Assembly: GCA_947172415.1 (NCBI GenBank)
Contig: OX359192.1
Location: forward strand, 2,544,501-2,608,500
Length of the DNA: 64,000 nucleotides
Direction: 5' to 3'
From: Chondrosia reniformis
Taxonomy: Eukaryota; Porifera; Demospongiae; Chondrillida; Chondrillidae
Below, piece by piece: positions 1 to 64,000 of the stretch. The notes under the pieces are model-generated. The model was given only the letters and a program-made list of their open reading frames with translations, was not told the origin of the DNA and ran no database searches. The translations under genes and the position numbers were made by a program. How positions within the stretch are numbered: the first letter of the stretch is position 1; each line of letters begins with the position of its first letter.

Positions 1-301
1 TAAAGCGTTTAAACATAAGAAGCAGGATGCTTGTACAGTAGATGATAAAGATCATAATGGTTAGTCTAACTCCACAAGCTCACATAAACCTACAGAATGA
101 TTGATCCTTTGTATCCTATATAAGCTCATTTCTAAGTGCCCCTGCTATGCATCCTTATAATTAGTATGGTTAGTATACATACTACCTTTATGAATAACAT
201 AAGCAATGATCTGTGTCTTTTATATGCAGTTATAGGTCTTGCTTTCCAAACAAACAAAGCAGAATATTAGATAGATTTGGAAAATGTATTCAGAATCCAC
301 A

Positions 302-401
302 TAGCAGTGTTTACTGCTTTTTTGTTCTTTGACCTCTTCTTTAAGTCTTCTTACTTCATTGAGGAGTATGATAAATTTTACTATTAAAGTTGGTCCACTG
401 T
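302..401 (-). pseudogene. Orphan coiled-coil exon of a fibrinogen-like gene (copy 1)
   Basis: On the minus strand this stretch encodes the same charged helix as the exon at 25700-25807, with the shared motif NEVRRLKEEV followed by QKSSKHCY, behind a TATAG acceptor. The exons that precede it in the other copy (signal peptide 26167-26221 and Cys-rich exon 25922-26098) are absent: homology jumps directly from the intron beside the exon to sequence upstream of the signal exon. It is a duplicated, 5'-deleted remnant lying downstream of receptor A, just as the fuller copy lies downstream of receptor C. Confidence 0.6.
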
Positions 402-534
402 CTATACGTATGTATAAGCATCAGTATTTTAGCTATATACTAAATTATACAACCTTAGAAATATATATATGCCTACCTCTGTTTTGGTGTGACTGACAAT
501 GTATATACAAGTAAATAAAAAAGATTTACAAAAA

Positions 535-872
535 TGATGTTAGAAGTAGGAATGGCAGTGTTCACTAAGACATCTCCAAAAAGTATCGAAAGAAGACAGT
601 GATTATATGATAAGGCTAATCATATAGAAGTTGCATGTATACTGAAATTTAAGTAACTTAACCATACACTTCTGTGTTTGGGCACACCAAGCTGAAGTAG
701 GAATGGTGCGCCCAAACAAAGAAGTGTATGGTTAAGTTACTTAAATTTCAGTATATATACAACTTCTATATATATGATTAGCCTTATCATATAATCACTG
801 TCTTGTTTCGATACTTTTTGCAGATGTCTTAGTGAACACTGCCATTCCAACTTCTAACATCATTTTTTTTAT
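535..872. mobile_element. Foldback (hairpin) element
   Basis: Left and right halves are reverse complements around about 690, including the segments reading ACTTAACCATACACTTC and its complement. Arms are about 150 bp. A related single-arm copy is at 59360-59475. No coding capacity is seen; non-autonomous DNA element. Confidence 0.75.
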
Positions 873-879
873 TTACTTG

Positions 880-1421
880 TATTCCCCCTTTTTTCTTCTT
901 AATATTACTTGCTTTAAATTGATTTGAAATTTTTCTTGGCGAAAATCTCGAAATAACGTCTTAGACAAGAGAAATATACCGAAAACCATGATCTCTTATA
1001 TAAAAATGGCGGCCGAGAAGACCACAATTTTCGCTTTTCATAAATAACCTGTTTCCTGTAGAGCGCATTCAGATTTAGGGCTGTCTGTTCCCTAGTTCGG
1101 AAACATTTATAACGATTTATAACTTGTACCTGCCCGCATAAGTTCGCATATTAGCGCTAGTCCATTTGACAAAAGAAGAAGAAAAAATGAATTTCGGGAA
1201 TGGGTCTCTTCCTGGTTAACCGCTTTTTGAACACTGTAGAGCGTCGAAAGACGTTTTGGCATTTAGAAAAGAGTGCATGAATGGCTGCAAATAACCGAAT
1301 ATAACCAAAAATCGCTTGGTTGACGATTTATGAGGTGTTAATTGGTAATACATTAGATAGGGCGGCCATCTTTTTTTCGGCCAATCCTACTTAGAGAGTA
1401 CTACCGTACTCTCTGATATGT
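880..1421 (-). mobile_element. MITE-like element ending in the GTACGGTAGTAC terminal palindrome
   Basis: It ends at 1390-1421 with a palindromic terminus (core AGAGAGTACTACCGTACTCTCT) adjoining a GGCCGCCAT box. The same terminus recurs near 19040, 26280, 30940, 39115, 41345, 54480 and 59210. The interior is comparatively GC-rich with no convincing ORF. The far boundary near 880 is approximate. Confidence 0.55.
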
Positions 1422-2265
1422 ACGTATGTGTAAATTGAGTTAATCATTTTGAGATAGCAGTATTATTAAGGCATTGCTTAAGAATCTAAATACAAAGATA
1501 TATACGGTCTAACCTACGTAATTACGTATATAATGAAAAATCTAAGATACCATTTTCCTACATGCTATAGGCCTATTCTGTAAAAGAGCCTATAAGGGAA
1601 CTAAACCTGAAGAGAGCTTTTGGATGAGGATACAGGAGTCTTTTCTTTCTTCTTTAATCTTCTTCTCCACTGGGTCAGACAGCTGTTTCTGGGAATTACA
1701 CCCTTCATCAGTGATCAGGGGAGTCTTTGTCTTTTCTTTATCTTGATCTTCTGTAAATTCTGCAAATAATGTACATTTTGTATTCCATTAAATATTTAAC
1801 ACATATATATACGTACATGCTAGGAGCTTCGTTATTGTGTAGTATCTTCTAGTAGTTGTTAATTCCATAAACTATTTTCCCCATCTGCATACTGGTGATA
1901 GTGTTTGCTAATGTTGTGAAGGAAACACTGCAAGTTCGCAGTGTTGCTTAGAGTAATACAGAAAAACAAAGCTCCTAATATAACTGACTATAAGAGCTGA
2001 AAATACGTATTATGGAATACAAAATGTCCATTATAATTAGGTTAGACTGTATATCTTTGTATTTAGATAATTCTTAAACAATGCCTTGATTATATATCAA
2101 TGTCATGCTAACATTCAAAGAATACAAATCTACATAATAAAGAATAATATATAATTAATAATACAAATAAAGAAACAGAGAAAAACTATTTTTGGTTAAC
2201 TTAATATATCAGTGTGAATTTGCTATACTTCATTAGCTTTTAAGATGACAATATTATTGTTAGTT
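1422..2265. other. Gene-free 3' flank of receptor A
   Basis: AT-rich sequence without a supportable exon. It is directly homologous to 26400-26975 downstream of receptor C, so it belongs to the same segmental duplication. Copy 1 carries extra sequence (about 1600-1750) missing from copy 2. Confidence 0.5.
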
Positions 2266-5200
2266 TTACAAGTTCATGTAAGTTGGTTTGTCTTCAGTCT
2301 GATTCATCTCAATAGATACATAAGCAGGGTTCCTCTCCATGTCAACAGATAACGTATCATATTCATTCACTGTTTTATCTTGAAAGGAATAAATTAAATA
2401 TATAAGCCATGTAATGCTATTTCACTGATAGATATGCATTCTACGTATAACAGTTCAATACCATACCTTGCTGTTGGCTCCTCTTACATCTGATCCAGCA
2501 ACATCGACAAGTAACGACAATCACCACAATGATTATCACCGTGAAGACTATACATCCAATACATAGACCTACTATTGGACCAAATACAATCCAACCACTT
2601 GCTACGAGTAAAGATTCTAAACAGATGTACAGTGTATATAGAAGAAGAAAGTGTTTATAAAATAAACATAAAATTTCATTCTAATTATAAATCAACTAAA
2701 ATTTCACTCTTCCTAAGTGTACATGATGTTTAGTAGGTAATAGAAGATGTATGGAAATATTTGGATCCTCTTACATACATACTTACTTAGTTTATTGGAG
2801 CTATCGGCAACAAAATTGAGCTATAGATTGAACATTTCGACCCGTAGGTCTTCATCAGCCAGTAATGAGGAATTGGATTACAGAGTTGATTAAAATAGAG
2901 GAAAGATGACAGGAGTTGAAAAATTGAATAAGATAAAAAAATTTCAACTCCTGTCACCTTTCCTCTATTTAAACCAACTCTGTAATCCTATTCTTCATTA
3001 CTGCTGATGAAGACCTACGGGTCAAAACGTTCAATCTAGCTCAATTTTGTTGCTGATAGCTCCAATAAACTTATTTTTAGGGGCTGCCTATGGCAGCCCC
3101 TTATATTGTTTTCATTTGCCGATTACATTGTACGGCTTCATGTTACGGAAAGATATATATATATATATACAGTGCAAGTTACAATATACTAAGGTAATCT
3201 AATATAATATAATATAATATAAATAATATAATTAATTAATTCATATGGCTCCAAGAAAGAATCTAAAAACAAAATGGGCATATCATCATAAAGTGTAGGG
3301 TATAAAACTCATTTTAAATTAAGGGATTTTTTATTTAGGTCTCCGTTTGTTAGAAAAAGGAGGACAAAGTTTGCATATAAAAAGCCATAGGACTATAGAA
3401 AACCTATGGGAAATTTATATGCAAACCATGTGTTATATTGATAAAAATTTTCAGTTTGTCAGATAACTGTGAAATCAACATATATCATGGTACATGTGTA
3501 TAAGAAATGTCTGGCGAAGTTTTGCTTAATTAAATGAGCAAAATAATCAAGATATAATGAAGAATTCAAAGTTACGATTGCGCAAGCTGGTGATGTATTG
3601 TGATGTTCTTCTATTGCGTCACCAATACCTTCGTATGTCGCTCGGTACACACATTTCGTTGCTAAAGAAGATCATCCTTTCGAGAATGGCTATGACAAGT
3701 CGACGCTCTCCTACGAGAAGGAGCTACCGAATAAGCGAGTTATAGCAAAGGTTAGATAAAGCGTATTTGTATACGTTCATGCTAAGTTTAAGCCAAAAGT
3801 GTTGCTATATATATTGATGTAAAGAAATAAAAGAAATTCGTTTAGACGACAATAGTAAAACTGTGGTACTTTAAGCTCCGTCATCTCTTCTTATGTTTTC
3901 TATTACATATCCATGTGTGTACGTGTGCAGGAGTGTAATTGGATACGATATATATATATATATATAATTGTCCATGTGTAGGAATAAGGAGTGTTATATA
4001 TTATGCATGTTTAAATACAATCAAGTACTACACAGTGCAAGTTACACATTTATACACGGATGCAAGTGACTCCCAAGATAATCACACTGAGGTATATAAT
4101 ATAATACGGATGCAAATGACTCCCAAAATAATCACAATCAGGTATAGTAAACGCTACAAGACTTTAGCCACACTGAAATTCTCAACTTCTGCATACAGAG
4201 TAGTAGTCTCTACATATCATATAAGGTTAAATACATGGCCTTCCAATTACCTTTTCACACCTAAGTATAGACTGAAGATGATGCATCTGCATGCCATTAT
4301 CAGCAAAAATTCCAGTCTCATGCAGGGGGTCTCAGCCAATAATCACCGCAGATTTGACTTGCCTTGAGTGTGAGCTAGGAGTACATTTGGTTGCTTGCAT
4401 GCATTCACATAAACAACAGGGTTAGAGACGATTTGGTAACTTGCACACAAGGGACATTGTTCATGAAATAAATTAAAGGCCCCAGCCTTTATGTCCCTGT
4501 GTGCAAGTTACCAAATCGTCTCTAACCCTGTTGTTTATGTGAATGCATGCAAGCAACCAACGGTACTCCTAGCTCACACTGAAGGCAAGTCAAATCCGGG
4601 GTGATTATTGGCTGAGACCCCCTACATGAGACTGGAATTTTTGCTGATAATGGCATGCAGTTGCATCATCTTCAGTCTATACTAAGGTGTGAAAAGGTAA
4701 TTGGAAGGCCATGTGTTTAACATTATATGATCTGTAGAGACTACTACTCTGTATGCAGAAGTTGAGAATTTCAGTGTGGCTAAAGTCTTGTAGCGTTTAA
4801 TTATATACCTGATTGTGATTATTTTGGGAGTCATTTCCATCTATATTATATTATCTACCTCAGTGTGATTATCTTGGGAGTCACTTGCATCCGTGTATAA
4901 ATTTGTAACTTGCACTGTGTAGTACTTGATTGTATTTAAACATGCATAACATATATATATATATACGTATCCAATTACACTCCTGCATAAGTACGTACAC
5001 ACATCGATAGGTAAAAATATTAACAGAAAACAAGAGAAGAGATAACGGAGCTTACAGTACCAAAGTTTTACTACGGTCGTCTAAATGAATTTATTTTATC
5101 TATTTTACATTTACATCAATATATATAGCAACAATTCTGGCTTAAACTTAACATGAACGTATACAAATACGCTTTATCTAACCTTCGCTACAACTCGCTT

Positions 5201-8200
5201 ATTCCGTAGCTCCTTCTCGTAGGAGAGCGTCGCCTTGTCATAGCCGTTCACGAAAGGGATGATCTTCTTTAGCAACGAGGCGGTGACGTTTACGCAACGT
5301 CACAAGATTCACTAAATGTTTACGGAGCGACATACAAGAGGTGTTGGTGACGCACTAGAGAAACATCATAATACATCATCAGATTGTGCAATCGTAACCT
5401 TGAATTCTTCATTATTATCTTGATTATTTTGCTCATTTAATTAAGCAAAACTTCGCCAGACGTTTCCTATGCACATGTACCATAACATATGTTGGTTTGA
5501 CAGTTATCTGACAAATTGAAAATTTTTATTAATATAACACGTGGTTTGAATATAAATTTTCCATAGGTTTTCTATAGTCCTAAGTCCTTTTATATGCAGA
5601 TTTTGTCCTCCGTTTTCTAACAAACGGAGGCCTAAATAAGAAATCCCTTAATTTAAAACGAGTTTTATACCCTATACTTTATGATGATATGCCCATTTAG
5701 TTTCTGAATCCTTTCTTGGAGCCATATGAATTATTACATTATATTATTTAGATTACCTTAGTGTATTGTAACTTGCACTGTATATAATACGGGTTCATAC
5801 GCAACTATTATAACACTTATTTTATACGTTGATATATGTATAATACGAGTTCATACGCAACTATTGTAACACTTAATTTATACGTCAATACATCGTTTTT
5901 GCAAATGGCGGCGTTCAGGAAACTTCAGGAAACTTCAGGAAACTCACGAAGCTTTTCCATCGTTATTTATAAAGTTCAGGACACTTAAGCGTCCTCAATC
6001 GTTAGTATTACGAATATATATATTAAATCCCAACGATGCGGCCAAGTAGTTCGAGTTAATTCGGGGCGGCAGCCCCACGAGTTTTTAAACTCGAACTACT
6101 TGTTTTCCTAATGAACGCAACTAAAATTACCCCCTATCACTTCATACTTACTCAGGAATGCTCTATAATAACTTGAAGTTGCATTAATTTACCTATATAT
6201 GGTTATAAAAGTGAATACACTATTGAAGGTTTGATACACTTACGTGCTTCAGTTGTGGTACTTCTATTTGTTATTTCACTTCTAATATTTGAGTCTTCTT
6301 CACAATAAGCCACAACTCCAATCTCATAAGATGTACCAGGAGTAAGACCTTCAATAGTATAGGATGTTTCAGTAGTGGTTGTATTCCTCAAACTAGATTC
6401 ATCTCCACTCTGTTGCCATGTTACCTCATACTTGGAGGTACAGTTCTCAAAACACTCATCACTGTGGGACCACATCAGGGAGATACTTATATCAGAAGGG
6501 GTGGATGTGAGTGAGGTTGGAGGAAGGAGAGACTCTGAAGGAATGCCAACTATTGTTACGTATATTAACACTAACTATATAACAGAAATATCCAATGTCT
6601 TACTCACCCCTAACTCTCACAGTCACTGGATCACTCTCCTCCATACTACCATCAGCATACACAACAGCACAAGAGTAGTTAGCCTCTCCATTGAGAAAGA
6701 CACTCTTTCTTGTTGTCACACTCACAACTATTTCTGTGTTACTCTGGGATACAACCATATGGTATGTATCAGGTAGATCAATCCTCTCTCCATTGTTCAT
6801 CCACACTACAGGACTGGTCTGACTGAAGATGGGTCCACTTGATGTAGTATCAGTTATATCATGATGGTGACAGGTGAGTTGGGCTTGTCTGTCAAAACAG
6901 ACTGGACCAGTTAAATTGAAAGTGATGGGTTTTTCTACAAACATACGTATATTAATGGTAATAATATTATTATCAACAAAACTCTTTTCATAATTGTGTA
7001 TTCACTAGGGCGAGCCTTAGCAAGCGGAAAGGAGAGGACTGCAGGAGGACTGTGAAGTAGGAGAGAGTTCACTGATCAATTGCTTTCATTATTAACTTAA
7101 TTAAAAAATTATATTAATTAAAAAATATTAATTAAAACTGGGTGTGCTATGACAGTTTAGTACGTATGCATGTGTATTGAAGTAAGGATATGTGCACAAA
7201 GGATAGATAAGGTTGGTGTAAAACTGTTGCAACTACGTATACATACAAAGACAAATGCAAAGACCTGCCCCACAATACATTGCATTTATTGGTTTATGTT
7301 GACAAAGGTATGTGTCAGGTATAAATAAACTAATGAAACATCACCTTCACCATGCAATCCTCAATTCCAATATATTATCTTTTCCAAACTAACATTTCTC
7401 ATAATAGCATACAGTACGTAAACACTTTATTACAATACACCAACCCTTACCAACAGTCATAGAATTCATTGACAATGGATCACTAACAACATCTTCATTT
7501 TCAACGCATTCAGCAGTTATGTTAACTTTATAGCTCATATCACTCATCAATCCATCTATTATTACAGTACTATTGGAGAAGGAACCATTCTGTAGTTGTG
7601 TCTCATCAGGGACTCCATTGATCACAGGATACCAGATTACATGATATTGGAAAGTGTGATGAGAATAACATTCCATATTTGGATTGTGTTCCACTTTATA
7701 TACAAGAACATTAGATTTAGGTTGTATTGCAACTACATTTGGAGATGGAACCTCTACATGGAGTAATGAAGTTTCAATTATATATATTTATAAAGTAGTA
7801 CTTATTAAAATAATTTATAAGACAAAGGAATATACATTAATCATTACTGTTTTCACTTTAACTGATTTCAATGCAATATTTTGAAATATTACACAGTTCA
7901 ATTTTAGTGATAATTTAAAAGTATGCCTTCAATACAATTGAAATTGAAACATTAACATAATAAATAATAGGATCCTCATCCTATAGCTACAGTAATACAC
8001 ATATTTCACTTACCAACTGTATTAATCATAACCTCTCTACTGTAATCTCTAACTGATGTGTCAAGATTTCGAGTGTAACATCTGTAGATCCACACTTCAT
8101 CTGCAAAGTCATCTTTAGTTAGATGAATATTTAGTGTAGTGTAGGTTGGTTCAACATCAGTTAGACTATGTATTCCAGCAAATCTAGTCAGTCTCGTTCC

Positions 8201-8682
8201 ATTTCTCTCCCAAAGTATCACAAGTGATCCATCATTAAAAGGATGAGTACATGTCAACCTTGATGTCTGACCAAGACAGTGCCGGTCATTATTGGAAGTG
8301 AGAGTTACAGCAGCATCACCTACAGAATATGCATATCAATATTGAATTGCGTGTAGTGTATAAGTGATATGTATGTATATATATGTATTACCTACATGTA
8401 TCTGTAGTATATACACGATGTTTAATTAGCAATTCATTGGAATTTTACATTATACTGAGAATGTGTCATTTATACGTACCTTTAAATAATTGTCCAAAAT
8501 GGAAATGCATAATTAAAATACAGTATATATAATTCAATATTGTAAAAAATTTTATTTGCAAATAGCATTTCCCTCATTTTGGAAACTATGTTCTTCTAGT
8601 TTGAAGCATAAAAGGTTCAATAGTAAATAAAACACTCACCTGATGTGTTAATACACATCAGAATAAACAGCACAATCCTCAT
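2266..8682 (-). CDS. Receptor A: Ig/FN3 transmembrane protein with ITAM-like tail
   Basis: Seven exons on the minus strand give an open protein of about 505 residues: signal peptide 8640-8682 (MRIVLFILMCINTS), Ig1 8014-8319, FN3-like 7451-7753, Ig2 6608-6934, FN3 6244-6534, TM 2467-2601 and tail 2266-2378. All junctions are GT-AG and phase 1, and the summed length is a multiple of three. Ig1 and Ig2 carry the LTC...C pair plus an extra N-terminal Cys; the FN3 has the YEVTW and TSYTIEGLTPGTSYEI signatures. The TM segment is followed by a CRCCW motif and basic residues. The tail contains YDTL, YVSI and YMNL, spaced 9 and 10 residues apart, which fits a relaxed ITAM. Intron 5 carries a 3.36 kb transposon-rich insertion that is absent from paralogue C. 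Probable cell-surface recognition receptor; ligand unknown. The start is the only ATG before a hydrophobic stretch. Confidence 0.85.
2788..3075. mobile_element. Foldback element with hammerhead-like cores, in receptor A intron
   Basis: Arms of about 130 bp are reverse complements around 2930. Each arm contains the block CTGATGAAGACCTACGGGTC followed by GAAA (minus strand, 2835-2858) or AAAA (plus strand, 3004-3028). It forms the left part of the insertion in receptor A intron 5. Confidence 0.7.
3165..5781. mobile_element. 2.6 kb near-perfect palindrome (foldback element)
   Basis: The sequence CAGTGCAAGTTACAATA at about 3171 recurs inverted at 5765-5781, and homology runs inward on both sides to a centre near 4480. 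Each arm is about 1.3 kb, with small indels. ORFs inside the arms (for example 3939-4367) are the same translated repeat found in other copies at 59540-62100 and at 61245, with no known domain, so they are not called as genes. Each arm holds a short frame ending in VAKVR that recurs in other copies. Confidence 0.85.
5782..6145. repeat. Short direct repeats flanking the palindrome
   Basis: A unit of about 65 bp containing GTTCATACGCAACTATT occurs twice (5784-5890). It is followed by three copies of GGAAACTTCA (5930-5955), and then a small inverted repeat at 6054-6112 whose arms read AAGTAGTTCGAGTT. The same small inverted repeat recurs at 62170-62238. This is the right part of the insertion in receptor A intron 5. 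Confidence 0.6.
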
Positions 8683-9405
8683 TTCCGTTCTACATCCAGA
8701 TCTATAAACAGAAAGAATATACATAGTACAAAGACAATAAAAATAATATAGTTTAGAAAAGAACATGTAATTCAGGTTAATGTTAATCCATAATTCTGTT
8801 GGCAAAAACATGTAACAGGTAAAGTGTGATCTTGTTTGAGTGTATATCAACATCATAGAGATAGAGAGAGAGCCAGAAGCAAGCTCCTATATATTAATGG
8901 TTCATAGGCTATGTATTTGCATTTATATGTAATAGTTAGAGCCCATCCAGATGCATGAATTCTATCTGAAAATATATACAACACTGAGGCGTAACCGAAG
9001 CTGAGCAATTATATATACTTCAACAAAAGTCCAAGGTGATGGGTTATAACTGGCTTGTACCCTATTGTTATGGCCATAAATCCTCTTTAGGACTGTAATT
9101 TGCTTGAAGTGTGTAGTCACTTCAATCAAATCTTAAATATTATATATTTGTATTGGCCACGAATTCACTGATACCTCATAATACTTTAAATGTGCATATT
9201 CATAGAAGCACAGTGGAACCTCCGAATAACAAACACGCTCGGACCCACCATCTTATCTTTTATTAAGAGGTTGTCCTCTTCTCGGAGGTCGGGCCATAAT
9301 CACCCTCTAAACAACTAATTGTGTAATAGCAGCTAACTACCAGTTATAGTGACACATGAAAATTATAGATATATGTAATATGTATCCAAGAGATGCAATA
9401 AATAC
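8683..9405 (-). promoter_or_regulatory. Upstream region of receptor A, inverted copy of the receptor B upstream region
   Basis: The 5' untranslated exon (to about 8702, behind a TATAG acceptor) and flank to about 9180 match the plus-strand sequence at 11850-13010 in reverse, so A and B are head-to-head copies sharing promoter-proximal DNA. Shared words include GAAGTATATATAATTGCTCAG. No defined core promoter could be assigned. Confidence 0.4.
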
Positions 9406-9692
9406 CAGTGGCGGATCGCACAGGTCAGGCACAGGAAGCAATTAGATTGCGCAAGACGTCAAAGAAAGATGGCGTTCAGCAAGAAGGAAGAGAGTAATAG
9501 AACGTTTTAGACGACTGCATAGTCTAAGTACTCATACGATGTACTTAGACTATGCAGTCGTCTAAAACTGGTTAGTTACCGTTTCTAATGTTTGATTAGT
9601 TAAAATCGTTTTTGTGCTAGTAATTCTTAAGAAAAAAAATAGAAGCTTGTCTGGGCTATGGGTGGTGCCTGGGCACCCCAGATCCGCCACTG
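9406..9692. mobile_element. 287-bp MITE with CAGTGGCGGATC termini
   Basis: Perfect 12-bp terminal inverted repeats CAGTGGCGGATC and GATCCGCCACTG are bounded by the 5-bp direct repeat AATAC on both sides (9401-9405 and 9693-9697). The interior holds a perfect hairpin (9504-9568). No transposase ORF, so it is non-autonomous. The superfamily is uncertain. Confidence 0.85.
9504..9568. repeat. Perfect 28-bp hairpin inside the MITE
   Basis: The arm GTTTTAGACGACTGCATAGT continues to 9531 and is exactly repeated in reverse at 9541-9568, with a 9-nt loop. The shape is precursor-microRNA-like, but nothing shows expression. Confidence 0.8.
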
Positions 9693-10803
9693 AATACACC
9701 AAAAAGTTATAGGAAGCTACAAACACTAACATTTGATTAACTTAATTAATTCATGCAAGTCTTGTTTTTCGTTATTCAGTGAATAATATCTGCCGCTGAA
9801 CCAGTTAGCTATAAACCGAATGAATTACTAATTCGTTCGGTTTATCGAGTGCTGTTAATACCTTCGTTTTTGAAATTCAGAGGTTACGGTGTACTAACTT
9901 AAAGGTACATAATATGTAGTCTATACGTACGTTTAAAAATACGAAATCGATCCTCAGAAGCAAGACTTCCTATTAGATGGTTAGGTTGGGTTTAGGACAC
10001 CACATGGATTAATCATTCGCTTAGACCAATCAGGTTCAAGGCCGAATGTTACATTTTTCATCGACCTTTTAATAGATGGAAAAACAGGGGATCTTCAAGA
10101 TCTAAAGTTAATCTTAAAACATCGATATCATCGTCAATGAACTATATCCCCCACTCATGTCCCCTGAGGAGCGCAATGAGCTAATGGGCGAACCGCAATT
10201 CACTTGTCACAACTTTGAATAAGGCTTATTACTATAGCTACTCGTAGAACACAATTACGAAACATCTTGGAAAATAACTCACTTTGCGTCCTCTTTACCC
10301 CTCTTTCAGGAAGCCGCGTATATAAGGCACTTGTACTTTTTGCAGTAACAGCTTGGTGACGTTACGTGTGGGAAAAACAGAAATATAGCGGTCTTACTAC
10401 GCTAGTCTTAATCCTTTCAATCAATTTATCTAACCTTTGGGTTTCAATGAGCTATGACTATTCTGCTATTCCAATGCTGCATTTACAGCATCTTAGAACC
10501 TTAATAAGCTTAATTTTCAGGTTAGAATTTTACACTTCCTCACATGACTTTGTGAAAGTGAATCCCCTGTGATATTCCAATCAAGATGTGTGTTCATCAG
10601 AATTTCCCTTATATAATGCTGACAGAACCCCACTGGCAGTCAATGTACAGCCATGCATATTCAGCCAACTTGGTGGATCTGTCTGCAGTTCCATGCTGTT
10701 GAATCATTTGTGCTTCCAGCACTAAGTCATAAAGCTATAATGTAACAAAACCTCAAATTAAGGGTGACACTCATTATATAAGCACTCTACCTCTTTTGCA
10801 TTT
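9693..10803. other. Gene-free spacer between receptors A and B
   Basis: No supportable exon or repeat family was recognised apart from short palindromes near 9790-9850 (ATTCGTTCGGTTTAT type). An open frame at 10366-10572 on the plus strand has no recognisable features and was not called. Confidence 0.4.
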
Positions 10804-11220
10804 TCAGGTGAAAGACTGACAGTGCCAGCGATATTGATCTGCCTTCCAGTCACCTACATTTATTGTATATACAAATATAATATGTAGTGAAGTTAATATT
10901 ATTTTCTACAGATGCAGTATACTCAGCAGTAGATGTATGTAAAGCAAGAAACTTTTTGTATGACCTTAATTATTTATCAATTTAATTTCAATTGTTACTA
11001 ATTAAGAGTTTTAGAAAATCATTGTTACTTTTTTTATAGTAAATGAAGTTACCTAACCTGCTTTAATGCAATCTTCATTAGAGCAGAAAAAATACACTTC
11101 TCCTCCTTTGGGCTTTGTTGGTGGTGATAGAGTGGCCTTAGTACTAGTGTTAGGAGATTTGAGAAGACTTTCCACTTCTTCTATATTCAACTTTTTCTTG
11201 CCATTGTGAAGGAGAGACAT
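10804..11220 (-). CDS. Candidate two-exon small protein, unknown family
   Basis: Exon 1 (11058-11220) starts at ATG and encodes 54 residues beginning MSLLHNGKKKLNIEEVESLL, with a lysine-rich start, a Thr/Ser/Pro-rich middle and FFCSNEDC near its end. Exon 2 (10804-10853), joined in phase 1 by GT-AG sites, continues GDWKADQYRWHCQSFT and stops, giving about 70 residues. Two Cys pairs could form a small metal-binding fold, but I do not recognise the family. An alternative phase-0 reading of the second exon into sequence at 10605-10735 is also open but breaks the phase at the first junction. It may be a fragment of a larger host gene. Confidence 0.35.
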
Positions 11221-11460
11221 GTCCAAGCTACTACTTCGTGCTAAATACGCGCGCTTTTCTTCTGCTAAATAGTAATCGTGGAAATTATTAATTATTTATT
11301 TTACTAAATTAATAATAGACGCTTTCCGTAGCCATTCCAGGAAACGTTCGTTACGAACACGTGACTCCACGTGAAAATCGTTCCAGAACACGTGACTTCC
11401 GTTCCAGCGCGTCCCATTCCATTTTTAGTAACACCCTAGCTCCGTACACATTTAGTTAAT

Positions 11461-11665
11461 CATGTGACGTTGCGCAAACGTCACGCCTCGTTGCTAAAGA
11501 AGATCATCCTTTCGAGAACGGCTATGACAAGTCGACGCTCTCCTACGAGAAGAAGCTACCGAATAAGCGAGTTACAGCGAAGGTTAAATAAAGTGTATTT
11601 GGGTACGTTTCCGTTAAATTTGAGGCAGAATTGTCCCTATATTGATGCAAAAGAAATTCGTTTAG
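11461..11665 (+). repeat. Single copy of the foldback-arm fragment
   Basis: Matches part of the arms of the 3165-5781 palindrome, including the CRE-like imperfect palindrome TGACGTTGCGCAAACGTCA and the frame ending in AKVK. It lies in the spacer upstream of receptor B. Confidence 0.65.
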
Positions 11666-11839
11666 TCGACCGTATTAAAACAAATACTTTTATAGGCTAC
11701 TTCTTTTGTAGTAGACTACTATACATTCTGCTGGTTTATAGAAATGTAATTATAGTACTTTTACTTTTACTAAACTTTAAGCTTCAAGGACAGTTGAAAC
11801 TGTGTCTTTATATTACTCACAATTATAATTACTGTTTCA

Positions 11840-12760
11840 CAATACAAGCTAGTTATAGCCCATCGCCTTGGACTTTTGTTGAAGTATATATAATTGCTCA
11901 GCTTCGTAATGTATTTCAGATAAAGTTCGTGCCTCTGGGCTCTAACTATTACACATACGTAAATGCAAATACATAGCCTATGAACCTTTAATGGTAATGT
12001 GTAAAGCATGCACATTCTATTATGTGTATGTATGTACAAAACTCTACAGGTTGCCAATATTTAACTTTACATATTTTGATTATACTATACACACATACGT
12101 ACTGCTATTTAAACAGTAGCATACTACATATGTACAGCTATAGTCTACCCTATAAAAGTGAGTGTAAACTCTGATATCGAAATGCATGCAGCAATGCTCT
12201 ACAAATCATTTCTCCTTTTATACAGTATATACTAACTGCAATTATATAATTTGTATGTATTCACACTTATGTAGTCTAAGTAGTGAAGATATGGAATGAG
12301 TTGGGATTCTATATACTTATACTAGGTGTGGTAGTATTTTGACTAGTGACATCTCTCTTTCAATTCCTGGCTAGTGAAGTTCTCAATCTCTAATCCTGTA
12401 TGTACATATATGTATGCCAAATTTAGACATGGTACAATAGTGACTAACAGTAGACTGGCCTGTACTAATCCCATAGGCTTTCATATTCATTATACTCATA
12501 GGCTAGTGTTAATCTTTAATATGGAAACATTTTGCTGTTATTTGTATGAATATGCACATTTAAAATATTATGAGATATCAGTGAATTAGTGGCCAATACA
12601 AATATAAAATATTTAAGACTTGATTGAAGTGACTATGTACTTCAAGTAAATTACAGTCCTTTACAGTACAAAGTTCGTGCCTCTGGGCTCTAGCTATTAC
12701 ACATACGTAAATGCAAACACATAGCCTATGAACCTTTAATGTGGGCTTGTTTATGGGTCT
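11840..12760 (+). repeat. Duplicated upstream sequence of receptor B
   Basis: A block of about 70 bp (containing TTCGTGCCTCTGGGCTCTA) occurs at 11928-11997 and again at 12670-12742. The region as a whole is the inverted counterpart of 8880-9180 upstream of receptor A. No exon is seen here. Confidence 0.55.
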
Positions 12761-13015
12761 CCAATTATAACATGACGATGATATACAATTCTCTACTCAG
12801 ACAAGATCACACTTTACCTGTTACAAAAGTACATATACGTATACGTATTAACAGGTAAATGTTATTTATTCATTCTGTTCAATCATTTTTGCCAACAGAA
12901 TAACATTAACCTGAATTACATATTCTTTTGTAAACTTTATTGTCTTTGTACTAGTCTACGTATGTACCTACGTATATTCTTTCTGTTTATAGATTTGGAT
13001 TCAAAGAGAACAAAA

Positions 13016-16000
13016 ATGAAGATTGTGCTGTTTATTCTGATGTGTATTAACACATTAGGTGAGTGATTTATATACTATTCAGAAGAATATGGAATATTTT
13101 TCTTTAGTTTCCTGAATGAGGGAAATGATATTTGCAAATATAATTTATTTTGTATAATAGTACAATTATATATTACAAACAACTACCTATATATTTTAAT
13201 TATGTATTTTCCATTTTTGGACAATTTTTGAATTCAGTATAATGTAAAATTCCAATGAATTACTAATTAAACATCGTGTACTACAGATACAAGTAGGTAA
13301 TGCATAAGTATATACATACATATCACTTATATACTACATGCAATACAATATTGATATGCATATTCTGTAGGTGATGCTGCTGTAACTCTCACTTCCAATA
13401 ATGACCGGCACTGTCTTGGTCAGACATCAAGGATTACATGTACTCATCCTTTTAATGATGGATCACTTGTGATACTTTGGGAGAGAAATGGAACGAGACT
13501 GATTAGTTTTGCTAGAATACATAGTCTGACTGATGTTGAATCAACCTACACTACACTAAATATTCATCTAACTAAAGATGACTTTGCAGATAAAGTGTGG
13601 ATCTACAGATGTTACACTCGAAATCTTGACACATCAGTTAGAGATTACAGTACTGAAGTAATGATTAATGCAGTTGGTAAGTTAAATATGTGTATTACTG
13701 TAGGATGAGGATCCTATTATTTATTATGTTAATGTTTCAATTTCAATTATATTGAAGGCTAACTTTTTTTATTATCACTAAAATTGAACTGTGTAATATT
13801 TCAAAATATTGCATTGAAATCAGTTAAAGTGAAAACAGTAATGATTAATGTATATTCCTTTGTCTTATAAATTATTTTAATGAGTACTACTTTATAAATA
13901 TATATAATTGCAACTTCATCACTCCATGTAGAGGTTCCATCTCCAAATGTAATTGCAATACAACCTAAATCTAATGTTCTTGTATATAAAGTGGAACACA
14001 ATCCAAATATGGAATGTTATTCTCATCACACTTTCCAATATCATGTAATCTGGTATCCTGTGATCAATGGAGTCCCTGATGAGACACAACTACAGAATGG
14101 TTCCTTCTCCAATAGTACTGTAATAATAGATGGATTGATGAGTAATATGAGCTATACAGTTAACATAACTGCTGAATGCGTTGGAAATGAAGATGTTGTT
14201 AGTGATCCACTGTCAATGAATTCTATGACTGTTGGTAAGGGTTGGTGTATTGTAATAAAGTGTTTACGTACTGTATGCTATTATGAGTAATGTTAGTTTG
14301 GAAAAGATAATATATTGGAATTGAGGATTGCATGGTAAAGGTGAAATTTATTTGTTTATTTATACCTGACACATGCCTTTGTCAACATAAACCACTAAAT
14401 GCAATGCATTGTGGGGCAAATCTTTGCTTCACCTGTATATGTACGTAGTTGCAACAGTTTTACACCAACCTCATCTGTCTTTTGTGAACATATATATCCT
14501 TACTTCAATACACATGCATAAGTATTAAACTATCATAGCACACCCCAGTTTCAATTAATATAATTTTTAATTAAGTTAATAATGAAAGCAATTGATCCGT
14601 GAACTCTCTCCTGTTTCTCAGTCCTCCTGCAGTCCTCTCCTTTCCGCTTGCTCAGGCTCGCCCTAGTGAATACATAATTATGAAAAGAGTTTTGTTGATA
14701 ATGATCTTAATACTGTACACTGTATGAATTACCAATATATGTATGTTTGTAGAAAAACCCATCACTTTCAATTTAACTGGTCCAGTCTGTTATGACAGAC
14801 AAGCCCAACTCACCTGTCAACATCATGATATAAATGATAGTACATCAAGTGGACCCATCTTCAATAAGACCAGTCCTGTAGTGTGGATGAACAATGGAGA
14901 GAGGATTGATCTACCTGATACATACCATGTGGTTGTATCCCAGAGTAACACAGAAATAGTTGTAAGTGTGACAACAAGAAAGAGTGTCTTTCTCAATGGA
15001 GAGGCTAACTACTCTTGTGCTGTTGTGTATGCTGATGGTAGTATGGAGGAGAGTAAACCTGTGACTGTGACAATTAGAGGTGAGTTTTCATGTGAAAATA
15101 CATTATACATACTTTAAGTAAATAATCCTATCAACAGTAAATCTTTATTTTTCAGATGAGAATTCTTCAGAATCTCTTCTTCCTACGATTTTCCTTCTGT
15201 GCAGAGTCTCCCCTTCCTCCAACCTCACTCATATCCACCCCTTCTGATACAAGTATCTCCCTGATGTGGTCCCACAGTGATGAGTGTTTTGAGAACTGTA
15301 CCTTCATGTATGAGGTAACATGGCAACAGAGTGGAGATGGATCTAGTTTGAGGAATACAACCACTACTGAAACATCCTACACTATTGAAGGTCTTACTCT
15401 TGGTACATCTTATGAGATTGGAGTTGTAGCTTATTGTAGAGATGACCCAAATATTAGAAGTGAAATAATAAATAGAAGTACCACAACTAAGACTCGTAAG
15501 TGTTCACAATGTAGGAAATGAGAACAGTTATAAAGTGTTGTTAATCAATTACTTTGTATTTTGTAGTTCCTCCTGCAGGTCCAGTAGTCAATGGAGTGGC
15601 AATTGGAGTATCCATTGCATTATTAGTAGTGTTAGTGGTCCCCGTAGTAGTTGTATTAGCTGCATGTATCATGGTTCCAAGATTTAGACGTAAGATGAAA
15701 CAGTTATTTGGGAAAGTAACATCTAAAAGATGGAAGAATGGAAACGGGGAAATGACTGTGAATCAAGTGGAACTTGATAATAACCATCCTGAAGATGGAG
15801 GTGAAGCTGTTGTTGCTTCTACTAGCCAGTCCCAAGAAAAGGTACATATGTATAAAGAAACAACATGAAACTATTTTGTCAATACAAATCTAATGAGCTT
15901 GTATTAACTAATGGTTGATTATTTAATTATATAATGTTTCATATGGTACAGTGTAAATATGTTGAAGTGGATCACAGCAAAGGAGCTAAACCAAGACACA

Positions 16001-18332
16001 TTCCCAACAAAATCTATGGAGATGGAAATTATGATGAAGTCAAGTCTGCTAAGGAAGTAGCGTCTACTGGTGACATTGGAGATGGTGATAAGAGACATGA
16101 GGTGTGTGTGTAGTGAGCCTACATATTGTATTTCCAGGGTTTCATTCAGCAGGAGGGGAGGTGGGGCATTCGCCCTCTTGCTGAAGAGTTGCCCCCTTGG
16201 ATTTAGGTTGCCACCTAGCTATTTTATCAAGGTATGACACCACCCCTGCAAAAATTTCAAAGGTCAATTTTTGCACCCCTTACAAAATTTCTGGATGAAA
16301 CCCTGATTCTAATACGTATTCATCAGGTGTTGTTTGGTACATGATGGGGATTTCTTCTAACTGCGCCAAACTTATCTTTGAGATGGTTCAACTTTTAGTC
16401 TAAGAAGACCCCTAGGGGCAAAATGTCAGAGTTCTATAAGACCCAACTGCATCTCTAGACACTCCAAAGACTAAAAGATGAACCATCTCAAAGGTAGGTA
16501 TTATTATTACAGTGTTTGACCTTTTGACTCTGCTCAGATCAAAGGGCAATATGTGACAGTAGATCACTCTAAAGGGGAAACCCCTAGACACCAACCTAAC
16601 CCTAACTTGGGAGATGGCAAGTATGCAGAGATTAAGAAAGCTTCTGAAGAAGTTGCATTTGAGGATGCCAAATCAGAAGTATGATATATCAATCCAAAAA
16701 ATTCTGAAATGATAAGATATGTACTGTGCCATCATACATACACTTGAAATGTTTATGTCATACAGTGTGCATCATCAAAATGATATTATTTCTACCTTTG
16801 TATTTAGATGGTAAATAACCAAACTAGCAGGCTTGAAGTGAGTTAAGGGGAACATTAACCCTTATGTATGGCGGTTGGTATGAAAACTGTATCCTGTTCC
16901 AAAGCTGTCTTAAAGGTCCTTAGATTAGCTACATTACTGTATACAGAGTATGACCTTTCCTTTCTTACTCCACTGAGCCATGTACGTACATGATGTGTTT
17001 TACTTATAATTTAATCATTTTCTCTTCTTATACTTAGATGTATGCCTCAGATGCTGAATTAAGGGTACGTGTGACATGTCCATATGCATGTAGTTCCTAC
17101 TTCTGAAATATATCACATTCATAATATGCTGAAGGAATATAGCATTACAATATATACATACGTATCACTCAATCAAATGTTTCTCATTTGTCTACTAATG
17201 TAGGCTGGTGGAAGAGCATATGAGGAATCAACAGTAAGATATTTTATTATGTACATTAACTTATTTATTTCCAATGTAATTAGTATCAATTCACTTAAAA
17301 ATGTGAAAACCATAGGTAAATTAATTCAACTTGCATGGAGTTAGAGCATAACAACCTTAGTTTACCATATTTGGGCAGGGATATAACAGGATTTAAGAAG
17401 CCAATGGCAGTATATAGCTTCTTAAATCTTGTTATATCCCGGTTACGAAATATATACACAGGCGGTTGCCCCGGCAAAGGAGTATATATGAGTTTTATAC
17501 TTATGATAATAACTTCATGATAATATGCCCATTCTGTTTCTAGGTCCTTTCTTGGAGCCCTATGAATTAGATTAGATTGTATTTGTAATTTGAATTGTGG
17601 TAGATGGTATTTTGTAATTTGAATTGTATGTAGTAATAATAATTTTATTGTATATGAGATGTTTAATGAAATCCTATCTTTGTGTAGTTGGTTGATACTA
17701 AGAAATTTGATGTACCAATTTCACCTACTCAAGAGACAATTTCACCTACTCAAGAGACAAATCAATTTGAATCCTCTGAGCAGCTTTTTCCGGTATGCAA
17801 TTGCTGCATGTAAATTTGTGTTGACTTAATTGGTTTTTACATGCATACATTGGTTATAAATAGATTTGTAGTGTCTATGTGGATGATTTTTTGATATGTT
17901 TCTTATTATTGTAGTTTAAAATGCAGCTCAATCATTGCTTTGAAAAGTGTGTGCCAACATTTGGTTTGAGGTTAATTAGTCCCACAACTGGTGATGAGGA
18001 AGAAGAGGTTTCAGTGAGCAGTTTTGAATGCTCAACAGCCTCCTTTAGATCTGATGCTGACCCTGCTGTAACTCACATGGTAGGTAGATACGTATAGTAC
18101 TCCACTCTTTGCCTGTGTTATGTGTAATGTGAAAATTTAACTTAGGAGTGCTAATTACGTACATACATAAATCCTTATACGTATATACGTACAGTACCTA
18201 CAAATTTTGAATCCATTGACATGCATGCCTACCTCCTGTTTATGATCTTAGGACAGCTCAAATGCTAAACTCAGCACAAGCATGTTGTATACATCTATCA
18301 TTGTTATCTATGTTATTATATTAGTTAAATAA
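13016..18332 (+). CDS. Receptor B: Ig/FN3 transmembrane protein with long modular tail
   Basis: Exons: signal 13016-13058 (MKIVLFILMCINTL), Ig1 13371-13676, FN3-like 13932-14234, Ig2 14753-15079, FN3 15205-15495, TM plus juxtamembrane 15567-15841, then phase-0 tail exons 15952-16101, 16538-16678, 16808-16837, 17038-17064, 17204-17233, 17688-17792, 17915-18079 and 18252-18332. The ectodomain is nearly identical to receptor A, but the TM and tail are those of receptor D. Two successive tail exons are a tandem duplication, each with a YV.VDHSKG block and a GDG.Y.E block, giving YVEV, YDEV, YVTV and YAEI. At 16679 GTATGA can be a donor or a stop (V*), so a 613-residue form is also possible; the long form is about 757. 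Relative to D, a 16-bp deletion removed the donor of the last exon, so translation runs into a hydrophobic C-terminus (IIVIYVIILVK). Confidence 0.8.
16132..16312. mobile_element. Intronic MITE with CAGGGTTTCAT termini
   Basis: Inverted ends CAGGGTTTCATTCAG and TGGATGAAACCCTG bound about 180 bp. The same element sits at the matching intron of receptor D (33595-33775), so it predates the B/D duplication. Confidence 0.7.
16340..16500. mobile_element. Intronic foldback element
   Basis: Inverted arms GAGATGGTTCAACTTTTAGT and its near complement at about 16469-16495 surround a GACCCCTAGGGGC palindrome. The receptor D intron carries the same insertion (33410-33545). Confidence 0.65.
17297..17590. 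mobile_element. MITE fragments in receptor B tail intron
   Basis: Contains a hairpin with arms GATTTAAGAAGC and GCTTCTTAAATC (about 17390-17430), and then a 75-bp tail (17500-17575) matching one end of the foldback family (GGCTCCAAGAAAGG in reverse). A related fragment is in the D locus at 32400-32480. Confidence 0.55.
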
Positions 18333-18378
18333 GGCAGAATGTACAGTGCTTATTTAATAAGCTGGCCGCATTTTGTAG

Positions 18379-19060
18379 ACCTTTTCTGAGGACCTCTTTA
18401 TTCTACCAATTGGTAAAACATCATACTTCAAAAAGGGAGCTTTTCAACTTCAACCCTCCCAGCTCTGGATAAGATTAAAGTGAAAGCAGATAACTGTATA
18501 CTTGAATTACTTGGCATGCAGTTCTGGTAAGTAACAAACTAACAAGTACATTATTCTCATCTAGGTACGGTGTATATTAGGGTTGTTTACTACTTCCACA
18601 GTGTATAATTTGAAAGGTACATTCCATATAACTGTTGAAGGAGCAAAAATGCTTCGTTTAATCATAGAATTTAATTATTGGTAAATGGTGAATGCCTAAA
18701 TATCTTACAGTGTTAGCTATCAAACCATTCAAGGCAAATACTTACAGTATGTCTCCTGCAGTGGCTGATTATGCAATCCCCATTCTAATATGAAATTCTA
18801 AAACCTAAACATGCATTTGAGTACGTAAATAGACACACGCAATTGAACAAAGGACAATATACAGATTTGTATTCTTTTTGGGCTGCCTATACACTTTGGC
18901 AAATGAAGTGTATATATGTAACATTTTATACTTTTTATTACAGAATGTTTCCCTCACTGCAACTTGCATGTTTTCAAATCGGATTGGTTTGTTAAGCTAC
19001 ATATTGATTTACATGCTGTTATCTGTATTATACTGTTTATCAGAGAGTAGTACTCTCTAA
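18379..19060 (+). pseudogene. Decayed 3' tail exons of receptor B
   Basis: Exon 18379-18526 is homologous to receptor D exon 31457-31591 but has a one-base change in length plus small insertions, so the D frame is lost and stops appear. Exon 18944-19060 corresponds to the D terminal exon (NVSLTATCMF) but has lost the D stop codon and runs into the terminal palindrome of an adjacent MITE. With the missing upstream donor, these exons are probably no longer used. Confidence 0.6.
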
Positions 19061-19470
19061 GTAGGGTTGGCCGAAAAAACATGGCCGCCCTATTCAGTGT
19101 GTTTTCACTAAATCAACAACAATTTGATTTTTGGTTTTATTTGACTATTTCCAATTTGCTGTTCTAAATGCCTAAATGTTTTTTGATATTCTGCACCTTT
19201 AGCAAAGTGGTTAACCAGCAGTAGGCCTAATTCCATAATTCATTTTTTCTTCTTTTTTCAAATGAACTGGCTAGCGCTTACTTGCAAACTTATGCCGCCG
19301 GATACAAGTTTTAAATTGTCATTACTTTTTCTGAGCTAGGAATAGGAATAAATGGCAACCAGTGACTTTGGTCCCCTGGCAAAGATATGATTTTGGTCAC
19401 TTGGCTGACTGATGTAATATTTTCCAGAGATTATCTAAATTTTTATCCTAGCCTTGGCACCAATTATATA
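19038..19470 (+). mobile_element. MITE sharing the GTAGTACTCTCT terminus
   Basis: Begins with the palindromic terminus and the GGCCGAAAAAACATGGCCGCC box, the inverse of the element ending at 1421. The right end is not clear. No ORF with recognisable content. Confidence 0.5.
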
Positions 19471-20170
19471 ACTCTTTTTCAATGACTTCTCACTTCATAA
19501 ATGTTTTTATTTTACTTGTAATTTATAGTAACACATTCTTAACATTATCTTGTGGCCTTAATGTATATATTTGAGTATTTTGAATTATCTCTTGCAGGGT
19601 TACTACCAGAAATTTCTTTTGGCTGCTGTAGCTTCTGTGAATGTTATGCATGCATGTTACATGTATAGTATAAATGTGCCAATGCTATTTTTTTATAGTA
19701 TACAATACAGTACATACAGAATATTACATACAGTATATTCATTAAAATATATTAATTGCATTGATTGTATAGTGATTGTTTCCTGCAACATTTAGTACAT
19801 ATATAGCATAAATATAAAAAAACTTAGCTACAGATAGCTGTGCATGTATTTATATGGGACCCTATACGCATGGTCATTGATTGCACATGACATACATAAT
19901 ATATACAGCAGGCAGCCTCAGATTTGAACAGCAGTGAATCTCCTCTATAGTGCTATTGTACTTTGCTAGAGCTGTTCTAATAAAGATACCAATCTTATAG
20001 AGCTAAAACTAATACCGTGCATGATGTATTGGTATATAAATCAGGAGTGCAACAAAACAAATTGGGGATTATTGGATAGTGTATTATTATATATAACAAA
20101 AGTGGCCATGGCTCTTTATAATATATATAATAAAGGATTGCTGGTTGTATTGGATGTAATATATATAATG
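19471..20170. other. Gene-free AT-rich stretch
   Basis: No exon, tRNA or recognisable repeat could be supported; open frames here are short and low in complexity. Confidence 0.4.
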
Positions 20171-20174
20171 TACA

Positions 20175-20426
20175 GTAATGTTTATCAACCCTGATAAAAC
20201 TAAGGCAATATGCAATTCAGAAATAATAGAAAATCACTAGACTCCACAATATTTAAATGCTGTAATGCTTATAACACCTACACTGACAAATACAAATACC
20301 TACGTAGGTGTAGGACTTAATCGGAATGTACCTCTTGACTCTCTAACAGGAGAGATGGGCTGTAAACCTATACCATGTATGTCTCACAAAAATCATATGT
20401 ATTAAATTTTGGATAAGACTGCATAG

Positions 20427-20471
<45 letters not shown>

Positions 20472-20860
20472 GTATATATATATAATAATCGTATTATGAA
20501 AACAGTTTTTATTGAAGCATGTATAGATTGACCGATCAATCAAAGGTACGTACCCATAATATTTGATCTTAATTCTACTCCCCACAGTATCTGTGCTGAC
20601 CTCCTCTGGTATCAGAATATTAATAGAATTCCATATAACTCTAGATCTGGTGGTAGGTTAAATCTTTACCTTTAGATCTTTAATTTGGTCTTATGGCAGA
20701 TAGTTACATAATGTGACAAAGGCAGGATAAGAGTTATTGCTGGCCTACGTCCCACTTGCAGTTGAAGTTGGTCACTACACCTCCCTCCCATTCGACCAGA
20801 GGACCTGCCAAGTCTGTGCTGGGGGTGAGGTGGAGGATCAGGCACACTTTTGCTAAATTG
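20175..20860 (+). mobile_element. LINE (non-LTR retrotransposon) remnants
   Basis: Plus-strand translation around 20180-20330 shows INPDKTKA and, after a frameshift, DKYKYL, typical of the reverse transcriptase palm/thumb of non-LTR elements. At 20744-20860 the frame PLAVEVGHYTSLPFDQRTCQ, followed by a CxxC pair and GEVEDQAHF, is the familiar C-terminal cysteine segment of such ORF2 proteins. Frameshifts and stops make it non-functional. An AT dinucleotide run at 20431-20470 lies inside. Confidence 0.65.
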
Positions 20861-21559
20861 TTGTAAAACCTAATATTATAAGAAAGGATCTATTTACTTA
20901 TTGCACCCAGATTAATCCTAATTTTACATGTGTGCCCCCTTCAACTAGATTACAATATTTCTTAAGTTCAGACAATACACAAGTCATTATATAACTTCAT
21001 TTATAGAATGTATGATCTCAGACAATCCCTTTTATTCCCACCATAATTTATTGTAAACACCCTCACCAATCCTTTTTGTGACTAATAAGCCAAACTGGCT
21101 GGTCAGCTTGTACGTATACTGGTAGTTATGATCACTTTAATAATAATCATAATAATAATATAAGAGAGCTATAATGACTTTGTATATATATACCAGAGAA
21201 CATGGTTGGTCCAAAAAGGGCTGCCCTATTATCAATAACTATGACAGAAAAACTGCAGTAGCATTCAAGTATGGTGTGCTGGCGTTGAAGTACCCATAGT
21301 ACATGCACTGGCATCAAGTAGTCATTGTACGACATGTCAGTGAGAGGACCCCTGCCCGAAGGGCCAGGTCTGTCTGCTATATATTATGGATAATTAAGTA
21401 ACTGACATTTTGATCATTGTGGCAAGTTTAGCCATTTATATAAATTATCCAAGCATATACATTCATGATAGGAGAACACAGATTAGAAACTGTACCAGAA
21501 TATACGTACATATCTAGGCCTAACTATTAATCAATTTTTAATCTGGAGCAAATCAGTTG

Positions 21560-21930
21560 AAAATGTAGCCAAAAAGGCATATAAAGTGACACATTATCTA
21601 TTAACAAAATCACGATCATTAGGAAATTTCCCATACCTCTATATATTCTTGGTATTGTGAACATAGTGCACATGTATGGGGCCTCAAAGAATATAAATGT
21701 TTAGACCAGGTACAGAATAATGTTATGCAATCATTTTTAGGACTAGGGAAGAGGCACTCCAAATTCATAACCCGAGTTTCACTGAATAACATCAAGTGGC
21801 TTCGACCAACTGTGAGGCACTCTTTATTCCATATATAAAGGGACTCAGTGAGATGATCAACAAAAGCTGTAGTATCTAAACCATTTTCTCCAAACAGATC
21901 ATTGAGAACCATATTATCCAACCCTAAACA
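21560..21930 (+). mobile_element. Second LINE remnant
   Basis: Translation at 21657-21800 includes HVWGLKEYKCLDQVQNNVMQ, then SFLGLGKRHS, and later WLRPTVRHSLF. This is the segment that normally lies between the reverse transcriptase and the C-terminal cysteine motif. Here it lies downstream of that motif, so it is a separate copy or a rearranged one. Interrupted by stops. Confidence 0.6.
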
Positions 21931-21974
21931 GCCACAACCACCTATATGGATACCAAGGGTGTAGTTTACCTAAT

Positions 21975-22210
21975 TCCTTGCTCTGATTGTTCTGAGTCTA
22001 CATTGGTGAAACTGGAATGACCCTGAAAGTAAGATTGGTGGAACACAAGCGAGCAGTCAGAATGGGGGATGTGAAAATGGTATAGCTGTTCACTACCTCA
22101 AGACTGGCCACTCAATTGCTTGGTACAAGGCCATGATTACAGACAGGGAAATCCACTGGCAAAGGAGAAGGGTCAAAGAAGCCATCAGGATCCAGAAATG
22201 TCAGGTGAGG
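21975..22210 (+). mobile_element. Penelope-like element remnant, GIY-YIG endonuclease
   Basis: The frame VYIGETGMTLKVRLVEHKRA, then a one-base shift and NGIAVHYLKTGHSIAWYKAM, matches the GIY-YIG endonuclease end of Penelope-like retroelements (VYIGETG, EHKRA and AVH..TGH are family hallmarks). One frameshift is visible; the reverse transcriptase portion is not present. Confidence 0.7.
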
Positions 22211-22214
22211 ATGA

Positions 22215-23364
22215 ATTTATATCAAGGTATTGTGCTACATCAAGCCTGGAGATGATTTAATATTAATACTTCCTGTTTTCTCTTCCTGCTGAGGGTTACA
22301 TGACAGGAAGTGGAAATGGCGGGGAAAATCCTTCTCTTTTTGACCAGAAAGGAAACCAAACGGCATTTTTAAACGCTCAATAAGTAGAAGGATGTATCAT
22401 CCCAAAGGTATTCATACTTATCCAACATGCTGCTCTCTATACATACGTAATTTACGTGGTGCAAATTGTCCCAGCAAAGTTGATTTACTAATATAAATTG
22501 AAGGGTTGAAAAATAAAAGCCGAGTCTCCTATACAAACCCAGTCTCCAATAAAAGCCCATGCAGGTTCAGAGGGGTTTGAAAAATACAAGCCCTGGGCTT
22601 ATATTAGATATAATACGGTAGTTATTCAAGTCTGGATTCCAGTTGAAACATGTGAGTCTCTATAGTTCTTAATCTGTCAGTAAGATCATCACTGAAGAGG
22701 CAGATGAGATGCTGGTTGTGAGTGATATGATAAACTTCCAAAGACAATATATGACCAAAAGTGAATCACAGCCTGAAATTATTGTATTAGAACACAATAC
22801 AGACACTGATTCTGAACTTGTAAGAATATAATGTAAAGTTATAGTCATCAGTCAGTGACAATGCACCATGGAATTCTATGATGATAGTGATTGTACGTAA
22901 TGATGAGAGTTATGCATTTAAAGTAGATTTACCAGTTTGGAACAGTTTTCAATTGATTTCCTACTGTAATGTATTTTATATACGTATGTAAAGTTCTTTT
23001 ATTTATAATAATTTTGAAAATTTAAATTTTTAAATCTACCTAAGTAAGTGTCTACCAAGTCCAAGTATATCAATAAATTTCGTAATTTCATATACACGAA
23101 CAGCCTCAAACCAAATATATATATCCTTGAGCTCCTTGAGAATATATATCTATGCACTGATTGAGACAGATAACTGTCAAAATATTTGATTAATCAACTA
23201 ACAAAATGGAATATTTCACTCATAATATGCATATACGTAAATAAAAAGAGTAGTTTGAAAGATGTGCATCACTTCAATTACTAAGTATAATGTGTATGAA
23301 TGTTATAATCTGCTTTGGTTTGGTGACTGTGAACATGGTTTAAAGGAAAGGTTATCAGATGTAT
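22215..23364. other. Gene-free stretch
   Basis: AT-rich DNA; no exon or known repeat was identified. A possible decayed retroelement tail lies next to 22210. Confidence 0.35.
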
Positions 23365-23786
23365 TCACTTGGTACACACTACACAGGAGAGTTCCTTGCG
23401 CCCATCATAAGGCGCACAAGGGAGGCCAGTAGAACAATCTGCCTCAACATGATACATTACAGCTCCATTTGTGTTAGCTGAAGTTCCATCCACCAAATCA
23501 GGATAGTTGTCAACACATGTAAACAAAGTACGACTTTTGTGAGTATAGCGAGCAGACATCAACCATCCATAATACTCTCTGGTCCATCCACCTGGACATA
23601 TGTAGGTTCCAGGTATCATCAGCTGCTTTGAACGATTGTTGACTTCACATACAGCACAGGGAACATTGTGATCAAAAGTACGACCTCTATTAAGTCCTTG
23701 CCCAGGTTCAATTTGATATTCAGTTCCATAAACAGTAGATGCACCAGTATTTGCAGTAGTAATCCTGGCTGGATCCTGGCTGGATC
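23365..23786 (-). CDS. Short-chain collagen C4-like C-terminal domain (partial)
   Basis: One open exon, phase 1 behind GCAG, encodes about 139 residues and stops at 23365. It contains VYGTEYQIEPG, HNVPCAVCEVNNRS, MIPGTYICPGGWTREYYGWL, a CVD block and a terminal CPxY...LSCVVCTK-type ending (APYDGRKELSCVVCTK). This pattern of paired cysteines and GWTxEYxG is that of the C-terminal non-collagenous module of spongin short-chain collagen C4-like proteins, secreted matrix proteins of sponges. The first half of the module and any Gly-X-Y segment were not found nearby, so the gene is partial. A short tandem duplication (CTGGCTGGATC) lies at its 5' end. It could be a distal exon of the gene starting at 26221. 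Confidence 0.6.
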
Positions 23787-23834
23787 CTGCATGTTCAGAT
23801 ATTTAATGGCCACTTATTAAACTGCACACTCCAA

Positions 23835-24422
23835 TTGGTCAATAACAGAATTAGAACAAACTTCAGTCTCCTTCATCAGCTCATGCACATATCATACAAT
23901 ATGAGCACGTATTCATCATGGCAACCTAAAGATGTGACATCTCTTCCATACTATATTTGTCTCTGTGATGACTCTCAGCCAATGAATAGTTCATTATGGG
24001 ATTGCGGTCAAAATACCACACTCTCACATTATCCAGGTCAAGGTATTGCTTTGAATGTTTCCTTAGTTGGTGATTTTGATCAATCTAAAAAAGGATCACT
24101 AACAGTTTATTCCAAGCACCAAGAAAAATCAGATGTACAAGTCTTTGTAGGAACATGTAACGCTCTATCTTTAGACTATCTAACATCTGGTGGGATATTA
24201 TCCAAAACAGATGTCGTATTGCCATGGGGCTACAGAGTAAGAGACCTTTTCTTGACTCATAAGATCAATGTAAATGTCATTCAGTGTCCTATAGGGTTCC
24301 AAGATGTAAATGGATCCAAATGTGAGTGCAGCGAATTTCTTAAATGGAAACATTTCAAATGTTACATTGATGGTAGAAGTGTTGTTTATCAGCAAAAAAG
24401 AAGCATTACTGGATTGGACTGA
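23835..24422 (+). pseudogene. C-terminal fragment of a large cysteine-containing membrane-protein family
   Basis: A 195-codon open frame includes SLPYYICLCDDSQ, HYPGQGIALNVSLVGDF, a GTCNAL block and CPIGFQDVNGSKCECS followed by CYIDG. The order xPYxICLCD, YPGQ, VG.F, CxxL, CPxGFxxxxxxCxC is one I associate with very large, highly expanded sponge surface proteins whose upstream part is a parallel beta-helix repeat (recognition from memory, not a search). The repeat region, signal and membrane anchor are absent. It lies antisense inside the fibrinogen-like locus, so it looks like an inserted or stranded fragment. Confidence 0.45.
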
Positions 24423-24589
24423 ATGAAAAAAAGCTAATAATAATTAGTAACAGCTGTCCTTCTTTCTTTTGTAATAATATTTTGCAAGATACAGGAGTGA
24501 CCCTTGATGACATTAAGTCTAATTCCAAAGTTCAGTGTAAAGATAATATGCAATATGCACTGTATGTGATCATGTCCTTGAAGGTAGAG

Positions 24590-26221
24590 TCCATTCAAAT
24601 TTGATGCAAGGCAACTTTTATACCACCAAGCTCCCTGACAGTTTTCAGCACAATTTCCATTACTGGCATCGTTGTCTCTAGATCTGTCATAAGTACTAAA
24701 AGGACTTCCATTATGATATTCTAATTTATCAGCTATATACGCACATTAAGGAGTTATATTTTTGATTAGTATATATATATGTGTCCACATGTGTGTCTAG
24801 ATCTATAAAATAACACAATGTACATGTTTGTGCCATTGCATTGATAAATGCACTTACATGATCATGAATTTATAACTCACATTTGTAATCTAAACGGTAC
24901 TCATGTACGTTTATGCATATCTATGCTTCCTGAAAATCCTCCAATTCTCAATGCATATATAGTTAGTGCTAGCGCTTCCAACCTGGAATTTATTATATTC
25001 TGCATATCCAACGTCACCATTGAAAGCCTCTAGATCACTTGAGTGAGACAAGAAATCTTGTATAGTCCCACCCAGTGCTCTCCTCCCAAGTCTCCAAACC
25101 CTGTAACATAGTTGTCTCATCTTCTAAAGAAACTGACTGATCCATCCAGACGCCTTTGGAAGACTCTCCACTGTGCTTCCTCAGTCATTTGACAGTAAAC
25201 AGGAAAAGGGTGACCCGTGGTACCTGGATAAGGTAGACTCCCAGGGTGTTGTGACCATTCCTGTAGGCATCTGCACAATCCTCATAGACAGCTAATTTGG
25301 TTGGAGGAAGTATATAAGTGATATTGTCGAAATTAAAAGTTCATATAATTAGCTTCATATTTTCTAAACTGCCTAACCTTTGTACATTCTAGTTTTCATT
25401 GTTGCTTCTTTGATGTCCACTGTTATATATATCCTTCACTTCCTTTGTCAATGTTTTAATGACTCTTATAACCTCACCTTCAAAAAATTGTGTTTTTTAA
25501 CTGAATAACCTACAGGTACCGCTAACCAAGGGATTGTGTTATGTTGTTTGTAGTTTGCATTAGAGATCTAGAGTTGCCTGAATACAATAAATTATCAATG
25601 ACATTGTCATATAAAGTTACTACATGTACGTACTGTACAACTAAACAATCTAACGCATACTCCTTCACCACCCACACACTTACCCAGAGGGTTAGTAGTT
25701 GGTCTCATAGCAGTGTTTACTGCTTTTTTGTTTGTTAACCTCTTCTCTAAGTCTTCTTACTTCATTGAGGAGTATGTTAAGTTTTACTATTGAAGTCGGT
25801 CCACTGTCTATACGTATGTACAATATAGCATACGTATATGTAAGCATAGTTTTATATATATACGTACATAATATACAGTAGGTAAAAATTTTCAATGTTG
25901 ATATATTCTGTGTTGACTGACCATTCCTGGTAGTGTTAACTAAGTCAATGAGTTGACACACTTTGTCCTTCAGCATCAGAACCTCCTGGGTTGAATTGTC
26001 ACAGCAGAGGTCATTGGTTGAACCAGGTTGACCAGAGAGGACTGGAATGTACCACATCCTACTGTCCCCCACATTAGCCGTACTAGCAGTCGATGTAGCT
26101 GTATACAAGTGTTGAAGACACAGTCCTCAAAAGGATAATGTTAAGTAGAGACTGAAGTATACTTACGCTTAGTCTCAGTAGTCCACTCAGTGTAGAATAG
26201 AATGAGAATGATTATCTTCAT
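24590..26221 (-). pseudogene. Fibrinogen-domain (FReD) gene with coiled-coil N-terminus, broken
   Basis: Exons: signal peptide 26167-26221 (MKIIILILFYTEWTTETK), Cys-rich exon 25922-26098 (CCDNSTQEVLMLKDKVCQL) and helical exon about 25700-25807 (NEVRRLREEV). The fibrinogen-related domain follows from about 25292 down to 24590: YEDCADAYRNG, then FPVYCQM, FQRRLDGSV, GFGDLGGEHWVGL, DLEAFNGDVGYAEYNKFQVG, and finally [10 protein letters not shown] with [18 protein letters not shown]. These are the canonical landmarks of ficolin/tenascin-type FReDs. Lesions include a frameshift between GVYL and the proline-glycine segment (about 25232), a stop replacing the conserved Trp after FFRR, a frameshift before DLEAF and another before the GGFSG segment. 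A secreted lectin-like ancestor is likely. Confidence 0.65.
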
Positions 26222-26975
26222 ACCAATGCAGTCTTGTATTAAATGACTATCAGTATTTTAGCTTTCACTATATATCAAAGAGTACGGCAGCACTCTCTAA
26301 GTAGGGATGTCTTTATACTTATGGGCTAAATTTTACCAGCTTAGAAATATATACCTACTTCATTTGTTTGGTGTGACAATGTACATATACGTACGTATAC
26401 GTATGTGTAATTGAGTTAATCATTTTGAGATAGCAGTATTATTAAGGCATTGCTTAAGAATCTATATACAAAGATAAGTCTAACCTAATTACGTATATAT
26501 TATAATGGACATTTTGTATTCCATTAAATATTTCAAAACCATATAATACGTACATGCTAGGAGCTTCATGTTTGTGTAGGTATCTTCTATTATACACAGT
26601 AGTTGTTAATTCCATAAACTATTTTCCCCATCTGCATACTGATGATAGTGTTTGCTAATGCTGTGAAGGAAACACAGAGTAATACAGAAAAACAAAGCTC
26701 CTATAACATGATTAAAAGAGCTGGAAATGTGTATTATGGAATACAAAATGTCCATTATAATTAGTTTAGACTGTATATCTTTGCATTTAGATAATTCTTA
26801 AACAATGCTATATCAATGTCATGCTAACATTCAAAGAATACAAATCTATGTATATATAATTAATATAATAATACAAATAAAGAAACAGAGAAAAACTATT
26901 TTAGGTTAACTTAATATATCAGTGTGAATTTCCTATATTTCATTAGCTTATAAGATGACAATATTATTGTTAGTT
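26222..26975. other. Spacer between fibrinogen-like gene and receptor C
   Basis: Directly homologous to the receptor A 3' flank (about 1430-2265). Contains an isolated MITE terminus at 26278-26308 (AGAGTACGGCAGCACTCTCT). No exon. Confidence 0.45.
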
Positions 26976-29793
26976 TTACAAGTTCATATAAGTCGGTTTA
27001 TCTTCAATCTGATTCATCTCAATAGATACATAAGCAGGGTTCCTCTCCATGTCAACAGATATTGGTGGTCCTTTAGTATCATATTCATTCATTGTTTTAT
27101 CTTGAAAGGAAAACATTAAAATATAAGTCATGTAATGCTATTTCACTGATAGATATATGTATTCTGTAACAGTTCAATACCATACCTTGCTGTTGACTCC
27201 TCTTACATCTGATCCAGCAACATCGACAAGTAACGGCAATCACCACAATGATTATCACTGTGAAGACTATACATCCAATACATAGACCTACTACTGGACC
27301 AAATACAATCCAACCACTTGCTACGAGTAAAGATTTTAAACAGACGTACAGTGTATATAGAAGAAGAAAGTATTCGTAAAATAAAACAAATTTCATTCTA
27401 ATAATAAATCAACTAAAATTTCACTCTTCGTAAGTGTACATGATGTTAAGTAGCTAATAGAAGATGTATGGATCCTCTTATATACATACTTACTTAGGAA
27501 TGCTCTATAACTTGAAGTTGCATTAATTTACCTAATATAAAGTGAATACACTATTGAAGGTTTGATACACTTACGTGTTTCAGTTGTGGCACTTTTATTT
27601 GTTATTTCACTTCTAATATTTGGATCTTCCTTACAATAAGCTCCAACTCCAATCTCATAAGATGCACTAGGAGTAAGATCTTCAATAATATAGGATGTAT
27701 CAGTAGTGGTTGTATTCCTCAAACTAGATCCATCTCCACTCTGTTGCCATGTTACCTCATACATGAAGATACAGTTCTCAAAACACTCATCACTGTGGGA
27801 CCACATCAGGGAGATACTTGTATCAGAGGGGGTGGATGTGAGTAAGGTTGGAGGAAGGGGAGACTTTGAAGGAATGCCAACTATTGTCATATTAACTTTA
27901 ACTGTAACAGAAATATTCAATGTCTTACTCACCTCTAACTCTCACAGTCACTGGATTACTCTTCTCCATACTATCATCAGCATACACAACAGCACAAGAG
28001 TAGTTAGCCTCTCCATTGAGGAAGACACTCTTTCTTGTTGTCACACTCACAACTGTTTCGGTGTTACTCTGGGATACAGCCATATAGTATGTGTCAGGTA
28101 GATCAATCCTCTCTCTATCCTTCATCCACACTACAGGACTTGTCTTATTGAAGATTGGTCCACTTGATGTACTATCAGTTATATCATGATGGTGACAGGT
28201 GAGTTGGACTTGTCTGTCATAACAGACTGGACCAGCAATTGAAAGGGAAGTAATAGGTGCTTCTATGTAAAAAATAACCATGTACAAGTATATACAAAGT
28301 TGATATACGTATATACGTAGGTATACAATTAAAGCTTATAAGTATTATGCAGAATTAAATAATATGTGGTCTCAATCTAAAATTAGTCATCTTATAACAC
28401 TATTTAATTAGAATACAAAGCAAAATGGTGACCTAGCTACTTACCAATAGTGTTAATGGTCACTGACAGTGGATCACTAACAACATCTTTATTTCCAACA
28501 CTTGCTATAATTAGGTGGACTCCATATACTGTATTACTCATCAATCCATCTATTATCACTTTATCATTCAAAGAGAAGGTAGCATTATTCTGTTGTGATA
28601 CTCCATTATAAACTGGTCTCCACATAACAAGATATTGAAAAGTGTTGCTAGGGTAACATTCCATATATGGAGTGTGTTCCAATGAGCACTCTATACTATT
28701 TGCTTTTGGTTGTATCCTTATTATATTGGGAGGTGTGATCTCTATAGTAAAGATAAATTAATTAATTATAGCCATGATTCTTTCGATTCCAACCGAATAG
28801 TTAGCATTCAATAATTACTATTATCAATACTAACCCTAACCCTAACCCTAATGTTTAACAGCCAACCTACAGTACAGTGCATAAAAAAGGTTACGATACA
28901 GAATCGTTCTGAAAAAAAACTCAGTGATGAAAGGTGTGTGTAGGCGGATTCCAATCCCGGTTACGTAGTATAGGTGATCTATGCCAATATACTATTCTAT
29001 ACGTCTGGATATTAGTATACAAACTTTGATATTCGTAATCGTAACAATCTCAGGTGTGATTTTTGACTCAAGTTTATTAATTAATTGTGTGTACGTAGAT
29101 ATATTGAAATTTCTAACTTTCATGATAAGAAAGTTTCATTTCAAGTTACAATGGAATATATATTTTCCATAATGTTAGTCATTCATAACGTTATGTGAAA
29201 GTGAAATATCCAATAAAAAGAATGTACATCTACATGCTATGATACAGAATCAATAATTAAATTCTTGATTTCTACGTACATATCAAATATAAAGGATAAA
29301 TGCTACGTATACGTATACGTATATATAAGCATACTCACTTGGTGGATCTACAGTAACTTCATTACTTATAACTCTGTCTGGATCATTGAAACCAACATTA
29401 CCATCATAAGTAAAACATCTATAAGTGTACACTTTATTCTCAAACTCTTCTCTGGTCACAGTGATAGTCAGAGCAGTGACAGTTGGAGTAGGATCATCAT
29501 CAACATGATTAGGAGTAGACTGAGGATTAAATCCAGTTTTATTTCTCTCCCATCTGACATTAGTATCAGCATCAAGTACAGGATGTGTACATGTTAACTT
29601 GTAGATCTGACCAAAACAAGGAGGACTTGATGGAGCTGTGAGTGTAACACTAGCTTCACCTTTAATGATATGATTATATAAATTGGCTTAATGTTTTGGG
29701 TTTTGTAAATTTATATATAACTGTTCTGTTATCTGAATATATAAACAACTCACTATCTTGAAGTAGGAAGAATAGGACCCACATTATTAACAT
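26976..29793 (-). CDS. Receptor C: Ig/FN3 transmembrane protein, A-type tail
   Basis: Exons: signal 29754-29793 (MLIMWVLFFLLQD), Ig1 29339-29659, FN3-like 28445-28741, Ig2 27933-28262, FN3 27575-27865, TM 27186-27320 and tail 26976-27100. The lengths sum to a multiple of three, giving about 512 residues. Ig1 resembles receptor D (SPPCFGQIYKLTCTHPVLD), while the TM and tail resemble receptor A. The tail has YVSI and YMNL 10 residues apart, but the first motif of A is changed to YDTK because C carries four extra codons (GPPI region). The FN3 exon has lost its canonical acceptor: the site homologous to CAG in A, B and D reads CAA, and the next AG is two bases later and out of frame. The exon may be skipped (both flanks are phase 1, so skipping keeps the frame) or the gene may be damaged. 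Confidence 0.75.
28833..28852. repeat. Short interstitial telomere-like repeat
   Basis: Three CTAACC units in the intron between Ig1 and the FN3-like exon of receptor C. Too short to imply a former chromosome end. Confidence 0.6.
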
Positions 29794-30130
29794 GGCTACA
29801 AGAAGTAACTATAGGGGATTTCCCAAAGCTAAATATAACAACTATGATATCTGTACTGTTTAGTGGCATTTTTGATTAACTGCTCACCTTTTATGTGTAG
29901 CTAAAAATAATTGTTACTTTGTCCGGTCCCTTCCAAGTTCATATATGTATACGTATATTTGCTGTCGAATTTATATATGTATCTTATTATGTAGTACGTA
30001 CTGTAAGTAGCTTTAATTGGGTATCAAGTAGTGACACAGTGCCATTGCAGTCTATATTCGTATATACACAGTAAGAGAACACTAGGATATCCTCTTCATA
30101 TATAGGAAAATTAACATTAATGATGAACAA

Positions 30131-30132
30131 TG

Positions 30133-30190
<58 letters not shown>
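30131..30190. repeat. (TCAA)n microsatellite
   Basis: About 14 uninterrupted TCAA units upstream of receptor C. A second low-complexity (CTAT)n patch follows at about 30465-30511. Confidence 0.9.
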
Positions 30191-30714
30191 CTCAATTAGA
30201 CATCAGCAAAAAAAACCCAGTAAGGGGGTCATCCGTTAAACTATATACACATGCATAAATCTACTAAGTTTTCAGATGGTCTAGTTATAATCAGTAGCAT
30301 ATCTCTAAATATTACAAATGAACAATGAACAGTGTTATTATTAGTAGTAGTATCCAGGCATACTACCTAACAGGATATGTCGCTGCACCAACTGAAACTA
30401 AAAAAAATGAAAAATAATTATAACAATATATAGAAGGACAGAGTATTAAACAAAGGAAAATCTATCTACTATCTATCTACAGATGTATCTATGTATATCT
30501 ATCTATCTACTTAATATCAAGAAGAGTTGCAAAGAGCAACAATTTTGCTACTCATTTTATCATCTATACAGTAGGTAATCTAGCTAACAACTGGCAATTC
30601 ACATGTACTGTTTTACTGGCTACATTAGGATCCTTAAGATTGTTATGCTCTAACTCCATGCAAGTTGAATTAATTTACCTATGGTTTTCACATTTTTAAG
30701 TGAATTGATACTTT

Positions 30715-30800
30715 TTACAATAAGCTCCAACTCCAAACTCATAAGAAGTACCAGGAGTAAGACCTTCAATAATGTTGGATATTTCAGTAGTGGTTGCATG
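30715..30800 (-). pseudogene. Shard of an FN3 exon
   Basis: About 85 bp on the minus strand match the middle of the receptor FN3 exon (the stretch encoding ISNIIEGLTPGTSYEFGVGA-like sequence) with no splice sites. It sits beyond the 3' end of receptor D, next to sequence matching 17297-17355 in reverse, so it marks a rearrangement junction. Confidence 0.6.
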
Positions 30801-30999
30801 ACAATTCAAAACTTGTTGCTGGTTAGCCACTTTGCTAATGTTGTAGAATACCAAAACATGTTTGGTATTTGGAACAGCATATTGATTTAGTATAATATGT
30901 AGATGCTAATTGTAAATACGTACGCTTTTTGGGGCCATCCGTACTCTCTGATAAACAGTATAATACAGATAGCAGTATGCAAATCAATATGTAGCTTAA

Positions 31000-33900
31000 C
31001 TAACCAATCAGATTTGCAAACATACAAGTTGCAGTGAGGGAAACATTCTGTAATAAAAAGTATAAAATGTTACATATATACACTTCATTTGCCAAAGTGT
31101 ATAGGCAGCCCAAAAAGAAAACAAATCTGTATATTGTCCTTTGTTCAATTGCGTGTGTCTATTTACGTACTCAAATGCATGTTTAGATTTTAGGATTTCA
31201 TATTAGAATTAACCACTGCAAGAATCAGAAACATTTGCCTTGAATGGTTTGATAGCTAACACTGCAAGATATTTAGACATTCACTATTCACTATTCACCA
31301 ATAATTTTAAACAAAGCATTTTTGCTCCTTCAACAGATATAGGGAATATACGTACCTTTCAAATTATACCCTGTGGAAGTAGTAAAACAACCCAAACATA
31401 CACCGTACCTATATAGATGTGAATAATTTACTTTTTATTAGTTTGCTACTCCTTACCAGAACTGCCAAGTAGTTCAAGTATGCTTTTACTTTAATCTTAT
31501 CCAGAGCTGGGAGGGATGAGGTTGAAAAGCTTCCTTTTAGAAAGTATGATGCTTTACCAATTCGTAGAATAAAGAGGTTCTCAAAAAAGGTCTACAAAAT
31601 ACGGCCAGCTTATTAAATAAGCATGCACTGTACATTCTGCCTTATTTAACTAGTATAATAACAGATATACAGTAATGATAGATGTATGTATACAACATGC
31701 AGTTACCTCAGTAGTGCTTGTGCTGAGTTTAATATTTGAGTTGTCCTATGATCATAAACAGGAGGTAGGCATGCATGTCAATGGCTTCAAAATTTGTATA
31801 TAGGTATTGTACGTACGTATATATATACGGATATACGTATGTATGTAATTAGCACTCCCAAGTTAAATTTTCACATTACACATAAAATAACGGGCAAAAA
31901 GTGGAATACTATACGTATCTACCTACCATGTGAGCTACAGCAGGGTCAGCATCAGATCTAAAAGAGACTGTTGAGCATTTAAAACTGCACACTGAAACCT
32001 CTTCTTCCTCATCACCAGTTGTGGGACTAATTAACCTCACACCAAATGTTGGTACACACATATCAAAGCAATGATTGAGCTGCATTTTACACTACAATAA
32101 TAAGAAACATATCAAAAACATCATCCACGTAGACACTACAAATCTACCTATAGCCAATGTATGTACGTAAAAACCAGTTAAGTCAACACAGATTTACATG
32201 CAGTGATTACATACTGGAAAAAGCTGCTCATGATCAGAGGATTCAAATTGATTTGTCTCTTGAGTAGGTGAAACTGTTACATCAAGTTTCTTAGTACCAA
32301 CCAACTACACAAAGATAGGATAATATACAACACATTAAACAATAAAATTATTACAATGCAAGTTAAAAAATACCATAGCCATCTATTCTAATATAATTAA
32401 TTCATATGGCTCCAAGAAAGGACCTAGAAACAGAATGGGCATATTATCATGAAGTTCAGGGTATAAAACTGATATGTATTAGGCATCAGATTCACTTTCT
32501 TGGAAGTGATGGCATCAGAATTACTGTTGTGGGAAGTGCTGAGTATAGGAAGCCTGCTAAAGGCAGTCTTCCTGTTTTAATAATAATCAGATGCAACAAC
32601 CAATAAACAACATTGGAAATAAATAAGTTACATAATGAAACATCTTACTGTTGTTTCCTCATATGCTCTTCCACCAGCCTACATTGGTAGACAAATGAGA
32701 AACATCTGATTGAGTGATACGTATGTATGTATTGTATAATGCTATATTCCTTCAGCATATTATGAATGTGATATATTTCAGAAGTAGGAACTACATGCAT
32801 ATGAACATGTCACAGACACGTACCCTAAATTCAGCATCTGAGGCGGACATCTACATATAAGAAGAGAAAATGATTAAATTATAATCAAAACACATCATGT
32901 ATGTACATGGCTCAGTGGAGTAAGAAAGGAAAGGTCATACTCTGTATACAGTAATGTAGCTAATCTAAGGACCTATAAGACAGCTTTGGAACAGGATACA
33001 GTTCATACCAACCGCCTTACAAAAGGATAATGTTCCCCTTAACTCACTTCAAGCCTGCTAGTTTGGTTATTTACCATCTAAATACAAAGGTAGAAATAAT
33101 ATCATTTTGATGTTATGACGCACACTGTATGACTAAAACATTTCAAGAGTACATCATCACATATGTATAGCGGTACAGTACATATCTTATCATTTTAGAA
33201 TTTTTTGGATTGATATATCATACTTCTGATTTGGCATCCTCAAATGCAACTTCTTTAGAAGCTTTCTTAATCTCTGCATACTTGCCATCTCCCAAGTTAG
33301 GGTTAGGTTGGTGTCTAGGGTTTTCCCCTTTAGAGTGATCTACTGTCACATATTGTCCTTTGATCTGAGCAGAGTCAAAAGGTCAAACACTGTAATAACA
33401 ACACCCACCTTTGAGATGGTTCATCTTTTAGTCTTTTAAAAGTGTCTAGGGACGCAGTTGGGTCTTATAGAACTCTAACATTTTGACCCTGGGGGTCTTC
33501 TTAGACTAAACGTTGAACCATCTCAAATATAAGTTTGGGGTAGTTAGAAGAAATCCCCATCATGTACCAACAACACCTGATGAATACGTATTAGAAATCA
33601 GGGTTTCATCCAGAAATGTTTGTAAGGGGTGCAAAAATTGACTTTTGAATTTTTGCAGGGGTGGTGTCATACCTTGATAAAATAGTTAAGTGGCAACCTA
33701 AATCCAAGGGGGGAGGCAACTCTTCAGCAAGAGGGCGAATGCCCCACCTCCCCTCCTGCTGAATGAAACCCTGGAAATACAATATGTAGGCTCACTACAC
33801 ACATACCTCATGTCTCTTATCACCATCTCCAATGTCACCAGTAGACGCTACTTCCTTAGCAGACTTGACTTCATCATAATTCCCATCTCCATAGATTTTG

Positions 33901-35728
33901 TTGGGAATGTGTCTTGGCTTGGCTCCTTTGCTGTGATCCACTTCAACATAGTTACACTGTACCATATGAAACATTACATAATTAAATATCAACCATTAGT
34001 TAATACAAGCTCATTAGATTTGTATTGACAAAATAGTTTCATGATTGTTTCTTTATACATACGTACCTTTTCTTGGGACTGACTAGTAGGATGGTCAGAA
34101 GCAATAACTGGTTCACCTCCATCTTCAGGTAGGTTATTATCAAGTTCCACTGGAACTATTACTTGAGTATACTTCTCTGTGACAACTTCCGCTTGATTCA
34201 TAGTCATTTCCCTGTTTCCATTCTTCCATCTTTTAGATGTTACTTTCCCAAATAACTGTCTCATCTTACGTCTAAATCTTGGTACCATGATACAGACAAC
34301 AGCCAATATAACTACTATGAGGACCACTAACACTACTAGTAATGCAATGGGTACTCCAACTGCCACTCCATTGACTACTGGACCTGAAGGAGGAACTACA
34401 TAACACAAAGTAATTGATTAACAACACTTTATAACTGTTCTCATTTTCTACATTGTGAACACTTACGAGTCTTAGTTGTGGTCCTTCTATTTGTTATTTC
34501 ACTTCTAATATTTGGATCTTCCTTACAATATGCTCCAACTCCAATCTCATGAGATGTACCAGGAGTAGGACCTTCAATAGTATAGGATGTTTCAGTAGTG
34601 GTTGTATTCCTCCAACTAGATCCATCTCCACTCTCTTGCCATGTTACCTCAAACATGAAGGTACAGTTCTCAAAACACTCATCACTGTGGGACCACATCA
34701 GGGAGATACTTGTATCAGAGGGGGTGGATGTGAGTAAGGTTGGAGGAAGGGAAGACTCTGAATAAACAGTAACGGTGTATAAATTAAGTGATTTAGTTAC
34801 GTATACATATACAGAGAAGTATTATATTTGATGCATTCATACTATTTTATATGACAGTTTATATATAGTTTGTATACATGTCTCTAACTCTCAGTCACGG
34901 GTTCACTCCATATACTACCATGCACCAGCATACACAACAGCACAGTTAGCCTCTCCATTAATTGAGGAAGACACTCTTTCTTGTTGTCACACTCAAAACT
35001 GTCTCAGTACAATGTAATATTTTAATATTTTCACAATTGAACATTTCTACTTTGGGGCCTTCACCGACACATACACTGATAAGGAGAGGATTACAAGCCC
35101 TTCAAATAGAGAATATGTTGAGTGATAATGTATTGTGAAAGAGGTGGCAAATAATTAATGAAGATGTAAATAAAACAAGCAAATGTCTTTCCAAATGATT
35201 TGTAATCATTTCCTCATTGTACGGAGAAGCTCCCTAGGTTAAAGCACCCAAAATTTGTACATGTACTGTTGATCGATCTAGGCTCACTTATTCATATACA
35301 GTTATATACGTAGATAATTGAACAGTTAATTGTTGTTGCTACATATACTGTTACAATGGCAAGACCTACACTACATATACAAATGTTTTCAACATATACA
35401 TACTCACCAGGTGGATCTACAGTAACTTCATTACTGATGACTCTATTTGGATCATTGAAACCAACATTACCATCATAAGTAAAACATATGAAAGTGTAGA
35501 CTGTATTGTTAAACTCTTCTCTGGTCACATTGATAGTCAGAGTAGTAGCAGTTGAAGCATGGCGATCTTCATGATGAGTGGTACTAGCTGAAGGACCAAA
35601 TCCAATTCCATTTCTCTCCCATCTAACAAGTGTATCAGTATCAAGTACAGGATGTGTACAGGTTAACTTGTAGGTTTGACCAAAACAAGGAAGACTTGAT
35701 GGAGCCATGAGTGTAACAGTAGCTTCAC
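31000..35728 (-). CDS. Receptor D: Ig/FN3 protein with full-length modular tail, 5' end missing
   Basis: Exons on the minus strand: Ig1 35408-35728 (PCFGQTYKLTCTHPVLD), FN3 34467-34757, TM and juxtamembrane 34067-34395, then phase-0 tail exons 33807-33956, 33224-33364, 33048-33077, 32824-32850, 32649-32678, 32215-32304, 31927-32091, 31707-31745, 31457-31591 and 31000-31047 (stop). Every tail exon is open, phase 0 and flanked by GT-AG, so this is the reference copy of the long tail (about 280 residues beyond the TM exon). Tyrosine motifs are YTQV, YVEV, YDEV, YVTV, YAEI and AYEE. As in B, GTATGA at 33223 could act as donor or stop. The FN3-like exon is missing and Ig2 survives only as a relic (34885-35012). 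No signal-peptide exon is found before repeats begin near 36010, so the gene is probably 5'-truncated or relies on a distant exon. Confidence 0.7.
33410..33775. mobile_element. Receptor D copies of the two intronic elements
   Basis: Foldback element 33410-33545 and CAGGGTTTCAT MITE 33595-33775, in the same intron and relative orientation as in receptor B. They date the insertions before the inverted B/D duplication. Confidence 0.65.
34885..35012 (-). pseudogene. Relic Ig2 exon of receptor D
   Basis: Minus-strand sequence matches the 3' part of the Ig2 exon of A, B and C (region encoding TRKSVFLNGEANYSCAVVYA) but has internal deletions, an inserted TTAATTGA and no acceptor. It is not translatable. 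Confidence 0.75.
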
Positions 35729-36009
35729 CTACATTTAATATTATGTACAACTCATTACAATACAATACAAGCAATTGTACTTACTGCATTTGGCACTTCT
35801 GATCTATTACATATATATTTAGTATAGCTAATGATTGAATACTAATTGCGAAACAAAAGAGCTAGTGCAGTCTAGTAATCATACACATGTACCTCAATTA
35901 GTAAATCTATGAGTATATTGTGTGTACATATATTTAATACACACAGTTTAATTCAGTGGTTGGTGATCTTGTGTAGTGGATACCTGTATATTCTATTTAA
36001 CAAATAATT

Positions 36010-36310
36010 TTCTGGATATCTATTTATATACAGTACAAGTTACAATATACTAAGGTATAATCTCTAATATAATACAATATAATATAAATAATTCATATGG
36101 CTCCAAAAAAGGACAGTATCATAACATTTAGGGTATAAAACTCATTTTAAATTAAGGGATATTTATTTAGGTCTCTGTTTGGTAGAAAACGGAGGACAAA
36201 GTCTGCATATAAAATCCCATAGGACTATAGTAAAGCTATAGAAAAGTTTTGAGTGTGACAACAAGAAAGAGTGTCTTCCTCAATTAATGGAGAGGCTAAC
36301 TGTGCTGTAA
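36010..36310. repeat. Foldback-family fragment carrying an inverted Ig2 piece
   Basis: Starts with GTACAAGTTACAATATACTAAGG, the outer end of the 3165-5781 family. At 36248-36310 lies an exact inverted copy of about 60 bp of the Ig2 relic at 34958-35010, including its diagnostic inserted bases. Confidence 0.6.
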
Positions 36311-37060
36311 AGCTATAGAAAATTTATTTATGTGATGTTGCGAAAACATCACCGCCTCGCTGTTAAAGAAGATCATCTCTTTTGTGAACGGCTATGACAA
36401 GTCGACGCTCTCCTACGAGAAGGAGCTACCAAATAAGCGAGCTGTAGTGAAGGTTAGATAAAGCGTATTTGTATACATTCCTGTTAGGTCTGAGGCAGAA
36501 TTGTTCCTATATTGATGCAAAAGAAATTCGTTTAGTCGACCGTATTAAAACTTTGGTAATTTAAGCTCTGTCTTCTCTTCTTATTTTTTGTTCATATTTT
36601 TACTTGTCCATGTGTAGGAATTAGGAGTGTTTGTTGCGATCATTATGAGAATAAAGCCTTGTTGAGCGTCAGCAATATGAATTTACTAATTTCCTACTTG
36701 ATATTCCCATTCCTGTATTACTGATGAAGACCTCCAGGTTGAAACATCCAGAATTAGTAAATTTATGTTACTGAAGTTCAACAAGGTTTTATTCTTATCC
36801 ATGTGTACATACAGTAGAATCTCATAACAAAATTCCTCATAGTGAATGTCTAAGTATAGTGAAGTACTTTGCTGGCTAATTATACTGAAGTACACTACAC
36901 AGTGAAAGTTACTGGCAAATATATGAAACATATATAATAAATTTGCAAATTGTACTGTGTAGTACTTGATTGTGATTTTAATATTTTATATATTTGCCAG
37001 TAACTTCCACTGCATGTGTAGTGTACTTGAGTTTATATACATAGATATTATAGACTAGGC
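36311..37060. repeat. Foldback-family fragments, continued
   Basis: 36345-36475 is an arm fragment with the CRE-like block and the frame ending in VVKVR. At 36715-36755 there is a hammerhead-like block (ACTGATGAAGACCTCCAGGT then TGAAAC), and near 36910-37020 two inverted copies of TTTGCCAGTAACTT. No gene. Confidence 0.5.
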
Positions 37061-37130
37061 GTGAACGCAGTTCAGACCCTCGCCGCCACCCATTTTGTAC
37101 TGTAACATGATATATCGTTAGATTAAAAAT

Positions 37131-37198
37131 ATGGAAGTCAATATGGCTGCTCGTTTTGAGTGTCCCGAAGAGAAATTAGTAGTCCCCGCTATTCCTGT
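37131..37198 (+). CDS. Possible first exon of an unidentified gene
   Basis: An ATG in a locally CpG-richer stretch opens MEVNMAARFECPEEKLVVPA, ending at a good GTAAGTG donor after IP. No following exon could be recognised before the next repeats, so it could be a captured promoter and first-exon fragment or chance. Confidence 0.25.
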
Positions 37199-39112
37199 AA
37201 GTGAATTGAAAATTGTTTTCCGCAGGAAAGTTTAAAGTCGTTCTTGTTGTAATTTTGAGACGATGGACGTTATCCTAACGCCCAACCTCGATCTCGGGGC
37301 GCTTGACCAAGGAAAATATTAAAGCCACTTTTACGCATCGAGTAAGTTGTCTACATTAAAATGTCAACAGTCGTTCGATGCCTCACTGTTGGCCCTTTAG
37401 GCTGTAGGGTAAGATGGTCTTCTAGCCCGTTTGTAACTTTATCTACACTCGACACAAATTTTGATATGGGCCTAAATAAACGGGAAAAATTTCTTTGACA
37501 CACCTTTAAGCAATTATGTGCGTGGGCAACCTCAATCCGACTCCCCTAAGCGACGGAAACAATTAACCTCGCTATACCATTCGGTAATAACATACCTTTG
37601 TAAAGGATGCACATCAAGCAGCTGGCTAGTGGAACACACTGAAATCTGTACATGTTCTCAGATGATTACTAGAGGCTTTAATGTATAATCTACAGAGATA
37701 AAATAGAAATCAGAAATGCTCTAATTTAATTGGTGTACTGTATATATGTTACAACCCGTTTCGTAACTTCTAACCAGTTTCGATACGGGTTAGGTTGGGA
37801 AACGGGTCGTAACATATATGTATATTAATTTAGTCTGATGAAATCAGACCCTTTCATTGCGCAATCACCGCTTCAGTAATCACACAGTCGATAAGGTCAG
37901 ACTAGCTGCTATATATAATTCAAATAGAATAGATTATCTGTTGAAAGGATCACCTTCGACTTTTAGAGCGTCTAAAGACGTAGTTCTATTGTCTCTTCTT
38001 TGCTGTCAGACGTTTCGACCCTGAAGGGTCAGTGATATGTCTGCTTTTATAGTCACTTCATCGATGACGTCAAAGGGTTTCCAAGGCGCTAACAGCCTTA
38101 TATGGTTTTCATTTGCCGATTACGTTGATGGCTTCATGTTACGGAAAGAACTATATCTCAGATATGTAGCTAAAATTGATAAGTGTCTTATACAACTAAT
38201 TTGATATACGTACTTTTTACTTTATATACCTTTCACCAATCATTAAGCTGGTAGCAGCACCCACAGACTATACCCATGATCTGCATCTATTGAAGGGTAC
38301 AGTGTTGATTTCATATCATTGAATATATCAATTACAAATGGGAAAGGTTGACCACTCAATGAATTTGAATTTTAAACACTGTCATGAATGAAGTTAAACA
38401 AGTTTAAACAAATTTGGCCTACAGCCATAACATTTTAGGACTTAGGACACAAATGGTGAAGGGGATAAAGCAATTATAATATATTTTACCCACCAATAAT
38501 GATTTAGTATACTTTTATGACGTCGGGTTCCATGATCTATACTTTATACTTTTATGTTCCATGATCTACAGCCTGATTATGAGTTGCTAGATCTATGTAC
38601 ATCCCAAAAATGTCAAGGTCACACATGTATATAGGGGTTAGCCACAGCAATAATCTGTAGATATATGAAGGGCATATATTAACTATACAGGCAATCTCTC
38701 ATGTATAACATATTCCTTGTACAGTGCTACATGAGGCAAAATAGTTGTAGTGTTTGAGCTTAAAGTGTTGTACACACTTTTGAAAATGTCACAAAACGTA
38801 ATTAAATCTGTTCTGATGTACTAAAGGAATTCTAATAAGGTAATTCAGAACTTGATTAAGTGGACAGTTTTCTCAGTTAATTTATAAGACATAGGAAGGT
38901 TTGTAATTCTGATTAAATTAGGTTAGATTCACTTGTGAACATCTTAATTAGTTGTTTATAATTTATGAGACATACTGTAGGGAAGAGGAAGGTTTGTGGT
39001 GATTGAATTAGGTATGATTCACTTGTGGGAAGCCCCTACTATTCACAACACTAACATTAGCAAGGTCTCCTATTGTCTCTATTATTGTTCAGTACCAAAT
39101 TTTATTTATAAT
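37199..39112. other. Gene-poor stretch with hairpins
   Basis: Contains a hairpin at about 37748-37822 (GTTACGACCCGTTTC-type arms) and a GACCCTGAAGGGTC palindrome with adjoining TTTCG at 38012-38030. A block at 38094-38150 (GTTTTCATTTGCCGATTACGT) also occurs at 3109. The rest, 38160-39110, shows no exon or recognised repeat. Confidence 0.4.
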
Positions 39113-39870
39113 CAGGGAGTACGGTAGTACTCCCTATGTAGGGATGACACGGTTTTTTTTCGTTTTCCCCATACATTGGTATAGGAGCGAAATCCCGAAA
39201 TAGGCCGAAAATCGACAAAACAAGGCTATGTATAGCTAAATATACAATATACATACTCTAAATAGACCTTAAAAGCAAGCGAATATGTCCCGCTGGCGAA
39301 ATAATAAACTTTAAAAATTCCCATTTTCGTCTTCTTCATATTCTTCTTCTTCTTATTCTTCGTCAGCCATAACTAAAAAACTATATAAGCTTTTGGACTA
39401 ATTGTTACACGAAACTACTGCAAATTTTCCGAGCTGTATTCTTTTGTAGAAGCGAGAGCGATAACGCTATTATTGAGCATGGCGGTTTTCATGACCCTAG
39501 AGTCAAGGCCTCAATAAAGTCGCCATTTTAATGACGTCTTAATCAGTCGAAGATTGCGAAACCAAAATGATTTTAATTATACGAATCTAATTCCTAGCCC
39601 ATGCTCCATAAAAAGTACAGAAACTAGAAATATTAAAAATTTTCTACAAAAATAGTGAAGATGTAGGGATGGCATAAAAAGTAGAGAAACAAGAAAGGGA
39701 TGTTACACAGTGAAGCATTAGCTATACATGAATCCTACAAGCAAGGGTGTTGTATGATTCATGCACAGCTAATGCTTCACTGTGTAACATCCCTTTCTTG
39801 TTTCTCTACTTTTTATGCCATCCCTACATCTTCACTATTTTTGTAGAAAATTTTTAATATTTCTAGTATA
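39113..39870 (+). mobile_element. Hairpin-tipped MITE, left copy
   Basis: Begins with the GTACGGTAGTAC terminal palindrome. Its body is the reverse complement of 40800-41350, and it ends with a hairpin of about 100-bp arms (39660-39865, containing GAAACAAGAAAGGGATGTTA and its complement). Confidence 0.75.
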
Positions 39871-39873
39871 ATA

Positions 39874-39987
39874 ATATTTTTTGACCTTTTGTACTTCAGT
39901 GTATATAACTGGTTGAATCTCTACCGGAGGCTTTCTTCTTCTTCTTTGATCTTCTTCTGGAAATTTCAAATCTGCATACAATATCTC
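39874..39987 (-). pseudogene. Copy of the ITIM tail exon, stop codon lost
   Basis: Encodes EILYADLKFPEED and VIYTEVQKVKK like the receptor E last exon, behind a TAG acceptor. The MITE inserted at its 3' end replaces the TAA stop, so the frame continues into the element. No matching upstream receptor exons are adjacent. Confidence 0.65.
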
Positions 39988-40464
39988 CTAAATGTACAAT
40001 ACATGCATATACAGTACTAGTGTTAAAGTGTGTTAACCACCCTACCACTTAGATAATATGAGATAAGTAAACATCTAATAGATAACAGATAAGTGAGGAG
40101 AGATAAAAAGTGATATTGCACAATAAAGGATACAGAGAATGGTCCATATATATACACGTATACGTACGTATATACACATATTCACTGAACTACTATACTA
40201 AGGGAATATTTGACTGCATTATATGCACTTGTGTCAGGAGGAGGGGTGGGACTGTGTGGGGGTGTGTTTGCACTCTATGAAGCACAAGTGTGTTTGTATA
40301 CATTCCACTGTATCCAGTACAACAATTGTAAATTCTTGAAATTTGTGTTGACACCAAGCAGGTGTGCAATTATTAAACTAGATGACAGGGTTTACCCCAT
40401 TATGAAGTGAAATATATTAAACATAAAGTAAGTTAGTCCAATACCACTCCATACAGGGATACCC

Positions 40465-40570
40465 TCTACACTTGATATATAAAGGGATACCCTCTACACT
40501 TGATATATAAAGGGATACCCTCTACACTGCACTTGATATATAAAGGGATACCCTCTACACTTGATATAGA
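40465..40570. repeat. 28-bp minisatellite
   Basis: About four units of GGGATACCCTCTACACTTGA plus TATATAAA; the same array is at 53603-53715, and a single unit is at 43395-43420. Confidence 0.85.
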
Positions 40571-40571
40571 G

Positions 40572-41350
40572 AACAATAAAAATTTTCTACAAAAATAGTG
40601 AAGATGTAGGGATGGCACAAAAAGCATAGAAACAAGAAAGGGATGTTACACAGTGAAGCATTAGCTATATATGCACGAATCATACAACACCCTTGCTTGT
40701 AGGATTCATGCATAGCTAATGCTTCACTGTGTAACATCCCTTTCTTGTTTCTATGCTTTTTGTGCCATCCCTACATCTTCACTATTTTTGTAGAAAATTT
40801 TTATTGTTCTCTAGTTTCTGTACTTTTTATGGAGCATAAGCTAGGAATTCGTTGTATTTTAAACCACTTTGGTTTCGCAATCTTCGACTGATTATGACGT
40901 CATTAAAATGGCGAATTTATTGAGGTCTTGACTCTTGAGCCATGAAAACTGTCATACTCAATAATAGCGTTATCGCTCTCGCTTCTACAAAAGAATACAG
41001 CTCGGAAAATTTAGAGTAATTTCGATTAAGAAGTAGTCCGAAGGCTTATTTCGTTTTTTAGTTACAGCGGGCGAAGAAGATGAAGAAGAAGATGAAGAAG
41101 ATGAAGAAGAAGATGAAGAAGAAGAAAACGAAAATGGGAGATTTCAAAGTTCGTTCGTTTGTCAACGATACACGGTCGCTTGCCTTCAAGGCCAATTTAT
41201 AGCATGTTTGTTCTATATTCAGCTCTACATAGTCTCGTTTTGGCGATTTTCAGCCTAATTCGGAATTTCGCTCCTATACCAATGTATGGGGAAAACGAAA
41301 CAACCCGTACCATCCCTACATAGAGAGTACTACCGTACTCTCTGATAAGG
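40572..41350 (-). mobile_element. Hairpin-tipped MITE, right copy
   Basis: Inverse of the element at 39113-39870. A hairpin (40575-40805) is followed by a body with a GAAGAAGAT-rich tract (41070-41125), ending in the terminal palindrome. It is nearly identical to 53720-54482. Confidence 0.75.
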
Positions 41351-42696
41351 TAGAAAATCTATAGCTATTCATCTTCCAATACCTTCCACCTGTTCATTGT
41401 CCTCACTGTAGGAAGTTGCTAGTCCATCAGAAGACAATGGATGTGTACACTTAATAGTACATGTGACATTGTCTAACTCCACCTATGCCAGTAAACCACT
41501 TACATGTCGTCGTCTTGACTGATATGAGTATTAGTAGAGTGTTTGTATATAACCCCATGGGCTCGTGTAACATTAAACATGTGCCAGCCAGTGCTAAAAG
41601 CTGTCAAAATTTCATGAACTGCAATTTGGTAATGAGAAACTCTAGTATAACAACACTATCAGTACTATATAACTACTACTATATACTATATAAAGTATTA
41701 TCAGTCAATTTTCAACTTTATGTCTTTCAGCACCTGTGCAAACTTAATAATGTGTAGTATAATGTGTAGTGTAGTTGTTAATGGTGTATTGACTATTTGA
41801 ACACTGTTTACAATACAACTTCCCTTGGTTATATAATCATTGCACTGGTTAACCATACTCTACAAATTGATTTTCTGTAAAATACTTGTTTCAATTAATA
41901 TAATAACATGTATGGTTAATTGACTTTCAAAATGGATATTTCTGTTTCATTCTTAAAACCACTAATTTCTATTGAATGTGAACACAAGTTGCATCTGATA
42001 AACATGTTCTGTAAACACAACAACACATGGAACACGCACATTCGATTTAATTCATAGCTTCTTCAGATGCTGTTGATTAAGAGCTATACGAATACATTGG
42101 ATCAATTAAAGTGAAACGGCAATTCTCTTTTCAATGCTATATGGAAACTGTTGAGTTTTACTTTAATACATGAAAATCTTGGCAAGTTATATTTAAATTG
42201 AATTCCCAATAGTATTCTATTTAATGCACTCCTTTCCCACTGTGTTAGGGAAATAGTAGGAAACTATTTCCTGTCAACATGTTCACAGTCTGCATGTTCC
42301 AGTCTGCATGTTCCAGTTCATTGGGAGAACAGAGTGTGCCGACCAAAATGTACAGACCTTATATGGAAATGCTGTGGAGTTGTGCACTATATATATTGAA
42401 TATATTACTCTAATGGAAAAGTATGTATTTTCAAATTAATTACATTCTAATGTTAGTTTTGTCCACAGCAAAATGCTTGTAATATTGAGCAAGCAGTTTT
42501 AATTTCATATAAAACTTGAACTTCTGAATTTGAATAATGTTTTCAGTGCATTATATATCCATAACCATTCTATGTATCTACTCCATCAATAAGTGTTAAA
42601 TTTACATGACATGTGAATGTATGAACAAATAAATATACAATACTCATAAATGAGTTTACTAAAGTAAATCAGTTAAAAGGGATGAAATGATCAAGT
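41351..42696. other. Segmentally duplicated non-coding DNA
   Basis: From about 42000 onward it matches 52290-53020 directly. No exon was supported in 41351-42696; the 90-codon frame at 41485 has no recognisable features. Confidence 0.45.
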
Positions 42697-44296
42697 TTAT
42701 TTTTTGACCTTTTGTACTTCAGTGTATATAACTGGTTGAATCTCTACCGGAGGCTTTCTTCTTCTTTGATCTTCTTCTGGAAATTTCAAATCTGCATACA
42801 ATATCCCCTAAATGTACAAATATATATACAGTACTAGTGTGAAAGTGTGCAAATCACCTGACCACTTAGATAATATGAGATAAGTGAACATCTAATTAGA
42901 TAACATACATAGATAAGTGAGGAGAGATAACAAGTGATATTGCACAATAAAGGATACAGAGAATTTTATTCAAGCAAGATACTGAATGATGCAATGTAAC
43001 CCTTAAGACTATATTATTGAAGTATTGAGAAATCCACTTTAGGCAATTTCATTAATAATGATATCTTGAATATCAGATGTACAGTACATCCACCTACCCC
43101 CAGGTGTGTATATAGGTAATTACTAGTGAACTTGTGTTAAGCTAATATATATACACATATTCACTGAACTACTATACTAAGGGATATAGTGCACTTGTGT
43201 CAGGAGGAGGGGGTGGGACTGTGGGTGTGTTTGTGTACATTCCACTGTATCCAGTACAACAATTTGTAAATTTTTGAAATTGTGTTGACACCAAGCAGGT
43301 GTGTAATTATTAAACTAGCTGACAGGGTTTACCCCATTATGAAGTGAAATATATTAAACAAGAAGTTACCTAATACCCCACCACCCCATACAGGGGATAC
43401 CCTCTACACTTGATATATAAAGAGAAGAGGAGAGAAGAGAAGAGACTGAGGAGCTCATGTGTATACTTTGAGTGTCTCTGTATGCCTTATATGGAAGACA
43501 AGTATTGAAAGAAGAAAGACTGTTGGAGAAGATGATAAACTGAGACATGCACAAGTAGTGGCTATCTACTACAAGTATTGCTATTTGAGAGTCTCAAGGA
43601 TATAGCAGAGATTATAAACAAGAGACCATATATGGACATACAGGATATACCTATACCACCTATAACTACCAGAGATCGACTGACATACCACTTAAGTGAG
43701 TAGAATGTACTAGTAATAGAGTTAGTTATTTGGTATGGATACAGTATAATGAAATTTATGACATCCCATTAACATGCAGTATTAGCTACATTATACATAT
43801 GTACTAACATTAGCACAATTAGGAGTGAGTACATTAGTATATAGGTACAGTCTATTTGATAGACCGAAACTGGTACAGATTACCTCATATAGAATACATT
43901 CAGTTGCTATGACTACTCGTAATGCAACTGTTCACCTCTCTGGTTGTGTTGGACTTTCTGTCACGTATCACAACAGATTCAACTGGTATAGTTCTCTTCT
44001 CCTCATTGAGCTGGTTGTCACTGTTTGAGTTTCCATTTGATTCAGTTGGCCGATCACGAATAACTACTGCATACATTGACTCTATCGGCTTCTGCTCGCT
44101 TTCAGTTGTGAAATGAACATCATCATTACTGAAGGGTTAAAAGAGAGTAGTTCTGTAAGAGTGAATATTGAGAGAAGCTTGTTTGTGTAAATCTGTATGT
44201 ATGAATGTTCACTACCACTGCTGATGATGCACTTTTAAGGAGTTGGGAAAGTAAAACAAATTCCTATATAGGTTTGAAGGCAAGCCTATTTAATCA

Positions 44297-44335
<39 letters not shown>

Positions 44336-46804
44336 ATTCTTTTCTCCTTTCTTCATTAGCTTTATTCTACTTACTCCTTTTTCAGTTCTGTGTATGAAAA
44401 GATGTTGCAAGTGTAAAGATGTCATATAACAATATCATAATATTGCAATTGAAGTTGCACTAACCATTCTTCCTCCTCCGGAGGTAAAAAAGTACAATAA
44501 TCAGTATCATTAAGATGAGGAGGAGAATTACTACAATCACTCCTACAATAGCTCCAATGATAGCTAGTGTTGTATCTTCAGACACATGATCGGAATTAGC
44601 TGTATACATATACATGTATAATGACCATTTATAAAATAAAGTCATTAATATTTAATTGAGAAGAATGTTCTACTAAATTAATTAATATTATACGTAGGAA
44701 CTTACATGGTAAATGAGTCACACTTAATTCCAACTGAAATGGAGTACTCTCCCCAACACTGTTCATAGCACTCACATTAATGTTATAAGTCTCTCCAATA
44801 GTCACTGTAAGATCTCAGATGAGCTGAGAGAAAGGTCATGTTGAAACTATAGTTTCCTCCAGAAATCTCCACCTGTCAACATTTAAAGTTACATCAACAA
44901 ATTTTATATATTCATTGCCTACGTTCTGTACTCACAGTATAGCTAGTAACATTCTGTCCTCCATCAGTCAGCAGTACAACATCCACTGATAGAATAGTCA
45001 GTGAGAGTGCTTCAACTGATACACTCTCAATAATAGGAACTACATAACAGACAAATACTCATATACCTCACTATACACTACATGGAACTACATCTCACAT
45101 ACCTGAGTCAGGTGTAGTAAAGGTACTGGCTGCTGGAGGACTCACTCCATATTCATTCTCAGCTACTATTTCCACTCCATATTGAGTGCTGTGTTGAAGG
45201 TTAGTCAGTGACAGAGTAGTCACATTTGATGTAGTGAATGAGAGAGTGACAGTGTTGTTGATGTGATGTTGATGGAGTACTTGAGTGGTTGATCAGTTCC
45301 TCCATTATCGGATGGTGGGCTCCAACTGATAGTAGCTGAGAATGGACTTACATCTTCAAATGTGATATTATGTGGAGCAGACGGTGGAGCTATGGAATCA
45401 TATTAATCGATTAACATTGCTATTTCTGTATCACCTCAATCAACTCACCTAACACATTCAAGTGTGTTGCTATGGTAACACTTCCTGCTTCATTAGTCAC
45501 TGTACAAGTGTAGTTTCCACTATCTTTACTTCTATTCAGAGAAGAGACAGTTAAGATGGATCCATTCACTCCTTCTGTGATCTCCACTCCATCTCTCTCA
45601 AACACATAACTACTAGGTGGAGGGTTGGCAGCTGATGGAGTACAGTTGAATGTGAATACCTCTGTAAAAACAACATTCTGCACTTTAGAGTGTACAGCAA
45701 ATTCTGGGAAATCTATCAAAATAGGAAAATGTATTGTATACTTTTAATATAGAATACAAAGAATACTAACTCACAGTACACATCCAAGTTGACAACAGCT
45801 GTATCACTTCCTGCTGTAGTAGTCACATTTACTGTAGTAGTCACATTTACTGTGTAAGATCCACTGTCAGTACGATTAACATTTTCTATTGTAAAGCTAG
45901 ATGTTCCATTACCAGATCCAATATTAACAGTAATCCTGCCATCTTGTACAGTAACTTCATCTTTAGTTATAACAATATTACTACTCACTGGAAATGGATT
46001 ACCAGTTATAGTTAGAGGAGTAGTGAAGGATGTTCCTTCTATAGCAGTCTCGTTTGTGATGGGTGGAGTGATGGATGGAGGAACTATATATAGGAAATGC
46101 CAAGGAGGCAAATAAAGAGGACAGTAAACTTACTTGACCATATATACGTGTATACACCATTAATGTTATATAGCACGGTTCGGCTATATAACAAACTGAT
46201 GTGATAACTCACAAATAACATTTAGAATTATGTCAGGAGAACATTGAGTTAGCAAGGCAAAGTTACATCTCAATCTACTTCCATTGTTATCTCTAGTCAC
46301 TGGTCCAAATGTGTACATCACTCCATTTTCTATAGACATACGCCTTATCATGTCACTGAAAGCAGTGTTTCCATCTAATTGAAGCACAATAGCATCACCA
46401 GTGGGGTCATCCACAGTGGACCCTGTATAGCTGCAAGTAAGTGATAATTCATGCCCTACATTTATTTTAACGGTTCCATTTGGACTTATCTTTTGACACA
46501 GAGTACCTGATGGGAATTAAGTATAAATATACGTGCTTCAATAACCAGCTAGAGATCACAATTTAACAATAGACAGTATCTTTTATTTGACTTAAGATTC
46601 TTGATAAACGTGCGAGAAGTTGCATAAACAATGTACAGATGAAGAATTTTACTTTTTGGGAGTAAGGGCATTTTGACTGCAATAAGTTTATAAAAGTGGA
46701 ACTACAACCATTTTGCTCGAATTTCAGATATAATCAAATTGTCAATCATATTGAATACCTGAAGTTAACATAACGAACAGGACTGGTAATAAATGACACC
46801 TCAT
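42697..46804 (-). pseudogene. Receptor E: three-Ig, two-FN3 receptor with triple ITIM-type tail; ectodomain frameshifted
   Basis: Exons: signal 46759-46804 (MRCHLLPVLFVMLTS), Ig1 46213-46506, Ig2 45775-46083, Ig3 45449-45712, FN3a 45103-45389, FN3b 44936-45039 and 44706-44872, TM 44465-44599, mini-exon 44375-44387, tail 43936-44128 and last exon 42697-42807. Ig3 has the classic DSGNYTC; Ig2 has DSGSYTV with no cysteines. Against G, FN3a has two extra bases leading to a stop, and the second FN3b exon lacks 20 bases, so the reference sequence cannot make the whole protein. Tail exons remain open and join perfectly in phase. They carry SMYAVV, ILYADL and VIYTEV, all fitting the ITIM form [SIVL]xYxx[IVL], the last two 25 residues apart. 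Ig2 has an 18-bp tandem duplication (VNVTTT twice). Confidence 0.75.
44300..44333. repeat. (TC)n microsatellite
   Basis: Pure CT dinucleotide run in the intron before the receptor E tail; a shorter version is at 55246-55270 in the paralogous position. Confidence 0.9.
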
Positions 46805-46932
46805 CCTTCGAATTCTGCAACTGCTAGAATTGGCAACACTATATAAGTCCACGCGTGCGGTTTCATTTCATTAATATGTACCGTAATTCGGGAAATTTTT
46901 ACACACGAAAAATTTCCCGAATTACAGTAATC
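46805..46932. promoter_or_regulatory. Bidirectional promoter of receptor E and gene F1, with perfect hairpin
   Basis: Only 128 bp separate the divergent start codons. A TATATAAG box lies near 46839. An 18-bp perfect inverted repeat GTAATTCGGGAAATTTTT (46883-46900) with its complement (46908-46925) and a 7-nt loop lies just upstream of the F1 ATG. The same arrangement is preserved at 58907-59034. Confidence 0.6.
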
Positions 46933-47812
46933 ATGCTTTCACCTAGCTTTCTCCTAATCCTCGGAACTGGTTTGTTTGTCTGTATATCGAATGGTAAGTT
47001 TAAGGTATATACAAACAAATTATAACTAGGTTTTAATTCTTTGACGGCCCAAGATAAGTCTGTCCTAAATTTATTCATATATTCAGAGATTGGTACTGAA
47101 CTGTTTATCTAGGGTAGATTGTATTACTACACGTCATAAACTGGTCCACAAAATAGTTAAAAGGGGTAATATCCGGGAAATGAATGAAAATAAAACTTCT
47201 CGTTAAAATTGTAGGCCTGTGCCTACGCTGCTTAACATGCTAACAAATATTTTTTTCTATATAGGCCAAGAGAATGTTACTTTTACAGAGTATCCAAAAG
47301 AGAATATAACTGTTTTGGAAGGAGGAAGTCATAGTTCTTCATGTATTGCCATATCAAATAGCTCCAGGATAAATATCCTTTGGTATCTTAATGACAAGTT
47401 TGGTAATGAAAGCATTATTGCTATTTCCCAAAGACTATTAGATGGAACAATGGCTCAAGTTGGTGATGATTATCGCGGTGCTCTTACACACAAAATACTG
47501 GAATGGAGCTACTCTTCATTGTGCGGCTAGAGGAGGCCTGATTAATCAGCCAAAGCCATTTCCTGTGATAGCAGTAACTGGTAGGTGTGATTTACAGAGC
47601 TGTGTGGAGTAGACTAAAATATAGTTTATATATATACTCATGCATACAGTATAGTATGACACTTTGCAATGATTATACGTGACTTCAACATTGATTTTTG
47701 ATTCATCATAACATATGCTCTTTCCTGTGTTTATGTAGATGGGGGCCGCATTACAAGTTTGACTAGTCTCTGGGTTTTTGGGCTATTGCTTATTGTTGTT
47801 ATAGTTCATTGA
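46933..47812 (+). CDS. Gene F1: single-Ig surface protein, probably GPI-anchored; frameshifted
   Basis: Exon 1, 46933-46993, is a signal peptide (MLSPSFLLILGTGLFVCISN). Exon 2, 47265-47580, is one Ig domain, with Cys in GGSHSSSCIA, Trp in INILWYL and the second Cys in GATLHCAARGG. The second half is in the +1 frame relative to the first: the exon is one base longer than a multiple of three, with the shift lying around the ACACAC run near 47490. Exon 3, 47739-47812, in phase 1, encodes DGGRITSLTSLWVFGLLLIV plus VIVH and stops. A small-residue site, short spacer and terminal hydrophobic stretch with no basic tail suggest a GPI signal; a minimal TM anchor is the alternative. Pseudogene, allele or assembly error cannot be separated here. 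Confidence 0.55.
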
Positions 47813-48179
47813 AGAATACAGTTCAAGGCATTTTAGTTCATCTAATCCATAATTGTGTTTATTTTACAGTTAAAAGTAATAACATTTGCATCATTTGTAT
47901 AAGTGAGATAGGCAATAACAACAATTTTTTTATAGCAACAATTATAAAGACATCATTCAGTCCTATATATTTTGAAAACTGAATGTTACTCGATTTTGCA
48001 ATGAATGGATGTGTACATCTAGATTTGTATTCATATCATGATATGTACAGTAAATATACGTATGTATAGCCTATACTGTATGAATGTGAAGTGTACATAT
48101 ATTTATGTATAGGATTATGTAGAACTTGTAAATAAGCACAACCAATTGCAAAGATTACATACTGGAATACATACATACA

Positions 48180-49966
48180 TTAAGGCAGGAGATACTTAGC
48201 TAATGGGGAGGCATTATCTACAGTATACAGTTACTAGGGATCACAACGGAAGTATATTAAGATGCTGGTTTGTACTGTTGCCAGTTAAGATTCAGTATTC
48301 TGCTGACATACTTCCAAATGTTGTTGGTGAGTTATTGAATAAGTTTGTTATGTAGCTGAACTGGAATACAACGTGCTTGTATGGTGACTAATAAAGTAGG
48401 GAGTGTTACCATAGTGACATGCCTGAATGTGTTGGGTATGTCCTCTTTGTATGTACATTCTTCCTTTAAGTTCTAGCATGTCTCAATCTCAATCTCAATA
48501 AGGTCCTCCAAGTGTTCCACAAGACATCACATCTGATGATGTTGGTCCATTCAGTGTCACTCTAAGTTGGGAGGTACCATCTGATGATGGAGGAACTAGT
48601 CAACCTCTCTCCTACACTGTCAGAGTGATAAATGACACTATCAACCTGTCCTTCAGTACAACTTCTGAATCAATTGACCTTAACTATGGATGATGGAATA
48701 TGGCACAGTTCAATGTATAGTGTAAGAGTAGTAGCTGAGAATGAATATGGAGTGAGTCCTCCAGCAGCCAGTACCTTTACTACACCTGACTCAGGTATGT
48801 GAGATGTAGTTCCATGTAGTGTATAGTGAGGTATATGAGTATTTGTCTGTTATGTAGTTCCTATTATTGAGAGTGTATCAGTTGAAGCACTCTCACTGAC
48901 TATTCTATCAGTGGATGTTGTACTACTGACTGACGGAGGACAGAATGTTTCTAGCTATACTGTGAGTACAATGAATATCCCTACGTAGGCAATGAATGTT
49001 AATTTCAGTTAGGTATATATAATATATATAAATATTACAGTATATATAATAATACATTTGAATTTTGTTTATGTAAATGTTCCTAAAATGTTGACAGGTG
49101 GAGATTTCTGGAGGAAACTGTAGTTTCAACATGACCTCTCTTTCAGCACATCTAAGATCTTACAGTGTCATGTTAGTAGACATATTAACTATTGGAGAGA
49201 CTTATAACATTAATGTGAGTGCTATGAACAGTGTTGGGGAGAGTACTCCATTTCAGTTGGAATTAAGTGTGACTCATTTACCATGTAAGTTTATTGTTTT
49301 CAGTAGAATACCTTTAAATATACCTTTTGAATGGATCATCTGTTGATGTTTTAATTACTGATATCCACGTACGTATGGCTTGTCAAATGGTGAAATAATT
49401 TTTATGTGTGTGTATATATGATATATAAGATTGTCTAAGATGAATTGTAAATATAAGTAGATACATACATGTACAGCTAATTCTGTGTCTGAAGATTCAC
49501 TGATACAAGCCATTGTTGGAGGAATTGTTGGAGTAGTTGTTATAAGTTTCCTACTCATCTCTATCATACTGATCATTGTATTTTACTATCAGAAGAAAAG
49601 TGGTTAGTATTATATATATATATGATATGATGATATATAATCAGTTATTAGATTGTGAACTTTTGAGGATTAACAGCAGGAAAATTAGTAATAATAAAAA
49701 AGCAATATAGAATGTTCTTCATCAGCTGTACATGTAATACTGGAGTGAACTGCTACATAAAGTGATCAGTGAGAAATTTACTTAAGTGTATTGCTATTAT
49801 TATTTTTAGTTTTCCTGCTATAGGTACTATATGTAGTAATGAGGTTCTATGACACTATAGTACTCTGTTTTCCTATGAAGAACTAAATGAACTACATTTT
49901 ATACTTTAGATGTTCCTACGGATTGCAATTCACAGCATGTTTCATATGAAGAGATTGAGATGGAAT
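48180..49966 (+). pseudogene. Receptor F2: decayed paralogue of receptor G, opposite strand
   Basis: Pieces in order: relic 3' half of Ig1 (48205-48326, TRDHNGSILRC), the last 45 bp of Ig3 (about 48395-48440), FN3a 48503-48794 (frameshift; stop after DLNYG, then MDDGIWHSSMYSVRVVAENE), FN3b 48858-48961 and 49098-49284, TM 49477-49602 and tail 49910-49966. The tail contains HVSYEEIEM but ends early because the CAA of receptor G is TAA here. No signal exon or Ig2 remains. A dead copy, though FN3b to tail is still open. Confidence 0.65.
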
Positions 49967-50643
49967 AAATTGATATGTTGTGTAATCCTGCTTATGCTGT
50001 GCCTTCTGAAGTAATTGAGAGCAAAGGTTACCAAGGCAACAAAATGGCTGACACTGCACATAATACTTATGAGACCTCATGATTATTGTAAACTAAATTG
50101 AATATAATTGTGTATATTTTTCAGTTAAAAGTATAAACGTTTCCATTTGTATAATAATCAATAACTTGGTGAGATACGTAAGTATGTAAGAACAACAAAT
50201 AGTTTTTTGTATGTGAGATAAATAATAACAATTGAAACAAATTTTGTATTGAAACATACTGTAATTGTATATAAAGACATCATTCACAAGTCCTATATAT
50301 TGTGAAAAGTGAATTACTCAATCTTGCAAAGAATGAATGCATAAATAGAGAGCATCTCATTTTGTATTATGTGATATGTACAGTAAATATATGATTCTAT
50401 GATGTACATATATACATATATATATACATATGTACAGTGTATACTGTATGAATTTAAAGTATATGTATTGCTTGTAAATGATCATATATAGGAAAATTAT
50501 TTCAGATTTTCTATACAATCATAGGTTTTATATATGCTTGACTTTAAAAAGAAAAACTTTTATGATCATCATACCTTATGATGATCAAGGAAAAGTATAA
50601 ATGATGATGTATAAACATTGTGAACTTTTGAGGATTAACACAG

Positions 50644-50905
50644 CAGTAATAACAATAACAATAACAATAACAATAACAATAACAATAACAATAACAATAA
50701 CAATAACAATAACAATAACAATAACAATAACAATAACAATAACAATAACAATAACAATAACAATAACAATAACAATAACAATAACAATAACAATAACAAT
50801 AACAATAACAATAACAATAACAATAACAATAACAATAACAATAACAATAACAATACCATTAACATTAACAATAACAATAACAATAACAATAACAATAACA
50901 ATAGT
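50644..50905. repeat. (TAACAA)n hexanucleotide array
   Basis: More than 40 units with slight variants near 50855-50868 (ACCATTAACATT). The long frames on both strands here (poly-IT, poly-IV, poly-L) are artefacts of the repeat. It lies between two copies of the receptor F2 tail exon. Confidence 0.95.
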
Positions 50906-50924
50906 CAACAAATTTTATCTTTTA

Positions 50925-51020
50925 GATGTTCCTACTGATTGCAATTCACAGCATGTTTCATATGAAGAGATTGAGATGAAACAAATTGTACACCTGCCTA
51001 TGCTGTGCCTTCCGAACTAA
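50925..51020 (+). pseudogene. Second copy of the F2 tail exon
   Basis: Behind a TTTTAG acceptor, it repeats DVPTDCNSQHVSYEEIEMKQ, then diverges by a deletion that shifts frame (ends VHLPMLCLPN). With 49910-49966 it makes a tandem duplicate last exon. Confidence 0.65.
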
Positions 51021-52074
51021 TTGAGAACAATTGTACATGTACTAATCACTGAAAAGTGGTTAGTACTTATGTATGTGGTGATATATAAACATAGCTATAT
51101 ATTAGATTGTGAACTTTCAAGCATTAATTAATGTAGCATATATTAAAGAATATTTCAACCACGTAGACCTTCATCAGCTGTATGTGTAATACAATAAATT
51201 ATGAGGTATAGTGATTGGTGAGAAATTTACCAGAAGAAAATGAATAAATATACATTCTGTATTGTTATGGTTACTATTAATATTCCTGCTACATTGATGC
51301 TTGGGGTTACATATATAGCATGCAGATGAGGTATATGTTCTTGCTCCACTAATATATATCATGCAATTCTTTCTCTTTCCAAGTCAAAGATATTTCGATT
51401 ACATTTCTGCAGGCACTACCACTACGATGCTATAAGTGTCAATTCAATATTCATATATTTATCTTTTGTAACCAGCCAAAAGAAGAACCACTAAATATAG
51501 TTAACTATTCAAGACAACCTGACACAGTTCCAGTATTTTATACTTCTTTGGATATGACTTTGACTTTATTGTACAAAGAGGTACCAAGATACAAAGATAA
51601 GACAATAAAATGGATGACACTGAACATACAGCATATATGACATCTTCTTTTAATTTGGATGTATTTTGAACACAGCAAAACATTACCCTACCCTAACTCA
51701 ATTCATTTAGAAAATGACTTTGCAATATGATAAATTAAGTATCTTTAAATACTCATATTTATGCCCAAAACAAATGCAAATAACTACTCTACATGTGTAT
51801 TTATGTTATATTTCCAGCTAACTATACTATATACTATTAAAAGGAAATAGAGAAAATACAAATGAATAATAACTGCAAAAGCGTATATTTCTATACCTTG
51901 TACAGAACGATTAATTTGCTTAATTTGCAGAAGTTGGATCTAAAACCGGAAATATTTTCACGAAGCATTTACATATTGATAAATATTTATTCATAAATAC
52001 GGGCACAATATAGTGAATGTTTCAATAAGTAATTAAGAAGTAGAAGATTTCCATGTAAAACCTTTTCACTTCAA
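51021..52074. other. Gene-free stretch
   Basis: AT-rich; includes a degenerate hammerhead-like block at 51158-51183 (reverse strand CAGCTGATGAAGGTCTACG) and no exon. Confidence 0.4.
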
Positions 52075-52260
52075 ATGAAAATGGATCCAAAATTAATTAG
52101 CATCTTGATATGGCTGACAGGTAAATTTTGTCTTACACTACTCATGCACTATTAGAGCGTCTGATAATCCAAACCAGCCGGTGTTCAAAGTCAGGAGATC
52201 AACCCAATTGGATCGACAAGTGTCCTAGAAGGTGAAACGATATCGTTTAACTGTACTAGC
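52075..52260 (+). pseudogene. Orphan signal peptide plus first strand of an Ig domain
   Basis: Exon 52075-52120 encodes MKMDPKLISILIWLT with a GTAAAT donor in phase 1. The next exon begins at 52178 behind AACCAG and continues GVQSQEINPIGSTSVLEGET then ISFNCTSNV, the N-terminal half of an Ig domain up to the first cysteine. At about 52258 it is cut by the segmentally duplicated block that also occurs at 42245. A third receptor lineage, truncated. Confidence 0.6.
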
Positions 52261-53021
52261 AATGTATTAGGGAAATAGTAGGAAACTATTACTATATAAG
52301 TTGTAATAAACATGTTCTGTAAACACAACAACACATGGAACATGCACATTCGATTTAATCGTAGCTTCTTTAGATGCTGTTGATTAAGAGCTATACAAAT
52401 TAGATTGGATCAATTAAAGTGAAATGGCAATATTCTTGTCAATGTTATATGGAAAGTGTTGAGTTTTACTTTAATACATGAAGTCTTGCCATGTTATTTA
52501 AATTGAATTCCCAACAGTAGGTAATGAGATTCTTTTTAATGCACTCCTTTCCCACTGTGTTAGGGAAAATGGCAGGAAACTATTTCCTTTCAACATGTTA
52601 TAGGTTCACTGTCTGCAGTTCTCTGGGAGAACAGAGTGTGCCAACTAAAATGTACAGACCTTATATGGAAATGCTGTGGAGTTGTGTACTATATACCTTT
52701 TTATACTGAATATAATACTCTAACGGAAAAGTATATATATATTTTCGAATTAATTACATTCTCATGTTAGTTTTGTCCACAGCAAAATGTTTGTAATATT
52801 TAGCAGGCAGTTTTAATTTCTTATAAAACTTGAACTTCTGAATTTGAATAATGTTTTCAGTGCATTATATATCCATTACCATTTAGATTCTATAATCTAC
52901 TCCATCAATAAGTGTTAAATTTACATGACATGTGACTGTATGAACAAATGAATATACAATACTCATAAATGAGTTTACTAAAGTAAATCAGTTAAAAGGG
53001 ATGAAATGATCATGATCAAGT

Positions 53022-55554
53022 TTATTTTTTGACCTTTTGTACTTCAGTGTATATAACTGGTTGAATCTCTACCGGAGGCTTTCTTCTTCTTCTTTGATCT
53101 TCTTCTGGAAATTTCAAATCTGCATACAATATCTCCTAAATGTACAATACATGCATATACAGTACTAGTGTGAAAGTGTGTTAACCACCCTACCACTTAG
53201 ATAATATGAGATAAGTAAACATCTAATAGATAACAGATAAGTGAGGAGAGATAAAAAGTGATATTGCACAATAAAGGATACAGAGAATGGTCCATATATA
53301 TACACGTATACGTACGTATATACACATATTCACTGAACTACTATACTAAGGGAATATTTGACTGCATTATATGCACTTGTGTCAGGAGGAGGGGTGGGAC
53401 TGTGTGGGGGTGTGTTTGCACTCTATGAAGCACAAGTGTGTTTGTATACATTCCACTGTATCCAGTACAACAATTGTAAATTCTTGAAATTTGTGTTGAC
53501 ACCAAGCAGGTGTGCAATTATTAAACTAGATGACAGGGTTTACCCCATTATGAAGTGAAATATATTAAACATAAAGTAAGTTAGTCCAATACCACTCCAT
53601 ACAGGGATACCCTCTACACTTGATATATAAAGGGATACCCTCTACACTGCACTTGATATATAAAGGGATACCCTCTACACTTGATATATAAAGGGATACC
53701 CTCTACACTTGATATAGAGAACAATAAAAATTTTCTACAAAAATAGTGAAGATGTAGGGAAGGCACAAAAAGCATAGAAACAAGAAAGGGATGTTACACA
53801 GTGAAGCATTAGCTATATATGCACGAATCATACAACACCCTTGCTTGTAGGATTCATGCATAGCTAATGCTTCACTGTGTAACATCCCTTTCTTGTTTCT
53901 ATGCTTTTTGTGCCATCCCTACATCTTCACTATTTTTGTAGAAAATTTTTATTGTTCTCTAGTTTCTGTACTTTTTATGGAGCATAAGCTAGGAATTCGT
54001 TGTATTTTAAACCACTTTGGTTTCGCAATCTTCGACTGATTATGACGTCATTAAAATGGCGAATTTATTGAGGTCTTGACTCTTGAGCCATGAAAACTGT
54101 CATACTCAATAATAGCGTTATCGCTCTCGCTTCTACAAAAGAATACAGCTCGGAAAATTTAGAGTAATTTCGATTAAGAAGTAGTCCGAAGGCTTATTTC
54201 GTTTTTTAGTTACAGCGGGCGAAGAAGATGAAGAAGGAGATGAAGAAGATGAAGAAGAAGAAAACGAAAATGGGAGATTTCAAAGTTCGTTCGTTTGCCA
54301 ACGATACACGGTCGCTTGCCTTCAAGGCCAATTTATAGCATGTTTGTTCTATATTCAACTCTACATAGTCTCGTTTTGGCGATTTTCAGCCTAATTCGGA
54401 ATTTCGCTCCTATACCAATGTATGGGGAAAACGAAACAACCCGTACCATCCCTACATAGAGAGTACTACCGTACTCTCTGATATAAAGAGGAGACTGAAG
54501 AGCTCACATGTGTAGTGTATACTTCGTCTCTGTATGCCTTATATGGAAGACAAGTATAGAAAGAAGAAAGACTGTTTGAGAGGATGACAATCTCATTTTG
54601 CTAGGGAATGTGACCAATATACCACTTAAGTGAGTAGAATGTACTAGTAGCTAATAGAATAGTATATGTCCATATTCGGTGTGGATGCAGTACTAGTATA
54701 ATAAAATATTATGAAATTTGTGAGATCCCATTAACAATATTAGCTACATTATATGTACACACATTAGCACAATTAGGAGTGAGTACATTAGTATATATGT
54801 ACAGTCTATTTGATAGACCGAAACTGGTACAGATCACCTCATGCATATAGAACATATTCACTTGCTATGACTACTCGTAATGCAACTGTTCACCTCTCTG
54901 GTTGTGTTGGACTTTCTGTCACGTATCACATCAGCGTACATTGACTCAACTGGTTTAGTTCTCTTCACCTCATTGAGTTGGTTGTCACTGTTTGAGTTTC
55001 CATTTGATTCAGTTGGCTGATTGTGAATAGCTATTGACTCTATCGGCTTCTGCTCGCTTTCAGTTGTGAAATGAACATCATCATTACTGAAGGGTTAAAA
55101 GAGAGTAGTTCTGTAAGAGTGAATATAGAGAGAAGCTTGTTTGTGTGAATCTGTATGTATAAATGTTCACTGCCACTGTTGATGATGCATTTTTAAGGAG
55201 TTGGGAAAATAAAAGGCAAGCCACAGTCTGAAGACTTATTTAATCACTCTCTCTCTCTCTCTCTCTCTCTAATAATTCTTTTCTCATTCTTCATTAGCTT
55301 TATTCTACTTACTCCTATTTCATTTCTGTGTATGAAAAGATGTTGCAAGTGTAAAGATGTCATAGAATCAACATTCTAATTATATAACAGTATCAGATTG
55401 CAATTGAAGTTGCACTAACCATTCTTCCTCCTCCGGAGGTAACAAAGTACAATAATCAGTATCATTAAGATGAGGAGGAGAATTACTATAATCACTCCTA
55501 CAATAGCTCCAATGATAGCTAGTGTTGTATCTTCAGACACATGATCGGAATTAG
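53022..55554 (-). pseudogene. Second (E-type) TM and tail set downstream of receptor G
   Basis: TM exon 55420-55554 (SEDTTLAIIGAIVGVIVVI), mini-exon 55313-55325, tail exon 54894-55086 and last exon 53022-53135 (ILYADL, VIYTEV) mirror receptor E. The mini-exon has an in-frame TAG, which would cut the tail right after the membrane. The tail exon has lost the first tyrosine motif of E but has SMYADV at the second position. It could be an alternative 3' end of receptor G or a remnant of an E-like gene. A hairpin-tipped MITE (53720-54482) is inserted between the last two exons. Confidence 0.6.
53720..54482 (-). mobile_element. Hairpin-tipped MITE, third copy
   Basis: Almost identical to 40572-41350. 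The paralogous segment at 43410-43425 lacks it, showing an insertion at a TATA-type target (flanks CTTGATATA and GATATAAAG). Confidence 0.8.
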
Positions 55555-55788
55555 CTGTATACATATACACGTATAATGACCATTGTAATATACAAATATA
55601 TAACCATCTTCACTACGTATATAAAAAAATAAAGTCATTAATTTTTAATTGAGAAGAATGTTCTACTAAATTAACACTTAAAATAATAAACTATAAGTAG
55701 GAACTCTCTCAAAAAGGTACAAATTATGGATTATTTATACTTTTAACTGAAAAATATACACAATTATGTTCAATTTAGTTTACAATAA

Positions 55789-58700
55789 TTATGGTGTCTC
55801 ATAAGTATTATGTGCAGTGTCAGCCATTTTATTGCCTTGGTAACCTTTGCTCTCAATTACTTCAGAAGGCACAGCATAAGCAGGATTACACAACATATCA
55901 ATTTGTTTCATTTCAATCTCTTCATATGAAACATGCTGTGAATTGCAATTGGTAGGAACATCTAAAGTATAAAATGTAGTTCATTTAGTTCTTCATAGGA
56001 AAATAGTAGTGTCATTGAGCCTCATTGCTACGTATAGTACCTATAGCAGGAAAACTAATAATAATAGCAATACACTTAAGTAAATTTCTCACTGATCACT
56101 TTATGTAGCAGTTCGCTCCAGTATATTACATGTACAGCTGATGAAGATTATTCTGTATTGTTATTATTATTACTAATTTTCCTGCTGTTAATCCTCAAAA
56201 GTTCACAATCTAATGTATAGCTAGCGCTGAACTGATTATATATCATCACATCATATACGTACATACATATATATAATACTAACCACTTTTCTTCTTGTGA
56301 TAGTAAAATACAATTATCAGTATGATAGAGATGAGTAGGAAACTTATAACAACTACTCCAACAATTCCTCCAACAATTGCTTGTACCAGTGTATCTTCAG
56401 ACACAGACCTGGAATTAGCTGCACATAAAATATGTATTTACTTATAAGTTATATTTATAATTCATCTTATGCATCAAATAATTTCAATATATTTACGTAT
56501 AAGCTTTAAAACAATTCAAAAAGTAATTCAAGGTAGGAACTTACAGACACAGAAATAGCTACACATGATATATTACAATTCATCTTAATAATCTATTATA
56601 AAAATACATCATAACGATCGAGATTAATTAAAAAATAAAGTCCATAAATTTTTAAAACAGAAAAATGTTCTACTAAATGAACACAATAATAAACTTACAT
56701 GGTAAATGAGTCACACTTAATTCCAACTGAAATGGAGTACTCTCCCCAACACTGTTCATAGCACTCACATTAATGTTATAAGTCTCTCCAATAGTTAATA
56801 TATCTACTAACATGACACTGTAAGATCTCAGATGAGCTGAAAGAAAGGTCATGTTAAAACTACAGTATCCTCCAGAAATCTCCACCTGTCAACATTTTAG
56901 GAACATTTACATAAACAAAATTTAATTGTATAATTTTTATATATTATACATATATATACATATGTAACTGAAATTCACATTCATTGCCTACGTAATGTAC
57001 TCACAGTATAGTTAGTAACATTCTGTCCTCCGTCAGTCAGTAGTACTACATCCACTGATAGAATAGTCAGTGAGAGTGCTTCAACTGATACACTCTCAAT
57101 AATAGGAACTACATAACAGACAAATACTCATATACCTCACTATACACTACATGGAACTACATCTCACATACCTGAGTCAGGTGTAGTAAAGGTACTGGCT
57201 GCTGGAGGACTCACTCCATATTCATTCTCAGCTACTATTTCCACTCCATATTGAGTGCTGTGTTGAAGGTTAGTCAGTGACAGAGTAGTCACATCTGATG
57301 TAGTGAAGGAGAGAGTGACAGTGTTGTTTGTGATGGTGATGGAGTAGTTCAGTGGTTGACCAGTTCCTCCATTATCGGATGGAGGGATCCAACTGATAGT
57401 AGCTGAGAATGGACTTACATCTTCAAATGTGATATTATGTGGAGCAGACGGTGGAGCTATGGAATTATAAATTATAAATTAACACATTAATAAACTTACA
57501 TGGTAAATGAGATGGAATTATATTAATCGATTAACATTGTTATTTCTGCATCACCTCAACCAACTCACCTAACACATTCAAGTATGTTGCTATGGTAACA
57601 CTTCCTGCTTCATTAGTCACCATACAAGTGTAGTTTCCACTATCTTCACTTCTATTAAGAGTAAAGACAGTTAAGATGGATCCATTCACTCCTTCTGTAA
57701 TCTCAACTCCATCTCTCTCAAACACATAACTACTAGGTGGAGGGTTGGCAGCTGATGGAGTACAGTTGAATGTGAATACTTCTGTAAAAACAACATTCTG
57801 CACTTTAGAGTGTACAGCAAATTCTGGGGCATCTATCAAAATAGGAAAATGTATTGTATACTTTTAATATAGAATACAAAGAATACAAACTCACAGTACA
57901 CATCCAAGTTGACAACAACTGTATCACTTCCTGCTGTAGTAGTCACATTTACTGTGTAAGATCCACTGTCAGTACGATTAACATTTTGTATTGTAAAGCT
58001 AGATGCTCCATTACCAGATCCAATATTAACAGTAATCCTGCCATCTTGCACAGTAACTTCATCTTTAGTTATAACAATATTACTACTCACTGGAAATGGA
58101 TTACCAGTTATAGTTAGAGGAGTAGTGAAGGATGTTCCTTCTATAGCAGTCTCGTTTGTGATGGGTGGAGTGATGGATGGAGGAACTATATATAGGAAAT
58201 GCCAAGGAGGCAAATAAAGAGGACAGTAAACTTACTTGACCATATATACGTGTATACACCATTAATGTTATATAGCACGGTTCGGCTATATAACAAACTG
58301 ATGTGATAACTCACAAATAACATTTAGAATTATGTCAGGAGAACATTGAGTTAGCAAGGCAAAGTTACATCTCAATCTACTTCCATTGTTATCTCTAGTT
58401 ACTGGTCCAAATGTGTACATCACTCCATTTTCTATAGACATACGCCTTATCATGTCACTGAAAGCAGTGTTTCCATCTAATTGAAGCACAATAGCATCAC
58501 CAGTGGGGTCATCCACAGTGGACCCTGTATAGCTGCAAGTAAGTGATAATTCATGCCCTACATTTATTTTAACGGTTCCATTTGGACTTATCTTTTGACA
58601 CAGAGTACCTGATGGGAATTAAGTATAAATATACGTGCTTCAATAACCAGCTAGAGATCACAATTTAACAATAGACAGTATCTTTTATTTGACTTAAGAT

Positions 58701-58906
58701 TCTTGATAAACGTGCGAGAAGTTGCATAAACAATGTACAGATGAAGAATTTTACTTTTTGGGAGTAAGGGCATTTTGACTGCAATAAGTTTATAAAAGTG
58801 GAACTACAACCATTTTGCTCGAATTTCAGATATAATCAAATTGTCAATCATATTGAATACCTGAAGTTAACATAACGAACAGGACTGGTAATAAATGACA
58901 CCTCAT
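55789..58906 (-). CDS. Receptor G: three-Ig, two-FN3 transmembrane receptor with YEEI tail
   Basis: Nine exons, fully open, about 592 residues: signal 58861-58906 (MRCHLLPVLFVMLTS), Ig1 58315-58608, Ig2 57895-58185, Ig3 57569-57832, FN3a 57172-57456, FN3b split as 57005-57108 and 56699-56885, TM 56284-56418 (QAIVGGIVGVVVISFLLISI) and tail 55789-55961. All junctions are GT-AG; phases are 1 except inside FN3b (phase 0). Ig1 has two cysteines (LSLTCSY, RLRCNF) but no obvious Trp. Ig2 lacks cysteines. Ig3 is a standard I-set (DSGNYTCMVTNEAG). The tail has HVSYEEI, which is both ITIM-type and the preferred Src-family SH2 sequence YEEI, then NPAYAVP, GYQGN and TYETP. It is the intact member of the E/F2/G subfamily. 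A second TM/tail set follows downstream. Confidence 0.85.
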
Positions 58907-59095
58907 CCTTCGAATTCTGCAACTGCTAGAATTGGCAACACTATATAAGTCCACGCGTGCGGTTTCATTTCATTAATATGTACCGTAATTCGGGAAATTT
59001 TTACACACGAAAAATTTCCCGAATTACAGTAATCATGCTTTCACCTAGCTTTCTCCTAATCCTCGGAACTGGTTTGTTTGTCTGTATATCGAATG
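58907..59095 (+). pseudogene. Copied bidirectional promoter and orphan F1 signal exon
   Basis: 58907-59034 duplicates the E/F1 promoter, including the 18-bp hairpin (58985-59027). 59035-59095 repeats the F1 signal exon exactly with its GTAAG donor. Homology ends near 59175 and a MITE follows, so no Ig exon is available in this copy. Confidence 0.75.
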
Positions 59096-59207
59096 GTAAG
59101 TTTAAGGTATATACAAACAAATTATAACTAGGTTTTAATTCTTTGACGGCCCAAGATAAGTCTGTCCTAAATTTATTATTTATTATTATATGTATCTGTT
59201 TTATCAT

Positions 59208-59535
59208 AGAGTAAGGTAGTACTCTATAAGTAGGGATGGCCGAAAAAAAAACATGGCCGCCCTATCTAATGTATTATCAATTAACACTTCGTAATTCAAC
59301 AACGATAGGATTTTCGGTTATATTTGAGTGTTTGCAGTCGTTTTAGCGATCCCTACTTCTTGTATATCCATGATGCGCCCAAACATAGAAGTGATGTGTA
59401 TAGTTAAGTTTCAGTATGCCACTTCTGCAATGTTAGCCTTACCATATGATCACTTTCTTGTTTCGTTACTTTTTGGGGCGCCGCAGGCGCCCCTATATTG
59501 TTTTCAGAAATTATGTTAACGTATGGCTTCCTGTT
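59208..59535 (+). mobile_element. MITE with GTAGTACTCT terminus
   Basis: Starts with AGAGTAAGGTAGTACTCT and the ACATGGCCGCC box, then a region related to the foldback at 535-872, ending near a GGCGCCGCAGGCGCC palindrome at 59476-59490. Confidence 0.6.
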
Positions 59536-59539
59536 CGTA

Positions 59540-62100
59540 GTCTTGTATATACAGTGCAAGTTACAATATACTAAGGTAATCTAATATAATATATATAAAT
59601 AATATAAATAAATAAATAATATAATATAATTAATTAATTCATATGGCTCCAAGAAAGAACCTAAAAACAAAATGGGCATATCATCATAAAGTTTAGGGTA
59701 TAAAACTCATTTTAAATTAAGGGATTTTTGATTTAGGCCTCCGTTTGTTAGAAAACAGAGGACAAAGTCTGCATATAAAAGGCCATAGGACTATAGAAAA
59801 CATATGGGAAATTTATATTGAAACAATGTGTTATATTAATAAAAATTATCAATTTGTCATATAACTGTGAAATCAACATATATCATGGTACATGTGTATA
59901 AGAAATGTCTGGCGAAGTTTTGCTTAATTAAATGAGCAAAATAATCAAGATATAATGAAGAATTCAAAGTTACGATTGCGCAAGCTGGTGATGTTTGTGA
60001 TGTTCTTCTATTGCGTCACCAACACCTTCGTATGTCGCTCCGTACACACATTTTGAGAATCTTGTGACGTTGCGTAAACGTCACCGCCTCGTTGCTAAAG
60101 AAGATCATCCTTTCGAGAACGGCTATGACAAGTCGACGCTCTCCTACGAGAAGGAGCTACCGAATAAGAGAGTTGTAGCGAAGGTTAGATAAAGCGTATT
60201 TGTATACGTTCATGCTAAGTTTAAGCCAAAAGTGTTGCTATATATATTGATGTAAAGAAATAAAAGAAATTCGTTTAGACGACCATAGTAAAACTGTGGT
60301 ACTTTAAGCTCCGTCATCTCTTCTTATGTTTTCTATTACTTATCCATGTGTGTACGTGTGCAGGAGTGTAATTGGATACGTAGGGGTGGATTTGGATAAA
60401 TATGCGTGCGTGCAAGCTCATGAGTTGAGTTGAGATGAGTTGAGATAATGAGTTTCACTATAATGAGATTCCACTCTATATACAGTGCAAGTAAATTCAT
60501 GTACACATTCATATATATATATATATATTAATTGTCCATGTGTAGGAATAAGGAGTGCTATATTAAGCATGTTTAAATACAATCAAGTACTACACAGTGC
60601 AAGTTACAAAAATTTACATGGATGCAAGTGACTCCCAAGATAATCACACTGAGGTATATAATATAATACGGATGCAAATGACTCCCAAAATAATCACAAT
60701 CAGGTATATTAAACGCTACAAGACTTTAGCCACACTGAAATTCTCAACTGCTGCATACAGAGTAGTAGTCTCTACAGATCATATAAGGTTAAACGCATGG
60801 CCTTCCAATTACCTTTTCACACCTTAGTATAGACTGAAGATTATGCATCTGCATGCCATTATCAGCAAAAATTCCAGTCTCAGGCAGGGGGTCTCAGCCA
60901 ATAATCACCGCAGCTTTGATTTGCCTTGAGTGTGAGCTAGGAGTACCGTTGGTTGCTTGCATGCATTCACATAAACAACAGGGTGAGAGACAATTTGGTA
61001 ACTTGCACACAAGGGACATAAAGGCTGGGGCCTTTAATTTATTTCATGAACAATGTCCCTTGTGTGCAAGTTACCAAATTGTCTCTCACCCTGTTGTTTA
61101 TGTGAATGCATGCAAGCAACCAACGGTACTCCTAGCTCACACTCAAGGCAAGTCAAAGCTGCGGTGATTATTGGCTGAGACCCCCTGCCTGAGACTGGAA
61201 TTTTTGCTGATAATGGCATGCAGATGCATAATCTTCAGTCTATACTAAGGTGTGAAAAGGTAATTGGAAGGCCATGCGTTTAACCTTATATGATCTGTAG
61301 AGACTACTACTCTGTATGCAGCAGTTGAGAATTTCAGTGTGGCTAAAGTCTTGTAGCGTTTAATATACCTGATTGTGATTATTTTGGGAGTCATTTGCAT
61401 CCGTATTATATTATATACCTCAGTGTGATTATCTTGGGAGTCACTTGCATCCATGTAAATTTTTGTAACTTATATATATATATATATATATAGGAATAAG
61501 GAGTGTTATATATTATGCTTGTTTAAATACAATCAAGTACTACACAGTGCAAGTTACAAATTTATACACGGATGCAAGTGACTCCCAAGATAATCACACT
61601 GAGCTAGGTATATAATATAATACGGATGCAAATGACTCCCAAAATAATCACAATCAGGTATATTAAATGCTACAAGACTTTAGCCACACTGAAATTCTCA
61701 ACTGCTGCATACAGAGTAGTAGTCTCTACAGATCATATAAGGTTAAATACATGGCCTTCCAATTACCTTTTCACACCTAAGTATAGACTGAAGATGATGC
61801 ATCTGCATGCCATTATCAGCAAAAATTCCAGTCTCATGCAGGGGATCTCAGCCAATAATCACCGCAGATTTGATTTGCCTTGAGTGTCAGCTAGGAGTAC
61901 CATTGGTTGCTTGCATGCATTCACATAAACAACAGGGTTAGAGACGATTTGGTAACTTGCACACAAGGGACATTGTTCATGAAATAAATTAAAGGCCCCA
62001 GCCTTTATGTCCCTGTGTGCAAGTTACCAAATCGTCTCTAACCCTGTTGTTTATGTGAATGCATGCAAGCAACCAATGGTACTCCTAGCTGACACCCAGA
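59540..62100. mobile_element. Cluster of foldback-element arms (relatives of 3165-5781)
   Basis: A plus-oriented arm (59555-61025) is followed by its partial reverse complement (61040-61475), then another arm and its start of reversal (61490-62095), with centres near 61030 and 61990. The recurrent translated repeats here (at 60597, 61245 and 61626) are the same as in the first palindrome and are not called as genes. Confidence 0.8.
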
Positions 62101-62589
62101 TATGGCCTTGAAAAATTGACGGCCAACAAGAGTCGATCGGAAATCGGTTAACCGGATATCTATGAGAAGCAGCCAAGTAGTTCGAGTTTACTTAGGGGCG
62201 CCTGGCGCCCCACGAGTTTTTTAAACTCGAACTCCTTGTTCTAGATGTGCCAATCACTGTTATAGTGCCATCCCTACTTTTAACTTCATTTTTGAATGTT
62301 TTTATTTAACTTTATATATACTTGCTGACAGGATACACATGTTAGTTGTAACCTCTACTAAATGAGCTGATCTAATTGCTGGAAGAGATGGATTTCAGGA
62401 AATACCAAATCATTGATCTTCTGACAATGAATATTTTGTCATGATTTTTGTAGAAAATGTGAAAGTACTCAAAAAGTGAGTACTAGTTCTTCGGGCTGAA
62501 AATTGTAAAAGTGCTTTCATTACTTTATTCAGCCATTCTATGCCTCTAGTTTTTAAATATTATAATTAATTATAAACATTTTATTTGAC
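62101..62589. other. Spacer with small inverted repeat
   Basis: 62170-62238 repeats the AAGTAGTTCGAGTTT inverted repeat seen at 6054-6112, around a GGGGCGCC core. Nothing else is recognised. Confidence 0.45.
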
Positions 62590-63645
62590 CTATCTACTTC
62601 GTATGTCACATGACCCCTCACCCAGTTATATCTCTCAAGTCACATGACCCCTCACCTAGTTATATCTCTCAAGTCTTCTTCTTCTGGTCTCCTTGCCCTG
62701 TAAGGGCGTAGGGCAGGTCCTAGACCTTAGCCTAAGATCCTGTTTTGAAAGCCAAGTCTGTCAAAAAGGGTGAGCTGGCTGGGCTCACGCTCTCTCAAGT
62801 CACATGACCCCTCACCCAGTTATATCTCACAAGTCACATGACCCCTCACCTAGTTATATCTCTCAGGTCACATGACCCCTCACCCAGTTATATCTCTCAG
62901 GTCACATGACCCCTCACCTAGTTATATCTCTCAGGTCACATGACCCCTCACCTAGTCATATCTCTCAAGTCACGTGACCCCTCACGTAGTTATATCTCTC
63001 AAGTCACGTGACCCCTCACGTAGTTATATCTCTCAGGTCACATGACCCCTCACCTAGTTATATCTCTCAAGTCACATGACCCCTCACCTATATAGTTATA
63101 TCTCTCAAGTCACATGACCCCTCACCTAGTTATATCTCACAAGTCACATGACCCCTCACCCAGTTATATCTCTCAAGTCACATGACCCCTCACCTAGTTA
63201 TATCTCTCAAGTCACATGACCCCTCACCTATATAGTTATATCTCTCAAGTCACATGACCCCTCACCCAGTTATATCTCTCAAGTCACATGACCCCTCACC
63301 TAGTTATATCTCACAAGTCACATGACCCCTCACCCAGTTATATCTCTCAAGTCACATGACCCCTCACCTAGTTATATCTCTCAAGTCACATGACCCCTCA
63401 CCCAGTTATATCTCTCAAGTCACATGACCCCTCACCCAGTTATATCTCACAAGTCACATGACCCCTCACCCAGTTATATCTCTCAAGTCACATGACCCCT
63501 CACCCAGTTATATCTCTCAAGTCACATGACCCCTCACCAATATAATTATATCTCTCAAGTCACATGACCCCTCACCAATATAGTTATATCTCTCAAGTCA
63601 CATGACCCCTCACCAATATAGTTATATCTCTCAAGTCACATAAAT
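62590..63645. repeat. 34-bp minisatellite rich in E-box-like sites
   Basis: About 26 units containing AGTCACATGACCCCTCACC followed by TAGTTATATCTCTCA. Two units (near 62970 and 63005) have CACGTG in place of CACATG. An unrelated insertion of about 120 bp (62672-62792) interrupts the array; variant units carry an extra TATA. Confidence 0.95.
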
Positions 63646-63955
63646 ATAGATGATGATCTTTCTTTTTCCTTTTCTCCTTATTTTAATATATATAAGTTCA
63701 GGCATACTATACGTATGTATATGTTATACGTATATACTTGCTGGCAGCATTCACAGACATCTTAGTTGTAACTCTACTTAATGAGCTGATCTAATTGAAT
63801 CTGGCACAAGAAAGTGCTTTCATTAATTTATTCAGTCATTCTAGCATTCAGTTTTTAAAATATTATACCTAATTAATTAAACATCATATATATATATTTG
63901 TGTGTGATTCCCTTTAGTAATAATCTGATCTAAACCTCATTTTTCTATGACATGT

Positions 63956-64000
63956 ATGAAGATGATTCAGACAGTTATTTTATTCTTGGCAGTAGCGTCT
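63956..64000 (+). CDS. Start of another secreted or membrane protein (partial, runs off the window)
   Basis: ATG opens MKMIQTVILFLAVAS, a typical signal peptide, continuing past the window edge. The MKM start echoes the orphan signal exon at 52075, so it may begin another receptor of the cluster, but no domain is visible. Confidence 0.5.
   Translation, partial: MKMIQTVILFLAVAS

Follow-up and report, generated by a model that had tools for sequence, protein, structure and literature searches.

Does a cluster of Ig/FN3 receptor genes in a sponge, whose similar ectodomains end in contrasting tyrosine tails, represent a paired-receptor system? The window, the whole 64,000-nt stretch of DNA analysed here, almost certainly belongs to chromosome 4 of Chondrosia reniformis, and it contains seven Ig/FN3 receptor genes or fragments in two families, in line with the count of at least seven in an earlier note on this DNA. 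Family 1 comprises A, B, C and D, and family 2 comprises E, F and G (Table 1); no tRNA or Rfam match was found in the window. The splice models of A and B are open from ATG to stop and those of C and D from Ig1 to stop, and in all four the ectodomain modules are joined in phase 1, as the note had claimed. The FNb-TM intron of gene A spans 3,627 nt and contains an inverted repeat; in gene D, FNa and Ig2 exons were not detected and a signal peptide scan was without result. Since E and G are degraded, fewer than seven of the genes can be working receptors: the FN3 exon of E carries a 2-nt frameshift relative to F, and G contains in-frame stops. The first Ig exon of gene F exceeds its splice-model exon (ORF 58618-58286).

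Table 1. Receptor genes of the window and their modules, in window positions (TM, transmembrane; SP, signal peptide).
Gene	Strand	Feature	Position	Remark
A	-	gene	2266..8682	splice model, open to stop
A	-	SP exon	8682-8640	
A	-	Ig1 alpha	8319-8014	
A	-	FNa	7753-7451	
A	-	Ig2	6934-6608	
A	-	FNb	6534-6244	
A	-	TM	2616-2467	
A	-	tail exon	2378-2266	NEYDTL..NPAYVSIEMNQTEDKPTYMNL
B	+	gene	13016 to about 17230	splice model
B	+	SP	13016-13058	
B	+	Ig1 alpha	13371-13676	
B	+	FNa	13932-14234	
B	+	Ig2	14753-15079	
B	+	FNb	15205-15495	
B	+	TM	15567-15841	
B	+	tail exon	15952-16101	YVEV, YDEV
B	+	tail exon	16538-16678	YVTV, YAEI
B	+	exon	17038-17064	
B	+	exon	17204 to about 17230	AYEES; more 3' exons possible
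C	-	gene	26976..29657	splice model starting at Ig1; SP exon not settled
C	-	Ig1 beta	29657-29339	
C	-	FN	28741-28445	
C	-	Ig2	28262-27933	
C	-	FNb	27901-27575	
C	-	TM	27320-27186	
C	-	tail	27100-26976	NPAYVSI..PTYMNL
D	-	gene	about 32628..35726	splice model starting at Ig1
D	-	Ig1 beta	35726-35408	
D	-	FNb	34757-34467	
D	-	TM + first tail exon	about 34383-34067	YTQV
D	-	tail exon	33956-33807	YVEV, YDEV
D	-	tail exon	33364-33224	YVTV, YAEI
D	-	exon	32850-32824	
D	-	exon	32678 to about 32628	
E	-	gene	about 43902..46804	degraded; reading frames
E	-	Ig, Ig, Ig, FN3 (frameshifted), split FN3, TM2-type cassette, tail		tail ESMYAVVIRD
F	-	gene	54858..58906	SP, three Ig exons, FN3, split FN3, two TM+tail cassettes
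F	-	cassette 1, TM1	56418-56284	
F	-	cassette 1, tail	55961-55789	VSYEEI, NPAYAVP, GYQGN, TYETP
F	-	cassette 2, TM2	about 55554-55426	putative splicing
F	-	cassette 2, tail	about 55115-54858	SMYADV; putative splicing
G	+	gene	about 47207..49966	degraded; read in frames
G	+	Ig-like pieces, FN3 with stops, split FN3		
G	+	TM1-type exon	about 49480-49612	
G	+	tail		VSYEEIEME, premature end

The splice models show genes of one family that would encode an Ig1-FN-Ig2-FN ectodomain leading through a transmembrane helix into a tyrosine tail, with one predicted ectodomain joined to either of two unrelated tails and one predicted tail joined to different distal Ig domains. A, B, C and D thus form a 2x2 mosaic of two distal Ig types and two tail types within a single cluster, A and B lying on opposite strands and C and D on the same strand. 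Five ectodomain exons of A and B share 94-98% nucleotide identity, against 51% in the transmembrane exon, and their transmembrane and tail segments are unrelated; C and D share 84% in Ig1 and 55% in the transmembrane exon. Conversely, C and A share 91-97% over Ig2, FNb, transmembrane exon and tail and 56% in Ig1, and D and B share 90-97% in the transmembrane and YVEV exons, so that tail and transmembrane identity is 90-97% within both A/C and B/D. Near-identical ectodomains with different tails, as expected of paired receptors, are found in A/B and in the Ig1 of C/D. The likeness of A and B extends into their introns (84%, 96% and 92%, with 56% in the short Ig2-FNb intron), and it may for this reason simply reflect recent duplication, which would account for it as well as gene conversion confined to the binding exons.

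Most of the tails described in the earlier note were recovered, namely the paired YxxI/L motifs of A and C (NPAYVSI..PTYMNL), the YxxV/I repeats of B and D (YVEV, YDEV, YVTV, YAEI) and the YEEI motif of G (VSYEEI, likewise in F), but the three ITIM-form motifs attributed to E reduce to a single tyrosine motif, SMYAVV, in the supportable frame; strings of the YSLL type, at about 44.18-44.12 kb, belong to a different frame that ends in a stop. The two tyrosines of the gene A tail are arranged as NPAYVSI-x10-YMNL. A profile of this tail type gave 53 matches, 48 of them at >60 bits, and NPAY, the second tyrosine and its +2 asparagine are each present in 48/48 of these strong tails, a conservation that is inflated by the collection of matches through motif similarity and that, read with this reservation, ruled out a chance motif. 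The five weaker matches include two without tyrosine (NPADVQI) and two with the single motif NPAYACI. In the A-tail core, pN/pS is 0.24-0.45 between the four main subfamilies and 0.47-0.84 in four comparisons involving a two-copy group, and inside the array tail omega is too imprecise to be read. ITAM motifs are usually spaced 6-8 residues apart; YxxI and YxxL are both present in 45/48 strong tails, where the YxxI-x10-YxxL spacing falls within a loose range of 6-12 and outside the strict 6-8. To judge by its motifs, the A/C tail is as good a match to NPxY plus pYxN (GRB2-type) docking as to a loose ITAM, and its invariant NPA and pY+2 Asn, features that an ITAM does not require, count against the ITAM reading.

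The B/D motifs (CNYVEV/CKYVEV, GNYDEV, GQYVTV, GKYAEI and EKYTQV) do not match the strict ITIM pattern [SIVL]xYxx[ILV], because the hydrophobic -2 residue is missing. Strict ITIMs occur in a chromosome-1 relative, L008, which has two (VQYAAL and VNYAEI), and the family 2 motifs SMYAVV, SMYADV and VSYEEI match the pattern as well. The YxxV exons of four genes show omega values of 0.41 (CI 0.21-0.90) and 0.46 (CI 0.20-1.02), and the D-type exon encoding the transmembrane segment and first tail portion is loosely constrained (omega 0.82).

The ectodomain evolves unevenly. In three subfamilies the distal Ig is near neutrality and the inner Ig is constrained, with omega of 1.05, 0.86 and 1.02 in Ig1 versus 0.36, 0.37 and 0.43 in Ig2 at similar dS. 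Relaxed constraint may account for the Ig1 values, because omega is significantly above 1 in no subfamily and the Ig1 and Ig2 intervals are apart in only one of the three. Ig1 loops are more variable than strands (p 0.015, one-sided). Predicted structures of the distal and inner domains both have an Ig fold; for the Ig1 model (pLDDT 78.5) the first IgSF match is CD22 (TM-score 0.69) at rank 4, two non-IgSF beta-sandwiches ranking above the IgSF matches, and for the Ig2 model (pLDDT 76.3) the best match is ICAM-1 (TM-score 0.58). In Pfam, Ig1 scored 19.5 bits, below the 21.8 cut-off, and a search with Ig2 gave no match. The Ig2 alignment found no relative among viral and prokaryote contigs, in collections without known sponge genomes, and a bacterial or viral origin was rejected on these scans.

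The window cluster is an outlier of an array on chromosome 1. In a 190-kb sample of this array, 29/32 Ig1 units have FN, Ig2 and tail exons downstream of them, and all 30 Ig1 units to which a tail could be assigned carry the A type, so most family members sampled there are not paired by tail. YxxV-type tails were assigned to 8/40 genes and imply eight tail changes when mapped on the tree of Ig2+FNb, where well-supported branches force four or more of them; L034 was typed D from its transmembrane exon, L008 from a homologous exon, and L030c and L039 from one weak exon. A recount leaving out weakly typed genes gave five changes for the five securely typed YxxV genes and four changes for four of them. 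A tally taking in 91 of 123 matches yielded 35 A-type tails, nine D-type tails and 47 of neither type. Among 13 of these 47 that were inspected, five have NPxY variants (L007, L037, two in L028, L042), two have a D-type or ITIM exon (L008, L039), and six have no recognised tyrosine tail within the sequence examined (the second gene of L029, L035, L036, L038, L040 and L041).

The earlier note had proposed a search for SH2 kinases and phosphatases, and the genome encodes a Syk-type tandem SH2, SHP-2-like SH2s (E 1.5e-65) and GRB2-like genes in tandem copies (E 1.1e-54). The tandem SH2, encoded on C6, has SYK as its best PDB match (E 1.7e-55), with the two SH2s and the linker aligned co-linearly, and no NCBIfam match; the gene was recognised by this module and a kinase domain was not seen, which counts against the paired-receptor reading. 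A first Syk candidate (C4:2.93-2.95 Mb) had been rejected: its SH2s are about as close to CSK (E 2.8e-30) as to SYK (2.4e-29), and its kinase exon (L043), inspected by eye, lacks HRDLAARN, a tyrosine-kinase signature.

A paired-receptor reading of these genes is plausible, and we put at close to an even chance the view that the window holds a satellite, small and partly decayed, of a large sponge receptor complex with paired-receptor working. The distal Ig would bind a ligand that varies and is carried by other cells or by microbes, and clustering would lead to tail phosphorylation by Src-type kinases. The NPAYxPI-x10-YxNL tail could then recruit Syk-type tandem SH2 proteins and/or GRB2-type adaptors for an activating output, and the YxxV/I-repeat tail, with the strict-ITIM relative on chromosome 1, could recruit SHP-2-type SH2 phosphatases for a damping one. 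Receptors sharing a distal Ig and differing in tail would in this way turn one ligand into two outcomes. Of the inference in the earlier note, the part that holds is that an early-branching animal combines similar ectodomains with contrasting tyrosine tails, and the mosaic, the scatter of tail types over the tree and the Syk-type, SHP-2-like and GRB2-like genes of the genome make it stronger than the note had it. Opposing ITAM/ITIM signalling is a putative feature, and the B/D tail of the window has no strict ITIM.

The same genes might instead encode lineage-specific adhesion or docking receptors, in which the A tail combines an NPxY endocytic/PTB site with a GRB2 site, the YxxV tail serves as a further platform for adaptors, and unequal recombination produced the mosaic, its pairing unselected. 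The invariance of NPAY and pYxN in the strong matches, the tandem GRB2-like genes, the spread of A/B likeness over introns and exons, the A tail on every paired unit of the 190-kb array and the rarity of strict ITIMs (one genome match with the query used) all make this quite possible; the repeated tail changes over the ectodomain tree, the apparent constraint on both window tail types where measurable and the faster evolution of the distal Ig argue against it, and on balance we find it doubtful. Decay could also have gone further than partial loss, leaving the window copies mainly as debris of recent duplication that do no signalling, with the working system on chromosome 1. The frameshift in E, the stops in G, the two domains missing from D and the repeat inserted into the gene A intron point that way, but A, B and C are open, have good splice sites and keep their tail tyrosines, and we regard such an origin as improbable.

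The satellite reading with paired-receptor working can be extended, with more hesitation than either it or the docking explanation calls for, to a Chondrosia immune- or allorecognition-receptor complex made up of two adjacent IgSF/FN3 families at about 7.7-10.2 Mb of chromosome 1, with a mini-copy on chromosome 4, in which a variable distal Ig is combined with a tail that is either activating (Syk/GRB2-type) or damping (SHP-2-type). If this were true, paired-receptor logic would reach back to sponges. Candidate genes for sponge self/non-self recognition can now be named, and defined phosphopeptides and SH2 proteins could make it testable.

Sponge aggregation factors are not known to be membrane-spanning IgSF receptors with a tyrosine-bearing tail. 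They are likewise candidate recognition genes of sponges, and PMC12065747 names them as the usual candidate for sponge allorecognition; within the partial coverage of the literature searched, no description of a receptor family of the present kind was found in a sponge. ITIM and ITAM/hemITAM motifs are reported in the Hydractinia Alr and Botryllus fuhc receptors, and hence ITIM/ITAM-type motifs in cnidarian and ascidian allorecognition loci (PMC12065747). Alr and fuhc resemble the sponge genes as invertebrate IgSF families in a single genomic complex with immunoreceptor-like tyrosine tails, but genetics ties them to allorecognition, whereas the sponge family is known from genes alone. In layout, the sponge genes are similar to the on/off pairs of receptors found on vertebrate immune cells. 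Vertebrate paired receptors, such as the CEACAM, SIGLEC, KIR and SIRP families, likewise have clustered genes with similar Ig ectodomains and different tyrosine tails, but the sponge ectodomain is Ig1-FN-Ig2-FN and the window tails are not canonical ITAM/ITIM, and the likeness is one of layout rather than of demonstrated sequence kinship. Paired CEACAMs are described as lying in opposite orientation (PMC5112662, on Xenopus CEACAMs), an arrangement seen in A and B of the sponge but not in C and D. Should the sponge pairs function, the combination of shared heads with opposing tails that vertebrate receptors show would be present in sponges as well.

Genes A to D are a mosaic of receptors, in which contrasting, partly constrained tails accompany a fast-evolving distal Ig domain (Ig1). 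Pairwise identity, measured exon by exon and intron by intron, places A with B across the signal peptide (95%), Ig1 (96%), FNa (98%), the inner Ig domain, Ig2 (96%), and FNb (94%), and falls to 51% at the transmembrane (TM) exon; their introns agree at 84, 96, and 92%, and the short Ig2-FNb intron at 56%. A and C share the NPAYxxI..YxNL tail (A-tail), and their identity rises from Ig1 (56%) and FNa (70%) through Ig2 (91%) and FNb (92%) to the TM exon (97%) and tail (94%). B and D, which carry the multi-exon YxxV/I tail (D-tail, or YxxV-type), match at 58% in Ig1, 93% in FNb, 90% in TM, and 97% in the YVEV exon, and C and D at 84% in Ig1, 93% in FNb, and 55% in TM. Both tail types are therefore found with each of two distal Ig types.

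The splice models are open from an ATG for A (510 aa) and B and from Ig1 for C and D, with neither FNa nor Ig2 detected in D. All four bear out the earlier note's claim that phase-1 introns join the ectodomain modules; the multi-exon tail of B and D is joined in phase 0. E, F, and G form a second family, whose architecture combines three Ig units and two of FN3; E contains a frameshift and G in-frame stops, and E, credited by the earlier note with three ITIM-form motifs, shows one tyrosine motif in the frame supported here.

Across the genome (117,379,552 bases, 15 contigs), a search with A's Ig2 exon finds 123 matches (E up to 0.001), and the A-type and D-type TM-tail queries return 86 (E up to 1) and 27, the weak ones among them possibly spurious. 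In the C1 array of family-1 copies, 32 of 36 Ig1 hits are units scoring above 85 bits; FN, Ig2, and tail exons lie downstream of 29 of these in the same orientation, judging by exon order alone, and all nine minus-strand units face a plus-strand Ig1 at 801-903 bp. When 46 Ig1 domains were sorted by Ig1 and tail type, alpha domains preceded seven A-tails and three D-tails, beta 23 and one (one tail unknown), and gamma nine A-tails (one unknown), and a single outlier preceded an ITIM tail. Family 2 yields 118 exon matches to its tail query and 130 to its Ig/FN3 query, at positions on C1 and C4 such that the two families adjoin on both chromosomes.

Locations of features in the window and elsewhere in the genome
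Feature	Location	Strand	Observation
Window	C4:2544501-2608500
Inverted-repeat elements	window 3215-5755, 59546-62098		mutually related; one within FNb-TM intron of A
Open frame	window 23763-24422	+	219 aa
(AATAAC)n array	window 50648-50903		~43 copies; adjoins further VSYEEI exon copy (~50.9-51.0 kb)
Gene F	window 54858-56418 (TM+tail part)	-	two successive TM+tail cassettes, unlike tyrosine motifs; possibly splicing alternatives
34-bp minisatellite	window 62605-63641		main block ~24 copies
Ig2 matches	C1 7.7-9.46 Mb		many
Family-1 array	C1:9,280,001-9,470,000
Family-2 matches	C1:9.69-10.21 Mb; C4 beside window		many
Family-2 tail matches	C1:9701103-9701879	-	six, short, ~142 bp spacing; suggests tandem tail exons
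Syk-like gene	C6:6,840,280-6,841,885 (joined exons)
SHP-2-like SH2s	C3:9.113-9.117 Mb		phosphatase fragments adjoin
GRB2-like genes	C4:8.85 Mb		tandem
Y_phosphatase exons	C6 ~0.6-3.1, 6.6-7.0 Mb; C13 ~1.65-1.96 Mb
Kinase gene array	C14 ~0.59-1.14 Mb		many kinase-domain matches, each one open frame of ~290-360 aa
SH2 exons and kinase domains	C4:2.906-2.963 Mb	-	clustered, ~300 kb from window

On an Ig2+FNb tree of 40 genes, the eight YxxV-type tails need eight changes, equally many as when the labels are shuffled (mean 7.5); four are forced by the well-supported branches alone, and the window clade is poorly resolved. Full tail exons secure four of the eight labels, and a homologous exon secures a fifth, that of the C1 relative L008; a recount on firm labels gives five changes with L008 and four without it.

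Omega for Ig1 and Ig2, in gene sets picked by score cut-offs, was 1.05 (CI 0.76-1.55, n = 19) and 0.36 (0.19-0.69, n = 18) in plus-strand array genes, 0.86 (0.56-1.35, n = 9) and 0.37 (0.17-0.69, n = 10) in minus-strand array genes, and 1.02 (0.63-1.77, n = 10) and 0.43 (0.24-0.80, n = 10) in alpha genes, with similar dS between compared sets (0.10-0.12). The two intervals separate in the plus-strand set only, and omega exceeds 1 with confidence in none of these Ig1 or Ig2 sets. Within Ig1, pN is higher in loops than in strands (0.157 vs. 0.096, one-sided p 0.015), strands being defined from the predicted model of B and mapped onto the beta set. Omega lies between 0.46 and 0.94 for the FN exons; the YxxV exons give 0.41 and 0.46, and the TM plus first tail exon of that type 0.82. 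For the A-tail core, pN/pS is 0.24-0.45 in six comparisons among the four main subfamilies and 0.47-0.84 in four involving a two-copy group.

Structure prediction gave models of fair quality for Ig1 (pLDDT 78.5) and Ig2 (76.3), which weakly match Ig-type sandwiches, the top two Ig1 matches being non-IgSF. Among the domains, FNb (47 bits) and several of family 2 are recognised by Pfam, which leaves Ig1 and FNa below cut-off and returns no match for Ig2; profiles of both Ig sets reach PDB Ig entries at E ~1e-4.

The A-tail consensus, MExNPAY[VI][PS]IEM[SN]QIxxKPTYxNL, takes the loose ITAM form YxxI-x10-YxxL in 45 of 48 tails, and also matches an NPxY site followed by a pYxN site. PTB domains prefer NPxY and GRB2 prefers pYxN, and, from motif form, this pair of sites would explain the invariant NPA and Asn better than an ITAM. 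SHP-2 prefers valine, alanine, or threonine at +1 and a hydrophobic residue at +3; this part of its preference fits most tyrosines of the YxxV motifs, which lack the ITIM -2 residue. L008 carries VQYAAL and VNYAEI in an exon resembling the D-tail exon (QY..PRHQ.N..YAEIK), and the query used for such ITIM motifs gave one match in the genome.

Candidate partners include a Syk-like gene, known here from its SH2 domains and linker alone, whose joined exons match SYK (E 1.7e-55) in a co-linear alignment that spans the SH2 pair and linker, together with SH2s matching SHP-2 (E 1.5e-65) and GRB2-like genes (E 1.1e-54). Tyrosine phosphatases appear expanded on C6 and C13 (at least 175 exon matches, with 150 of 531 candidates scored). 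In the kinase search 134 of 1104 candidates were scored, and the SH2s read from the C4 kinase cluster matched CSK and SYK about equally. Syk-related proteins have already been reported from sponges (PMC9486129); a table in a different paper assigns Syk to chordates (PMC8662651).

The earlier note saw here a possible paired-receptor locus, and the receptors may serve recognition with paired outputs. As described for Xenopus, paired CEACAM genes have common binding domains, opposite orientation, and gene conversion (PMC5112662), and ITIM and ITAM-type motifs occur in Botryllus and Hydractinia candidates (PMC12065747).
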